The position numbers and the translations under genes are program-made. A stretch of DNA of 52,977 bases from Bacteroidetes bacterium HGW-Bacteroidetes-10. Lineage in GTDB: Bacteria > Bacteroidota > Bacteroidia > Bacteroidales > UBA932. Under the pieces are notes generated by a model, which saw only the letters and a list, made by a program, of their open reading frames with translations, made no database searches and was not told the origin of the DNA. This document shows positions 1-52,977 of the stretch, piece by piece; the stretch's first letter is position 1; every line of letters starts with the position of its first letter. The stretch is from the NCBI GenBank assembly GCA_002842695.1, contig PHDT01000015.1, positions 1 through 52,977 of the forward strand. The letters run 5' to 3'.

Positions 1-26
1 GAACCTTAAAAGAAGGCTCAAACATA

Positions 27-139
27 ATGCCTGCAAGGGAAGCAGACGATCCGGCATGCAGGCATGAAAAACCTTTGCCGGAGGCTAACTCCCGCCGGGC
101 AAAATGCCCGGTGAAGGTGCAGCGCTGCGCGCGCGAAAG
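27..139 (+). repeat. M2-type mosaic intergenic repeat, copy 1
   Basis: A 9-bp inverted repeat (27-35 with 57-65) is followed by a conserved stretch, GAAAAACCTTTGCCG then AGGCTAACTCCCG, a GCCGGGC/GCCCGG hairpin, and a GC-rich end GGTGCAGCGCTGCGCGCG. The same modules recur at 27115-27170 (inverted) and 36097-36243. It directly abuts the NIR element at 140-265, just as the 36 kb copy abuts another NIR element. No protein is supported. The function is unknown; it is REP-like by appearance. Confidence 0.7.
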
Positions 140-265
140 TCTGCGCCGCAATTTCTGTTAAGTGCTTGGCCTATAGTACAATGCAAAACACAAACTCTCA
201 AAAGTGAAAGTTTGTGTTTTGTAAGTAATAGTAAAACAGATGGTTAACAGAAATTGCGGCGCAGA
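140..265. repeat. NIR element, family E, copy 1
   Basis: Perfect 22-bp terminal arms (140-161 and 244-265) enclose a perfect 13-bp inner stem (184-196 and 209-221). The two spacers between outer arm and inner stem are both exactly 22 nt. Arms and inner stem match the copy at 40310-40436, whereas the spacers do not. The outer end of each arm contains an odd-centred palindrome (TGCG C CGCA). It ends 6 nt from the GH92 stop codon. It could be a 3'-end structure, a non-autonomous mobile element or both. Confidence 0.85.
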
Positions 266-271
266 AACTCC

Positions 272-3200
272 CTACTCCGCAAAAATCTCATCAACAAAAA
301 TAAACGCCTGACCGCCGAATCCTTCGTGCCACTGCGGGATGGCGCCGTAGTTCTTTGCGAAGACTTTCAGGAAGCGTCCCTTTGCAGAGATGTTTCCAAG
401 AATCAAATCCTTAATCTGAACATCCATATCCTGATCGCCAACGAAATTATCCACTTTACCTATTAGTGAGTACTCCTTACCATCCTCCGAGATGTAAAAC
501 TCAACATATTTTGGCATCCAGATCCATGACCTGGCATCCTGAAGAAAACCGGCGCCAACCCTCTGCAATGACTTAACAGAGCCCATGTCAATGACAGCAG
601 TAAAGTCGGTATTCTGATACCCCTGCCATCCGCCAAGGCGGAAGTTCTTGCTGCCCCTGACGCCGTCAATGAGCCCCTCATTGCCACCCGCATTGTACTG
701 AGGATTGTATTTTGAAAGAATATCAATGTTCCAGCCCTGATTAATCTTCTTAAACGAAGCCTCAACTGTAAAACTCTTAATCCCGCCGGCACTCACCGAG
801 TATGCGTGAATCTTCGCATTCTCCATCAAAACAATGGAAGAGGCGTATTCTGTAAACTCCTCATCAGATTCATCCTCATCATCAAGATGCTCAATCCTGA
901 AGAAAACCTTATCCTCTCCCGAAAAAGCATTCAGCCTGACCACAAGCGAATCCCTGAAAATATTGTTGTCATACTCAAACCACGGAGAGACAGTAACCGG
1001 CATATCACCAATAAATGACGACGGTCTCTCTGCGTGAGCCGCTCCAAAAGTTACGGAAGGTTTGCTTCCCATCTTAACCTCAAAGTTGCTGCCCGACATA
1101 ATATCCGAATGCATCAGAAACGATTTGCCATAGGCCGCTCCGTTAAGAGATGCACTCTGAACATAGATCTCCTTTCCTGCGTTAAACGACTTGCCAGCAC
1201 CCTTTGCAGTAATTGTAAAACTCTTGCCGTTTTCAAGCTTAACCACACTCTTTTCAAAGAGAGGCGAGCCAAGAGCATATGTGTTGTCGCCCGGGCAAAC
1301 AGGATAGAATCCAAGAGCACTCATCACATACCAGGCACTCATCTGACCGCAGTCGTCGTTGCCGCTCAGCCCGTCAGGAGCAGATGTGTAAAGGGTTTTC
1401 ATAATTTTGCGGACCATCTCCTGAGTTTTCCATGGCGCACCCGCATAATTGTAAAGATAGGCTACATGGTGGCTTGGTTCGTTCCCGTGTGCATACTGGC
1501 CAATGAGACCAGTAATATCAACCTGAGTCCGGCCGGTTGTCTGCGCAGGAGCAGTGAAAAGTTCATCAAGTTTCTTGATATATGCTACATCTCCTCCCAG
1601 AAGCTTAATATGAGTCTCAATATCCTGGGGAACATAGAAGCTGTACTGCCATGAATTGGCCTCAGTAAAGTGCACATTCACCTCAGATGGCGAGAAAGGG
1701 GAGAGCCACTTTCCGTTCAGGCGCGGACGCATAAAACCTGTTGAGGGGTCAAAGAGATTTTTGTAGTACTGTGCTCTGCGGATATACCTTTTGTAGATGT
1801 CGTCGCGCCCAAGGAGACGTGCCGTCTGGGCAATGCACCAGTCGTCATATGCATACTCAAGCGTCTTGGAAACCGATTCATGCTCCAGCTCTGCCGGAAC
1901 AAAACCCTGCCTTCCAAAAATGTTTATTCCATACTCCTTTTTTACCGAGCTCTCAAGCATCGCATCCAGAGCATCATATTTTTCAAACCCGCCAATACCC
2001 TTGCGGATAGCATCGGCCATAACAGAAACAGAGTGGTAACCAATCATGCAGTTAGTTTCATTCCCCGCCAGCTCCCAGATGGGAAGCTTATCTGCCTGCT
2101 CATAAGTAGCAAGGAAAGAGCGAATGAAGTCTGTTGTCCTCTTCTGGTCAATGATTGCAAGCAGAGGATGAAGCGTCCTGTATGTATCCCAGAGAGAGAA
2201 GACAGTATATTGTTCATAACCCTCTGCAGTATAAACCTCCCTGTCCATTCCCCTGTACTCGCCGTTGTAGTCAGAGTAAAGGTTGGGAGCAATTCCGGTG
2301 TGGTAGAGAGCCGTGTAGAAAGTTTTAAGAGCCTCCTGATCCTTACCGGTCACCTCAATCCTGCCCAAAAACTCATTCCATGCACCTTCAGTACCTTTTA
2401 AAATTTTATTAAAATCCCAGTCAGCAGATTCTGCAGTCATGTTTTTCATTGCATTCTCCTCAGAAACCGAAGAGATACCAACCTTTGCCATCACAACATT
2501 TGCACTGCCCGCCTCAAATTCAAAGAGCGCCTTGCAGTTCTTGCCCTTTATAGTTTTAACGGCAGCAGCGCCTGCACCAGTAACAGGAGCCTCGTCAAGA
2601 AAGAGTTTAGAACTCTTAACCGGCTGAGAAAACTCAATGTAGAAATAAACAATCTGATCCTTTGCCCACGATTTCGAACGTCTGTAACCCTTAACAGCCC
2701 TGTCACCCACCATCTCAATGCGCGAATCCAGAACAGGATCCCTGTGAAGAAGATCCAGAACAATCTGAGGTTTCGCCCCGCCTGCATAGGTATACTCATG
2801 AAAACCCATTCTTCTGCCAGAAGTGAGTCTCGCCTTTACCCTCCATGTATCCAGCATCACCTCATAATAGCCGGGAGAGGCCTTTTCATTTTTATGGCTG
2901 AAGGCCGATTTATACTCTTCGTTTATAAGTTTCTCCCCGCCAAAGCCGCTCACAGGCATGAGCAGAATATCGCAATAGTCAGGAACACCGGTTCCGCTAA
3001 GATGCGTATGGCTGAATCCGTATATGAATTTGTCTGAATAGTGGTATCCCGAGCATCCGTCCCATCCCGTCAGGCGGGTATCGGGGCTAAGCTGAACCAT
3101 TCCAAAAGGGTAGGTGGCTCCGGGAAAAGTATGCCCGTGAAAGTCAGTACCTACAAAAGGATTGACATACTCAACCAGGTTAGCTTTTTGATTCTGAGTC

Positions 3201-3283
3201 TTGTTTTGTGCAACTGCAGCATCAGAAATCTGAGCCCCAAAGAGTGCAATAAATGCAAAAGCGGTAAAAATAATTCGCTTCAT
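272..3283 (-). CDS. GH92 family alpha-mannosidase, secreted
   Basis: This is a probable exo-acting alpha-mannosidase (GH92; the family is calcium-dependent and mostly alpha-1,2) that trims mannose from glycans outside the cytoplasm. The product is about 1003 residues. The start is placed at MKRIIFTAFAF because a signal peptide begins there; the 13 codons upstream read through leader DNA. Conserved GH92 blocks are visible: GTDFHGHTFPGATYPFGMVQ near the N-terminus, FSLWDTYRTLHPLL, GNEPSHHVAYLYNYAGAPW and NDDCGQMSAWYVMSALGFYP, the last two carrying the acidic residues used in catalysis and metal binding. The C-terminal roughly 130 residues look like a discoidin/F5-8C-type carbohydrate-binding domain (GLIDG, GGWQGYQ, PKYVEFYIS). 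It is the last gene of a minus-strand series and is followed after 6 nt by an NIR element. Confidence 0.93.
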   Translation of the reverse strand: MKRIIFTAFAFIALFGAQISDAAVAQNKTQNQKANLVEYVNPFVGTDFHGHTFPGATYPFGMVQLSPDTRLTGWDGCSGYHYSDKFIYGFSHTHLSGTGVPDYCDILLMPVSGFGGEKLINEEYKSAFSHKNEKASPGYYEVMLDTWRVKARLTSGRRMGFHEYTYAGGAKPQIVLDLLHRDPVLDSRIEMVGDRAVKGYRRSKSWAKDQIVYFYIEFSQPVKSSKLFLDEAPVTGAGAAAVKTIKGKNCKALFEFEAGSANVVMAKVGISSVSEENAMKNMTAESADWDFNKILKGTEGAWNEFLGRIEVTGKDQEALKTFYTALYHTGIAPNLYSDYNGEYRGMDREVYTAEGYEQYTVFSLWDTYRTLHPLLAIIDQKRTTDFIRSFLATYEQADKLPIWELAGNETNCMIGYHSVSVMADAIRKGIGGFEKYDALDAMLESSVKKEYGINIFGRQGFVPAELEHESVSKTLEYAYDDWCIAQTARLLGRDDIYKRYIRRAQYYKNLFDPSTGFMRPRLNGKWLSPFSPSEVNVHFTEANSWQYSFYVPQDIETHIKLLGGDVAYIKKLDELFTAPAQTTGRTQVDITGLIGQYAHGNEPSHHVAYLYNYAGAPWKTQEMVRKIMKTLYTSAPDGLSGNDDCGQMSAWYVMSALGFYPVCPGDNTYALGSPLFEKSVVKLENGKSFTITAKGAGKSFNAGKEIYVQSASLNGAAYGKSFLMHSDIMSGSNFEVKMGSKPSVTFGAAHAERPSSFIGDMPVTVSPWFEYDNNIFRDSLVVRLNAFSGEDKVFFRIEHLDDEDESDEEFTEYASSIVLMENAKIHAYSVSAGGIKSFTVEASFKKINQGWNIDILSKYNPQYNAGGNEGLIDGVRGSKNFRLGGWQGYQNTDFTAVIDMGSVKSLQRVGAGFLQDARSWIWMPKYVEFYISEDGKEYSLIGKVDNFVGDQDMDVQIKDLILGNISAKGRFLKVFAKNYGAIPQWHEGFGGQAFIFVDEIFAE

Positions 3284-3285
3284 AA

Positions 3286-3320
3286 GGGTATATTGACATT
3301 TGTTATATGCAAATATACCC
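3286..3320. promoter_or_regulatory. Inverted repeat and -7 element before the GH92 gene
   Basis: A perfect 9-bp inverted repeat, GGGTATATT (3286-3294) with AATATACCC (3312-3320), lies 2 nt ahead of the GH92 start codon. On the minus strand it contains TATATTTG (3310-3317), an exact match to the Bacteroidota -7 consensus TAnnTTTG; no TTTG is present 19 nt upstream. It could be a promoter with an overlapping operator, or a hairpin hiding the start codon. Confidence 0.45.
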
Positions 3321-3325
3321 AAATA

Positions 3326-4531
3326 TTATTTTACGAGAGAGAAAATCCTCTTCCACAAAGCCTCATCTTTAGCAAGGTCGCACATTATCTTGTCTGAATG
3401 CCCGAAACCCCTGCTGTCACCGTTAAAACCCATTGGAGTTCCGTCAGAAGAGTTTCCAAGGCTCCATCTGATTGTCAGCAGCTGAGGTATGTGCAGCGGC
3501 ACACCTTTCTTCACCAGCAAAGGATTTGGTCTGGAGAGAGCAAACCCACCACGGGTCTCGCTGCCCGAAAGCAATCCTGATCCCTCCCCGTATTGCGCAG
3601 TTAAATCTTCTGAGAGGTAAGCCTGCATTCTCTTCTCTGCTTCACTCATTCCGGCCAGTTCTGCTTTGAGAGCAGCAATTTTCTTTCTGGAAGGATTTAA
3701 CTCAGCATTAATCAGTTCCTCTTTTGTGGGACCTGCCGGTTCCGGAGTACTGTTTATCGACTGAATCTCCTTTTTCATCGCCTCCATCCCAAGTTTAAAT
3801 TCCGCTGCAATTTTTTTATCCTGTTTAAGCAGAGTCTGGTAAGTCTCCTCCATCTCCTTTATGCTCTTATCCATCTCTGCCTTGATGTCTGCCTGGTTCT
3901 CCTCAGGCTCCTGATTTGCAGCCTCTGTTTTCACTGCAAGTACCTGCTCCTCCCTCTCAAGAACCGCTTTAATATACTCCTCCTTTGAGCAGGGGATAAA
4001 AGCAGATAAACCCAAAGGAGAGATTACCGCAACATATCCCATATTGGTCCAGAAGACCGGATGGCCGTGAAAATCATATTTTTTCACAGGAGTTGCAATA
4101 ATGTCATCCACAACCGGATTGCCAATAGCAGCAGCAATATCGTTTAAACCGACATATACAGAAGAGGCATAACCGCTTACTACTTTTTCACCAGTGTCTG
4201 CATCCTTCATTAATACAGAAATGGTAAGAGAGACAGCCATTCGTTCAGAAACATAAGAGAAGATAGATGCGTTTGCACCCGCAGGCGGATTCACTCCCCT
4301 CCATGAAGAGAGAATATTTGCAACAGACAACAGCGTCTCCATGCATTTCTGAGAAGATTCACCGGGAAATTCGTATGAAAAGCCGGAGTTAATATCCCTG
4401 CTGATTTTCAGCTTGCCATTTACTGCCGGAAGAAAAATTCGCCCTTCGCTGTCTGTATAGCTGCCCTCCTGACAATATGCCCTGCCGCAGAATAATCCCG
4501 CAAGCAGAAGAGAGATCAGAATCTTTTTCAT
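3326..4531 (-). CDS. Secreted protein of unknown function (coiled coil)
   Basis: The gene is not recognised. It encodes 401 residues with a clear signal peptide (MKKILISLLLAGLFCGRAYC), so the product is periplasmic or surface exposed. The middle (about residues 200-300) is rich in Glu, Lys and Gln and predicted to form coiled coil, for example around KAEMDKSIKEMEETYQTLLK. The C-terminal part has a compact block around LHIPQLLTIRWSLGNSS. The start overlaps the stop of the upstream gene by 4 nt (ATGA), so translation of the two is probably coupled and they likely act together. The order OmpA-type protein, secreted protein, this gene suggests one envelope-associated unit. Confidence 0.8.
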   Translation of the reverse strand: MKKILISLLLAGLFCGRAYCQEGSYTDSEGRIFLPAVNGKLKISRDINSGFSYEFPGESSQKCMETLLSVANILSSWRGVNPPAGANASIFSYVSERMAVSLTISVLMKDADTGEKVVSGYASSVYVGLNDIAAAIGNPVVDDIIATPVKKYDFHGHPVFWTNMGYVAVISPLGLSAFIPCSKEEYIKAVLEREEQVLAVKTEAANQEPEENQADIKAEMDKSIKEMEETYQTLLKQDKKIAAEFKLGMEAMKKEIQSINSTPEPAGPTKEELINAELNPSRKKIAALKAELAGMSEAEKRMQAYLSEDLTAQYGEGSGLLSGSETRGGFALSRPNPLLVKKGVPLHIPQLLTIRWSLGNSSDGTPMGFNGDSRGFGHSDKIMCDLAKDEALWKRIFSLVK

Positions 4532-5424
4532 TGGTCAAATTTTCCTGAACGGTACTTGTATGCATCCCTGAGAAAATCGGCATAACCCTCAACAGCCGTA
4601 ATGGCGTAAATATTCTCATCCTGAAGCATATTATCAATATTGAGCTGCTCTCCGGCAATTTCATTATCCAGCTGAGCCAGCCTTCTGTAAGTTGGAAGCA
4701 GAGCCTTAACTCCGGTGAGATATTTGGTTATGAAATCAAGCTGAAGCGGAGACATCTCCCTGCAATAATCAGCATGACATTCATGAATCTGTTTGCGGAA
4801 TCCGTCTTCGACCTTTGTGCTAAGCATCATAGCACCCGGCTCAAGCGGAGCATTTTCCCACGCTTTCATTATAGGTTTGATTCTGGCATCTCTTTTTCTG
4901 CTCTCAACGGTATCCCTTAAAGCAATCTCCTGAGAGAGAGCCTTCATTCTGTTTACAAAAGCATCAACCTCACCCTTAAGTCTGAGCTTCTCCTCACTCA
5001 GGGCCACACTTTTCTTTGCCTGTGCCTGGTTAACTCCCCCGGCAGGTTTGCCCGCCTTTGCTGCAGCCATCTGCCTGGCAGCGTACTCTTTACCCCACTT
5101 CTCCTGCTCCGCCTCGCTCATGTTAGCCAGTTTCATCATCTCCTCCTGAGATATGCCGGTTCTTGCAGATACAGCAGCCATTGCATTACCTGCCATCTCA
5201 TCCTTTCTGGCTGAGGCAATATTGCTCAGCCTGTCTGAATACTCCTTTATCTGGCCCTTTACAATAGAAATCTGATTTAAGAACTGGTCTACCTCAGAAT
5301 CTGAAGTGGAGCATACCGACCCCGGTATCCCCGGCAATCCGCCCAGAAAAGCCTCGGGAGTTACCTGCGCAGATGCGCAAAACGCCAGCAGCATTAACCC
5401 TGCTGCAAATAAAATCTTTTTCAT
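4528..5424 (-). CDS. Secreted helical protein of unknown function
   Basis: The 298-residue product has a signal peptide (MKKILFAAGLMLLAFCASAQ) and a mostly helical, charged body. Its helical segments include SKRKDARIKPIMKAW-like stretches and a four-cysteine-poor C-terminus. One pair of cysteines (HECHADYCREM, about residues 215-225) stands out. No enzyme motif is visible. It lies 11 nt downstream of the OmpA-type gene and overlaps the next gene by 4 nt, so it sits in the middle of a three-gene envelope operon. The family was not recognised. Confidence 0.8.
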   Translation of the reverse strand: MKKILFAAGLMLLAFCASAQVTPEAFLGGLPGIPGSVCSTSDSEVDQFLNQISIVKGQIKEYSDRLSNIASARKDEMAGNAMAAVSARTGISQEEMMKLANMSEAEQEKWGKEYAARQMAAAKAGKPAGGVNQAQAKKSVALSEEKLRLKGEVDAFVNRMKALSQEIALRDTVESRKRDARIKPIMKAWENAPLEPGAMMLSTKVEDGFRKQIHECHADYCREMSPLQLDFITKYLTGVKALLPTYRRLAQLDNEIAGEQLNIDNMLQDENIYAITAVEGYADFLRDAYKYRSGKFDQ

Positions 5425-5435
5425 GACCTGTGAGA

Positions 5436-6752
5436 TTAAAGTTTTATGAACTCAACCCTTCTGTTTTTCGCCTTGTTTTCCGGTTTGTCGTTGGCCGCAA
5501 CAGGCTGATTCTCTCCCAGTCCGTCGGTAACTATTCTGTCGCCGGCAATTTTAAACTCAGTTTCCAGGTAGCGTTTTACATTTGCTGCCCTTCGTTTTGA
5601 CAAATCAAGATTGAGAGCATCATTTCCATCGCTGTCTGTATGACCAACTATTTTGATTTTCACATCCGGATTCTCATTCAGAACCGCTGCAATCTCCTTC
5701 ACAGAACCATAGGACTCTGCCTTAACCACATCCTTGCCCGAATCGAAATAGATTCCGTAAGAGACAATCTTGCCCTCGGTGAGCAGTTTGCTGCGCATAT
5801 CAGGCGCTGCAGATGTAATCTTGACATTTGTTATGTATGGCCAGCTGTGGGCATCCCAGCCCGAGAAACGAATCCTGTTAAACATTGTTCCGGCATAAAT
5901 ATTTGTAGGAGAATCAAGAACCTTTGCCCCCTCATGATAAATCCTTACCCTTCTTTTCTGAATCCAAACAATCACATGGTTAGATTTCTCAATAGTTACA
6001 GGATTCTTTGCAGCCTGAGCAGTAAGCCAGTCCTGCTCCGGAGCATACCCTTTGGTCTCCCATCCATCCTTTTTTGGAGTAATGTGCAGACCCCTTAAGC
6101 CGGGATAAAGATCATCATTTATCTCTTTGGCATCTGAAGGGTTATCCTCGTAAATGGTAAGAGTTATTCCGTACTGATACTCTTCGTCAGGAATAATGTC
6201 GAACTCAATTATGAAGTTGTCCGGAAATGCAATGTTTTTTGTGTAGCAGTAGACTGCATCCTCCCCGTTGAGGTGAAGCCACTTGCCCTCTGCAAGGTTG
6301 ACACTCTTTACCTCGCCGCTGCCGTTTGATGTCCAGAGAGCCGGAAAATCGCCTATGGCATCCTGAGAAAAGTCCTCAAAGTAGAGAATTTTGTCTCCGG
6401 GAACAAAGTCATACTGTGTAAAGGAAGTAAGCTTTTGCTGCTGAGGTTTATCCGCTGCTGTTTTGGTGTTTTTACTCTTTGCAGCACTATCATCTTCATC
6501 TCCGGACTCTTCGTTTTCACTTTTGGCCTTTTTAGTCTCATCGCCCTCTTCGCCGCTCTTCTTCTTTGTACCCTTTTCAACAGCCTCAAAACCCTTCTCC
6601 ATAACCTCTTCGGTCTTCTCCTCCACCTTTTGTTCCACCTTCTCTTTGGCCTTCTCCTTGGCTTTGTTTCCCAGTGAGTTAAGCCAGCCTTGTCCCTGCA
6701 TGCTGCCTGCTGCAAGCATGAGGATGCAAATAGTCATTAATATTTTTTTCAT
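5436..6752 (-). CDS. OmpA-family C-terminal domain protein
   Basis: This is a peptidoglycan-associated envelope protein of about 438 residues. The start is set at MKKILMTICILMLAAGSMQG, which gives a normal signal peptide; an in-frame extension upstream overlaps the AraC gene and reads poorly. After the signal comes a Lys/Glu-rich low-complexity region (about residues 25-110), then a beta-rich domain (YFEDFSQDAIGDFPALW, a concanavalin-like fold is possible). The OmpA domain at about residues 330-438 shows VKIKIVGHTDSDGNDALNLD, LSKRRAANVKRYL and NRRVEFIKL, the usual peptidoglycan-binding signature. It heads the operon with the two unknown secreted proteins. Confidence 0.9.
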   Translation of the reverse strand: MKKILMTICILMLAAGSMQGQGWLNSLGNKAKEKAKEKVEQKVEEKTEEVMEKGFEAVEKGTKKKSGEEGDETKKAKSENEESGDEDDSAAKSKNTKTAADKPQQQKLTSFTQYDFVPGDKILYFEDFSQDAIGDFPALWTSNGSGEVKSVNLAEGKWLHLNGEDAVYCYTKNIAFPDNFIIEFDIIPDEEYQYGITLTIYEDNPSDAKEINDDLYPGLRGLHITPKKDGWETKGYAPEQDWLTAQAAKNPVTIEKSNHVIVWIQKRRVRIYHEGAKVLDSPTNIYAGTMFNRIRFSGWDAHSWPYITNVKITSAAPDMRSKLLTEGKIVSYGIYFDSGKDVVKAESYGSVKEIAAVLNENPDVKIKIVGHTDSDGNDALNLDLSKRRAANVKRYLETEFKIAGDRIVTDGLGENQPVAANDKPENKAKNRRVEFIKL

Positions 6753-6819
6753 TGCACAACTTTTTTTGAAAGTTACTACACATGAAAGCTTTAAAATTGT
6801 AAAAAACGGCAACAAGAGT

Positions 6820-7641
6820 TTAAAAGCCGGAGTAGATTCTGACCAGCTCAAGATCTCTTTTAAAGAATTTTCCCGGACACTCACCCAGAATTTTCTTGAT
6901 ATCATGGTCCAGATGTGACTGGTCAAAGAAATTCCCCCTGAAAGCAAGGTCCATCAGGTCCTTATTACCAGACTCATAAATATGCCTCCAGAGCAGATGC
7001 ACCCTCACAAGACGCGAAAGACCCTTCGCTGAGATGCCCACCCTTTTACGGAACTGATTTCTAAAGGTTCGGTCACTCATCCCCGAGAGGAGAGCCAGTT
7101 CTGAAATTTTTAAACATCCCCCCGATTCAAAAATCTTTTCATAAACCAGATCAATTTCATCCGGTACATATTCATCAACCGGGTAGTTTTTTCGGATATA
7201 ATCTGAGAATATCTCAATCTGTTCCCGGGCAGCGGAGCAGGTTTTCATCTCATTCCATAGCGATTCAGGAATTATCTGGCCGGCAGAAATATATGGCACC
7301 TGGCTGCCTGCAGAAAGCGAAATCCCTGTAAGTCCTGTAAGAACACTGCTTTTGCATACAACAATAAGTGATGTCATTTCGCACTGCGGAACAACATTTA
7401 CATACCCAAGGTAGGGGAGAGTGAGGAAATAGGGAGGCAGAAACCTCTCTGCCGCCTCCTCTGTGCTCATTTTGATTTTCCCGCAAAAATTGAAGACCAG
7501 ACAGCATGAGCCGTCCGGAATATGTTTGTCTCCAGGCCTGCTTTCGGGATAGACAGTCAGATCCAGTGCAATGAATTTTCTGACGAGAACTGATATGTCC
7601 CTGTCAGGTTCAATAGTTCTTGATACAAAATTCCCTTCCAT
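6820..7641 (-). CDS. AraC-family transcriptional regulator
   Basis: The 273-residue protein is a DNA-binding regulator. The N-terminal part (about 1-150) resembles the beta-rich DUF6597-type sensor domain that precedes many AraC helix-turn-helix domains (IPDGSCCLVFNFCGKI). The C-terminal HTH_18 domain shows ISELALLSGMSDRTFRNQFR and a second helical unit (DLAFRGNFFDQSHLDHDIKK, with GKFFKRD). It is 67 nt upstream of and on the same strand as the OmpA-type gene, so it may control that operon. The ligand cannot be told from the sequence. Confidence 0.88.
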   Translation of the reverse strand: MEGNFVSRTIEPDRDISVLVRKFIALDLTVYPESRPGDKHIPDGSCCLVFNFCGKIKMSTEEAAERFLPPYFLTLPYLGYVNVVPQCEMTSLIVVCKSSVLTGLTGISLSAGSQVPYISAGQIIPESLWNEMKTCSAAREQIEIFSDYIRKNYPVDEYVPDEIDLVYEKIFESGGCLKISELALLSGMSDRTFRNQFRKRVGISAKGLSRLVRVHLLWRHIYESGNKDLMDLAFRGNFFDQSHLDHDIKKILGECPGKFFKRDLELVRIYSGF

Positions 7642-7700
7642 AGCGAAACGGATTTATAACAATTAAACACTATAAAGTTATGAATTTTTCCCGGGTAACT

Positions 7701-8717
7701 TCAGAAAAGATCGGAGTGATTAACAAACCATTTGTAAAGATGTCCAATTCCCTCAGACAGAGGTGTGCCGGGACGGTATCCAAAATCCTCTTCGAGCCTG
7801 GTTGTATCTGCATAAGTCTGGAAAACATCTCCCTGCTGCATCTCAGTCATCACCTTGATGGCCTCTTTGCCCGATGCCTTTTCAACAGCCTCAATAAAGT
7901 CTGTCAGCAGAACAGGTTTGCTATTCCCGATATTGTAAATCCTGTGGGCAACCTCTCCCTTAGGAGCTGCAGCCTCAATTACGGAGATAACTCCCTTTAC
8001 GATATCATCAATGTAGGTGAAATCTCTGTACAGTTCACCGTTATTGAACACCTTGATTGGTTTTCCCTGTGAAATTGATTTCAGAAAGAGCATGGGAGCC
8101 ATGTCGGGCCTTCCCCACGGACCGTAAACGGTAAAGAATCTGAGCCCTGTAGATGGAATTGAATAGAGTTTTGAATAGACACCCGCCATAAGTTCGTCGG
8201 CCTTTTTTGTAGCGGCATAGAGACTTACCGGAGAGTCTGTGCGGTCAGTTTCCGAGAAGGGAACCTTTTCGTTCAGACCGTAAACGCTGCTGGAGCTTGC
8301 ATATACAAGATGCTTAACTGGAAATCTCCTGCAAGCCTCAAGGATGTTGAGAAATCCGTCAATATTCGATTTTATGTATGCATACGGATTCTCTATCGAA
8401 TAGCGCACCCCTGCCTGTGCAGCCAGATTGCATACAACATCAAAACGGTGCTCATCAAAGAGAGAGGTGACACCACTCATGTCAGAGATATCGGCCTTAA
8501 TAAAGCTGTATCCGGGATACTTTGTACTTACTGCCGGTCTGCCGCTCTCCATCTCCTCACGGGAAAACCCGCTCTCTTCGCCCCGGGCAAACTTGAGCCT
8601 TACATCATAGTAGTCATTGATATTGTCAAGACCAACCACCTCATGCCCCGCCTTTGCAAGTGCAATTGCAGTGTGAAAACCTATGAATCCGGCCGAGCCT
8701 GTGACAAGTATCTTCAT
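7701..8717 (-). CDS. NAD-dependent epimerase, UDP-glucuronate 4-epimerase-like
   Basis: This extended short-chain dehydrogenase/reductase of 338 residues probably interconverts UDP-glucuronate and UDP-galacturonate. The Rossmann motif GSAGFIG is at residues 7-13, the substrate-side SSSSVYG is at about 140, and the catalytic YAATKK (YxxxK) is at about 170. The loop after the first strand (DNINDYYDVRLKFAR) is typical of UDP-glucuronate epimerases. It is the last gene of a minus-strand cluster with a GT39 membrane transferase, a LAB_N protein and a GT2, spaced 17 nt from GT39. The context suggests supply of a uronic acid for lipid-linked sugar transfer. Confidence 0.85.
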   Translation of the reverse strand: MKILVTGSAGFIGFHTAIALAKAGHEVVGLDNINDYYDVRLKFARGEESGFSREEMESGRPAVSTKYPGYSFIKADISDMSGVTSLFDEHRFDVVCNLAAQAGVRYSIENPYAYIKSNIDGFLNILEACRRFPVKHLVYASSSSVYGLNEKVPFSETDRTDSPVSLYAATKKADELMAGVYSKLYSIPSTGLRFFTVYGPWGRPDMAPMLFLKSISQGKPIKVFNNGELYRDFTYIDDIVKGVISVIEAAAPKGEVAHRIYNIGNSKPVLLTDFIEAVEKASGKEAIKVMTEMQQGDVFQTYADTTRLEEDFGYRPGTPLSEGIGHLYKWFVNHSDLF

Positions 8718-8734
8718 TTATTCAACTTTTCTGA

Positions 8735-10363
8735 TTACAAAACTACATAATAGAAATAACCTACGGGGTGTTTTTCTTTATCTGCAAGCAGATCTTTTAT
8801 ATCTGCATCCTTCTCCAGCTCGCTCTGCATAAGTATAAGAATGATTCTCTCCTCTGCAGCCTCGTGATCCGGTGTTGCAGCAGCCTCAATTCTCTCTCTC
8901 AGCTCCTCTTTTGAAACATCCTGCGGCAAAGCACCAATATAAACATCAATATTCTCTGCCCTTGGTATATTGTAGTACATATAGCGCATGGCTCCGTGCT
9001 CCTCTGCGGCAGCCTTTGCCTCGCGTGATACAGCACCCATTCCAATGTTTGGGTTGTATTCAGGTATAAAGAATGATATGGTAAAGATGGCAGCAAGAAG
9101 ACCAGCTCCCATGGTTATAATAGTTCTGTTAAGCGATTTTTCTGCAACTGCTGCATCTGATTTCCATCTGCCCGAAAGCAGTTGACGAAGAGCAAAAACT
9201 CCTGCCACTGAGAGAACAGCTGTCGCAGCTATAACCCAAACGTTTTTAAGTGCCGGCTCCTCAATAAAAAGAGATGTAATAAGTGCTCCGGGGAGTGCGA
9301 GAGCAAGAAGAGCGGCCGGAAATCCAATCAGCAATCTTGCAAACAGTTTTCCGCTGTATTTTGGAAGCCAGATTACCGTCATAAAGACAAAGAATGCAAA
9401 CGCCGGCAGCATATAAATCTGGATTTTCGAACTTACAAAAGAGAGCATTATAAATGTGCTCAGCAGTGATGTAAGGAAGAATTTTTCAAGGTCTGTTGAG
9501 GCACCTCTTTTGATGAGTCCGGCAGCCAGAACACCCACAATAAGAAATGCCCACGGAGCCAGTGAGTACCAGATTGCGATCATATAGTAGTAGAAAGGCT
9601 CTTTGTGGTGGAAAGAGTCAACGGCTCTGTTTATGGTCTGGTTAAAGAGAAGGTTGTTGATATACTCGTCGCCACCCTCCAGGTATGCACTTGTAAACCA
9701 AACTGCGCAAAGTGCAATAATCACTGAGAGAGTGCGAAGACCCCAGTATTTTGCAATTGACCTGAAGTCGCGTTTCACAACAAGGAATGTTATTGTTGTC
9801 ACAAGAGGAACAAGTATTCCAACAGGTCCCTTTGAGAATATTGCCATAAAGACATAGAGAGGGAACATCCATTTATCGCGCCGCTTCTCCTTTCCGGAGT
9901 ACATTCTGAAAAATGTATAGAGCGAGAGGACAATGAACATGTTCATGAGCATGTCCATTCTCAGAACAACCGCAGAGCCAATAAAAAATACAGATGTGAG
10001 AAGCATTAGCTCACCTGCGATTCTTCCCTGCTGCGAAACCACATTACGTGTCCATCTGCCCATAATCCAAAGAATCACAAGAGCCGGGATATATGAAAAG
10101 AGTGCAAGGAAAAACATGCTGTGTGTGCCGAATATCATCTTGCCTGCCATCACTATCCAGAGATAGAGAGGCGGCTTGTCTGCATAGTGGATTCCATGGT
10201 TCGTGAATGTAAAGAGAGAGCCGTTGCGGATTGCTTCATCTGCAATGCTCATATATCTGAGTTCGTTGTTCCTTGTGAAGTCGCGTGTAAGAAACATGGG
10301 AACGACAGCAAGGAAATAGAGCAGATACCTGTACTTAACTATTAGGCTGAGAAATCTGTTCAT
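8735..10363 (-). CDS. GT39/ArnT-like membrane glycosyltransferase
   Basis: A polytopic membrane protein of 542 residues with about 12 hydrophobic segments. The first periplasmic loop carries RDFTRNNELRYMSIADEAIR followed by YADKPPLYLWIV, the pattern of PMT/ArnT enzymes that transfer a sugar from a polyprenyl-phosphate donor to lipid A or another acceptor on the outer face of the inner membrane. The first acidic position is NNE rather than the DE usual in ArnT. A soluble C-terminal tail of about 120 residues follows the last helix. The start overlaps the LAB_N gene by 29 nt, supporting one transcript. The sugar and acceptor are inferred only. Confidence 0.87.
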   Translation of the reverse strand: MNRFLSLIVKYRYLLYFLAVVPMFLTRDFTRNNELRYMSIADEAIRNGSLFTFTNHGIHYADKPPLYLWIVMAGKMIFGTHSMFFLALFSYIPALVILWIMGRWTRNVVSQQGRIAGELMLLTSVFFIGSAVVLRMDMLMNMFIVLSLYTFFRMYSGKEKRRDKWMFPLYVFMAIFSKGPVGILVPLVTTITFLVVKRDFRSIAKYWGLRTLSVIIALCAVWFTSAYLEGGDEYINNLLFNQTINRAVDSFHHKEPFYYYMIAIWYSLAPWAFLIVGVLAAGLIKRGASTDLEKFFLTSLLSTFIMLSFVSSKIQIYMLPAFAFFVFMTVIWLPKYSGKLFARLLIGFPAALLALALPGALITSLFIEEPALKNVWVIAATAVLSVAGVFALRQLLSGRWKSDAAVAEKSLNRTIITMGAGLLAAIFTISFFIPEYNPNIGMGAVSREAKAAAEEHGAMRYMYYNIPRAENIDVYIGALPQDVSKEELRERIEAAATPDHEAAEERIILILMQSELEKDADIKDLLADKEKHPVGYFYYVVL

Positions 10364-10970
10364 TGTGTTTTTTATGCAGTACTATATTCCTGATATAGGC
10401 TATGAATCCGAATGACTGACCAAGAATTAGGACAGGATCCATCCTGAGCAGGGCGTAAATAATAATTATTGAGGAGCCGGAAAGGCTTATTATCCAGAAA
10501 CCAAGAGGCAGTACAGACTCTCCCTTTTTGACAGAGTAGATAAGCTGATAGACAAACCTGAGGGTAAATATCACCTGTCCTGCCGAGCCCATAATGAGCA
10601 TCCACAGAGGGATGTTTTCGTTTCTGAGAAATGTGGCAGCAAATTCAGATGCATCACCTGATGCAAAGAAGATAGCAACCGGAGGTGTTATTACAAGAAT
10701 TGCCCTTATCAGAAACGGGACTTTTTTCCAGACACTTTTTGCGTTCAGGTTCCAGATATAGATGTAATATGCAATTACCTGTCCCAGGATTATTGCGAAA
10801 TCTTCCCTCATCCATCCGTAAATGAAAAAGAGCCATGAGGCGACAATGCTCAGAATCCAGAAAATTGAAGGTGACAGAGATTTTTTGGCCCTTTCAGAGA
10901 GAATCCACTGAAGAACTGTTCTTGCTCCGAAAAAGAGCTGAGCCAGGAATCCTATTGCGTAAACGAGCAT
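10335..10970 (-). CDS. LAB_N (lipid-A-disaccharide synthase N-terminal) domain protein
   Basis: A small integral membrane protein of 211 residues made of two related LAB_N-like halves. The first begins IGFLAQLFFGARTVLQWILS and the second repeats the pattern at about residue 130 (AGQVIFTLRFVYQLIYSVKK). Despite the family name these stand-alone proteins lack the catalytic part of LpxB. They are often found next to a GT2 and a GT39, as here, and may help a polyprenyl-phosphate sugar across or within the membrane. The start overlaps the GT2 stop by one nucleotide (TAATG). Confidence 0.88.
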   Translation of the reverse strand: MLVYAIGFLAQLFFGARTVLQWILSERAKKSLSPSIFWILSIVASWLFFIYGWMREDFAIILGQVIAYYIYIWNLNAKSVWKKVPFLIRAILVITPPVAIFFASGDASEFAATFLRNENIPLWMLIMGSAGQVIFTLRFVYQLIYSVKKGESVLPLGFWIISLSGSSIIIIYALLRMDPVLILGQSFGFIAYIRNIVLHKKHNEQISQPNS

Positions 10971-11704
10971 TAGTCTATGTTATTTTCAGAAATATTGTAG
11001 TTGATATATCTGGATCTCATCCAGCGGTAGGCAAATGTATCCATAAGTGGTCCAATGAGCCTGTTCCAGAGATTGAATTTGGAAACCCCTGCAACCCTTG
11101 GGAAATGTCTTACCGGAACCTGTTTTACTGTTCCGTTCTGGAGCATAAGCAGGGCAGGGAGGAATCTGTGCATTCCTGTAAAGAAAGGAATCCGCCTTGC
11201 GTAGTCTGTTCGCAAAATTTTAAGAGGACAGCCGGTATCCTCAATCCCGTCTTTAGTCATGAAGCGTCTGAATCCGTTTGCAATCTTTGATGAGATACCC
11301 TTTACAAAAGAGTCTTTCCTGTTGGTTCGGATACCCATAACCATCGCATAATCATTTACATGCGGGATAAGCAGGTGGAAATCCTCAGGAGCAGTCTGTA
11401 AATCGGCATCAATGTAACCCACAAACTGTGAACCGGCAAGGTCAATTCCTGCCTTCATCGCAGCACTAAGTCCGCAGTTTTTCTCAAATGAGGCAAAATA
11501 GAAGGCGCTCTGTCTGCTGCAAACTGCCATAATCTTCTCAAGACTGGAATCCTTTGAGCCATCGTTAATAAAAAGCACACAGGCAGGAAAGTCAGGAGAG
11601 GAGGCAATAAATTTCGAAAGCCTATCCTCAAGAGCAGCAATATTGTCCTCCTCGTTAAATACGGGAACAATGATTGTCAGCTTGTATTGAGCGGTTTTGT
11701 TCAT
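10970..11704 (-). CDS. GT2 glycosyltransferase (polyprenyl-phosphate sugar synthase-like)
   Basis: A 244-residue family 2 glycosyltransferase, the first gene of the sugar-lipid cluster. It opens with IIVPVFNEEDNIAALEDRL and contains the metal/nucleotide-binding DAD motif in GYIDADLQTAPED at about residue 95. The block EDTGCPLKIL and the C-terminal FNLWNRLIGPLMD match the DPM1/ArnC-like group that loads a sugar onto a polyprenyl phosphate. It lacks the two C-terminal membrane helices of ArnC. The product probably feeds the GT39 enzyme two genes downstream. It is divergent from the proline dehydrogenase gene. Confidence 0.88.
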   Translation of the reverse strand: MNKTAQYKLTIIVPVFNEEDNIAALEDRLSKFIASSPDFPACVLFINDGSKDSSLEKIMAVCSRQSAFYFASFEKNCGLSAAMKAGIDLAGSQFVGYIDADLQTAPEDFHLLIPHVNDYAMVMGIRTNRKDSFVKGISSKIANGFRRFMTKDGIEDTGCPLKILRTDYARRIPFFTGMHRFLPALLMLQNGTVKQVPVRHFPRVAGVSKFNLWNRLIGPLMDTFAYRWMRSRYINYNISENNID

Positions 11705-11792
11705 AAATGATCTTCAAATAAAGCCTGCAAAGATAATCACAAGCAATCTTTTTTTACTATTTTTGGAAACTTTTGAATCATTTACAAATACC

Positions 11793-12968
11793 ATGCTAGA
11801 TTTTAACAATACAGAAGTTGCCTTTGCATCAAAGAGCAACAACGATTTGCGCAATGCATATATATTATTCTCAACTATGGCCAGTCCTGCACTTGTAAAG
11901 GGTGCAAAGGGTATCACAAACTTCGCCGTGGGAGCTGGTTTGCCACTATCCTGGGCTGTCAAGCCAACGCTTTACCGACAGTTTGTGGGCGGAGAGACTT
12001 TAGCTGAAGCCTCTGCCACAACCGCATCTCTTTTCAGAAACAATGTCAGTTCTGTTCTTGACTACTCTGCAGAGGGCGGCAAAGAGCTTTCAGATGTCGA
12101 GAGAACTTATGCAGAGGTGATGCGCTCCATTGACAATGCAAAGGGGAAGGAAGAGATTGCCTTCACCGTGTTCAAACCAACCGGACTGGTTGTTGGACAT
12201 ATTCTGGAAAGAGCTGTTGCTGCAAAGGATAGCCTTAGCGACATCGAGAAAACAGAGATGGACAATTTCAGAACAAGGTTCTTTGCTCTTTGCCGCCGCG
12301 CATATGAAAACAATGTAAGAATCCTGGTTGATGCAGAGCATTACGAATATCAGGAGATTATTGACAAACTCACCGAGGAGGCAATGGAGAGTTTCAACAG
12401 GGAGAGAGTAATTGTGTTCCACACCCTGCAGATGTACAGGCACGACAGAATAGCTTATCTGAAGTATCTCCACGCAGAGGCTAAAGAGAAGGGTTACAGG
12501 GCGGGAATCAAGTTTGTCAGGGGAGCATATATGGAGGAGGAGCGTGAAAGAGCCCGCAGAATGGGTTATCTCTCTCCGATATGTGCTACAAAAGAGGATA
12601 CGGACAGAAGCTATGACGACGGGTTGCGCTATGTTGTCGCCAACATTGACGACATGGAGCTCTTTAGCGGAACTCATAACTACGAAAGCAATTACCTGCT
12701 GGCAAACCTTATTACAGAAAAGGGGCTTCAGAAGAGTGACAAACGAATCTGGTTTTCTCAGCTTTACGGCATGAGCGACAATATTACTTATGCCCTCGCC
12801 GGCGAGGGATACAATGTCTGCAAATACATACCATATGCTCCGGTTAAGGAGGTTCTTCCATATCTTTTAAGACGCGCAGAGGAGAACACATCAATGGCAG
12901 GACAGACCGGAAGGGAGCTTACACTTATCAAAACCGAGATGGCCAGACGCAACATGAGGTTGCTGTAG
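11793..12968 (+). CDS. Proline dehydrogenase (monofunctional)
   Basis: A FAD-dependent enzyme that oxidises proline to pyrroline-5-carboxylate, the first step of proline catabolism. The start is set at MLDFNNTEVAF (391 residues); the in-frame codons further upstream overlap the leader and the divergent GT2 start. Hallmarks are IKFVRGAYMEEERERA, the FAD/substrate helix, and the C-terminal CKYIPYAPVKEVLPYLLRRA with the RRxxE substrate-binding pattern (LLRRAEEN). No P5C dehydrogenase domain is fused, unlike PutA of proteobacteria. The gene appears monocistronic. Confidence 0.93.
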   Translation: MLDFNNTEVAFASKSNNDLRNAYILFSTMASPALVKGAKGITNFAVGAGLPLSWAVKPTLYRQFVGGETLAEASATTASLFRNNVSSVLDYSAEGGKELSDVERTYAEVMRSIDNAKGKEEIAFTVFKPTGLVVGHILERAVAAKDSLSDIEKTEMDNFRTRFFALCRRAYENNVRILVDAEHYEYQEIIDKLTEEAMESFNRERVIVFHTLQMYRHDRIAYLKYLHAEAKEKGYRAGIKFVRGAYMEEERERARRMGYLSPICATKEDTDRSYDDGLRYVVANIDDMELFSGTHNYESNYLLANLITEKGLQKSDKRIWFSQLYGMSDNITYALAGEGYNVCKYIPYAPVKEVLPYLLRRAEENTSMAGQTGRELTLIKTEMARRNMRLL

Positions 12969-12989
12969 TATAAAGGCAAATTCTTTGGC

Positions 12990-13016
12990 GGTAAATATAT
13001 TATACATATATTTGCC
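12990..13016. other. AT-rich hairpin after the proline dehydrogenase gene
   Basis: GGTAAATATAT (12990-13000) pairs with ATATATTTGCC (13006-13016) with one mismatch and a 5-nt loop, 22 nt after the stop codon. No T tract follows, so it is a weak terminator candidate; it could equally be part of the promoter of the following gene. Confidence 0.3.
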
Positions 13017-13061
13017 ATGCGGAAGTAATTCCACTGGCAATCTTTAAAGAGTGAAAAAATA

Positions 13062-13379
13062 ATGGGAGAGAACATAATTCATAATGAGAGTACGAGCCGC
13101 TTTGAATATATTTTTGAAGATGTAACCGCATACCTTGAATACGATCTTTTCGAGGATGTGATGGATCTTACTCATACCATCGTTCCACGGAAACTGGAAG
13201 GAAGGGGAATAGGCGGAATGCTTGTAAAGAGAGCTCTGGACTATGCAAGGGAGAAGGGCTACAAAGTTAAACCAACTTGCTGGTTTGCAGATAAGTTTAT
13301 CAAGAAATTTCCGGGATACGAAGATCTGGTGGTAGAGGTGCCTGATGATTCTCACAACGGTCCTGTCTGCGAAATCTGA
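13062..13379 (+). CDS. GNAT-like N-acetyltransferase (YjdJ type)
   Basis: A small 105-residue protein of the short GNAT group (Acetyltransf_CG). The acetyl-CoA-binding pattern is in VPRKLEGRGIGGMLVKRALD (R/Q-x-x-G-x-G/A at RGIGG), followed by the KVKPTCWFADKFIKKFP block seen in this family, which has a single conserved cysteine. The substrate of these small proteins is generally unknown. It sits alone between the proline dehydrogenase and the DUF438 operon. Confidence 0.85.
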   Translation: MGENIIHNESTSRFEYIFEDVTAYLEYDLFEDVMDLTHTIVPRKLEGRGIGGMLVKRALDYAREKGYKVKPTCWFADKFIKKFPGYEDLVVEVPDDSHNGPVCEI

Positions 13380-13417
13380 TTTAGCGGCGCAACCTGAACA
13401 AAATCTGAAGAAAAATG

Positions 13418-13459
13418 TTGATATTGCATTACACCGAAAGGGATTGGATGCAATATCAA
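13418..13459. promoter_or_regulatory. Perfect 12-bp inverted repeat ahead of the DUF438 operon
   Basis: TTGATATTGCAT (13418-13429) pairs exactly with ATGCAATATCAA (13448-13459), and the loop contains CC GAAA GG, a possible GNRA-capped inner stem. It lies 22 nt before the DUF438 start codon. The outer TTGAT/ATCAA half sites recall FNR/CRP-type boxes, but the spacing is too wide for one ordinary site. It could be an RNA leader structure, a paired operator or a terminator of the GNAT gene. Confidence 0.5.
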
Positions 13460-13481
13460 TTAAAATTTTATATATACCATC

Positions 13482-14762
13482 ATGAGCGAATACATAAACA
13501 ATTCAGGTCAGCGCAAAGCTCTTCTTAAACACATGCTTCTTGAACTTCACAAGGGAGAGGCACCTGCAGCAATTGAAGAGAGGGTTAAATCACTCTTAAA
13601 GCAGATTCCTTACAACGAGGTAGTGGAGGTAGAGCAGGAGCTCATAGCTGAGGGGCTGCCGGAGCAGGAGATTCTTAAATTCTGCGACATTCACAGCGCC
13701 GTACTTGAAGGTTCAATTACCGGAACACAAATTGATGTACCTGAAGGACACCCTGTTGATACATTCAAAAAGGAAAACCGTGAAATTGAGAAGGTAATTG
13801 CCGCCATTAAGACCCTTTTCGTAAGGCTTCAGATTCTTAAGTCTATGCCGGACGACAAAGATTTTATAAACGGACTTGTTATTGACCTCAAGAGGCAGTT
13901 CAACGCCATTTCGGATGTAGACAAGCACTACAAGAGAAAAGAGTATCTGCTCTTTCCGTTTCTTGAAAAGGCAGGTATTACCGGCCCGCCAAAGGTTATG
14001 TGGGGCAAGCATGATGAGATAAGAGACCTTCTGAAGGGTGTTCATGAATCACTTGTTCCGGGAGGAGATATTTCAGGTTCTGACCTGGCTTCGCTTGAAG
14101 AGCTTCTGCTCAGACCTGCCGTTGACCAGATTGAGAGTATGATCATGAAAGAGGAGGAGATTCTTCTTCCAATGTGCATGGAGACGCTCAGTGAAGAGCA
14201 GTGGTTCCAGATATACAACGAAACAGGAATATACGGATACTGCCTCTTTGATCCGCGGGTTGAGTGGAAACCAGATCTCTCTGCGGCCGCTCAGAAGAGC
14301 TCGTCAGATGATACAAAGGCAAGCGGAATGTCATACACAGACGGAGCGCCGGTAAGGTTATCATCGGGTAGTTTTGATATTAAGGAGCTGGAGGCACTTT
14401 TCGTGACACTTCCAATTGATATAACATATGTAGATGCAAACGACAAGGTGAAGTTCTTCTCTCACAGTCCTAACAGGGTATTTGAGAGAAACCGTTCAAT
14501 AATTGGCCGTGATGTAAGGCTTTGCCACCCTCCGGGAAGTGTTCACATCGTTGAGCAGATACTTGAGGATTTCAAGGCAGGAAAGGAGCATCAGGCTAAG
14601 TTCTGGATGAGCAACTTTATGGGAAGGTTCATCTATATTGAATACACAGCACTCAGGGGAAAGGATGGCGAGTACCTGGGCGTAATAGAGGTAACACAGG
14701 ATATATCTGAGTTCCGCAAGCTTGAGGGAGACCAACGCTTGCTCTCATATACAAAAAAGTAA
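13482..14762 (+). CDS. DUF438 / hemerythrin-like / PAS domain protein
   Basis: A 426-residue cytoplasmic protein. The N-terminal DUF438 region (about 10-75) is followed by an HHE/hemerythrin-like four-helix domain (about 95-245) with candidate metal ligands in DVDKHYKRKEYLLFPFLEKA, KHDEIRD and MIMKEEEILLPM. A C-terminal PAS domain (about 300-420) shows ITYVDANDKVKFFSHSPNRVF. Such proteins are thought to sense or handle redox or nitric-oxide stress through a diiron site. The stop overlaps the start of the DUF1858 gene (TAATG), so the two are translationally coupled, with the copper ATPase next. Confidence 0.9.
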   Translation: MSEYINNSGQRKALLKHMLLELHKGEAPAAIEERVKSLLKQIPYNEVVEVEQELIAEGLPEQEILKFCDIHSAVLEGSITGTQIDVPEGHPVDTFKKENREIEKVIAAIKTLFVRLQILKSMPDDKDFINGLVIDLKRQFNAISDVDKHYKRKEYLLFPFLEKAGITGPPKVMWGKHDEIRDLLKGVHESLVPGGDISGSDLASLEELLLRPAVDQIESMIMKEEEILLPMCMETLSEEQWFQIYNETGIYGYCLFDPRVEWKPDLSAAAQKSSSDDTKASGMSYTDGAPVRLSSGSFDIKELEALFVTLPIDITYVDANDKVKFFSHSPNRVFERNRSIIGRDVRLCHPPGSVHIVEQILEDFKAGKEHQAKFWMSNFMGRFIYIEYTALRGKDGEYLGVIEVTQDISEFRKLEGDQRLLSYTKK

Positions 14763-15286
14763 TGGGAGATATAACACTGCAGACCAAGATAGCACAAATA
14801 ATGAGCGATTATCCGGAGCTCGGGCAGACTCTGCTCGAGCTCTCGCCCGCTTTTGCCAAACTGCAGAATCCTGTTCTCAGGAAGACTGTCGCAAGGGTGA
14901 CATCTGTTCAGCAGGCGGCAGCCATAGCGGGACTGGATCCTGCCCACATGCTCACCATGCTGCGCAAGGCCGCCGGACTCGAACCAATGGCCGCCGGAAC
15001 TCACAACAACGCAGAGTCAGAAAGTCTTCTGAATATGCCGGCACCTGAGTGGTTCAGCGAAGAGGCTGTAGAGATAAAATTCAACGCCTCCAAAGTTCTT
15101 GAGCAGGGTAATGTCCCTATGGGAGAGATACTGGATGCTGTTAAAAAAATCAGCGGAAAAGAGATATTTCTCTTTGAGACACCTTTTGTCCCCGCCCCAA
15201 TTATTGAGATACTCAACAATAAAGGGTATGCTGTTTGGTGCCGCAAAGCCGGAGCCACAATTGAAAATTTTGTCATAAAAAAATAG
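14762..15286 (+). CDS. DUF1858 plus DUF2249-like domain protein
   Basis: A 174-residue protein with two small domains. Residues 1-75 match DUF1858, a helical domain often tied to hybrid cluster proteins (KIAQIMSDYPELGQTLLELS, then VTSVQQAAAIAGLDPAHMLTM). Residues about 95-170 resemble DUF2249, a TusA-like fold (IFLFETPFVPAPIIEILNNK), but lack an obvious catalytic cysteine in the first strand. Coupled to the DUF438 gene upstream and 2 nt from the copper ATPase downstream, it belongs to a stress or metal-related unit. The biochemical role is not known. Confidence 0.87.
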   Translation: MGDITLQTKIAQIMSDYPELGQTLLELSPAFAKLQNPVLRKTVARVTSVQQAAAIAGLDPAHMLTMLRKAAGLEPMAAGTHNNAESESLLNMPAPEWFSEEAVEIKFNASKVLEQGNVPMGEILDAVKKISGKEIFLFETPFVPAPIIEILNNKGYAVWCRKAGATIENFVIKK

Positions 15287-15288
15287 AT

Positions 15289-17601
15289 ATGAAAAGAATA
15301 TACCCGGTAACCAGCATGAGTTGCGCCGGATGTGCCGCCGGAATAGAGAAGACTCTTCAGGCACAGCCCGGAGTATTGTCGGCAGCGGTTAACTTTGCAG
15401 ATACAAGCGTTGCCATTGAAATTGATGAAAAGGTGACCTCCCCTGCCAGGATCAGGGACCTTGTAAGGGCTATGGGTTATGATTTGATTATTGAAGACCC
15501 GGAGGAGGCTCAGAAACTTAAGGAGGAGGCTCAGATGAGCCACTACAAAAAGCTTAAGAGGAACACTATTCTTGCATGGCTCTTCTCCGCTCCCGTTATG
15601 GTAATCTCTATGCTCTTCATGGGGCACGGCGAAGCTGGCATGGAGGGAATCAGCATAACAAATATTGTTCTTATGGTACTCTCATTGCCTGTACTTGCAA
15701 TTTTTGGCAAGGATTTCTTTGTGACAGGGTTTAAGCAGGCAAAAATGTTAAAGGCAAACATGGATACCCTTGTTGCGCTCAGTACCTCAATTGCATTTAT
15801 ATTCAGCGCCTTCAACACGCTTTATCCTCATTTCTGGCACTCCAGGGGAATGGAGCCAATGGTATACTTTGAAGCAGCAGTTATGATAATCTCATTTGTG
15901 CTGCTTGGCAAACTTATGGAGGAGAAGGCGAAGGGCAACACAACATCTGCAATTAAAAAACTTATGGGACTTGCTCCCAAAACTGCTACAGTTATAAGAA
16001 ACGGCGAGAGAGTTGAGGTTCCCGTTTCGCAGATTAAAACAGGAGAGATTCTGGCAATTAAACCGGGCGAGAAAATTCCTGTGGATGGTGCTGTAACTGA
16101 GGGAGAGTCTTATGTAGATGAGAGTATGATTACCGGTGAGCCTGTTGCTGTTTTAAAACAGAGAGGCGGAAAGGTTCTTGCAGGCACAATCAATCAGAAG
16201 GGCACCTTCAATTTTGAAGCTCAGAAGGTGGGCAGTGAAACCCTGCTTGCACAGATAATAACAATGGTTAAGGAGGCTCAGGGCAGCAAGGCTCCGGTTC
16301 AGAGAATCGTTGACAAAATTGCGGGCATTTTTGTACCTGTTGTGCTTGGACTGGCAATTCTTACATTCGTTGCATGGATTGCAATAGGCGGAAACGAACA
16401 GTTTTTCCGCGCACTCATCTCAGCTGTCTCTGTTCTTGTAATTGCATGCCCTTGCGCACTGGGCCTGGCAACACCAACCGCACTGATGGTTGGCATAGGA
16501 AAGGGCGCAGAGGAGCATATTCTTATTAAGGATGCAACTGCACTGGAGCAGATGAAAAATGTAAGCGCAATTGTACTTGACAAGACAGGAACCATAACTG
16601 AGGGTCGTCCAGTCGTCTCAAACTACAAATGTCTGGAGGAGGATACAACTCTTACAGACCATGAGCACGAAAGCGACGAAAAGATTTTAAGAGTATCACC
16701 CGCAAGGCTCCGCAGGCTTGCCGTACTGGCAGAGATGGAGCGAAGTTCTGAGCATCCGCTGGCTGAGGCGGTGGCAGAGTGGGCAGAGGGGGAGATAGGC
16801 GCAGCTGAGACAAGGGTCTCCGTAAGCGGTTTTAAAAGCACAACAGGGACAGGTGTGGAGTGTACCTTCGAGGGAGAAAACTACTGGGCAGGTAATATTG
16901 AGATGCTCAGGAAAAAGATGGGAGTATCGTCAAAAGATAAACATGTTTCTGACGAGGCCGAATACCTTTTGAGAGAGTGGCAAAGTGCAGGCAAGAGCGT
17001 AGTCTTTTACGGCACAGGAAAAAGGCTGAATGCAGTTATTGCAGTAGCCGACCGTGTTAAGGCTACATCGGCAGAGGCTGTTAAAGAGCTCAAGGCTATG
17101 GGAGTGGAGGTTCATATGCTCACAGGTGACAATCCTGTTACGGCCGGTGCTATTGCAAAAGAGGCGGGAATTGAAAAATTCAGGGCATCTGCCCTTCCTT
17201 CCGATAAGGAGCAGTACATACTGGAACTGCAGATGAGGGGCTATAAGGTGGCAATGGTAGGAGACGGCATAAACGACTCTCAGGCCCTCAGCAGGGCAGA
17301 TGTGAGCGTGGCTATGGGCAAGGGAACAGATATTGCAATGGATGTGGCAATGATGACAATTATGACCTCAGACCTCAAGATGCTTCCAAAGGCAATTGAC
17401 CTCTCCAGAAGAACCGTGCGCCTCATAAGGCAGAATCTGTTCTGGGCATTTATTTACAACCTGATAGGGATTCCAATCGCAGCAGGGATTTTGTACCCGA
17501 TTAACGGCACACTGCTCAACCCTATGATTGCCGCAGCCGCTATGGCTTTCAGCTCGGTTTCGGTTGTGCTCAACAGCCTGAGGCTGGCGAAGCTTAAATA
17601 A
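15289..17601 (+). CDS. copA: Copper-translocating P1B-type ATPase
   Basis: A 770-residue heavy-metal pump of the inner membrane. One N-terminal HMA domain has the metal-binding SCAGCAAG motif at about residues 9-16. The membrane channel motif ACPCALGLATP (CPC) marks Cu(I) transport. The actuator motif is ITGEP, the phosphorylation site DKTGT is at about residue 433, the nucleotide-binding HP motif is SEHPLAEA, and the hinge is VGDGINDSQAL. An insertion rich in His/Glu (DHEHESDEK) sits in the nucleotide-binding domain. It follows the DUF1858 gene by 2 nt, so copper export and the hemerythrin protein are probably co-expressed. Confidence 0.94.
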   Translation: MKRIYPVTSMSCAGCAAGIEKTLQAQPGVLSAAVNFADTSVAIEIDEKVTSPARIRDLVRAMGYDLIIEDPEEAQKLKEEAQMSHYKKLKRNTILAWLFSAPVMVISMLFMGHGEAGMEGISITNIVLMVLSLPVLAIFGKDFFVTGFKQAKMLKANMDTLVALSTSIAFIFSAFNTLYPHFWHSRGMEPMVYFEAAVMIISFVLLGKLMEEKAKGNTTSAIKKLMGLAPKTATVIRNGERVEVPVSQIKTGEILAIKPGEKIPVDGAVTEGESYVDESMITGEPVAVLKQRGGKVLAGTINQKGTFNFEAQKVGSETLLAQIITMVKEAQGSKAPVQRIVDKIAGIFVPVVLGLAILTFVAWIAIGGNEQFFRALISAVSVLVIACPCALGLATPTALMVGIGKGAEEHILIKDATALEQMKNVSAIVLDKTGTITEGRPVVSNYKCLEEDTTLTDHEHESDEKILRVSPARLRRLAVLAEMERSSEHPLAEAVAEWAEGEIGAAETRVSVSGFKSTTGTGVECTFEGENYWAGNIEMLRKKMGVSSKDKHVSDEAEYLLREWQSAGKSVVFYGTGKRLNAVIAVADRVKATSAEAVKELKAMGVEVHMLTGDNPVTAGAIAKEAGIEKFRASALPSDKEQYILELQMRGYKVAMVGDGINDSQALSRADVSVAMGKGTDIAMDVAMMTIMTSDLKMLPKAIDLSRRTVRLIRQNLFWAFIYNLIGIPIAAGILYPINGTLLNPMIAAAAMAFSSVSVVLNSLRLAKLK

Positions 17602-17637
17602 CCGGATTTATTATTATATTTATTGAAACAATATTAC

Positions 17638-17762
17638 ACATGTCAGCCTAAATTACAAAGCGTTACAGATCAGTAATATATAATTTCTATTTTTAGATTT
17701 TATTGAAGATTTGTTTTTGTAATTATCAGAATATCAATATTATGTAAATTAGGCTGACATGT
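17638..17762. repeat. NIR element, type A, between copA and the sensor kinase
   Basis: Arms 17638-17656 and 17744-17762 are inverted copies matching at 18 of 19 positions, enclosing an 87-nt AT-rich loop. The element begins 36 nt after copA and ends 12 nt before the GTG start of the kinase, so it fills the leader and promoter region. Short words near the loop ends (ATCAGTAAT and AGAATATCA) also occur in the 36248-36379 element. It could carry or block the kinase promoter; no good promoter was seen in either orientation. Confidence 0.7.
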
Positions 17763-17774
17763 TGGATTTCGCAA

Positions 17775-19721
17775 GTGAAACATAAAATTCTCATATTTCT
17801 GCTGTTTTTGTGCCTTCTGCCGGAGGCTCCGGTACCGGCGCAGCCTGCAGGGGAGTTCCGCGAAGAAAAATTCCTGAAAAAGCCATTCAATGTTCTTATA
17901 ATTAGCTCATACAGTAGCGGTTATACATGGTCTGATGAGATAATCGACTACATAGGCAGTAACCTGATGCTCTCTGAGAAGCACAACTACGAAATAAGCC
18001 TGGAGTATCTGGCATCTGAATATCAGCAAGACCCCCAGTACTGGAGGTTCAGGCTGAATGTTATTATGAATTCATACAGAAAGCAGCCGCCGGATCTGAT
18101 AGTTCTTGTCTCAGACGAAGCCTGGTTTGCTTTCAGACATGCACGTAAAAAACACTATGAGAATGTACCTGTTCTGCTTGTTGCAGTAAAATCTGCCTCA
18201 CCAGCAGAGGAGCAGCTGGAAAACCCCGACTCTCTTTCAAGTTACACCCAGTTTGCAAAAACCACAGACCTTTTGCGCGAGAATAACGCAACGGGGATTA
18301 TAAGAGAGCTGAATATTGGAGGGGTTATTTCTCTGATGAATATTATGGTTGATGATTTGAGGGAGGTTGCATTAATAACTGACAGCAGGCTTCAGGGTCT
18401 CTTTACCAGCCTCATGGCTAAAGATATTCTTGAGAATGAGAGAAGAGATCTCAAAGGAAAGTTTATCAGGGCTTCGGAGGTTCCAACAGACTCTCTCTTT
18501 AAGATTGTAAGCAGATTTGGAGATACAACCGCAATGATTCTCTCATCATGGTTCACGCCGGGTTATGGTTTCAACTATTCGATGAACTACGTCTACTCCA
18601 GGATTTCAAAGGTCTCTTCCAGCCCTATGTTTGGAGTTGTGGCCAAAGCTGTAGAGAACGGATACTTTGCCGGCGGATATTTTATGCCTGAGAACTTCTG
18701 GGGAAGCGAAGCGGTAAAGTACATTGAAAAAATTTCGGCAGGAGTTCTTCCGGCCTCACTGCCTGCTATGGTTTATACAGATAGTCAGTGCCACCTTAAC
18801 TGGGCAGCTGTTAAGCGATACAATCTAAATACAGAGAACCTGCCGGATGGGGCAAAATTTTTTGATAAACCAACGGAAGTTTTCAGGAAATACAGAATTC
18901 AGATTATTGTTATTGGCTCAATTTTGATCATAATGATTATTGCCGCACTTCTTCTTACGAGAAGCTACTTACTGATTAAGGCGGCAAGAAAAAGGCTTCT
19001 TGACTCTGAGAACAATCTTTATCAGGCTCTTAAAAAGGCTCAGGAGTCAGATAAATTAAAATCTGCATTTCTGGCAAACATGAGTCATGAGATAAGAACT
19101 CCGCTAAATTCAATACTGGGTTTTACTGAACTGCTCTCTGAAACCACAGAGGAGTCAGAGAGGGAGCAGTATCAGAGAATCATAGCCTCCAGCAGTGATA
19201 TGCTGCTCAGACTTATTGACGACATACTGGACCTCTCCAAGATTGAGGCCGGGACTTATGAGTTTGTATTTGAACCGGCAGATGTATGTGAAATCCTGAA
19301 TGAACTGAGGCAGGTTTTTGCGGACAAGGCACAGAAAGGTGTCGAGTTTACTGTGGAGTGCAGGTTTGATGAACTGGTAATTTACGCAGACAGAAAGAGG
19401 ATTTTTCAGGTGTTAACAAATCTTGTAAGCAACGCGATTAAATTTACAAAGCATGGCTTTATTAAAGTAGTCTGCGATTCGGAGGAGTTCGACGGCGAGC
19501 GGTTTGTAGTTTTGTCTGTTGAGGATTCGGGCTTGGGAATCCCTGAAGAGAAGATCCCCACAATTTTCCAGCGATTTGTAAAGCTGAATGATTTGTCGGA
19601 CGGTACAGGACTTGGTCTGACTATTTGCAGCACAATAGTTAAGAAGCACAACGGAACCATACAGGTTAAATCAAAACAGGGATCTGGCACAAAATTCATT
19701 GTCCGAATCCCCGTCAAATAA
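17775..19721 (+). CDS. Membrane sensor histidine kinase with periplasmic ABC-substrate-binding-like domain
   Basis: A 648-residue sensor kinase with a GTG start (no ATG is available in frame near the signal sequence MKHKILIFLLFLCLLPEAP). The periplasmic region (about 35-375) resembles ABC_sub_bind/peripla_BP sensors (FNVLIISSYSSGYTWSDEII). One membrane helix lies at about 377-397 (IIVIGSILIIMIIAALLL). The kinase core follows: HisKA with FLANMSHEIRTPLNSILGF (phospho-acceptor His in SHEIRTP), N box NLVSNAIKFTK, G1 DSGLGIP and G2 GTGLGLT. There is no receiver domain and no partner regulator adjacent. An NIR element ends 12 nt before the start. Confidence 0.9.
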   Translation: MKHKILIFLLFLCLLPEAPVPAQPAGEFREEKFLKKPFNVLIISSYSSGYTWSDEIIDYIGSNLMLSEKHNYEISLEYLASEYQQDPQYWRFRLNVIMNSYRKQPPDLIVLVSDEAWFAFRHARKKHYENVPVLLVAVKSASPAEEQLENPDSLSSYTQFAKTTDLLRENNATGIIRELNIGGVISLMNIMVDDLREVALITDSRLQGLFTSLMAKDILENERRDLKGKFIRASEVPTDSLFKIVSRFGDTTAMILSSWFTPGYGFNYSMNYVYSRISKVSSSPMFGVVAKAVENGYFAGGYFMPENFWGSEAVKYIEKISAGVLPASLPAMVYTDSQCHLNWAAVKRYNLNTENLPDGAKFFDKPTEVFRKYRIQIIVIGSILIIMIIAALLLTRSYLLIKAARKRLLDSENNLYQALKKAQESDKLKSAFLANMSHEIRTPLNSILGFTELLSETTEESEREQYQRIIASSSDMLLRLIDDILDLSKIEAGTYEFVFEPADVCEILNELRQVFADKAQKGVEFTVECRFDELVIYADRKRIFQVLTNLVSNAIKFTKHGFIKVVCDSEEFDGERFVVLSVEDSGLGIPEEKIPTIFQRFVKLNDLSDGTGLGLTICSTIVKKHNGTIQVKSKQGSGTKFIVRIPVK

Positions 19722-19748
19722 TAATCCAAAAATTTCTTAAAGCAGATT

Positions 19749-21253
<1,505 letters not shown>

Positions 21254-21264
21254 AACCTTTGATT

Positions 21265-21669
21265 TTATCCGTTAATCTCCAGGATGTCCTCCGGGGCAGA
21301 GGCGGCATATGGCCCCTCCTTAACCTCGAATATCACAGTCCCTCTAGCAAGAACCTCAAGGTTGTGCCAGGTGCCGGCGGGGATGTTTACGCCATAGTTT
21401 CCGTCGCAGGGGTCAAATATGCAGCTCTCCTGCAACTCTCCTTTGTAATTGTAAAACATCACCTTTATGGCTCCTCTCAGAACAATGTAGGTTTCGTCAG
21501 TATTCCGGTGACGGTGTACAGGAAGCACACTGCCAGGCTCCAGAGCGTTTAGCAACCGCTGTACGGGGGCGTCAAGGCTCTTGTGAATGTTGTAATTCAT
21601 TCTAAGTCTTGTCGAGGCTTTGGCCTCGCTTCCTACCATGTCCAGCAGTCTGTCATCTATCTTAAGCAT
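21265..21669 (-). CDS. WbuC-family cupin
   Basis: A 134-residue single-domain cupin of the WbuC family, commonly found in O-antigen and capsule clusters but without an established reaction. The start is set at MLKIDDRLLDMV, which clears the rfbB stop by 10 nt; a longer reading would overlap rfbB. Metal ligands of cupin motif 1 are visible in PVHRHRNTDETYIVLRG (HxH, then E) and motif 2 around NIPAGTWHNLEV. It lies immediately after rfbB. Confidence 0.86.
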   Translation of the reverse strand: MLKIDDRLLDMVGSEAKASTRLRMNYNIHKSLDAPVQRLLNALEPGSVLPVHRHRNTDETYIVLRGAIKVMFYNYKGELQESCIFDPCDGNYGVNIPAGTWHNLEVLARGTVIFEVKEGPYAASAPEDILEING

Positions 21670-21679
21670 TATTAATAAT

Positions 21680-22777
21680 TTACCTGTTGTACATTGAATC
21701 GTAATACTTCTGGTACTCTCCTGAAGTGACACTATCGAGCCACTTTCCGTTTTCGAGGTACCACTTTACCGTTTTTTCGATGCCTTCTTCGAACTGGAGC
21801 GAGGGTGACCACCCGAGCTCCCGGTTCAGCTTGCCGGAGTCAATCGCATAGCGGAGGTCGTGACCTGCGCGGTCGGTGACGTAGGTGATCAGGGGCAGCG
21901 AGGCGCCCGCAGGGCGGCCGAGCTGCCTGTCTACAGTCGCTATGAGTACCTTTATGAGGTCAATGTTTTTCCATTCGTTAAACCCGCCTATGTTGTAGGT
22001 TTCACCCAGCTTGCCCTCATGAAATATCAGGTCAATTGCGGCTGCATGATCCTCTACATAGAGCCAGTCTCTCACATTTTCGCCCTTGCCGTATACCGGA
22101 AGTGGTTTGTTGTGGCGGATATTGTTTATGAAAAGAGGAATCAGCTTTTCCGGAAACTGGAAAGAGCCGTAATTGTTCGAACAATTTGATATTTTAACAG
22201 GGAATCCGTATGTGTCGTGCCATGCCCTCACAAAGTGGTCGCTTGATGCTTTGGAAGCCGAATATGGTGAATGGGGATCGTATTTTGTATCTTCTGTGAA
22301 GAAGGATCCGTCATTCTCAAGCGAGCCGTAGACCTCGTCTGTTGATACGTGATAAAAAAGCTTTCCTTCGAACGGATTTGAAGAGCCGGTGGCTCCGCCA
22401 CTCTTTGAATCTCTGGAATTACTTGTCCAATATTCACGTGCGGCCTGCAGAAGCGAGAGGGTGCCCATCACATTTGTGCGTGCAAATGAGAATGGGTCAA
22501 CTATTGAGCGGTCTACATGGGACTCGGCAGCGAGGTGAATGATTCCGTCAATCTGATTATCTGCAATAACCCTGCGAATCTGCTCAATGTCACAGATATC
22601 GGCCTTTACAAACTTGTAATTTGGCTTTGACTCCACATCCCGGAGGTTTTCCAGGTTGCCGGCGTAGGTTAGCAGGTCAAGGTTTATTATGTTGTACTGC
22701 GGATATTTGTTGACCATCAGCCTTACAAGGTGTGACCCGATAAATCCTGCTCCGCCTGTGATTAATATATTCTTCAT
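21680..22777 (-). CDS. rfbB: dTDP-glucose 4,6-dehydratase
   Basis: RmlB/RfbB, second step of dTDP-L-rhamnose synthesis, about 365 residues from MKNILITGGAGFIGSHLVRL. The Rossmann motif GGAGFIG, the STDEVYG motif with catalytic Asp and Glu, and YSASKASSDH (YxxxK) are all present. Two insertions are unusual: about 20 residues (SNSRDSKSGGATGSSNP) before the VSTDEVYG strand, and QLGRPAGASLP near residue 285. The latter is encoded by a GC-rich palindrome (21894-21927). Both fall at places where the family has short loops, so function is probably retained. It is 22 nt downstream of rfbD. Confidence 0.94.
   Translation of the reverse strand: MKNILITGGAGFIGSHLVRLMVNKYPQYNIINLDLLTYAGNLENLRDVESKPNYKFVKADICDIEQIRRVIADNQIDGIIHLAAESHVDRSIVDPFSFARTNVMGTLSLLQAAREYWTSNSRDSKSGGATGSSNPFEGKLFYHVSTDEVYGSLENDGSFFTEDTKYDPHSPYSASKASSDHFVRAWHDTYGFPVKISNCSNNYGSFQFPEKLIPLFINNIRHNKPLPVYGKGENVRDWLYVEDHAAAIDLIFHEGKLGETYNIGGFNEWKNIDLIKVLIATVDRQLGRPAGASLPLITYVTDRAGHDLRYAIDSGKLNRELGWSPSLQFEEGIEKTVKWYLENGKWLDSVTSGEYQKYYDSMYNR
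21894..21927. repeat. GC-rich palindrome inside rfbB
   Basis: GGCAGC (21894-21899) pairs with GCTGCC (21922-21927), and inside these GGCGCCC pairs with GGGCG and CC around a 3-nt loop, with GA/GA internal mismatches. It is read in frame as part of a surface-loop-like Arg/Pro/Ala/Gly stretch. Confidence 0.5.
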
Positions 22778-22799
22778 AAATCTGATTTTCTCCGGTAAT

Positions 22800-23693
22800 T
22801 TACAATTTTTCCCAAAAGCTGCTCTCCCTGAGGGGTTCGAGCCAGTGACGGATCTCAATCCCAAAGTTACGCTTGATTTTTGTTTTGTCCAGAACAGAGA
22901 ATGCCGGTCTTACGGCCTTTGTCGGGAACAAATCTGAAGTTACAGGATTTACCCTGCAACTGCTGCCTCTTTGTCTCACAATTTCAAGTGCAAAGTCGTA
23001 CCACGAGCAGACACCCTCGTTTGAGAAGTGGTAAAGACCTTTAAGTGAGTCTTTCTCTTCACCGGTTGCTGTTTCCCATTTTTTCACTGCAGAGTCTATT
23101 GCTCTGGCAAGATCTCCGGCGAAGGTTGGTGTTCCTGTCTGGTCAAAGACAACGTTCAGAGACTCCCTTTCGGAAGCCAGCCTTGCTATTGTCTTTACGA
23201 AGTTTGCACCATAAGCTGAATAGAGCCATGAGGTACGGATTATGATTGCGTCGCAGCCGGAGTTAAGAATAGCCTGTTCACCTCCCAGTTTGGTTCTTCC
23301 GTATGCGCCGGCCGGGGCGGGCGTATCGGATTCTGTGTAGGGTCTGCATCCTTTCCCGTCAAAAACGTAGTCAGTAGATACATGAACAAGGAGCGCGCCT
23401 CTCTCCCGGCCCGCCCCGGCCGCCTTTGCAACTCCGGCCAGAATCTCCGGAGCCCTTTCATTTACAAGAGATGCGGTAAGTTCGTCATCCTCGGCCTTGT
23501 CAACGGCAGTATATGCTGCACAATTGACAATAACCTCAATATTGTTATCCTTTACAAATTTTTCAACGCTCTTCTTATCTGTTATGTCAAGCTCATTCAC
23601 ATCTGTATAGAAAATTGAATCAGCCTCACCCCAAAGCTCCCTGAGCTCGCTCCCGAGCTGTCCCTTGCTTCCTGTTACCACAATTCTTGCCAT
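22800..23693 (-). CDS. rfbD: dTDP-4-dehydrorhamnose reductase
   Basis: RmlD/RfbD, last step of dTDP-L-rhamnose synthesis, 297 residues from MARIVVTGSKGQLGSELREL. This start is chosen over an upstream in-frame ATG because it puts the Rossmann motif (GSKGQLG) at residue 8 and removes an overlap with rfbC. HVSTDYVFDG and YGRTKLGGE (YxxxK) are conserved. The stretch AKAAGAGRERGALL just before the STDYVF strand is several residues longer than usual and is encoded by GC-rich DNA that is the inverse complement of the DNA for TPAPAGAYG (13-bp arms at 23310-23322 and 23409-23421). Confidence 0.93.
   Translation of the reverse strand: MARIVVTGSKGQLGSELRELWGEADSIFYTDVNELDITDKKSVEKFVKDNNIEVIVNCAAYTAVDKAEDDELTASLVNERAPEILAGVAKAAGAGRERGALLVHVSTDYVFDGKGCRPYTESDTPAPAGAYGRTKLGGEQAILNSGCDAIIIRTSWLYSAYGANFVKTIARLASERESLNVVFDQTGTPTFAGDLARAIDSAVKKWETATGEEKDSLKGLYHFSNEGVCSWYDFALEIVRQRGSSCRVNPVTSDLFPTKAVRPAFSVLDKTKIKRNFGIEIRHWLEPLRESSFWEKL
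23310..23421. repeat. Inverted pair of GC-rich arms inside rfbD
   Basis: GGCCGGGGCGGGC (23310-23322) and its exact complement (23409-23421) are separated by 86 nt within the coding region. The same GGGCCGGGGCGG word forms the stem at 40230-40276, linking the two as one REP-like family. Confidence 0.55.
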
Positions 23694-23709
23694 AGCCTCA
23701 GGTTTACTT

Positions 23710-24276
23710 TTAATATAAATTTGTTCCGTAATCGAATAGTTTTGCATCCTTTAAAAGCGGATGCATTTTGTCCTTATCGCTCAGCAGAATCTCATCTGCA
23801 GGCACCCCCCAGTCAATTCCCAGAGCCGGATCGTTCCATAAAACTGCTGCCTCATATTCAGGAGCATAGTAGTTGTCTGTTTTGTACTGGACTATTGTAT
23901 TATCCTCAAGGACAGAGAAGCCGTGTGCAAAACCTCTCGGAATAAAGATTTGTCTTTTGTTTTCGCCGGAAATCTCAGCTACAACTGACTTGCCGAATGT
24001 GGGAGATCCCTTTCTGATATCGACTGCAACATCAATTATCTTGCCTGACACCACCCTTATTAGTTTTGACTGGGCAAAAGGAGGGAGCTGATAATGGAGG
24101 CCCCTGAGAACCCCTCTTGAAGAGAGAGATTCATTCTCCTGGACAAATTCTGTATTTAAGATCTCCTCACGGAACTTCCCTTTGAGGAAAGTCTCCATGA
24201 AATAGCCCCTTGAATCACCCCGGATTACTGGATCGATTAGTACTACCTGAGGAATTTCTGTTGGAATTATTGTCAT
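23710..24276 (-). CDS. rfbC: dTDP-4-dehydrorhamnose 3,5-epimerase
   Basis: RmlC/RfbC, a cupin-fold epimerase of 188 residues, third step of dTDP-rhamnose synthesis. Diagnostic blocks are GDSRGYFMETF, FVQENESLSSRGVLRGLHYQ (catalytic His in LRGLHYQ), VAVDIRKGSPTFGK and FIPRGFAHGFSVLEDNT. Length is normal for the family. It lies between rfbA (21 nt upstream) and rfbD (16 nt downstream) in one operon. Confidence 0.95.
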   Translation of the reverse strand: MTIIPTEIPQVVLIDPVIRGDSRGYFMETFLKGKFREEILNTEFVQENESLSSRGVLRGLHYQLPPFAQSKLIRVVSGKIIDVAVDIRKGSPTFGKSVVAEISGENKRQIFIPRGFAHGFSVLEDNTIVQYKTDNYYAPEYEAAVLWNDPALGIDWGVPADEILLSDKDKMHPLLKDAKLFDYGTNLY

Positions 24277-24297
24277 TATATGGAACTGTTAATGCTT

Positions 24298-25188
24298 TTA
24301 CTGTTCAGATTCAGGCTCATCTGCCATCTTGGCAAGATATTGCCCGTATTGATTTTTAATCATTGGAGCGGCAAGCTTTCTGAGTTTTGCCGAATCAATC
24401 CAGCCTCTTCTGAATGCTATCTCCTCCAGGCATGCAACTTTCAGGCCTGTCCTCTTCTCAATAACCTCAATGAATGTAGATGCCTCCGACAGTGAATCGT
24501 GAGTTCCGGTATCCAGCCAGGCAAAACCGCGGCCCAGTGTCTGAACCTTAAGTTTCTCGTTTTTCAGATACTCCTGGTTAACGGTTGTTATCTCCAGTTC
24601 ACCACGTGCAGAGGGTTTTATTCTCTTTGCAACCTCAATAACGCTGTTCGGATAAAAATATAACCCCACAACCGCGTAATTGCTTTTAGGCGCCTTTGGT
24701 TTCTCCTCAATGCTCAGCACTTTGCCGTTTTTATCAAATTCAGCAACTCCATACCTCTCAGGATCATTAACCCAGTAACCGAAAACAGTTGCATCGCCTT
24801 TTTCCTGAGCATCCTTAACTGCTTCTGCCAGCATTTTTGTAAACGAATATCCGTAAAAGATGTTGTCTCCCAGAACAAGGCAGGCAGTATCATCTCCAAT
24901 GAATTTTTCTCCAATTATAAAGGCCTGTGCCAGTCCGTCCGGAGAAGGCTGCTCGGCATATTCAAACCTTACACCATAATCCGACCCGTCTCCCAGAAGT
25001 CTTCTGAACCCCGGAAGGTCTGCAGGAGTGGAGATAATCAGAATCTCCCTTATACCCGCAAGCATAAGCACAGAAACCGGATAGTAAACCATCGGCTTAT
25101 CATAAATTGGCAAAAGCTGTTTTGAAATCCCCTTTGTAATAGGGTAGAGGCGAGTGCCGGATCCCCCTGCCAGTACGATTCCTTTCAT
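24298..25188 (-). CDS. rfbA: Glucose-1-phosphate thymidylyltransferase
   Basis: RmlA/RfbA, first step of dTDP-L-rhamnose synthesis, 296 residues. The nucleotidyltransferase signature [16 protein letters not shown] is at the N-terminus, with [15 protein letters not shown], the metal-binding D in LGDNIFYG and the sugar-phosphate loop around [11 protein letters not shown]-like [20 protein letters not shown]. It heads the rfbA-C-D-B order, which then continues with a cupin, a secreted protein and the WlbA-like gene. Confidence 0.95.
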
Positions 25189-25228
25189 GAATGAATTGTT
25201 ACTTTATTATTAATACAAATGTAGACAA

Positions 25229-26242
25229 TTAGGAGTAAGTTTCCACAAGTTTATCCAACAGATGTCCGTTGTGATCAATGAAATATTGGGCTGCGTTAAC
25301 CAGGGCCCTTATATTCTTTGGAGATGCATTGTCCATATCAACATCGGCATCCAGCAGAAGCGGCTCAATGCGGATATAGTTTTCCGGAGCCCCCACAGAT
25401 GTGAATACCTGATTCATCTGGTAGTTAACCGTCTCTGCAACAGATGAAAGCATGATGTCAATTATTGGACTCAGCCACCCAATATAACCAAACCTTCTGG
25501 TCTTCTCATAGAGGTAAGGTTTTTCGGCCTTACCGGTACCTACCGAAAGCATTGAATAACCCGTAATGCCCACATCCGGCCAGAGCTTAATTGACTCCAC
25601 CAGGGCGCACATTGATGGATTGTTTGCATATATTCCCCCGTCAACAAGGTTTCTGAAAGGAAGGCTCTCTGCCGATGCCCCCTTTTCTGCCGCCTCGTGA
25701 GAGCTGCGCGGATATACCTTTGCAGGGCTGAAGTATGTGGGTGCAGCAGTTGTAGCCCTCACTATGTCGCACAGCCTGTAGTCTGCCATGCTGCCATATT
25801 TGGTCACGGCATGTTTTGAAAACAGCAAAGCCTTACGGCTGCTCATTTCGTATGCGGTAATCAGACACTCTTTTGCCACTTCCGAGATGTAAGTATCTCC
25901 AAGCAGTTTTTTTGAGAAATCATAGAGGGCATCCTCCTTATACCTGCTTCTGAAAAGACCGAATCCCGATGCTGCCATTTGCCAGATTGTCCTGTGAAAG
26001 AGAGTAGGCCCAAGCTGCTGATAGAATTCAAGAATCTCTGAAGCTCTGTACCTTTGAGGTGAGAGGAAAAGCGAGACCAGTATCCCGCCTGTAGAAGTTC
26101 CTGCCAACATGTCAAAACAATCGGCAATCCTCAGGTTTGGATCATTTTTTGCAATTTGAAGTCTGGCTTCAAGATTGGCAAGTATGGAAGCGGGAATCAC
26201 ACCGCGGATTCCGCCTCCGTCAATAGTGAGAACCTTTTTCAA
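25229..26242 (-). CDS. Patatin-like phospholipase
   Basis: A 337-residue cytosolic lipid acyl hydrolase of the patatin family. The oxyanion motif DGGGIRG is at residues 8-14, the nucleophile serine is in GTSTGGIL at about residue 51, and the dyad aspartate is in DGGIYANNPS at about residue 202. The start codon is TTG; the DGGGIRG motif follows so closely that no later start is plausible. The insert PRSSHEAAEKGASAESLPF before the DGG motif is longer than usual. It is divergent from ferritin, 40 nt upstream of rfbA on the same strand. Confidence 0.9.
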   Translation of the reverse strand: MKKVLTIDGGGIRGVIPASILANLEARLQIAKNDPNLRIADCFDMLAGTSTGGILVSLFLSPQRYRASEILEFYQQLGPTLFHRTIWQMAASGFGLFRSRYKEDALYDFSKKLLGDTYISEVAKECLITAYEMSSRKALLFSKHAVTKYGSMADYRLCDIVRATTAAPTYFSPAKVYPRSSHEAAEKGASAESLPFRNLVDGGIYANNPSMCALVESIKLWPDVGITGYSMLSVGTGKAEKPYLYEKTRRFGYIGWLSPIIDIMLSSVAETVNYQMNQVFTSVGAPENYIRIEPLLLDADVDMDNASPKNIRALVNAAQYFIDHNGHLLDKLVETYS

Positions 26243-26264
26243 TTTAATCTGTTTTTAGTTAACC

Positions 26265-26272
26265 CAAATGTA
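26265..26272 (-). promoter_or_regulatory. Candidate -7 element for the patatin gene
   Basis: On the minus strand TACATTTG matches the Bacteroidota -7 consensus TAnnTTTG and lies 22 nt before the TTG start codon. The -33 TTTG is not present at the usual spacing, so support is partial. Confidence 0.4.
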
Positions 26273-26346
26273 ACAAAAATTGATTAACTTTACCACACGA
26301 ATAAGCCCCAATTTAATTGATTACTAACTTTTAATACATTTTAAAT

Positions 26347-26865
26347 ATGAAATTCAATAAAAAAGTTGAAGAGATTTTAAACAAACAAGTCAACGCCGAA
26401 TTCTGGTCGGCATTTATGTACCTTTCAATGGCCTCATGGTTTGAGAGCAAAGGACTCAAAGGTTTTGCAAACTGGATGAGAGTTCAGTACCAGGAAGAGT
26501 CTGCACACGCACTAAAAATACACGACTATATCATCACCCGCGGCGGAGAAGCAAAACTGGCCCAGCTCGATGCTGTACCTCTTGAGTGGAAGAGCATTAT
26601 GCATGTTTTCGAAGAGACCTACAAACACGAGTGCAAGGTTACCGACCTCATCCACGGTTGCTACAACGTAGCTGCAGACGAGCGCGACCACGCCTCAACC
26701 AACATGCTCCAGTGGTTCATCGACGAACAAGTTGAAGAAGAGCAAAACGTAATCGCAATCATCGACCAGCTCAAACTCATTGGAGACAATGGTCAGGCCA
26801 TCTACATGCTCGACAAAGAACTCGCCACCCGTGTCTTCGTAGACCCAACCCAGGCAGCAAACTAA
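26347..26865 (+). CDS. ftnA: Ferritin (non-haem, FtnA type)
   Basis: An iron-storage protein of 172 residues that forms 24-subunit shells. Ferroxidase-centre residues are visible in NAEFWSAFMYLSMASWF, QYQEESAHALKIHDYI (ExxH) and the later DEQVEEEQNVI. Length and motifs are normal for bacterial ferritins. The 104-nt gap to the divergent patatin gene contains its promoter but no exact TTTG/TAnnTTTG pair was seen. A strong terminator follows at 26898. Confidence 0.95.
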   Translation: MKFNKKVEEILNKQVNAEFWSAFMYLSMASWFESKGLKGFANWMRVQYQEESAHALKIHDYIITRGGEAKLAQLDAVPLEWKSIMHVFEETYKHECKVTDLIHGCYNVAADERDHASTNMLQWFIDEQVEEEQNVIAIIDQLKLIGDNGQAIYMLDKELATRVFVDPTQAAN

Positions 26866-26897
26866 CAGATTTACAAACCGAATGTATGGTTTAATTT

Positions 26898-26935
26898 AAG
26901 AGGCTAACAAGTTGATTGCTAGCCTCTTTTCTTTT
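26898..26935 (+). terminator. Rho-independent terminator after ferritin
   Basis: AAGAGGCTA (26898-26906) pairs perfectly with TAGCCTCTT (26920-26928), followed by a T-rich tail. It lies 33 nt after the ferritin stop codon. Confidence 0.85.
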
Positions 26936-26948
26936 GTTTCCGGTCTGA

Positions 26949-27063
26949 GCCCGTGTCGCTGTAACTCACTATCAATCAACGACAGCCACTTTGTCCCCGC
27001 GGATGATCCGCGGGGACAAAGTGCTACTGACTGAGGATCTGCGAGTTGCAGCCGTGCGGGTCG
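26949..27063. repeat. M1-type mosaic palindromic repeat, copy 1
   Basis: The core (26987-27023) is an odd-centred palindrome with two perfect 18-nt arms beginning CACTTTGTCCCCGCGGAT. It is flanked by CCCGTGTCGCTGTAACTCA on one side and GTGCTACTGACTGAGGATCT plus GCCGTGCGGGTC on the other. The same arrangement occurs at 27246-27453, 31007-31213 (opposite strand) and 35955-36065. The 27064-27114 stretch after it has no recognisable content. This is REP-like intergenic DNA without a supported protein. Confidence 0.75.
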
Positions 27064-27114
27064 TGTTGAAAATCGTTAACAAAAAGAGGCGAAACCCGCA
27101 CTGCGACTAAGAGA

Positions 27115-27170
27115 GAAGGTGCCGGGCAAAATGCCCGGCGGGAGTTAGCCTTCGGCAAAGGTTTTTCAAG
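27115..27170 (-). repeat. M2-type mosaic repeat, copy 2 (inverted)
   Basis: The GCCGGGCA/TGCCCGGC hairpin with its flanking GGGAGTTAGCC and GGCAAAGGTTTTTC is the reverse complement of the M2 module at 27-139. The loop (AAAAT here on this strand) is inverted relative to copy 1. The 27171-27245 stretch beyond it shows nothing recognisable. Confidence 0.65.
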
Positions 27171-27245
27171 CCAGCACGCCCTTGCTCAGTTTTCGTTTGC
27201 CTGTCTTGGTTTGAGCGATGTTTCCATGTTCATTTTTCAGGCCTG

Positions 27246-27453
27246 CCCGTGTCGCTGTAACTCACTGTCAATCAGCGACAGCCACTTTGTCCCCGCGGAT
27301 CATCCGCGGGGACAAAGTGCTACTGACTGAGGATCTGTACGTTGCGGCCGTGCGGGTCGAGCGACTGAAAGTTGGAGAGTGAGCCAGGCCGGGAACTTGC
27401 GCGTGAAGCGCTGCACCGCCACCGCCGGTCTGCCGGTGGTACCTTCTTTTGCA
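27246..27453 (-). repeat. M1-type mosaic palindromic repeat, copy 2 (long form)
   Basis: This longer copy contains the 37-nt palindrome at 27283-27319 (perfect arms, centre C instead of G), then CTGACTGAGGATCTG, the GCCGTGCGGGTCGA word, and a distal GC-rich end GCGCTGCACCGCC with GGTACCTTCTTTTGC. Read from the other strand it aligns over about 205 nt with 31007-31213. From 27457 to 27549 only a short CCTGAGT/ACTCAGG hairpin (27469-27490) was seen. Confidence 0.75.
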
Positions 27454-27549
27454 GCCATACACCGGCGGCCTGAGTGTTGTTTAACTCAGGCTGCCATGCG
27501 TGCTGTCCAGCTCAGGCTGAGATGAGTGTTGTCTAAGTTTTTCAGATCT

Positions 27550-27700
27550 CTTCAGAGCATCTTGATCTGAACTTCTTGATCTGAGCATCTTGATTTGAGC
27601 TTCTTGATCTGAACTTCTTGATTTGAGCATCTTGATCTGAGGTTCTTGATTTGAGTCTCTTGGTCAGAGAGACTTGATCAGTGCTTCTTGATGAGTGCGG
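27550..27700. repeat. 14-bp tandem repeat overlapping the end of sucD
   Basis: Ten consecutive 14-bp units start at 27561 (CTTGATCTGAACTT and variants such as CTTGATTTGAGCAT), with a shortened unit before them. The last three units, from 27659, are more diverged. The array runs through the sucD stop codon (27678-27680), and the final one and a half units encode its C-terminal LIKKH. Because 14 is not a multiple of 3, each extra unit would shift the reading frame if gained upstream of the stop. Confidence 0.9.
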
Positions 27701-28541
27701 GGATTTCGGCGGGTTCGTTTACGACGTGGGCGCCTGCGGCGGTGAGGGCGGCGAGTTTCTCGCCGGCCGAGCCGCTGCCGCTCGAGATGATTGCTCCTGC
27801 ATGGCCCATGCGTTTGTCCGCAGGCGCCGTCCGGCCTGCAATAAACGAGTAAACAGGTTTGGTGATATTTGCCTTGATGTAGGCTGCCGCTTTCTCCTCC
27901 GCATCTCCGCCAATCTCGCCTATCATCACAATCGAATCAGTGTCCGGGTCATCCTGAAACATCTGCAAAAGGTCAATGAAATAGAGCCCGGCAACAGGGT
28001 CGCCACCAATTCCAACTGCAGTTGACTGGCCGATTCCTGCCTGTGTGAGATTGTAGACTACTTCGTATGTGAGGGTTCCGCTCCTTGAGATTACACCGGT
28101 TTTGCCGGGCATGAAAATGTTGCCCGGCATAATTCCAATCAGGGATTTTCCCGGAGATATCAGCCCCGGACAATTTGGACCAATAATTTTTGCCCCCATT
28201 GCGAAGGCGTAGTGCCTTGCTGCAATAATGTCGAGTGTAGGGACGCCCTCGGTTATACAGATTATCAGCTTAATGCCTGCGTCGGCAGCCTCCATGACTG
28301 CATCTTTTACAAAGGGAGCAGGTACAAATATAATTGAGGTGTCTGCTCCCTCTTTTTCAACAGACTCTCTGACTGTGTTGTAGACCGGAATTCCGCCTGC
28401 ATCTGTTCCGCCTTTACCGGGAGAGATTCCTGCAACCACCTTTGTGCCGTACTCTTTCATCTTTGCAGCATGAAACCCGCCATCTCTGCCTGTGATTCCC
28501 TGAACCACAACTTTGGTATTTTTATCTATAAGAATGCTCAT
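27678..28541 (-). CDS. sucD: Succinate-CoA ligase, alpha subunit
   Basis: The alpha subunit of succinyl-CoA synthetase, 287 residues, TCA cycle substrate-level phosphorylation. The CoA-binding Rossmann half begins [20 protein letters not shown]; the phospho-histidine is in [13 protein letters not shown] at about residue 247. It follows sucC by 92 nt on the same strand. Its C-terminal codons lie in the 14-bp tandem array that continues as the 3' untranslated region, so the exact C-terminus may have been set by repeat expansion. Confidence 0.96.
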
Positions 28542-28633
28542 TTTCTCTTCTTCTTTGAATTTTTATAATCGCCAAATTTTTTCCTGAATCGTCAAATTAA
28601 ATTTAGAATTCAATTATATAAAGATTCGGATCT

Positions 28634-29794
28634 TTATGCCTGGTGAACAATTACATGATTACGGGCGCTGAGTTCAACCGCCTTTTTAATTGCTTCACCC
28701 ATTGTCTCTGCGGTGTGGAAAGGTGTGCCAAGCAGAAGTTCTCTTCCCTCTTTTTCGTTAGTTCCGGTAAGGCGGATAACTATAGGGATGTCGGTTTTAA
28801 TCTGGTTAAAGGCAGTCAGCAATCCGCGTGCAACATCATCGCAGCGGGTTATTCCTCCAAAGATGTTTATCAGCACAACCTTGACATCGGTGTCGGAGAG
28901 TAAAAGTTTCATTGCCTCAACAACCTTGTTGGGGTTCGAACTGCCTCCAATATCGAGGAAATTGGCAGGGGTACCGCCGTACAATTTTATCAGATCCATT
29001 GTTGCCATAGCAAGACCGGCTCCGTTTACCATGCAGCCAATCTCTCCCTGAAGCTGAACAAAGCTGAATCCCTTTGCCTTGGCATCAAGCTCCTTCTCCT
29101 CCTCGGGTGTCGGCTCAAACAATTTTTCAATTTCGGGACGTCGGTACATTGCGTTGTCGTCGAAATTTATCTTGGCATCAAGAGCAAGAAGCTCTCCCGA
29201 TTTGCTTATAACAAGAGGATTTATCTCGACCAGGGAAGCATCGGTATCAACCATCAGCCTGTATAATTTTTTAATCATCTCCTTAGCCTGGACAATATGA
29301 TTCCAGTCGTCAAAGAGAATGGACGCCGCTTTCCTGGCAAGAAAATCGGGAACGCCCACAAATGGGAAAATCGGTATTTTATGAATTCTCTCAGGATTTT
29401 TGGCAGCCACCTCCTCAATCTCAACACCTCCGTCGCGGCTCATGATCATCACAACGCTTTTGGCATTCCTGTCAACTACAAAGCTGAAGTAGTATTCGGC
29501 AGCAATATCAACGGCTGCGGCAACCAGTATCCGGTCAACAATATAGCCCTTGATATCCATTCCAAGAATTGAAGCGGCAATGAGAGCCAGCTCCTCCCTG
29601 TTTTTTGCAATTTTTACTCCGCCTGCCTTGCCCCGGCCCCCTGTAAGAACCTGCGCTTTAACAACCGCTCTCGAAAGTCCAAGATGGTCATAGGCATTCA
29701 AAGCCTCGTCTACGCTTCTGCACACTGCACCGCTCACCGTGGTTATTCCCCACTGGTCAAAAAGCTCTTTACCCTGATATTCGTGAATCTTCAT
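28634..29794 (-). CDS. sucC: Succinate-CoA ligase, beta subunit
   Basis: The ATP-grasp beta subunit of succinyl-CoA synthetase, 386 residues of normal length. MKIHEYQGKELFDQWGI at the N-terminus, KAQVLTGGRGKAGGVK (nucleotide loop), EINPLV and the CoA-side loop GGSSNPNKV with LINIFGGITRCDDVA are all conserved. It pairs with sucD 92 nt downstream; the gap shows no terminator. Confidence 0.96.
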   Translation of the reverse strand: MKIHEYQGKELFDQWGITTVSGAVCRSVDEALNAYDHLGLSRAVVKAQVLTGGRGKAGGVKIAKNREELALIAASILGMDIKGYIVDRILVAAAVDIAAEYYFSFVVDRNAKSVVMIMSRDGGVEIEEVAAKNPERIHKIPIFPFVGVPDFLARKAASILFDDWNHIVQAKEMIKKLYRLMVDTDASLVEINPLVISKSGELLALDAKINFDDNAMYRRPEIEKLFEPTPEEEKELDAKAKGFSFVQLQGEIGCMVNGAGLAMATMDLIKLYGGTPANFLDIGGSSNPNKVVEAMKLLLSDTDVKVVLINIFGGITRCDDVARGLLTAFNQIKTDIPIVIRLTGTNEKEGRELLLGTPFHTAETMGEAIKKAVELSARNHVIVHQA

Positions 29795-29846
29795 AAGTAT
29801 GATATTTACTTATAAAGATAATAAAATTAAGATTAGAAACAGAGAT

Positions 29847-30860
29847 TTAAATGCCGAGTTTTCGGATAATTGCAGCCATATCTGCTGCCGACAGCGCCGG
29901 CGAATTGTGAGAGTTAAACTCTTCTGCCAGATCGTCAACAACCGGACCATCCAGAGGTATCCTCAAATAGAGTCTTTTGTCTGAATTTACTCCCACTGCC
30001 CGTGACATCTCCTCGCCGGTGGCCATAGTTTCATATAATTTTTCACCCGGGCGGGCGCCAATGATTTTCACAGAGGGTTTTGGGCCGGCGGCGGCCGGCG
30101 CTTCGGGTCGCGGAGCGCCCGAAGCACCGGCCGCCGCATACAACATCGCCCCCTCAACAAGCGTCCTTAGCGAAGCAGCCTGCGCCCGCTCAACTACAAT
30201 ATCGCCATTCACCCCGTGCCGGAGCGCAATCAGCACAAGATCAACCGCATCAGCAACAGTCATCATAAACCTGGTCATATCCGGATTCGTCACCGTCAGC
30301 TCGCGCCCCTCCCTTGCCTGTTTCACAAACAGCGGAATCACCGTCCCCGCAGAGCCCATCAGGTTCCCAAACCTGACAACCGACAAAACCGGTTCAATAA
30401 TCAGCCCTCTGCAGCGCGCAAGAACCATCCGCTCCATGAGAGCCTTGGTGAGTCCCATCACCCCGGCCGGGAAACAAGCTTTATCTGTACTTACAATCAC
30501 AACCTTTTTGACCCCGGCCTCCCGTGCGGCTTCCACCACATTCAAAGTCCCGTTAACATTCACCTCCAGTGCCCCCTGCGGATCCCGCTCACAACCATGC
30601 ACATCCTTCATCGCCGCCGCATGCACCACATAATCAGCCCCCGCCATCGCCTCAGTCACAGCTTTACTGTCACGGACATCACCGCTGATGAGCCTTACCT
30701 TGCCTGCGGACTCCCCTGCATATATATGATTTTCACCAGACCCGCAACTCCTGGAAAAGATCCTCACCTCGCCGGCCCCCAGCTTCAAAAGCTTCGAAAC
30801 CATAACCTTGCCAAACGAACCGGCCCCGCCGGTCACCAGAATAATCTTGTCAGTAAACAT
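29847..30860 (-). CDS. Polysaccharide biosynthesis SDR (CapD/FlaA1-like nucleotide-sugar dehydratase)
   Basis: A 337-residue soluble SDR related to UDP-GlcNAc 4,6-dehydratases. It has the Rossmann motif VTGGAGSFGKVMVSKLLKLG, VVHAAAMKDVHGCE, and STDKACFPAGVMGLTK, where Met-x-x-x-Lys replaces the YxxxK of ordinary SDRs as is usual in this group. RFGNLMGSAGTVIPLF and GARPGEKLYETM are also conserved. It lacks the N-terminal membrane half of CapD. About 18 residues (AAAGASGAPRPEAPAAAG) just before the IIGARPGEKLYE strand are an apparent insertion encoded by a 20-bp-stem palindrome. Third-position G+C is high over much of the gene. Confidence 0.87.
   Translation of the reverse strand: MFTDKIILVTGGAGSFGKVMVSKLLKLGAGEVRIFSRSCGSGENHIYAGESAGKVRLISGDVRDSKAVTEAMAGADYVVHAAAMKDVHGCERDPQGALEVNVNGTLNVVEAAREAGVKKVVIVSTDKACFPAGVMGLTKALMERMVLARCRGLIIEPVLSVVRFGNLMGSAGTVIPLFVKQAREGRELTVTNPDMTRFMMTVADAVDLVLIALRHGVNGDIVVERAQAASLRTLVEGAMLYAAAGASGAPRPEAPAAAGPKPSVKIIGARPGEKLYETMATGEEMSRAVGVNSDKRLYLRIPLDGPVVDDLAEEFNSHNSPALSAADMAAIIRKLGI
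30088..30137. repeat. In-frame 20-bp-stem palindrome within the dehydratase gene
   Basis: Arms 30088-30107 and 30118-30137 are complementary at 19 of 20 positions with a 10-nt loop. The DNA is read as an Ala/Gly/Pro-rich loop. Comparable GC-rich inverted repeats occur in rfbB, rfbD, the fimbrillin-like gene and the YfiR gene. Confidence 0.8.
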
Positions 30861-31006
30861 AATACGAGGTATTAAAAAGTCGATACCAAAGATACAAAAA
30901 CCAACTCAGATTCTGAGTCAGAACTCTCGCCTTTGACTAATACCCAAACTCTCGCTCTCGTTTATCCCCGGATAAATTCACTGTTCATGATGGTTCGGTT
31001 TGGGAC

Positions 31007-31213
31007 GCAAAAGAAGGTACCGCCGTCACGCCGGCGGTGGAGGTGCAGCGCTTCGCGCGCAAGTTCCCGGCCAGGTTCACTTTCCAGCACTCAGCCGCCC
31101 GACCCGCACGGCTGCAACGTGCAGATCCTCAGTCAGTAGCACTTCGTCCCCGCGGATCATCCGCGGGGATAAAGTGGCTATCGCTGATTGACAGCTAGTT
31201 AGAGCGACACGGG
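31007..31213 (+). repeat. M1-type mosaic palindromic repeat, copy 3
   Basis: This aligns over its full length with the reverse complement of 27246-27453: GCAAAAGAAGGTACCGCC at one end, GGTGCAGCGCTTCGCGCGCAAG, GACCCGCACGGC, the palindrome (31140-31176, with two mismatched positions between arms) and GCGACACGGG at the other. It occupies most of the 388-nt gap between the dehydratase and MFS genes; the rest (30861-31006) shows nothing recognisable. Confidence 0.75.
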
Positions 31214-31248
31214 TAGGGCTCAACGACAAGGGTAGGGGTTCAACGATT

Positions 31249-32559
31249 TCAGGATGGGAGCTCTTTCGCAAACTTGGCAATCGCAGGCAGCATGGGAGAT
31301 ATCAGCCCTATGGCTATCAGCATAAAGCCGGAAATTATGAAAGCGTTGGTCACGCCAATCGAGTCGGCAATATAACCGGTGGCCATGAGCGAAAACATTG
31401 CCGGAATCATAATCAGGCTGTTGTGAATCGAGAAAACCCGGCCAAGCACGGAGCTGTCCAGCGAACTCTGAAGCAGTACGGTAAAGGCACCCCAGAAAAT
31501 TGCTCCGGAGATACCTCCTATAAATGTGAATGCCACAAAGAAGATATACCCCGCAGAAGGCAGAAAACCGGAAAAGGCAAAAGTCAGCCCTAAAATGACG
31601 TACATTGCATTGATTAGCAGGATATTGTTAAACTTGAACTTAGGGAGACTCATAAGTCCTCCACCCGCGAGCATCCCAATTCCCCACGCCACCTCCACAA
31701 CGCTCATTTTATATGTGTCGCCGGCAAAGTGGTCCAGCGTCATAAGCGGGAAAAGTGTTGAAATAGGAACCATGGCCAGGCTTGCAAAAATTGTAAAAAT
31801 GAACATCCACATGAGTCCCGGGCGTTTAAGGATTTCGTGCAATCCAACTTTGAGCTCTGCATAGAATTTATGAAACTCTGTACCAATTTTGTCTTTGTCG
31901 GGACTCTTTTCAACAGGCAGATTTTCTGGTGATAATTCTGCAGCTTTTCTCGCATCCCTCGGGCTGGGAATATGGACAAACAGTAAAGACGAACTGGCAA
32001 CAAGCGCCCCAAACACATCAAAAAGCAAAACCCAGGTCATGTCTAACGTGCTCACAAATAGCGCTGCAAGTGCGGGAGCAGCTATCGAGCTCATAGAAAA
32101 AATCATGTTGTTCACACCGGCCACCCTCATAAGTTCGCTCTGCGGAGCAAGCAGCGGCACAGACGCCTCCATTGCAGGCATGTGAAAAGCACTTCCTATT
32201 GACCTGAGAGTCAGCAGCACATATATTATGCCGATTTCCACCTCGCCGGTATAGAAGAGCACAGCCATAACCGCAGTCATAAGAGCAATGTAGAGATCGG
32301 CAATTATCATTACCTTTTTGCGGTCCCATCTGTCAATGAGAACACCGGTGAAAAGACCAAGCACAAGCTGGGGCAGTAGCGAGGCAATCGTCGCAAAAGC
32401 AAGTACTTCTGCAGATCCCGTCTCGATACTCAGCCAGAAGATAACTGCAAAACTCACCATCGAACTGCTCAGTGTAGAGAAGAGCTGCCCTGTCCAGATA
32501 AAGCCAAAGGTTCTTTTCCAGTTTGTTATGTTCTGCGGATTTTCGTGTGTGTTGCTCAT
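31249..32559 (-). CDS. MFS exporter (EntS/MFS_3-like)
   Basis: A 436-residue inner-membrane transporter with about 12 membrane segments. The cytoplasmic motif A appears as TGVLIDRWDRKKVMIIAD at about residue 75. The central loop (about 205-235) is charged and holds SPENLPVEKSPDKDKIGTEF. Overall it resembles the MFS_3 group (enterobactin exporter and macrolide efflux-like). The substrate is not predictable. It appears monocistronic and is divergent from the PqqD gene. Confidence 0.87.
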   Translation of the reverse strand: MSNTHENPQNITNWKRTFGFIWTGQLFSTLSSSMVSFAVIFWLSIETGSAEVLAFATIASLLPQLVLGLFTGVLIDRWDRKKVMIIADLYIALMTAVMAVLFYTGEVEIGIIYVLLTLRSIGSAFHMPAMEASVPLLAPQSELMRVAGVNNMIFSMSSIAAPALAALFVSTLDMTWVLLFDVFGALVASSSLLFVHIPSPRDARKAAELSPENLPVEKSPDKDKIGTEFHKFYAELKVGLHEILKRPGLMWMFIFTIFASLAMVPISTLFPLMTLDHFAGDTYKMSVVEVAWGIGMLAGGGLMSLPKFKFNNILLINAMYVILGLTFAFSGFLPSAGYIFFVAFTFIGGISGAIFWGAFTVLLQSSLDSSVLGRVFSIHNSLIMIPAMFSLMATGYIADSIGVTNAFIISGFMLIAIGLISPMLPAIAKFAKELPS

Positions 32560-32752
32560 TCTGCTTCGGATTTTACTTTTTCGTAAGCGCTGATTTGTTT
32601 GTTACCTGTTTGCTCCGGCTAAGATAACGAAGAAATGCCGATTTTGTTTGTTCGTCTGGTTTTTCAAGTTTTTTGATTGGGACCCGTTTCGCAGCGTGAA
32701 ATCTTCGGAATCCATAATTATATAAGGGCTTTTATAAGGTTTCTAAGGAGGT

Positions 32753-32815
32753 ATGTGCAGAAAGTGTAATAATAAGAGTTTTTTGGAAGCGAATATTTAT
32801 TGTCCTGATTGCTGA
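32753..32815 (+). CDS. Candidate 20-residue Cys-rich micro-ORF
   Basis: An ATG preceded by AAGGAGGT, a perfect anti-Shine-Dalgarno match, opens a 20-codon frame with four cysteines as two CxxC pairs (residues 2/5 and 17/20) and a TGA stop. The spacing between the AGGAGG and the ATG is only one nucleotide, which is too short for efficient initiation, and this phylum rarely uses such sites. The peptide resembles a minimal zinc-ribbon knuckle. It lies 87 nt upstream of a PqqD-like gene, a family that can bind RiPP precursor peptides. It may be a chance ORF; no homologue was recognised. Confidence 0.3.
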   Translation: MCRKCNNKSFLEANIYCPDC

Positions 32816-32831
32816 TTTTTGCATTAACTAA

Positions 32832-32862
32832 TTTGTTTTATAATCAATTAATTATATATTTG
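32832..32862 (+). promoter_or_regulatory. Bacteroidota-type promoter for the PqqD-like gene
   Basis: TTTG (32832-32835), then exactly 19 nt, then TATATTTG (32855-32862): a full match to the TTTG-N19-TAnnTTTG consensus of the Bacteroidota housekeeping sigma factor. The PqqD start codon is 40 nt downstream. A direct repeat AAATCTGGAA occurs twice in the leader (near 32871 and 32890). Upstream, 32560-32752 holds the divergent MFS leader and shows no other clear signal. Confidence 0.85.
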
Positions 32863-32902
32863 AATAATAAAATCTGGAATCGTCAAAATAAATCTGGAAA
32901 GG

Positions 32903-33169
32903 ATGAAAATCAAACAAGGGTGTAAAATACGAGAGATTGCAGGAGAACAAATAATCATAACACACAGCGAAGATTCGACCGACCTTGCCAGGGTCATAAT
33001 GTTAAACCGCACAGGTGCCTGGCTGTGGCAAACTTTAAACGAATCTGATTTTACTCCGTCTGCTGTTGCTGAGTTACTGGCAAAACATTACAAAATCGAT
33101 TTTTCTGATGCCCTTGAAGATGTAAAGAGATGGCTTCACATTCTGGACCGGGCCGGAGTAATCGAGTAA
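32903..33169 (+). CDS. PqqD-like (RiPP recognition element) protein
   Basis: An 88-residue protein with the PqqD fold: an N-terminal three-strand part with MLNRTGAWLWQTLNES and a helical half with SAVAELLAKHYKIDFSDALEDVKRWL. In characterised systems PqqD binds a precursor peptide and presents it to a radical SAM enzyme. No radical SAM enzyme, ABC exporter or protease lies within the window, so this copy is an orphan. It is driven by a good promoter and followed after 25 nt by the fimbrillin-like lipoprotein gene, so the two are likely co-transcribed. Confidence 0.85.
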   Translation: MKIKQGCKIREIAGEQIIITHSEDSTDLARVIMLNRTGAWLWQTLNESDFTPSAVAELLAKHYKIDFSDALEDVKRWLHILDRAGVIE

Positions 33170-33194
33170 CTTACCATATGAAAATCCCTCTGAC

Positions 33195-34313
33195 ATGAAT
33201 AATATTCTTAAAACTAAGATCGTCGCCGGCAAGTTGCGGCCAAGGATTTTTGCACTTGTGCTTTTTGCAATTCAATTTTTTGCATTTGCCATAACAGGAT
33301 GTGATATCGATGAGGACTACTTTACTGAGAGAGATGCGGCTGAGATTTCGGAAAGAGAATCTGGAAGTTTCCCGGAAGTGGAACAGGGAAGTGTTTGGCA
33401 GCGGATAATGATTGTTGGGAGCGGTTTGAATGATGGAGGCAGCGGTTTGAATGATAGTGGGAGTGGGGCGGGCGGCGCCGTGGGGAGCAATACCTCCCTT
33501 GCGGGATTTGAGACGAGATGGAGGGCGGGGGACAAGATTGGCCTCTTTTCTCCACAGGCACACACTGCGCCCGGCGCCGCCGCCGGCTCACTCAATCTCC
33601 CTTTCACTGCTGTCAGCTCTGCACTCTCATCGCTATTTTCCGGTGAAATGTACTGGGGAAGCGGGCTTCACGATTTTTATGCATATTACCCGTACAGTTC
33701 AGATGCGCTCTCTTCACACTCTGCATTGGATGCAACCGTAAATATTTCTTTACCGGCAAATCAGATTCAGAACGGAGACAATTCAGACCATCTGGGCGGA
33801 TACGATTTTCTTGTGGCATCACCGCTGACAGGTGTTGCCGGAAGTTATAGTGCAAATGCCGGTGCCTCTTTGAATTTCCGCTTTCATCACCTCTTTTCGC
33901 TTTTGGTTTTCCAGTTTAAAACTATTTATACGCAAGGTGAGATTATCAGCCTGAAAATGACATCTTCAGGGGCGAAAATCTCTATGGCTTCCGGAACCGT
34001 TAATATCGCTCAGCCTTCGCCAGCCGCCGGAGTGAACTACCTCATCAACTCAGACCCCGCCTCTTCAGACGCAGGAATCACCCTGACTGAAACTTCCGGG
34101 AACTGCCGTGTGACCTCATTTTATTCAAGGTCGGCAAAGCTCTATATGATTATTCTTCCGGGTGACTACTCAGCAGAAGATTTTTCACTGGAGATAAAAA
34201 TTGCCAAAGATGACGGAACTGTCGCAACCGGCAGGCTTAACAAACGTGGGATTGAGATTTTGAGAGGAGCACTCTACACGGTACAGCTGAACCTTGACCA
34301 GTTTTCGTGGTAG
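33195..34313 (+). CDS. Fimbrillin-like (Mfa-like) lipoprotein
   Basis: A 372-residue secreted lipoprotein with a lipobox-type N-terminus (FFAFAITGC, Cys about residue 36). The fimbrillin/Mfa_like pattern is visible: FETRWRAGDKIGLFSPQA, then MYWGSGLHDFYAYYPYSS, LPANQIQNGDNSDHLGGYDF and FRFHHLFSLLVFQF. Fimbrillins form or cap surface fimbriae. Between the N-terminus and the FETRW strand lies a low-complexity insert with a 21-bp duplication (33420-33434 and 33441-33455, encoding GSGLND twice) and GC-rich DNA whose GGCGGCGCCG (33471-33480) is inverted at 33572-33581. It follows the PqqD-like gene by 25 nt and no other fimbrial gene is near. Confidence 0.82.
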   Translation: MNNILKTKIVAGKLRPRIFALVLFAIQFFAFAITGCDIDEDYFTERDAAEISERESGSFPEVEQGSVWQRIMIVGSGLNDGGSGLNDSGSGAGGAVGSNTSLAGFETRWRAGDKIGLFSPQAHTAPGAAAGSLNLPFTAVSSALSSLFSGEMYWGSGLHDFYAYYPYSSDALSSHSALDATVNISLPANQIQNGDNSDHLGGYDFLVASPLTGVAGSYSANAGASLNFRFHHLFSLLVFQFKTIYTQGEIISLKMTSSGAKISMASGTVNIAQPSPAAGVNYLINSDPASSDAGITLTETSGNCRVTSFYSRSAKLYMIILPGDYSAEDFSLEIKIAKDDGTVATGRLNKRGIEILRGALYTVQLNLDQFSW

Positions 34314-34346
34314 AAATGAGAGCCGGTACCCCTGCCTCAGCAACCC

Positions 34347-34454
34347 TGCCTCAGAGGTAAAGTGTCAAATATCACATTATCAGTTAGTTAATAAAAACTA
34401 TTAAATTTCATATATATCAGTTTATCAGCGATTTGACACTTTACCTCTGAGGCA
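34347..34454. repeat. NIR element, family B, copy 1 (upstream of the ROK gene)
   Basis: Perfect 24-bp arms (34347-34370 and 34431-34454) flank a 60-nt AT-rich loop. It begins 33 nt after the fimbrillin-like stop and ends 64 nt before the ROK kinase start. The inner arm (AAGTGTCAAA) and loop words (ATCA, TAGTTA, TTTATCA) match the element at 35774-35879, whereas the outer arm is different but still perfectly paired. Each outer arm holds an odd-centred palindrome (CCTC A GAGG). Confidence 0.85.
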
Positions 34455-34518
34455 ATTAGCTGCACGTTATGTTTTTTGTTAATTTTAACATTAGAAAATA
34501 ATTTTTAAAAATCGTCGT

Positions 34519-35727
34519 ATGTATTCAAATGACAATCGTATTGTAGTGACTCTTGATGCGGGCGGGACCAATTTTGTGTTCGGTGCAATGCAGGGTAACA
34601 AGCAGATAGTTAATCCAATAACTACACCATCGAATTCTCACGACCTGGACCTTTGTCTGAAAACACTTGCGCATGGGTTTGCAAATATTATTGAATCCCT
34701 CGATACTCCGCCTGTGGCAATCAGCTTTGCCTTTCCCGGACCTGCCGACTATCCGGCCGGAATAATAGGCGGATACCTTCCAAATTTCCCCTCCTTCAGA
34801 GATGGAGTCGCTTTGGGACCATATCTGGAGGAGAAATTCGGCATACCGGTCTTCATAAACAATGATGCCGACCTTTTTGCATACGGCGAAGCGATGGCGG
34901 GAGCTCTTCCGCATATAAATGAAATGCTTGAAAAAGAGGGCGGTACGAAAAGATTTTCCAACTTGCTTGCATATACCTGGGGGACAGGATTTGGGTTTGG
35001 ATTTGCTTCGGCTGGAAAACTCCACATAGGCGACAACTCCTGCACCGAGACCTTCTGCCTCCCGCTCAGAAACCACCCGGACATAATTGCCGAGGAGGGA
35101 ATCTCCGCGAGAGCGATTGTGAGAGAGTACCTTAACGCAGGCGGGGAGGATCTGTCGGCCTTACGAAAATATTTCCATCAGACTGGTGCTAAGGCTTTTA
35201 TTCAGGCCGACGGCTCTCTGCTTACCGAAGAGAATTTTGAGCTGACCCCTGCCACCATCTTTAACATTGCAGAAGGTGCCGGCCCTGGCGGAGAGGAAAA
35301 CGGCCCCAACACCCGGATCGCCCGCAACCGTTCCGCAGCCGTCAGATCATTCCAGCACTTTGGCGAAGCGGCCGGCGATGCAATCGCAACAGCAGCTACT
35401 TTAATTGACGGGCTGATAGTCATAGGCGGAGGAATCACCGCCGCGCGCAAGTACATCATGCCGTCGCTCCTTTCTGTAATGCGTGAAAAGATGCACACTT
35501 TTGGCGGAGACTCTTTAGGCCGACTCCAGTTCTCCGTTTACGACCTCGACAATCCGCAGGAATTCAAACAATTTGTAAAGGGCGCACCAAAAGAAATCGC
35601 AGTTTACGGCAGCAACCGGAAAATAACCTACGATCCCCAAAAGCGCACCGGCATTACATTCTCAACCCTTGGCGCCAGCCGCGCCATCAGCCTCGGAGCC
35701 TACTCCTACGCACTTAGTCATTTGTAG
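34519..35727 (+). CDS. ROK-family sugar kinase (glucokinase-like)
   Basis: A 402-residue ROK kinase. The ATP-binding phosphate loop LDAGGTNFVFG is at about residues 12-22, the catalytic aspartate is in FINNDADLFAYGE at about residue 115, and a glycine-rich adenosine motif follows (GLIVIGGGITAARKYI). The usual ROK zinc cluster CxCGxxGCxE is missing; NSCTETFCLPLRNHP stands in the equivalent place with only two cysteines. Length is greater than the roughly 300 residues typical of ROK glucokinases, with an insertion around AGPGGEENGPNTRIARN. The sugar cannot be assigned. It is bracketed by two related NIR elements (34347-34454 and 35774-35879). Confidence 0.87.
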   Translation: MYSNDNRIVVTLDAGGTNFVFGAMQGNKQIVNPITTPSNSHDLDLCLKTLAHGFANIIESLDTPPVAISFAFPGPADYPAGIIGGYLPNFPSFRDGVALGPYLEEKFGIPVFINNDADLFAYGEAMAGALPHINEMLEKEGGTKRFSNLLAYTWGTGFGFGFASAGKLHIGDNSCTETFCLPLRNHPDIIAEEGISARAIVREYLNAGGEDLSALRKYFHQTGAKAFIQADGSLLTEENFELTPATIFNIAEGAGPGGEENGPNTRIARNRSAAVRSFQHFGEAAGDAIATAATLIDGLIVIGGGITAARKYIMPSLLSVMREKMHTFGGDSLGRLQFSVYDLDNPQEFKQFVKGAPKEIAVYGSNRKITYDPQKRTGITFSTLGASRAISLGAYSYALSHL

Positions 35728-35773
35728 GGGGGCCTACTAAAGTTTTCTACGTGCAATTCACGCGCGACAATTT

Positions 35774-35879
35774 ACCCCTGGGGAAAAGTGTCAAACATCA
35801 TATATACAGCTAGTTATGAAATATTTCAGTTTTGCATAAGTCTTTGTTTATCAATGATCTGACACTTTTCCCCAGGGGT
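35774..35879. repeat. NIR element, family B, copy 2 (downstream of the ROK gene)
   Basis: Perfect 20-bp arms (35774-35793 and 35860-35879) with an odd-centred palindrome at each outer end (CCCC T GGGG). It starts 46 nt after the ROK stop. Inner arm and loop-edge words are shared with 34347-34454. A TTATG/CATAA pair (35814-35818 with 35835-35839) is centred exactly on the element. Confidence 0.85.
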
Positions 35880-35954
35880 GCAATCTCATTTCTTCAGTGC
35901 AAATTTCATCAAATCAAGATTAGCAAACAGTTTCATAAGATTCAGGCTATGGGC

Positions 35955-36065
35955 CCGTACGGCTGCAATGCTCTGTTAATCAGCGAGAGCCACTTTGTCC
36001 CCGCGGATCATCCGCGGGGTCAAAGTGCTACTATAAGATATTCAAATAGTTGCAGCCGTGCGGGT
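35955..36065. repeat. M1-type mosaic palindromic repeat, copy 4
   Basis: The palindrome is at 35991-36027 with 18-nt arms that differ at one or two positions, flanked by GGCCCGTACGGCTGCA and TTGCAGCCGTGCGGGTC. These flanks are themselves inverted copies of each other, giving a nested palindrome. Confidence 0.7.
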
Positions 36066-36096
36066 CAAAGAAAAATGCCCTGCCATAACACACCCG

Positions 36097-36243
36097 AAAC
36101 CCTTGCCATGCAAAGAGATGCGAACTCTTTCATGCAAGTTTGAAAAACCTTTGCCGAAGGCTTACTTCGCCGGGCGGATGCCCGGCACCATAAAAGGTAC
36201 CGGCAGCTCCGCAGCCGGTGAAGGTGCAGCGCTGCGCGCAAAC
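36097..36243 (+). repeat. M2-type mosaic repeat, copy 3
   Basis: An imperfect hairpin with CTTGC/GCAAG ends (36100-36140) is followed by GAAAAACCTTTGCCGAAGGCT, a GCCGGGC/GCCCGGC hairpin, a second hairpin ACCGGC...GCCGGT and GAAGGTGCAGCGCTGCGCGC. This is the order of the window-start copy, and it likewise runs straight into an NIR element. Confidence 0.65.
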
Positions 36244-36247
36244 AAAT

Positions 36248-36379
36248 AAACTCTGCCAGAGTTTTTACGAAATAATTGTAAATCAGTAATTAAGATAAAT
36301 AATTTTTGCATTTTTCTGAGCGAATAATTTGGATAAGTCATAGAATATCAGTAAGTTCGTAAAAACTCTGGCAGAGTTT
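36248..36379. repeat. NIR element, type H, with terminator-like arms
   Basis: Perfect 24-bp arms (36248-36271 and 36356-36379). Each outer arm is a 17-nt odd-centred palindrome (AAACTCTG C CAGAGTTT). Reading rightward the left arm is followed by TTTTTAC and the right arm by a TTTTCTTCTTCTTC tract, so both could act as rho-independent terminators. An AT-rich inner pairing (36297-36304 with 36323-36330, one mismatch) is centred exactly, leaving 25-nt spacers on both sides. Confidence 0.8.
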
Positions 36380-36446
36380 TCTTCTTCTTCTAAAATCTTA
36401 ACAACTTTTTAGTAACTTTTAACAAAACTTAACACCATAGCAATCA

Positions 36447-36590
36447 ATGATTTCAGAAAAACTTAACAAACACACTCAGGTGACTCCTCCGGAGAATTAT
36501 GAGCCGCCAGCGGCGGAAGTAGCAGATATTAAGATAGAAAAAGGGTTTGCAAGCTCATCGGACGGGTGGGAGAGTGGGGGCGGATGGTGA
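36447..36590 (+). CDS. Small 47-residue protein with VEKGFASS-like motif
   Basis: A short gene of 47 codons (MISEKLNKHTQVTPPENYEP at the start). Its middle, YEPPAAEVADIKIEKGFASS, resembles many small uncharacterised Bacteroidales proteins with a conserved E-(I/V)-E-x-G-F-A-S core followed by a Gly/Trp/Asp-rich tail; here the tail ends WESGGGW. The N-terminal part is polar and there is no signal peptide. It is 54 nt upstream of the PEP carboxykinase-like gene on the same strand and could share its transcript. The function of the group is unknown to me. Confidence 0.6.
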   Translation: MISEKLNKHTQVTPPENYEPPAAEVADIKIEKGFASSSDGWESGGGW

Positions 36591-36628
36591 AAAATTTGGA
36601 ACCATTTTTGCATATAATGGGTCAAATC

Positions 36629-36644
36629 AAAATGGCGCCATTTT
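36629..36644. promoter_or_regulatory. 16-bp perfect palindrome abutting the PEP carboxykinase start
   Basis: AAAATGGCGCCATTTT ends at the base immediately before the ATG. It could be an operator or a hairpin occluding the ribosome site. No matching site was seen elsewhere in the window. Confidence 0.45.
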
Positions 36645-39600
36645 ATGAAAAAAGAGTTGAGATCACTGGGATTTTTTGACGACGCAAAACAGAATTCGAA
36701 AGAGTATATTCACCAGTATATAAAGTTGAGGCTCGAAGCGCTCGGACTGGTTGATGACGATTTTGACGAAGCGGGTCCCGACGGATTTCTGCACCTCGCT
36801 AAATCACTAATTATCAATTATCGTGAGAGGGAGAGGCAGTTCAAAAACTATCTCTGCCCTGCAGATCAGCGAATACAGAATTTTATCCGCAATTACTTCA
36901 AGGGTGTAGATGCACCAGAAATTACAATACCATCATTTACATTCACACTCGACTTCTACGGCATTGCAAGGGAACTTTCTCTGCCAGAGAAGCGTGACGA
37001 ATATGTATCTGAGCACCTTACATCATACCGCATCAAGCAGGGAGTACTCCACAATCCGCGCAGCGACAGGCGCACCACCAAAGGGGTATTTCATATTGCA
37101 GAAGGCGGAATGCCAATACCTGATGATAAAAAGGCTGTTCCGCTAAGAACAGCAGCACTTCTTCTCAAGCATGCAACAACTATTGAGGGCGATATCTTCA
37201 ACCTGCCATTCACAGAGGATTGCAATAAAAAAGCACAGATCTTTGTATCACTGCTGCTCAGGCCACTTGTGAGCCCCGCCGTTGACGGAGTTTGTTCAAT
37301 AAAGAGCATGGAGGTGAGATTCTTCGCACCGGGTTCGCTGGTTTCAAATCTTGACTTTGTAGAGTCAATCTTCGGAAACGGAGGATCACCATATCATATC
37401 TCAAATGACGCAGGTCTCGATTTCGAAGGCTGGAGCGGACATTCAGGCTGTATAATCCTTGCACCGCAGCTGACCAAACTCACCAAAAAAGAGCTGGGAC
37501 TTCCAAATATTGCAGACGCAACCGAGAGACAGAAAAGAGACGGAATGTGCTGGGAGAAGCCGGAAGAGCTTTACAACGACGGTTCGGCCTTCAAGCTCAC
37601 AATGAGAACAGACGAGGGGGTAATTGTTACTGTTATTGCAGACAACTACTTTGGCTACTCAAAGAAGGAGATTAAAACATTCATCTCTTACGCTGCTAAC
37701 CTTCTGGGTAATGCAGAAGAGGAGCACGCAGGCGGAGCACTCATTTTCCCTTCATACAACCAGGGAGAGAATCAGATTACCAAAGCCGAAAACTTCTCAA
37801 AAACCCTTGAGGATACAGCAAAAATATTCCCGGATCTCATTGATATGCAGCCGGAAGGATACGGAATCGACAGAAATTATTCCGATATTTTCTATATTCC
37901 GGAGCTTTCAAGATTCGACATTAAGAGTCAGAAGGTAACCTGGAACAAAAAGGCCAAAAAGGGGGAGGAGCAGGAGTTCAGCATAAAACTGCTTCCCGGA
38001 AACACATATATTCTTCCAAACGGACACAAGTACCGTATGGAAAAGGCAGCCGGAACCCTTAACTACAGGCTGGTTGAGACCAATGCAGAGGGAGTGTTTA
38101 TCCACAAACCCTGCACCGTTTCAGGCGGCGGAAAATCTGAGATTTCAAAATCAATTTCGGACTCAATTATTTCAGGATCGTTCTTTATAAAAGATTTCGA
38201 TTCAGATTTCAATCAGGTAGAAGAGATCATAAACTTCAACTATTTCAGCAGGTTCAAAAAACCTGCAAAGGGAAAGAAAGAGAGCAGGAGCTTCCTGAGC
38301 AGCAAACGCTCAATGGGCTCTTCAATCAAACTTCTTACCCCTTCACCCGAATTCACAGAGGAGTACAACACCTGGCTCAAGTCAATTCCGCAGTATATCA
38401 AAGGAATAGCATTTATTGTCAAACGATTCTACCGCGAAGAGTGGGGCAACGAATGGAAAAATAATTTCTCTGTAGACATATTAAACGGTCAGCCCGGAAA
38501 CGAGCTTAAATATCAGAACAAGAAGATATCTGCCCGCTACCTGCGTGTAGGTTACGACGACAAGGGAGCCTGGAGAACATTCAAACTCAGACAGGACTTT
38601 GTACATTCAGACAAGATACAGATGGAAGATGACATAACAGTCTCAACTGTAGTGCCTGTCTCAATTCTCGAAAATCTTAACCCAATTGTGGACAACAAAA
38701 GCGTCAAGATTCTTCAGAACTGCGAGTACAGATTCTTCCAGCGTCCCGATGAGGCTATCCACCGCGGATTCGACAAAAAGGCCGAATCTGACATAGCCAC
38801 GCCAAACACATTCATCTCAAACTTCGAGCCCCTCACAACCGAGGATGCAAAGGAGATGGTAGAGGATGTGATTAACTTCGACCTCTTTACTGAACCAATG
38901 AGCAATCTCATTTCTGAAGTGGCCGCCAGCGGAATCAAACAGTATTTTGTCTCATCATCGAACCCCCGCATAGTAGACGGAAAACCTTCCAAAAACGTGC
39001 GCTACCTGCAAACCAGGGACGACCTTACAGATCCAAAGACTAAATATATAGCAGAGACAGGTATGAGGATTTCCCGCAGCCTGCCTTCAGTTAAGCCGAT
39101 TCATGTTCCCGTTAACGGAGTCCTTCCGGGAAGGCGGAACAATCCGGCAGAAAAGGGAATCCGCCCTCTGGCAGTATACAACCCGGTTCACTTCCAGGAG
39201 CTTCCGGAACTCTTCATGGACTTTATCTGTTCGCTTACAGGAAAATCACCATCAACAACCGGAGCCGGTTCAGAAGGTGCACTCACAAAGGCACCGTTTA
39301 ACGCGCTCTGCCCTGTGATTGACCTTAACAACGCTCTGGTTTCATTCATACTTACAGGTTACCACGGATTCACCACTCCTGCAGGCTACATAGGCCATAA
39401 ATACCGTGTAGATCATGACCTTAGCCTTTTGATTCCGGAATTGTGGGCGAGAATGCAACCCTTTGAGAAAGACCCTGTTAAGATGATTGAAAACGGAGAC
39501 CTTGAAAAGATACAGGACTTCGAATACGAAGGAAAACTTGTTCCGGCATCAATCCTGGGCTACAGAATAACCGAAAAGTTTGTAAACGGATACTTTGGCC

Positions 39601-40106
39601 GCGTCTTTGAAAATCCAAATGTAATCTTCCCCGAAGATATGCTCAGACCGGAGTTTCAGTCAATGGAGCAGTTTGCAGACGGCATCATGAACATAGTTGA
39701 GGCTCAGCAAAAGGTTGCCCAGTCATACTTCCGCGACGGAAGCATCAACTCGGCATGCCCGCCTCTTAAAGCTCTCCTCTGCATTATGGCAGAAGGAAAT
39801 TACGAGGGCAAAGGTCTTAACGATCCGGAAATTCGCAAAATGTTCACATACCAGTACCTTATCGAAAGTGACTGGTACAAAGCCAGGGTAATGGCCAAGC
39901 AGCAGGCGGATATTGCGCTTTATGCAAACCATATCCGCTACATCGAGAAGATACTCCGTGAGGATCTGAACCTCACACCGGACATCTTCACCGACCTCAC
40001 TGCCCGCCTGGAGAGCCTCAAAAATTTCCATGAATATGTCTGCTCATACGAGTACGCCAAATTCCTCAACGGCACTATAGGCCGCGACAACATAAAGAGG
40101 CACTAG
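36645..40106 (+). CDS. Probable PPi-type phosphoenolpyruvate carboxykinase
   Basis: A large 1153-residue cytosolic protein. Length and features such as SGCIILAPQLTKLTKKELG, ADNYFGYSKKEIKTFISYAA, and the C-terminal CSLTGKSPSTTGAGSEGALT and TGYHGFTTPAGYIGHKYRVD blocks fit the pyrophosphate-dependent PEP carboxykinases described in Entamoeba and Propionibacterium (about 1100-1150 residues, very distant from the GTP and ATP enzymes). If correct it interconverts PEP, CO2 and phosphate with oxaloacetate and PPi. I recall the family by length and motif, not by alignment, so a conserved unknown is the alternative. Codon use is like its neighbours, and no partner gene is adjacent. Confidence 0.6.
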   Translation: MKKELRSLGFFDDAKQNSKEYIHQYIKLRLEALGLVDDDFDEAGPDGFLHLAKSLIINYRERERQFKNYLCPADQRIQNFIRNYFKGVDAPEITIPSFTFTLDFYGIARELSLPEKRDEYVSEHLTSYRIKQGVLHNPRSDRRTTKGVFHIAEGGMPIPDDKKAVPLRTAALLLKHATTIEGDIFNLPFTEDCNKKAQIFVSLLLRPLVSPAVDGVCSIKSMEVRFFAPGSLVSNLDFVESIFGNGGSPYHISNDAGLDFEGWSGHSGCIILAPQLTKLTKKELGLPNIADATERQKRDGMCWEKPEELYNDGSAFKLTMRTDEGVIVTVIADNYFGYSKKEIKTFISYAANLLGNAEEEHAGGALIFPSYNQGENQITKAENFSKTLEDTAKIFPDLIDMQPEGYGIDRNYSDIFYIPELSRFDIKSQKVTWNKKAKKGEEQEFSIKLLPGNTYILPNGHKYRMEKAAGTLNYRLVETNAEGVFIHKPCTVSGGGKSEISKSISDSIISGSFFIKDFDSDFNQVEEIINFNYFSRFKKPAKGKKESRSFLSSKRSMGSSIKLLTPSPEFTEEYNTWLKSIPQYIKGIAFIVKRFYREEWGNEWKNNFSVDILNGQPGNELKYQNKKISARYLRVGYDDKGAWRTFKLRQDFVHSDKIQMEDDITVSTVVPVSILENLNPIVDNKSVKILQNCEYRFFQRPDEAIHRGFDKKAESDIATPNTFISNFEPLTTEDAKEMVEDVINFDLFTEPMSNLISEVAASGIKQYFVSSSNPRIVDGKPSKNVRYLQTRDDLTDPKTKYIAETGMRISRSLPSVKPIHVPVNGVLPGRRNNPAEKGIRPLAVYNPVHFQELPELFMDFICSLTGKSPSTTGAGSEGALTKAPFNALCPVIDLNNALVSFILTGYHGFTTPAGYIGHKYRVDHDLSLLIPELWARMQPFEKDPVKMIENGDLEKIQDFEYEGKLVPASILGYRITEKFVNGYFGRVFENPNVIFPEDMLRPEFQSMEQFADGIMNIVEAQQKVAQSYFRDGSINSACPPLKALLCIMAEGNYEGKGLNDPEIRKMFTYQYLIESDWYKARVMAKQQADIALYANHIRYIEKILREDLNLTPDIFTDLTARLESLKNFHEYVCSYEYAKFLNGTIGRDNIKRH

Positions 40107-40229
40107 AAATAAGATTCCTGTCCCTGATTTTGAATAAAAAGCAGAATCAGCAGGCCGGAATCGATAAACTGAAAGAAGGGGGGACCGGACCAGAAGTGAT
40201 AAGGCAATCCGGGACCCATGACTTGACCC

Positions 40230-40288
40230 GGCGGGCCGGGGCGGTTCGGGGAGACCCCGAACCACCCCGGCCCGCCTCTTTTCTCCCC
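40230..40288 (+). terminator. Very strong GC-rich hairpin with T-rich tail
   Basis: Arms 40230-40251 and 40255-40276 are complementary at 21 of 22 positions around a 3-nt loop (AGA), followed by TCTTTTCTCCCC. It lies 124 nt after the PEP carboxykinase-like stop and is probably a terminator derived from a REP-like palindrome: the GGGCCGGGGCGG word recurs inside rfbD. Between 40107 and 40229 nothing else was recognised. After it, GCGCTTCGCGCGCAAA repeats the M1/M2 edge motif and leads into an NIR element. Confidence 0.7.
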
Positions 40289-40309
40289 TGCGCTTCGCGC
40301 GCAAAAAAA

Positions 40310-40436
40310 TCTGCGCCGCAATTTCTGTTAACTATCAGTATATCATTAAAATACAAAACACAAACTTTCCATTTTGAAAAGTTTGTGTTTTGTAATGCAC
40401 ACATATTGTGCGTGTTAACAGAAATTGCGGCGCAGA
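40310..40436. repeat. NIR element, family E, copy 2
   Basis: Perfect 23-bp arms (40310-40332 and 40414-40436) and a perfect 17-bp inner stem (40352-40368 and 40378-40394). Both spacers are exactly 19 nt. Arms and inner stem equal those of 140-265; spacers do not align. It ends 7 nt from the stop of the nuclease gene, the same placement as copy 1 relative to GH92. Confidence 0.88.
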
Positions 40437-40443
40437 AACGTTC

Positions 40444-41535
40444 TCAGTTCGCAGCCACCTGCCTCACCTCTTCAATAATCTTGGCACGCTTTCCCGGTTC
40501 AAGCCCAAGTATATCAAGCACACTCTCATCTTCGGCAATCTGCCTGCAGACAACGATACCGCGCTCCATGAGCTGATGTTTCTGAGCAATGGTGAGCCTT
40601 GTTAAAACGGTAACAGGAAAAATCTTTTCGCGGTCTATGATCTCCCTGAGCCCGGCTCCGCGCGGGTAGTCCCAGCTGAGAAGTTTTAGCCCTGAGTTCT
40701 CGCCAAAGGCAATTGCATCTTCGGTAAAACGGGTGTTTGTCACAATTCCGCCCGAAAATGAGTAGCCCTCAAACTCAGGCTGTCCAAGCCTCAGACTCAC
40801 AATGTCGTTAATCCGCGACCGAACATAGAGCGGCACCTGAACATTAGCATTTTTTCCGGTACTTATATAAAACTTGCACTCAACCAGATGCTGATGCTTT
40901 CTTGGAAAAGGCAGTTCACCCAAAGTTTCTGATTTTGCATCAGCATCAGCATCAGCATGCATAAGATAGCAATTGATATCGCTCAGTTTTCCAATAATCT
41001 GACACCTCCTGAGTCCCGTTTCTGCTTTTTTATCCTTCTCACCGCCAAGGCTGAGATCCAGTTCACTCGTAACTGTTCTTGTGGCAATGACATCCATCTC
41101 GTGAGTAACGCTCAGCCCCTCAAGAACCCTCCCTACCTCAACATCGTAACCAAGAATCTTGTAGATCTGACCTGTAAAATATTCAAAAGGGTGACCAGTG
41201 GGACCCAGCTCCATCATCGCCTTCTTGAGTTTGTACCTGGCAGCATTCCCGATTGTCATTTTGCGAAGCAGCTGAAAAGCCCTGTCGTAAATCATTCTTG
41301 TAGTGACACCCTCTACAATCCAGGACGATATCTCCCTTACGATCTCCTCGACAACATCAATATCTGCTCCAGATCTCATAAGAGAACCGCGCAGCTTTTC
41401 AGCCGAAAATATTTCACTCTCTCCGGAGGCTTTTGTTATCAACAGATCAGATTGATTATTCTCTCTTCTCTCCTGTGCAGAGTCCGGTGCCAATCCGCGC
41501 CCGGCGGCGCCTCTTTTGATTAGTGTCTTTTTCAT
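40444..41535 (-). CDS. ATP-cone / PD-(D/E)XK nuclease-like protein
   Basis: A 363-residue protein with an ATP-cone (about 30-118; ITKASGESEIFSAEKLRGSL and RYKLKKAMMELGPTG) fused to a Mrr-like restriction-endonuclease fold. Catalytic candidates are Asp148 in THEMDVIA and Glu219/Lys221 in HLVECKFY. The usual gap between these is about 15 residues; here about 70, because of an insertion (roughly 152-216, DNA 40887-41082) with an Asp-Ala repeat (HADADADAK) from CATCAG-type DNA. The start at MKKTLIKRG removes a 29-residue extension that reads through leader DNA. Such ATP-cone nucleases are common in Bacteroidota; their role is not settled. Confidence 0.82.
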   Translation of the reverse strand: MKKTLIKRGAAGRGLAPDSAQERRENNQSDLLITKASGESEIFSAEKLRGSLMRSGADIDVVEEIVREISSWIVEGVTTRMIYDRAFQLLRKMTIGNAARYKLKKAMMELGPTGHPFEYFTGQIYKILGYDVEVGRVLEGLSVTHEMDVIATRTVTSELDLSLGGEKDKKAETGLRRCQIIGKLSDINCYLMHADADADAKSETLGELPFPRKHQHLVECKFYISTGKNANVQVPLYVRSRINDIVSLRLGQPEFEGYSFSGGIVTNTRFTEDAIAFGENSGLKLLSWDYPRGAGLREIIDREKIFPVTVLTRLTIAQKHQLMERGIVVCRQIAEDESVLDILGLEPGKRAKIIEEVRQVAAN

Positions 41536-41673
41536 ATTCAGAGTTTGGATATTCAGATTGAGGATATCAGAATTTTTAAAGGTTAATGTGTGTAAAACGG
41601 CTATGAAGGTACGAATAATCAATTATTGTGTGACTATTTTTTGTCACTTTAAGAAGCAACACCCAAAATGTGA

Positions 41674-41706
41674 AAAGCCCGGGTCTCTTTTGGAGATCCG
41701 GGCTTT
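41674..41706. terminator. Strong hairpin in a divergent intergenic region
   Basis: AAAGCCCGGGTCTC (41674-41687) pairs with GAGATCCGGGCTTT (41693-41706) with one mismatch, and T-rich sequence follows on the minus strand. It looks like a rho-independent terminator, yet it lies between two divergent genes, 138 nt upstream of the nuclease start. It could end a small minus-strand RNA begun in 41720-41940, where no clear promoter was found. The rest of the 41536-41978 gap shows no gene. Confidence 0.55.
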
Positions 41707-41890
41707 AGTCGAAGCTTTTCGTAGATAAATCAAATAACCCTTTTACTTTCTTTAATTGCACGAACGGATTCGACGACAAACCTTTTTTTTATAAATTGGC
41801 CGGATATTTATAATGCTTCCTACAACATTGTTTAAACACCGAAACAAAGATATGTTCAATTGAAAATTTTCTGCTTTAAATTAGTGAATA

Positions 41891-41930
41891 CCCTATTCTT
41901 CCCCTATTTTTCCATATTTTCCCCTATTCT
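41891..41930 (+). promoter_or_regulatory. 10-bp phased pyrimidine repeats before the Kelch/HTH gene
   Basis: Four consecutive 10-bp units (CCCTATTCTT, CCCCTATTTT, TCCATATTTT, CCCCTATTCT) end 18 nt before the first ATG and 48 nt before the preferred start. The helical phasing suggests an operator array or a bend; the third unit is degenerate. Confidence 0.4.
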
Positions 41931-41978
41931 TCGCATAAAATCAAAAAAATGTTTAATTTTGTTTCAAACAAGCTGAAT

Positions 41979-43466
41979 ATGAATTTTAAACGCTTTTTGT
42001 TGCTGTTGCTGGGTTTTCAGACTGTATCAATTGCATGTTTTGCATATCAGAATGAAAGACAGTTAAATATACCCTATTTAAGCTCTTTTGTCCAAAGCAG
42101 TCAGCAGGAGAATGCCACTCCATCCTCACTTTTTTCCCCTGTTCAAAAAAATATTAACCATGCAATCCAGAGAAGCAGGAAACTTTCACTTGGCGTAGAT
42201 GAAAGGACATATATTTTTTCATATAAACGAAACTATTATGTCCTCACTAAGGATTCAGTTTACATTTCTGCCGACGGAGAGCTGTGGCGTTCTGAATATT
42301 CAGGACTCGATTTTAAGAACATGGAACTCGGTTTCCTTGACGATATAGATAAGGGGTATCTTTTCCACGAATCGGGCGGAATGGTTCTCCAGTTCAACGG
42401 AAGAAAGTTCAGGCCACTCAACAATTCACCTGAGTTTCGCAATCAGTATAATTCTTTTGCCTTTCTGCATGATAGGACAATCTATATTTTTGGCGGTTAT
42501 GGATATTTCACTCAAAAGAGCACCATTACCTATTACGACAAGCTCAAAGGTGAATGGGAACTGCTTATGGCACGCACTCCCGAAAAATATCATCCCAGAG
42601 GCAGATATTCAGTCGTTGCCCAGAAAACCAGCAATAAACTATACATTGGCCAGGGTCTCAGCATAGATGATGAGAAGGAGTATTCTCAGAATATCAATGT
42701 CAATCTTAAGGATTTCTGGGTATTTGATTTTGGCAGTAAGGAGTGGAAGCGGCTTGGAAACGGGAGAAAAAGCATCGATGTCAGAAAATACCATATTATA
42801 TACGATTTTCACGGCAAAACACTGCTCATAGGCAATGAAGATGCCTATACAATGGATATTGCAACAAACGAACTGGTATACTATCCGGAGATCAGGACAA
42901 CAATTACCATGGACACCCAGAAGTCCTCCTCAAAACCGGTTAACATTATTTACAACCCAAGCACATATTCATTTTTTGCCCTTATATATAAGGACGACGG
43001 TTCAAAGTCCTCTATTGTTATTCCTGCCGAACAACTTCTTGGTAAACCGTCGGCAACGGTAAAGCTATACTCACCTGCGAGGAACCCATGGCCCGCAATA
43101 TTCATTTTTCTTGCATCGGCCCTGGCACTTAGTGCCTTCTTTATGCTGAGAAAAAGAAAAATCTCTAATACAACAGTAAACCGAATCCAAGAGAATATGA
43201 CCGAAATTGAATCGGTTCTCACAACAGAGGAGTTCAAAATTCTGAAAATGATTCTGGACATGCATCCAAACCGCGTTCAGTTTCTTGACCTTATGTCGGT
43301 TTTTGGTAACAACATGAGCTACGAATCCCTGAAGAAAAAGCTTCGCTTCTCAATCCAGGACCTCGAAGCCAAACTTCAGACCTACCTCAAAACCAGCACA
43401 GACATTTTTGTGATTCAGCGAAACAAGGACGACAAGCGGAACAAGGAGATAGGAATCAACGAGTAA
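41979..43466 (+). CDS. Kelch-repeat membrane protein with C-terminal HTH-like domain
   Basis: A 495-residue protein. The start is set at MNFKRFLLLLLGFQTVSIAC, which begins a signal peptide; an ATG 10 codons earlier is possible. The extracytoplasmic part (about 30-365) has Kelch-like blades (RTIYIFGGYGYFTQKSTITY, then KEWKRLGNGRKSID). A membrane segment at about 372-390 (PAIFIFLASALALSAFFML) leads to a cytoplasmic, charged C-terminus (about 395-495) that is helical and winged-HTH-like (TTEEFKILKMILDMHPNRV). It could be a one-protein membrane regulator. Its target is unknown. It converges on the hybrid kinase gene across an NIR element. Confidence 0.8.
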   Translation: MNFKRFLLLLLGFQTVSIACFAYQNERQLNIPYLSSFVQSSQQENATPSSLFSPVQKNINHAIQRSRKLSLGVDERTYIFSYKRNYYVLTKDSVYISADGELWRSEYSGLDFKNMELGFLDDIDKGYLFHESGGMVLQFNGRKFRPLNNSPEFRNQYNSFAFLHDRTIYIFGGYGYFTQKSTITYYDKLKGEWELLMARTPEKYHPRGRYSVVAQKTSNKLYIGQGLSIDDEKEYSQNINVNLKDFWVFDFGSKEWKRLGNGRKSIDVRKYHIIYDFHGKTLLIGNEDAYTMDIATNELVYYPEIRTTITMDTQKSSSKPVNIIYNPSTYSFFALIYKDDGSKSSIVIPAEQLLGKPSATVKLYSPARNPWPAIFIFLASALALSAFFMLRKRKISNTTVNRIQENMTEIESVLTTEEFKILKMILDMHPNRVQFLDLMSVFGNNMSYESLKKKLRFSIQDLEAKLQTYLKTSTDIFVIQRNKDDKRNKEIGINE

Positions 43467-43467
43467 C

Positions 43468-43605
43468 ACCTTGCCTTACTTTTTCGCAACCAACACTATT
43501 ACAGCGATATAACACATACAACTTTTCCAAAACCACCAAATTTTGGAAAAGTTGTACCATTCAATTATCATTAAACCAATAACTTGCGAAAAAGTAAGGC
43601 AAGGT
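43468..43605. repeat. NIR element, family F, copy 1
   Basis: Perfect 22-bp arms (43468-43489 and 43584-43605), perfect 15-bp inner stem (43518-43532 and 43541-43555), spacers of exactly 28 nt each. It fills the gap between two convergent genes, with one nucleotide left on each side of their stop codons. A second copy at 50066-50203 has the same length and differs at eight positions, all in the loop and right half. Confidence 0.93.
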
Positions 43606-43606
43606 C

Positions 43607-45181
43607 TCACACTGTAAAATAGAATGTGCTCCCCTTACCGGCCTTTGATTCTACCCAGATTTTACCGCCAAGAAGTTCTGCATAGCCTTTGGCAATTGAA
43701 AGACCAAGGCCTGTTCCGCCATAGTCGAAGCGAATGGAGCTATCGGCCTGACTGAAGCGATCGAAAATATGTTTCTGATTCTCCTTAGCAATTCCAATCC
43801 CGCTGTCAGAAACATAAAACAGAAGCTGTTTTCCTTTTTTGTCAGCCCCGCCGTCAGCACTCACTTTTCCTGAGCTCTTATTCATGAAATCATCAGAAAC
43901 TACCGTAGACCCGAATTTCACATATCCGTTTTTGGTGAATTTAATGGCGTTGTTAAGAAGATGGCAAAAGATCTCTCGTAATTTATTTCTGTCTGTTTCA
44001 ATAGAGTTGACATTGTTTTGATCTTTTGAATCAGTAACACCATTAATTTCAAAACTTAGTGAAATGCCTTTTGCGGTGGCGCTATCCCGGTAGTCGGAGA
44101 GGAGAGAGTTAAAGAGTTCGGAAAGGTCAGTTTTATTGGTTGTAATGTCAACTTTACCTGAGACAAGTGAAGAGGAGATTATTATACTGTCAATGATATC
44201 GAGGAGCTGGAAGCAGTTGTTGGAAATAATGTCAATGTATTCAATGCGTTTGTCAAGTTCGAGGTCCGGAAGTTTCAAAAATTCGGAGAACCCAACAATT
44301 GCATTCATTGGAGTTCTGATTTCGTGAGAAATATTGTTGAGGAATGCAGTTTTAAGACGGTTGCTCTCCTCTGCCTTCTCCTTGGCCTCCATGAGTGATG
44401 CCTCAAGTTCCTTTCGCTCTGTTATGTCCCTTGTGATTCCAAACAGACCGGCAGGTTTGCCATTGTCGTCAAACATGGGACATTTAATAGTGTGGAATGA
44501 TTTTACTTTGCCGTCAGGAGAACAGAGTTTATCTTCAAATGAATATGGTGCACCACTTTCAATCACTTTCCGGTCAATCTCCATCATCTGTTTTGCATCC
44601 TCAGGATTCAATACAAAAGTATCGTCTTTACCAATTACATCACTGGCATTCACTCCCATTATTCTTTCTGCCGCCTCATTCAGAAGCAGATATTTACCAT
44701 TGATATCCTTGATGTAGATTGAATCAATTGCATTATTAATTACCGTATTGAGCAGCCTCCTGTTGGTCTGAAGCTCAATCTGCTGGTTGCGGAACTTCTT
44801 AAGATGGCTTGCTGCATCCAGCGCCCTCTTTGTTGCCATTCCCAGCCTCTCCATTCTGTCTTTTAGTACATAATCTGTAGCACCCTGTTTAAGCAGTTCA
44901 ACAGCCCTGTCTTCACCAATGGTCCCGGAAATCGAGATGAAAGGTACATTGGGGCAGAGACTCTTTGCAAGCAACAGGGCACGCTCTCCGTCAAAAGAGG
45001 GAAGAGTGTAGTCAGCAAAAATGATATCATAGTCATTGCTGTTTAGAGCATGAGTAAAATCCTTTTCGTTGTCAACCACATCCAGAGTAAGGTCATAGCC
45101 TTCACTCTCCAGAGTCTCCGCGAGCAGCTCGGCATCCCTGTTTACATCCTCGAGCAAAAGAGCATATAGCTTTGTTTTCAT
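43607..45181 (-). CDS. Receiver-PAS-histidine kinase hybrid
   Basis: A 524-residue cytoplasmic signalling protein. The N-terminal receiver (about 5-125) has the phospho-acceptor Asp in YDIIFADYTLPSFDG. A PAS domain (about 140-260) carries NAIDSIYIKDINGKYLLLNE and GITRDITERKELE. HisKA follows (FLNNISHEIRTPMNAIVGFS), then the ATPase domain: N box HLLNNAIKFTKNG, G1 VSDSGIGIA, G2 GTGLGLSIAKGYAELLGGK. It has no membrane segment. It is the last gene of the TonB receptor operon, 9 nt after the single-domain receiver. Confidence 0.93.
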   Translation of the reverse strand: MKTKLYALLLEDVNRDAELLAETLESEGYDLTLDVVDNEKDFTHALNSNDYDIIFADYTLPSFDGERALLLAKSLCPNVPFISISGTIGEDRAVELLKQGATDYVLKDRMERLGMATKRALDAASHLKKFRNQQIELQTNRRLLNTVINNAIDSIYIKDINGKYLLLNEAAERIMGVNASDVIGKDDTFVLNPEDAKQMMEIDRKVIESGAPYSFEDKLCSPDGKVKSFHTIKCPMFDDNGKPAGLFGITRDITERKELEASLMEAKEKAEESNRLKTAFLNNISHEIRTPMNAIVGFSEFLKLPDLELDKRIEYIDIISNNCFQLLDIIDSIIISSSLVSGKVDITTNKTDLSELFNSLLSDYRDSATAKGISLSFEINGVTDSKDQNNVNSIETDRNKLREIFCHLLNNAIKFTKNGYVKFGSTVVSDDFMNKSSGKVSADGGADKKGKQLLFYVSDSGIGIAKENQKHIFDRFSQADSSIRFDYGGTGLGLSIAKGYAELLGGKIWVESKAGKGSTFYFTV

Positions 45182-45190
45182 AAATTCAGT

Positions 45191-45634
45191 TTACTTATTT
45201 TCAGGCGGGACCTCGTTTACCAGCCCCCAGAAGATACCGAGCTGCTTGACAGCATCAATAAAACCTCCAAAATTCACAGGCTTAACAACATATGCGTTAA
45301 CCCCAAGATAGTAGCTGTTGAGCAAATCCTTATCCTCCCTGGATGATGTCAGCATAACAACCGGCAGAAACTTCAGAGCGGGATCACTTCTTATCTCCCT
45401 GAGAACCTCTATTCCATCCATCCTCGGCATCTTTATATCTAGCAGCAAAACAGAGGGAAGTCCCGGCTCCCTGCCGGCCCAGGCACCCTGCATCCGGAGG
45501 TACTCCAGAGTCTCAACCCCATCTTTAACAACCACAACTCTGTTTGCCATCATGCTGTCTTCCAGCGCCTCAAGCGTTAGTTCGACATCCTTGGGATTGT
45601 CCTCTGCAAGAAGAATTTTCTTAAGTTCAATCAT
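45191..45634 (-). CDS. Single-domain response regulator (Rcp1-like)
   Basis: A 147-residue receiver protein without output domain. The phospho-acceptor Asp is in LLLDIKMPRMDGIEVL at about residue 67, the acidic pair is in LLAEDNPKDVELTLEAL, and the conserved Thr/Lys are in PVVMLTSSREDKDL and NAYVVKPVNFGGF. The start overlaps the upstream kinase gene by 8 nt, so it is almost certainly that kinase's partner. Confidence 0.93.
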   Translation of the reverse strand: MIELKKILLAEDNPKDVELTLEALEDSMMANRVVVVKDGVETLEYLRMQGAWAGREPGLPSVLLLDIKMPRMDGIEVLREIRSDPALKFLPVVMLTSSREDKDLLNSYYLGVNAYVVKPVNFGGFIDAVKQLGIFWGLVNEVPPENK

Positions 45635-47120
45635 CTTTTTTTTCTCCTATTTTTTTAGGTAATGTAAAGTAAAATACCGCTCCTTTATCCACTTCACCTT
45701 CTGCCCACGTACGGCCGCCATGCCTTTTTATTACCTGGCGGACATTAGCAAGGCCGATTCCTGTTCCTTCAAACTCCTCGTTTGAGTGCAGCCTCTGAAA
45801 AACCCCAAACAGTTTCTGAGCATAATTCGAATCGAATCCTGCACCATTATCCTTAACAAAGAAAACATACTCACCGTTCACTTCGCTCCATCCAACAGAT
45901 ATATAGGCCACCTCCCTGAATTTGGTGTATTTGACAGCATTCCCCAGCAGATTCACCCAAACCTGACGAATCATCGAGTAGTCTGCATGTACAAAAGGCA
46001 GTGAATTGATATCCCATACAATGTTCCTGCCCTTGATATCATTATCAAGAATCATAAGGGCATCCCTTACAGCCTTGTTCATGTCAATGTTATCCGGTTT
46101 GAGCTCGGCTCTTCCCGAACGGGAGAAGTTGAGCAGGTCATCAATCAGATGCCCCATATGGTTAGATGCCTCATAAATTGAGCTGATATAGTGTTTCCCC
46201 TTTTCGTCCAGCTGCTCAGAATTCTTTTTCTGAAGAAGTTCAAGATATCCGTTTATATGTCTGAGCGGAGCCCTCAGGTCATGCGAGACTGAATAGGAGA
46301 AGGATTCAAGCTCCTTGTTGGCAGATTCAAGAAGTTCCGTTCGCTCGGCAACCTTCCTTTCAAGCGAGGCATTCAGATCGCGAATCTCATCAAGTGCCTT
46401 GTCCCGTTCAATCTCTCTTTTCAAAAGCTGAGAAAGCATATTGTTAAACTGCTCGTAAAGGAAACCCACCTCGTCGTTTCCGTGCTGCTCAACCTGCATG
46501 GAGAGGTCATGATTTTTCGAAATAGCCCCGGTAAGCTTTGCCAGGTGCATAATTGGAGCCGATACCATTTTTTGCATCCGCCATGCCAAAATGTAAGAGA
46601 GAATCAGCAGAACCACCGCCAAAAGAGAAAAAGTAAGCGAAATACGTCTGATCTGACTCTTTATCTCGCTGTCGTTGGCTTTGAGATAGATAAGGCCAAG
46701 TTTCTCCCCTTTAAAGAGTATTGGTTCCTGAACTATAAAGATTCCTTTGCTGAACGACAATGAGCTCTCCTCCCCGGGAACAGGCGGTTTTACGCTGTCG
46801 AGTGAATCCGGATACCTTGCAAAGAGCACTCCTTTATCATCATAAAGGTATCCCTCTTCGACTGTCTCCAGGAAGTTGATTCTGGCGAGAGCTTCGCCGG
46901 CCTGGGTCTTGTCCCCGAAAACCAGCGGAACAACGCAGTAGTCGCCAATGAGCTTTGCATTAAGGACCAGATTCTCTCTGGTAACCTTCCTTACATTGTC
47001 AATCTCAATCCTTGCAATGGCAACAAACCCTGCAGCCATGGCGAGAAACCCCGTGAACATAACTATAACAAGTATCTTGTTCTTAATTGAGAGGTCCTTT
47101 ATGAATTGAAAATTGCTCAT
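45627..47120 (-). CDS. Membrane sensor histidine kinase with HAMP domain
   Basis: A 497-residue kinase starting at MSNFQFIKDLSIKNKILVIV. The first membrane helix (about 13-35) is followed by a periplasmic CHASE8-like sensor (about 36-160; LIGDYCVVPLVFGDKTQAGE). A second helix lies at about 163-183, then HAMP, a coiled coil, HisKA (SYSVSHDLRAPLRHINGYLE) and the ATPase domain (NLLGNAVKYTKF, KDNGAGFD, GTGIGLANVRQVIKRHGG). The HisKA/ATPase pair resembles bacteriophytochrome-like kinases that pass phosphate to Rcp1-type receivers, such as the one directly downstream. Confidence 0.92.
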   Translation of the reverse strand: MSNFQFIKDLSIKNKILVIVMFTGFLAMAAGFVAIARIEIDNVRKVTRENLVLNAKLIGDYCVVPLVFGDKTQAGEALARINFLETVEEGYLYDDKGVLFARYPDSLDSVKPPVPGEESSLSFSKGIFIVQEPILFKGEKLGLIYLKANDSEIKSQIRRISLTFSLLAVVLLILSYILAWRMQKMVSAPIMHLAKLTGAISKNHDLSMQVEQHGNDEVGFLYEQFNNMLSQLLKREIERDKALDEIRDLNASLERKVAERTELLESANKELESFSYSVSHDLRAPLRHINGYLELLQKKNSEQLDEKGKHYISSIYEASNHMGHLIDDLLNFSRSGRAELKPDNIDMNKAVRDALMILDNDIKGRNIVWDINSLPFVHADYSMIRQVWVNLLGNAVKYTKFREVAYISVGWSEVNGEYVFFVKDNGAGFDSNYAQKLFGVFQRLHSNEEFEGTGIGLANVRQVIKRHGGRTWAEGEVDKGAVFYFTLPKKIGEKKDD

Positions 47121-47193
47121 TTCCGGTTTTTTCTGATTCTGTTTTTTATAAATTGTTCGAATCAAAATATTAATTCGAATCTATATAATAATA

Positions 47194-47814
47194 CTACTCT
47201 ATTAGAATCGCAGAGTTAAGAAGCAAGCTGCTCATCTTTAGCCCCGATCTCCCCAGCGAACCCTTGTTCACCTCGAACCTTATCATGTCATTTACAACAA
47301 TCATATTGATTATGAGCCCAAGCTTTCCGTAGCCCTTTGTCTCACCAATCGTTAATACCTGTTTCCCGGCTGTGGCCGCAACAATACTTTTAACCTCAGA
47401 AGCCGGAATCTCCCCCGAAATTACCAGGATTCTGTGGTCAGTCAGCTGGCTGGCAGAGGTAATTTTCTTGATTATCACCTTTTTGTCTTTCACTTTTACC
47501 TTCATGAATATCTGCACAAGAGCTACAATCAGGTCATTTTCACCAATGACGGCAATCTTGAAAGTAGTATCAGCCCCAAAACTTTTCTCGTCCCATTCAA
47601 CAAACTGGGTGAACTTCTGCACAAAACCAGCCTTGAGCATGCTCTCCCTTGTCTGCGGAATAACAGGCAGAGGGCGAGCGGGCGCAGCCGAAGCCGCCCG
47701 CTCGCCGGGAGGCTGTAAGCCACCCTCTGTTGCGTGCGCAGCCTGCGAAAACAGAATCGGTATAACCAAAACAGGAATCAGAAACAGAAAAAATATGATT
47801 TTAGATTTTCTCAT
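47194..47814 (-). CDS. YfiR-family (DUF4154) periplasmic protein
   Basis: A 206-residue exported protein of the YfiR family. In Pseudomonas YfiR represses a diguanylate cyclase; in Bacteroidota it is often between a TonB receptor and a CHASE8/HAMP kinase, as here. The signal peptide is MRKSKIIFFLFLIPVLVIPI. The core has KAGFVQKFTQFVEWDEKSF, IAVIGENDLIV, RILVISGEI and a C-terminal GLIINMIVVNDMIRFEVN. Between the signal and the core (about residues 33-50) a PPGERAASAAPARPLP linker is encoded by a GC-rich palindrome (47673-47706). Confidence 0.88.
   Translation of the reverse strand: MRKSKIIFFLFLIPVLVIPILFSQAAHATEGGLQPPGERAASAAPARPLPVIPQTRESMLKAGFVQKFTQFVEWDEKSFGADTTFKIAVIGENDLIVALVQIFMKVKVKDKKVIIKKITSASQLTDHRILVISGEIPASEVKSIVAATAGKQVLTIGETKGYGKLGLIINMIVVNDMIRFEVNKGSLGRSGLKMSSLLLNSAILIE
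47673..47706. repeat. GC-rich palindrome inside the YfiR gene
   Basis: GGCGAGCGGGCG (47673-47684) pairs perfectly with CGCCCGCTCGCC (47695-47706) across a 10-nt loop. It is read in frame as an Ala/Arg/Pro linker behind the signal peptide. Confidence 0.65.
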
Positions 47815-47820
47815 CTCTTT

Positions 47821-49959
47821 CTATTTGAACAGGTTGTAAGTAACCATAAGTGTAATTGTACGCTGAGGCTGCCTGTAGCGGCCGGCAAAGCGATTGGATG
47901 GATGGTACCATTTGGCATTCAGCAGGTTGGTTCCCTTAAGCTGAAAGTCAAATCCCTTTAATCCGTTGTATGATATGGTTCCGTTAAATATCAGTGCCGA
48001 ATATATCAAATCGTCATTTGTTGACGGAATAATCTGCGGATTCCTTCTGCTGCCGGTGTAATTTGCCCGCAGACCTGCTTTGAAATGTTTCCCGAATGAG
48101 TAACTGATCCCCGCATTTGCATTGTGATTTGAAATCTCTGGAATAAAAGAATCAAACTTGTCAAAAGAGTTCGTGTATGTGTAATTTGCATACAGGTTCA
48201 GGGATTTGGTAGTATAATTTCCAAATAGCTCCACCCCAAAGGTATTGACCTCTTCTGCATTAATTATGGTTCCGCCCGAAGTATAGGGAAGCAGCACCAG
48301 CTTATCCTTAATAAGATTGGAGTAAATTGATGCTCCTGCAGAGAGACCTTTGCCAAAATTATATGAGCCAAAAAATTCTAAGGAGTGCATCATCTCGGGA
48401 CGGAGATTTGGGTTTCCTGCGCCGTAGTTATAGTCCCAGGGGCGGGGCGCCCTGAAAGCCCGGTTGTAGAGAAGTTTCGCTGTGAATTTACCTGCGTTAA
48501 AAACAAGGCCGCCTCTTGGAGTAAAAACACTCCCGTAATAGCTCGAAAAGTCATGCCGCGCCCCGCCCACAAAAGAAAGTTTCTCAAAAATCTTCCAGTC
48601 TGCCTGCAGATAATAGCTGAACATATTGTTACTGAGCATCTCCGGCCGCTCCGGCTCCTCAGGCTTTGTAAGATCATTGCCGCTTATGGTCTCCGAAAAA
48701 TTTGCCGCAAGCATTTCAAACTCTCCAACAACTCCGCCGGTTACCAGCAAATTCTTTACACCCCGCCAGATAAGCTGATGCTCAGTTCCCGCAAGCATTC
48801 CCGGCCTGTAGTAGCCCGCCTGATAACCCGGAGAGCTCTCTGTCTGCCTCACAACCCGGTCAATAGTATTTGGAAGTACAGTTGTATTTCTGTAGTAGAG
48901 TGAAGAGTTGTAAGTAAGATTCTTGTTATCAGAATTCGAATATTTCACATAACCATTAAGGAATGCGATGTTCCACTTTGTGCCACTGTCGCGGAAGATA
49001 TCACCATTCGACCTGAAATTGGTAGACATGGACGACTCCTTTCTCATATAGTTAACCCCGGCAGAAAATCCCTTCAAATTCACCTTTGCAGAGAGGCTGA
49101 TATCGTGCTCGAAGTTCTCCATATTTTCTGTCCAGTTGTTGTCCCCCGCTTCGCCCGCCAGATCTGCCTTCTCAGAAGTTTTGTACATCCCTGCCACAGA
49201 AAAGCCCATATCCTTCTCCTTATTATAACCGTTAAGCTGAAAGTCTGCCATTCCGGTCATGAAGCTGCCGCCAAGCAGAGAGAGATGCCCGCCCCTCATA
49301 TTCCCGTTAGCAGTATTGACAACACCAGCTTTTGAACCCTTGGTAATTATATTAATAATCCCAGACACCGCATTGGTCCCGTAAAGCGGAGATGCCGGCC
49401 CGTAGACCACCTCAATCCGTTCAATATTAGACATCTGATACTGTCCGCCCCCATAGAAGCCACCAGAATTGAGCTCATTGACCTGAACACCATCAACCAG
49501 CAGCAGAATCAGACTATTCTGGCTGGGCGCCCCCCTCATAAAAACATAACTGTTAAAGCCGACAATATTTCTGAACTGAAATCCCGGCAAATCCCCCAGC
49601 GCCTCCTCCAGGGTAAAGTAACCCCTCTCCTTAATCTGCGCCGCCGTAATCACCTGCACCGCCGCCGGCACATCCTTTACATCCTGACTAACCTTAGAAG
49701 CACTCGTAACCTTCGTGTTCATCAGGTCCAGAAACGACATCCCGATAATATCCTCAACCTTAAGTGAATCCTGAGATTTATTTACACCCTGAACCTCATC
49801 ATTCGACCTGACTACCCCCTGAGCCAGCACCAAATCCGGCATCAGAGTCAGACCCCCTGCCAAAAGGCTCACCAAAACCCAGCGACGAACCATCACCAGG
49901 TCCCAAACCCCGGCCTGTACAACCTCGCTAACCCATTTCAAAAGCCACGCCCTTCTCAT
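47821..49959 (-). CDS. TonB-dependent outer-membrane receptor
   Basis: An outer-membrane beta-barrel of about 712 residues. Start options are 49995, 49959 and 49893; a -7-like element at 49998-50005 makes the first unlikely, and the A/T-rich leader before 49959 suits this phylum, whereas 49893 would give a shorter signal peptide (MVRRWVLVSLLAGGLTLMPD). The plug domain shows DVKDVPAAVQVITAAQIKER, GFNSYVFMRGAPSQNSLILL and IERIEVVYGPASPLYGTNAV, then the barrel ending in a terminal aromatic-rich strand (TITLMVTYNLFK). Ligand unknown; it heads the YfiR/kinase operon, so it may act as a signalling input. Confidence 0.93.
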   Translation of the reverse strand: MRRAWLLKWVSEVVQAGVWDLVMVRRWVLVSLLAGGLTLMPDLVLAQGVVRSNDEVQGVNKSQDSLKVEDIIGMSFLDLMNTKVTSASKVSQDVKDVPAAVQVITAAQIKERGYFTLEEALGDLPGFQFRNIVGFNSYVFMRGAPSQNSLILLLVDGVQVNELNSGGFYGGGQYQMSNIERIEVVYGPASPLYGTNAVSGIINIITKGSKAGVVNTANGNMRGGHLSLLGGSFMTGMADFQLNGYNKEKDMGFSVAGMYKTSEKADLAGEAGDNNWTENMENFEHDISLSAKVNLKGFSAGVNYMRKESSMSTNFRSNGDIFRDSGTKWNIAFLNGYVKYSNSDNKNLTYNSSLYYRNTTVLPNTIDRVVRQTESSPGYQAGYYRPGMLAGTEHQLIWRGVKNLLVTGGVVGEFEMLAANFSETISGNDLTKPEEPERPEMLSNNMFSYYLQADWKIFEKLSFVGGARHDFSSYYGSVFTPRGGLVFNAGKFTAKLLYNRAFRAPRPWDYNYGAGNPNLRPEMMHSLEFFGSYNFGKGLSAGASIYSNLIKDKLVLLPYTSGGTIINAEEVNTFGVELFGNYTTKSLNLYANYTYTNSFDKFDSFIPEISNHNANAGISYSFGKHFKAGLRANYTGSRRNPQIIPSTNDDLIYSALIFNGTISYNGLKGFDFQLKGTNLLNAKWYHPSNRFAGRYRQPQRTITLMVTYNLFK

Positions 49960-49997
49960 AATTAAGATAATTAGATGAATAAACGGGGAACACATCT

Positions 49998-50005
49998 CAA
50001 ATGTA
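49998..50005 (-). promoter_or_regulatory. Candidate -7 element for the TonB receptor operon
   Basis: TACATTTG on the minus strand matches TAnnTTTG; no TTTG stands 19 nt upstream. Transcription would start near 49990, after the first possible ATG of the receptor gene. Confidence 0.4.
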
Positions 50006-50065
50006 ACAAATAATTGCAGATAATAGTTTCATAACCACAATGTTTTTGCAGGCTGCCACAACAGG

Positions 50066-50203
50066 ACCTTGCCTTACTTTTTCGCAACCAACACTATTAC
50101 AGCGATATAACACATACAACTTTTCCAAAACCACAAAATTTTGGAAAAGTTGCACCATTCAAATGTCATTGAGTCAATTACTTGCGAAAAAGTAAGGCAA
50201 GGT
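50066..50203. repeat. NIR element, family F, copy 2
   Basis: Perfect 22-bp arms (50066-50087 and 50182-50203), inner stem 50117-50130 with 50139-50152, spacers of 29 nt each. It has the same 138-nt length as 43468-43605, 130 positions identical. Its last base is part of the stop codon of the DUF6933-like gene. CAGG occurs directly on both sides (50062-50065 and 50204-50207), a possible 4-bp target duplication not seen at the other copy. Confidence 0.93.
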
Positions 50204-50706
50204 CAGGTCTTGCTCTTCAAGATCTCCATAGGCGAGACATAATTCTTCTTTCCGGCAATCATGCCACCCACTAAATATTCAAGCATAAAGTCTTCAATGC
50301 GAGCAATGTTATTTTCAGATAACTCATATGTCTCCGCCAGCATATCCTCAATGAGAAATTTCATTTGATTCATATTTCCCAAAACGAAACGGTTGTTGGT
50401 CGCGAAAATTTCAGGATTAGAGCAAAGCTGATATCTATCTGTCATCGAAGAAAATCCATTTCGCTTTAGCAATGCAGATGCCCTTTCCGGCAAAACCGCA
50501 ACTCCCTGCTTTAGCGATTTCCCAATATAAATTATCGTAATCATTGTGGGATAATGCAGAAAGTGAATCGCCGGCTTCCCGACTCTCCCGGTCGACAATA
50601 AATTGGCGTACCACTCCCCGGGGAATGAATCAGCAATCAAAGAATCACTCTTCACCGGAGAAATCCTTGAAACACTCAGTAATTTATATGTAGCCCGGAT
50701 AATCAT
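50203..50706 (-). CDS. DUF6933-like protein
   Basis: A 167-residue cytosolic protein. The N-terminal two thirds, MIIRATYKLLSVSRI, GEWYANLLSTGRVGKPAIHF and HYPTMITIIYIGKSLKQGV, match my recollection of the DUF6933 family. The function of the family is unknown. Its start lies 2 nt after the stop of a small HigA-N-like gene, so the pair is probably co-translated. The 3' end is fused to an NIR element whose terminal base completes the stop codon, so the C-terminus may have been altered by insertion. Position next to an RloB/AAA pair suggests an accessory island. Confidence 0.72.
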   Translation of the reverse strand: MIIRATYKLLSVSRISPVKSDSLIADSFPGEWYANLLSTGRVGKPAIHFLHYPTMITIIYIGKSLKQGVAVLPERASALLKRNGFSSMTDRYQLCSNPEIFATNNRFVLGNMNQMKFLIEDMLAETYELSENNIARIEDFMLEYLVGGMIAGKKNYVSPMEILKSKT

Positions 50707-50708
50707 TT

Positions 50709-50876
50709 CTATGAAAAATTATTTGCTGTTTCATATTCTGCAACCGATTTGGACAACATTTCAAGTTCCACAAAATTTTTATCACTCCGCGGTGTATCGT
50801 TGTCTACAATTTTAAGCAACTCATTAATCCGCGAAAGGCTTTTTTCGTATTGCTCGATATTTGTAATTTTTGACAT
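50709..50876 (-). CDS. Small HigA-N-terminal-like protein (possible antitoxin)
   Basis: A 55-residue protein, MSKITNIEQYEKSLSRINEL at the start and AEYETANNFS at the end. This matches the N-terminal helical extension of HigA-type antitoxins (EQYEKALARIEEL...DTP...ELELLSxLVAEYE) but stops before any helix-turn-helix DNA-binding domain. It sits 2 nt upstream of the DUF6933-like gene. Either it is a truncated antitoxin or a complete small partner protein of the downstream gene. The intergenic 50877-51024 is AT-rich with no other feature seen. Confidence 0.68.
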   Translation of the reverse strand: MSKITNIEQYEKSLSRINELLKIVDNDTPRSDKNFVELEMLSKSVAEYETANNFS

Positions 50877-51024
50877 ACCAAAAATTTTATGTTTACAGTA
50901 CTATCATAAAGTAATTGCCCTCTTGCAACTTAATTAAAAAGCAAAACTTTACACTTTACTTCAATTTACATTTTGCGCTACTCAATAATCACAAATATAA
51001 TTACTTGTAAAAATTATGTCACGG

Positions 51025-51630
51025 TCATTCAAAAGAATCAAATTTTTCTATTGCTTTATGAACCTCAGAGAATGGGAAATGCGTTCCGTATATACCAGAT
51101 AATTTTTGATTAAGAATTTGATTTGATGATGTTTTTGCCTTTGCAAGTTTATCATCTACCATTAACTTTTCGACCCATTTTTTGGATTCCAGAAAAGATT
51201 TGGCTTTTGAATAATCAGACAAATAAGTTTTTAGTTTTCTTTCTACTTCACCTGAATTTCTAAATTCTCTGGTTGTATGCTCATAATGAAGTAAAAACCA
51301 GAATTCAATACTTGGCATTGTTTCGCAAATTAATACCTCTCTACAATCTCTAAACTTTGATTTAAAGCGTTCAAATTCTGCGGTTTTATCTTGTTGAATG
51401 ATTGTGTCATAATCGGTTAAGTAAACAATGTTGTTACATCCTCCACTGATATATTCATTAATAATACATTCAGCATTTTCAAATGTAATACTTTCAAATA
51501 ATGATGGACGAATTGAATACTTGTAGCCTTTAATTTCTTTCAAATGCTTTAGGTAATATTGCTCAGTAATACCATCTCCTAAAACAACAAAAGTTTTCCT
51601 TGTTTCCCTGCTTTGAGACCTCCTTGCCAT
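51025..51630 (-). CDS. RloB-family protein (TOPRIM-like, defence associated)
   Basis: A 201-residue protein of the RloB family, first noted as R-linked ORFs in Campylobacter restriction loci. The N-terminal TFVVLGDGITEQYYLKHL (Gly-x-x-x-Glu) and NIVYLTDYDTIIQQ (DxD) resemble a TOPRIM catalytic site; PSIEFWFLLHYEHTTREF is an RloB hallmark. It follows the AAA ATPase gene by 2 nt. ATPase plus TOPRIM pairs act in anti-phage systems such as OLD and PARIS, so a defence role is likely by analogy. DNA here is visibly more AT-rich than the rest of the window, suggesting recent transfer. Confidence 0.87.
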   Translation of the reverse strand: MARRSQSRETRKTFVVLGDGITEQYYLKHLKEIKGYKYSIRPSLFESITFENAECIINEYISGGCNNIVYLTDYDTIIQQDKTAEFERFKSKFRDCREVLICETMPSIEFWFLLHYEHTTREFRNSGEVERKLKTYLSDYSKAKSFLESKKWVEKLMVDDKLAKAKTSSNQILNQKLSGIYGTHFPFSEVHKAIEKFDSFE

Positions 51631-51632
51631 AA

Positions 51633-52913
51633 CTATTCATTTAAAATGGGTATAGCTCCAAATTTTCCTTGCTTATATGCATTGTAATAAGATAACTCTT
51701 TTCTGAAATTGAAATCGGATAAAGAGTAAAGAGTAGAAATTCCCTCTTTGTTTTTTTCAGTAAACCAAACAGCATCTTTCCTAATAATATCTTTCTCGCT
51801 GAGCAGAGAATCATTGTGAGTAGTGAAAAGAAGTTGAGCTTGCTTAGATTTATTTAAAAATTCCTTTAAAAAATGCATCACAAGCTGAGGGTGCAAAGCA
51901 GTCCCAATTTCATCAATAGATAGAAATGAATTATTTTCTATGGTATTGAAAAATGGGGCTGATAATCCATAATATCTTAAAGTGCCTTTTGATTCGAGCT
52001 CTTCGGGTAGAAAGTAGAATTTATCAGATCCTTTTTTCGTAACCTTGTGTTCAAATATTCTTTTGTCTATATGGATTGCTTTTTCTGTCAATAACTTGCT
52101 TTTCTGTTCTTCAGGCATAGTCCCTACTTGGATAAGTTTTAAAAATTCATCATCTAGAAGAGTAGTTCGCTTTTCAAAAGAAACATTAGAGATGTTAAAA
52201 TCTGCTTTATTAATAAACTCTAATGCCTGGAATTTAATTCTATTATCCTTCTTAATATAATTATCAGAATAATTAGTTAAAGATGTATATGGGTCAATCA
52301 TCGGCATAAATTGTCTTATGAACCAATTATATGGAATACTAAGTTGAGGAATTGAAATATTAACCTGGGAAAATGCAGCAAAGACTGACATATTCTTTAA
52401 TGTCTTTAGTTGTATTGCCTCAATTGCTTGTTCTGAAAGTTTAATTTTTGAACCAAACTTTAGCAACGAAGTATAATTTTCAGAATCCAAAGTTCTTTCG
52501 AAAATTATCGCTGGTTGTATCCCTGGATAAAATTGTAATGATTCAACGTGGACTTTTTCTTCATCAAGTTTAAGTAAATATTTATATTTCACGTCCTCAA
52601 CGTAGAATGTCATTTCAAAACTACCAGGCAAGTCTTGATTGTCATCAAATTTAAAAGGAATAAATTCAGTTGATTTCTCCGATTCATTAGGTATTCTTTT
52701 AATAAAGCTCCTAATGAAGTCAAATGCGTGCAGAACATTACTCTTCCCTGAAGCATTAGCACCATAAATCATGGCCATTTTAAGTATTCTTACTCCAGGC
52801 TCTGGCTCAGCAACATAATAATCTTCGAGAGATTTATCGTTAGTTGCTTCAAATGAGAAAACTACCTCATCTTTAAATGAGAGAAAGTTCTTGAATTTAA
52901 GCTCAAGTATCAT
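51633..52913 (-). CDS. AAA ATPase (RloA/AAA_21 type), defence associated
   Basis: A 426-residue ABC-class/SMC-like ATPase. Walker A is MIYGANASGKSNVLHAFDF at about residue 50, Walker B is FLSIDEIGTALHPQL near residue 345, and LLFTTHNDSLL follows as the switch. The N-terminal LELKFKNFLSFKDEVVFSF is typical of RecF-like and OLD-like proteins. The ATG at 52913 is preferred over an in-frame TTG two codons earlier. It forms a two-gene unit with RloB. The gene and its promoter region continue to the window edge; no restriction or modification gene is visible on this side. Confidence 0.88.
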   Translation of the reverse strand: MILELKFKNFLSFKDEVVFSFEATNDKSLEDYYVAEPEPGVRILKMAMIYGANASGKSNVLHAFDFIRSFIKRIPNESEKSTEFIPFKFDDNQDLPGSFEMTFYVEDVKYKYLLKLDEEKVHVESLQFYPGIQPAIIFERTLDSENYTSLLKFGSKIKLSEQAIEAIQLKTLKNMSVFAAFSQVNISIPQLSIPYNWFIRQFMPMIDPYTSLTNYSDNYIKKDNRIKFQALEFINKADFNISNVSFEKRTTLLDDEFLKLIQVGTMPEEQKSKLLTEKAIHIDKRIFEHKVTKKGSDKFYFLPEELESKGTLRYYGLSAPFFNTIENNSFLSIDEIGTALHPQLVMHFLKEFLNKSKQAQLLFTTHNDSLLSEKDIIRKDAVWFTEKNKEGISTLYSLSDFNFRKELSYYNAYKQGKFGAIPILNE

Positions 52914-52977
52914 AGCCAATTATTGATTAATGTAAATTTATTGCAAAAATAGAATATTAAAATTGATTTTACAAGTT

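Follow-up and report, generated by a model that had tools for sequence, protein, structure and literature searches.

The window analyzed here, the whole 52,977-nucleotide stretch of contig PHDT01000015.1 from Bacteroidetes bacterium HGW-Bacteroidetes-10, carries eight short inverted-repeat elements. A first-pass annotation had described them as one class of nested inverted repeats placed at gene ends, and all eight are present, with arms of 20–24 bp (in coordinate order 22, 20 with one mismatch, 24, 20, 24, 23, 22 and 23 bp). Four of the eight have an inner stem, as it had reported (140–265, 40310–40436, 43468–43605 and 50066–50203). The elements and their cognate RAYT (Y1/HUH transposase) genes are as follows.

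140..265, no strand assigned: E1 family, 126 bp; arm sequence TCTGCGCCGCAATTTCTGTTAA; central stem present; the cognate RAYT lies on contig C18
17638..17762, no strand assigned: E2 family, 125 bp; arm sequence ACATGTCAGCCTAAATTACA; without a strong central stem; the cognate RAYT lies at C29:18245
34347..34454, no strand assigned: E3 family, 108 bp; arm sequence TGCCTCAGAGGTAAAGTGTCAAAT; the cognate RAYT lies on C19
35774..35879, no strand assigned: E4 family, 106 bp; arm sequence ACCCCTGGGGAAAAGTGTCA; in the genome itself, no RAYT with an E4 arm was found
36248..36379, no strand assigned: E5 family, 132 bp; arm sequence AAACTCTGCCAGAGTTTTTACGAA; the cognate RAYT lies at C29:9487 and is split into two open frames
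40310..40436, no strand assigned: E1 family, 127 bp; central stem present
43468..43605, no strand assigned: E7 family, 138 bp; arm sequence ACCTTGCCTTACTTTTTCGCAA; central stem present; a convergent stop codon on each side; the cognate RAYT lies on C1
50066..50203, no strand assigned: E7 family, 138 bp; central stem present; its final base coincides with the last base of the stop codon of the adjoining gene

These are six arm families rather than eight independent sequences. The elements at 140 and 40310 belong to one family, those at 43468 and 50066 to another, and the arms of the 34347 and 35774 elements have AAAGTGTC in common. An inverted-repeat scan of the window (arms of at least 16 bp, overall length 90–150 bp) found nine repeats, namely the eight and a weaker one at 50857–50998, whereas the same scan of 30 dinucleotide shuffles found one. 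By our own ORF boundaries, seven of the eight have a stop codon no more than 50 nt away, the exception being 36248–36379; the annotation had counted six. There was no Rfam match at gathering scores, and no tRNA or tmRNA was found.

Conservation and placement of the families

The elements are not confined to the window. A whole-genome search returned copies of all five queried families elsewhere, and these are unevenly spread: the same inverted-repeat scan found none when run over 160 kb taken from five larger contigs, where by our arithmetic about seven would be expected under an even spread of 102 copies. These 102 elements, in six families (E1, E2, E3, E4, E5 and E7), form the aligned set; they are those that the scan recovered in the window and in loci fetched round the matches, and do not constitute a census. 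A further 29 repeats from the same scan were put aside as 'other', among them 115-bp copies, a pair with CCTGGCAGG arms and a few weak family copies.

Length is near-fixed within every family, one of them measuring 125 bp in 24 of 24 copies. The arm columns are 96–100% conserved across the six families, compared with 60–84% for the interiors, and both sides of an arm pair were changed in only 14 of 1960 cells. That the design is conserved more than the sequence, as the annotation proposed, is true between families and between species; within a family, by contrast, the arms hardly vary in sequence and match the family's RAYT. In E1 and E7 the central hairpin covaries and symmetry beyond the arms is strong (mean z about 4), with all 18 E1 and all 12 E7 elements in the top 5%, whereas this symmetry is weak in E2, E3, E4 and E5 (mean z 1.1–1.6). 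An interior motif such as ATCAGTAATATA, noticed by eye and considered as common to all families, was not upheld by a 6-mer comparison of the interiors, which gave weak and partial sharing, with GATATA enriched in four of the six families.

The placement of the copies bears on an explanation offered in the annotation, that the repeats are gene-end RNA structures, i.e. bidirectional terminators or mRNA 3'-end stabilizers common to many genes. Among the 102 copies, 89 lie between predicted genes, four lie inside ORFs of at least 90 aa and nine were unclassed, with no gene on one side. The stop codons near seven of the window elements favor a gene-end role, as do the 32 of 89 classed copies in convergent gaps, but 44 copies are found between tandem and 13 between divergent genes, and a distance of 50 nt or less is only somewhat commoner to stops (47/108) than to starts (23/70). 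Three inner stems were scored as terminator-like; nevertheless, the 21 terminator-like sites to which they belong are not in excess of the shuffles (17.0, s.d. 5.2). The central stems covary, but the rarity of two-sided changes indicates that the arms are held as sequence and not as pairing. Such structures would also leave unexplained why five families each bracket a RAYT. Since two-sided arm changes are few, copies occur in divergent gaps and terminators are not in excess, a shared 3'-end RNA structure is unlikely to be the main function, and we consider this explanation very improbable; some copies may have been co-opted in this way. The best reading of the gene-end placement is that it mostly reflects insertions tolerated in intergenic DNA, which would be why most surviving copies are found there.

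RAYT genes and probable mobility of the elements

Five RAYT loci were found in the genome, all elsewhere than in the window. Every one of them is bracketed on both sides by one family, and the five families are different: E1, E2, E3, E5 and E7, of which the E5 gene is the only split one. No RAYT was found for E4 or for the 115-bp family in this assembly, which is 93.5% complete. This pairing of most families with a matching transposase gene gives the repeats the look of short mobile DNA and not of signals marking gene ends.

RAYTs of this kind are Y1/HUH transposases of single-strand DNA that carry an extra helical (HTH-like) domain at the C-terminus. Their scores of 36–48 bits fall under the NCBIfam cut-off of 80 bits, and the C1 protein has no Pfam match at 0.001. 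The best PDB match of the modelled RAYT is 4ER8, the E. coli RAYT on a REP hairpin (E 6.2e-7, TM 0.71 by target length); it was found by fold comparison only, as a PDB sequence search with the RAYT profile returned none at E 0.1.

The identity of these genes also bears on whether the elements are classical MITEs, which derive by deletion from DDE-type insertion sequences and keep their terminal repeats. They resemble MITEs in being short, multi-copy and intergenic, with an AT-rich interior and perfect terminal repeats, but the genes between paired elements are Y1/HUH RAYTs, and inspection by eye of the 16 nt flanking each of the 102 elements showed no target-site duplication. For Y1 transposases the absence of target-site duplication is expected. 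A MITE origin thus appears extremely unlikely. Flank preferences are family-specific, E4 having a T-run and E7 a G at −5 and −3.

Long inverted arms would likewise suit invertible segments or recombination-site arrays such as integron-like cassettes, and seven E7 copies alternate with open frames within 7 kb of C1. This array prompted an integron-like reading, which was dropped because the gene between two E7 copies proved to be a RAYT. The attC motif is RYYYAAC...GTTRRRY, which the element ends do not match by eye. Invertible DNA, another candidate of the annotation, gains no support either: in the single intact orthologous element compared, that at the site of 140..265 in the relative G020, the orientation is the same (88% direct versus 72% reversed). 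Readings of this type are scarcely credible.

A second orthologous site, that of the E2 element 17638..17762, is empty in G010, G012 and G024 and reduced to fused arms, a scar, in G020. Depending on the species, this one window site thus holds an element, a scar or nothing, and together with the cognate RAYTs and the multi-copy families this gives good support to the REPIN- or MITE-like mobile DNA that the annotation had listed as a candidate. The cluster of seven E7 copies, which surrounds the E7 RAYT, would fit local hopping. The elements are very probably non-autonomous mobile DNA of the REPIN/TIRtron kind, each family being served in trans by its own RAYT; their movement we infer from sequence comparison.

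Relatives, known systems and a possible mode of arm recognition

Flanking repeats were examined at 67 RAYT loci, reduced to 50 by removal of near-identical proteins: four from this genome, one non-Bacteroidales locus (L146) and 45 from Bacteroidales relatives. An inverted repeat lies nearby in 27 of these 45, some of them short or weak (L270, L272 and L304), and in the other 18 the scan found none within 350 bp. Over 31 loci, arm similarity tracks RAYT similarity (Mantel r 0.63, 0/5000 permutations), and common descent of gene and flank explains part of this correlation; the nearest flanked RAYT also has the nearest arm in only 15 of the 31. An arm similar to that of E4 flanks a RAYT of the relative G022 (L284). 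The relatives' E7-type arm is present in all five genomes in which that RAYT subtype was identified and absent from the genome studied here, which has 25 matches to its own E7 arm; the arm pairs used here were matched up by hand. In G022 and G024 the E7-type arm occurs although none of their examined RAYT loci is of that subtype, and G020 (82% complete) has many E2 copies and no RAYT match.

Searches of open-licence papers brought up no description recognized as being of these families. In REPINs of Pseudomonas fluorescens SBW25, two strongly conserved ends stand in inverted orientation at a characteristic spacing, and the spacer between them is less conserved; most copies are extragenic, separate groups occur in one genome, each near its own RAYT, and a RAYT dimer was proposed to act in trans (PMC3116915). 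The present families share the conserved inverted ends, the drifting spacer, the many extragenic copies and, in five of six families, a cognate RAYT flanked by the same repeat. They differ in their 20–24 bp perfectly paired arms, near-fixed length, five RAYTs for five families, covarying central hairpin (two families) and RAYT C-terminal helical domain (PMC3116915). They also lack a conserved GT[AG]G tag: the tag of canonical REPs occurs in both arms of 1/102 copies, counting either strand and 6 nt outside, and somewhere, on either strand, in 14 of 31 RAYT-flanking arms of relatives, a raw count at any position. Canonical REPIN ends are themselves small palindromes; here, stems of at least 4 bp within a single arm are present in E1, E3, E4 and E5 and absent from E2 and E7, and they occur in 13 of 31 RAYT-flanking arms, compared with 23% of shuffles.

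In TIRtrons, a tyrosine transposase (TIRYT) gene lies between long inverted repeats that have no relation to GTAG REPs; some of these repeats belong to repeat families and some are double palindromic (PMC3733652). Our loci are alike in that a Y1 tyrosine transposase gene is flanked by long inverted repeats without the GTAG tag, and in that these repeats make up a family, but here each element is a complete inverted-repeat unit on either side of the gene (PMC3733652). The GGGGWSAS motif, a majority rather than universal feature of TIRs (PMC3733652), was found in none of seven own arms and none of 31 RAYT-flanking arms.

Among TnpA-REP subclasses, our comparison set motifs and spacing against the table in PMC6006769, with the Bertels 2017 classification taken from PMC6006769 and PMC8049555. 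Most RAYTs here have YILxNP and a HuH–Y distance of 57–60 (45 of 50 proteins scored). Subclass 2.6, mostly from Bacteroidetes, similarly has 'atypical secondary structures' at its flanks, further copies of which lie elsewhere in the genome, but its Y motif (YIH[QN]NP) and median HuH–Y distance (82) differ; subclass 2.1 shares the C-terminal HTH-like tail, but the authors report no REP-like sequences for it; and subclass 2.7 shares the Y motif (YI[LR][NQ]NP) but is tied to canonical GT[AG]G REPs (PMC6006769). The RAYTs described here may already be among the members listed there.

Mobility of the REPIN/TIRtron kind would proceed as follows. The element would become single-stranded, for example on the lagging-strand template, and two RAYT subunits would bind the two inverted arms by their sequence. 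The fixed spacing would keep these arms in register, as would the central hairpin in families that have one. Cleavage and rejoining by RAYT would then copy or move the element, and copies would decay after loss of their RAYT. More tentatively, a distinct Bacteroidales branch of RAYTs may use a measured two-part address: a family-specific arm of 20–24 bp, whose sequence the C-terminal helical domain may read, and a fixed arm-to-arm distance, held in some families by a central hairpin; it may have radiated by paired transposase and arm change to give at least five orthogonal pairs in one genome.

The families bear on how RAYTs and repeats co-evolve and on why bacteria keep them. They form a natural set of matched transposase–target pairs: because this one genome has five RAYTs, each with a target family of its own, and the members of the genus carry differing sets, target specificity could be mapped by protein and arm swaps in vitro. 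The fixed length and covarying inner hairpin yield testable ideas on a single-stranded intermediate, and mobility explains repeats otherwise readable as gene-end regulatory structures.

RAYT genes bracketed by single element families

Each of the five RAYT loci of this genome (RAYT, a Y1/HUH single-strand-DNA transposase) is bracketed on both sides by copies of one inverted-repeat family, and the five families are all different. On contig C1, the product of the gene between two E7 copies has HVH and Y motifs; Pfam at 0.001 gave no match for it, and Pfam Y1_Tnp matches four further genes. A profile (A1) built from four of these RAYTs found the five loci and no others in the genome; one locus came out as two open frames. 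The proteins share 29–47% mutual identity over aligned parts. Of the six arm families in the window, E4 has no RAYT in the assembly, which is 93.5% complete. The RAYT of E5 (G000:C29:9487-10238, G000 being this genome) is broken into two open frames, so that E5 may now lack a working RAYT. Around the E7 RAYT, seven E7 copies in a single orientation are interleaved with open frames over 7 kb (G000:C1:345-6961).

Element families: copies aligned; modal length (copies of that length); match rows in this genome; RAYT flanked (those marked a are among fetched loci L215-L218)
E1: 18; 127 bp (16/18); 53; on C18 a
E2: 24; 125 bp (24/24); 32; at C29:18245 a
E3: 14; 108 bp (13/14); 52; on C19 a
E4: 11; 106 bp (10/11)
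E5: 23; 132 bp (18/23); 63; at C29:9487, copies at 9233-9364 and 10245-10376
E7: 12; 138 bp (10/12); 28; on C1 a

Against NCBIfam REP_Tyr_transpos, four of these proteins and one from a relative scored 35.8–48.1 bits, below the cut-off of 80. The predicted structure of the RAYT of Bacteroidales bacterium CF (locus L136; mean pLDDT 83.8) has an HUH-like core and C-terminal helices. Among PDB structures, the best match to this model is 4ER8, in which a RAYT binds a REP hairpin (TM 0.71 by target, 0.46 by query; E 6.2e-7; 18% identity). The C-terminal part may be an HTH domain, for which the Pfam match is weak (E 0.019).

RAYT matches were found in 44 of the 80 genomes searched, including this one, and in 21 of the 24 other genomes of the genus. 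A flanking inverted repeat (60–200 bp, arms of at least 13 bp, at most 350 bp from the RAYT) accompanied 42 of the 67 loci examined, own loci included, and 31 of 50 once near-identical proteins had been removed; when four own loci and one non-Bacteroidales locus were dropped, 27 of 45 were flanked and 18 had no nearby repeat. In a control of 69 RAYT-homologue loci, mostly from other phyla, there were 45 such repeats in 538 kb, from which we calculate a chance level of about 0.07 repeat per locus, with base composition unmatched. Over 31 loci, RAYT similarity correlated with arm similarity (Mantel r 0.63; none of 5000 permutations reached this value, the highest giving 0.24), part of which is due to common descent of gene and flank, and at 15 of the 31 the flanked RAYT closest in sequence also had the closest arm. 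A midpoint-rooted RAYT tree of 65 rows sets 49 Bacteroidales apart from 16 others (support 100/98), and its subgroups have common arms (CCTTGCC..., CCTCAGAGG..., TCTCCGCGCCA..., and E1 with locus L135). Two relatives' loci carry a long, highly stable compound hairpin of about -74 to -78 kcal/mol 3' of RAYT and element (L136:4946-5078, L138:3712-3845).

Conserved arms, spacing and central stems

The genome-wide search proposed in the first-pass annotation, run as DNA searches with one element each of E7, E1, E3, E5 and E2, matched all five families; the match rows tabulated may include both strands of a palindromic element. Among 102 copies aligned from the fetched loci and the window, mean column identity at modal length was 0.96–1.00 in the arms and 0.60–0.84 in the interior. 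Since lengths are near-fixed and interiors variable, the latter diverge chiefly by substitution, with spacing kept. Summed over six families, 14 of 1960 arm pair-cells were paired via two-sided change and 81 were broken; so few two-sided changes indicate that the arms are held as sequence, beyond a mere helix.

The central hairpin of E1 and E7 is kept as structure. In register, 90% (E1) and 92% (E7) of cells are paired, and two-sided changes number 11 and 6 cells, respectively; shifting the register by 1–3 left 33–61% paired and 0–4 such cells. E1 variants include CACAAAC/GTTTGTG, GACAAAC/GTTTGTC and AACAAAC/GTTTGTT. Interior symmetry is weak in E2–E5. Among relatives, central stems of other sequence occur at L142 (E7-type arm) and L283 (another arm), and L260 and L295, both with the E7-type arm, have none as clear.

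Seven of the 25 genus genomes carry the relatives' E7-type arm with at most one mismatch; this genome has no match at that tolerance. The arm is present in all five genomes with the identified RAYT subtype (G004, G009, G010, G012 and G017; P 0.0004, in a test framed post hoc); G022 and G024 have the arm, and that RAYT is absent among their loci examined. The own-type E7 arm has 25 matches in this genome, three in G020 and one in G004. Despite different arm and interior, the paired-arm span is alike: 135–136 bp in 20 of 26 hand-paired elements of relatives and in 12 of 12 here.

A nested inverted-repeat family of 115 bp, separate from the E families, lies in the window at:
26949-27063
27245-27359
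31102-31216
35953-36067
It has outer arms like GACCCGTACGGCTGTAAC and an inner 18-bp stem, CACTTTGTCCCCGCGGAT, and gave 62 match rows in this genome, several paired about 300 bp apart and also at contig ends; no RAYT with its arms was found in this incomplete assembly. Adjoining these repeats is a 14-bp tandem repeat (27527-27706, about 9–12 units of TTGATCTGAGCATC type). A further family is possible from 123-bp inverted repeats with arms starting CCTGGCAGGAT (L062:718-840, L122:1281-1403, both of this genome). At 31249-32559 (-) lies an MFS transporter, Mef macrolide-efflux-like, scoring well under those families' cut-offs.

Distribution, orthologous sites and placement

An inverted-repeat scan of the window (arms of at least 16 bp, total 90–150 bp) recovered all eight annotated elements in place plus a weaker one at 50857-50998, and 30 dinucleotide shuffles yielded one. 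The same scan of 160 kb from five larger contigs found none, and ten shuffle rounds of these stretches gave two. The proposed class is therefore real against shuffles, and its spread across the genome (2.41 Mb in 42 contigs, the window being C28) is uneven. Other short repeats, such as AAACCTTTGCCG and GGTGAAGGTGCAGCGCTGCGCGC, recur at 55-132, 36131-36239 and beside several elements, which thus sit in repeat mosaics.

ATPase and histidine kinase genes flank the E2 element at 17638-17762. At this site in G020 (ATPase side 84% identical) two arms are fused into about 34 nt with the interior lost, and in G010, G012 and G024 the two genes abut with no element between; orthology in these three is by gene order, since kinase identity is only about 50%, and two of them, G010 and G024, seem very close to each other. 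The remaining 13 of 17 loci examined had no kinase match beside the ATPase. In G020, the E1 element at 140-265 has a counterpart at the equivalent position, 88% identical, so some insertions are older than the split from G020; its unchanged orientation argues against invertible DNA, one of the candidates first suggested.

By our ORF boundaries, seven of the eight window elements have a stop codon at most 50 nt away, where six had been counted. Of the 102 copies, 44 sit in tandem, 32 in convergent and 13 in divergent gaps, with four inside ORFs and nine unclassed; five baseline stretches hold 68 tandem, 16 convergent and 15 divergent gene pairs of 99, and 3887, 2924 and 3026 intergenic bases, respectively. 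Relative to bases, convergent gaps are in slight excess only (36% of copies against 30%) and divergent gaps have about half (15% against 31%). The distance from element to neighbouring stop is 50 nt or less in 47 of 108 cases, and that to a neighbouring start in 23 of 70. REPs are described as predominantly downstream of coding regions (PMC3733652). We read the gene-end bias as tolerance of insertion, perhaps with some terminator co-option.

Proposed mode of action and known kinds

The E. coli enzyme is described as cutting single-stranded REP DNA and joining strands (PMC8266576), and the REPIN model invokes a RAYT dimer that works in trans at an inverted pair (PMC3116915). By analogy, each RAYT here would recognize the arm pair of its own family in single-stranded DNA and would then cleave and rejoin it, perhaps with some role for the C-terminal part; the elements are probably mobile. 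Of the REPIN/MITE-like candidate, the REPIN/RAYT likeness stands, with five families each bracketing a RAYT and a probably similar way of working, but the own families lack GT[AG]G and hence are not classed as canonical REPINs. This motif occurs somewhere in 14 of 31 relatives' RAYT-flanking arms. The elements answer to the TIRtron description, although the GGGGWSAS motif is absent. By motif, no TnpA-REP subclass as outlined in PMC6006769 fits cleanly: the phylum fits subclass 2.6, but the HuH–Y spacing of 57–60 here speaks against 2.6 and 2.4; YILxNP is partly alike in 2.7, and the C-terminal extension is alike in 2.1.
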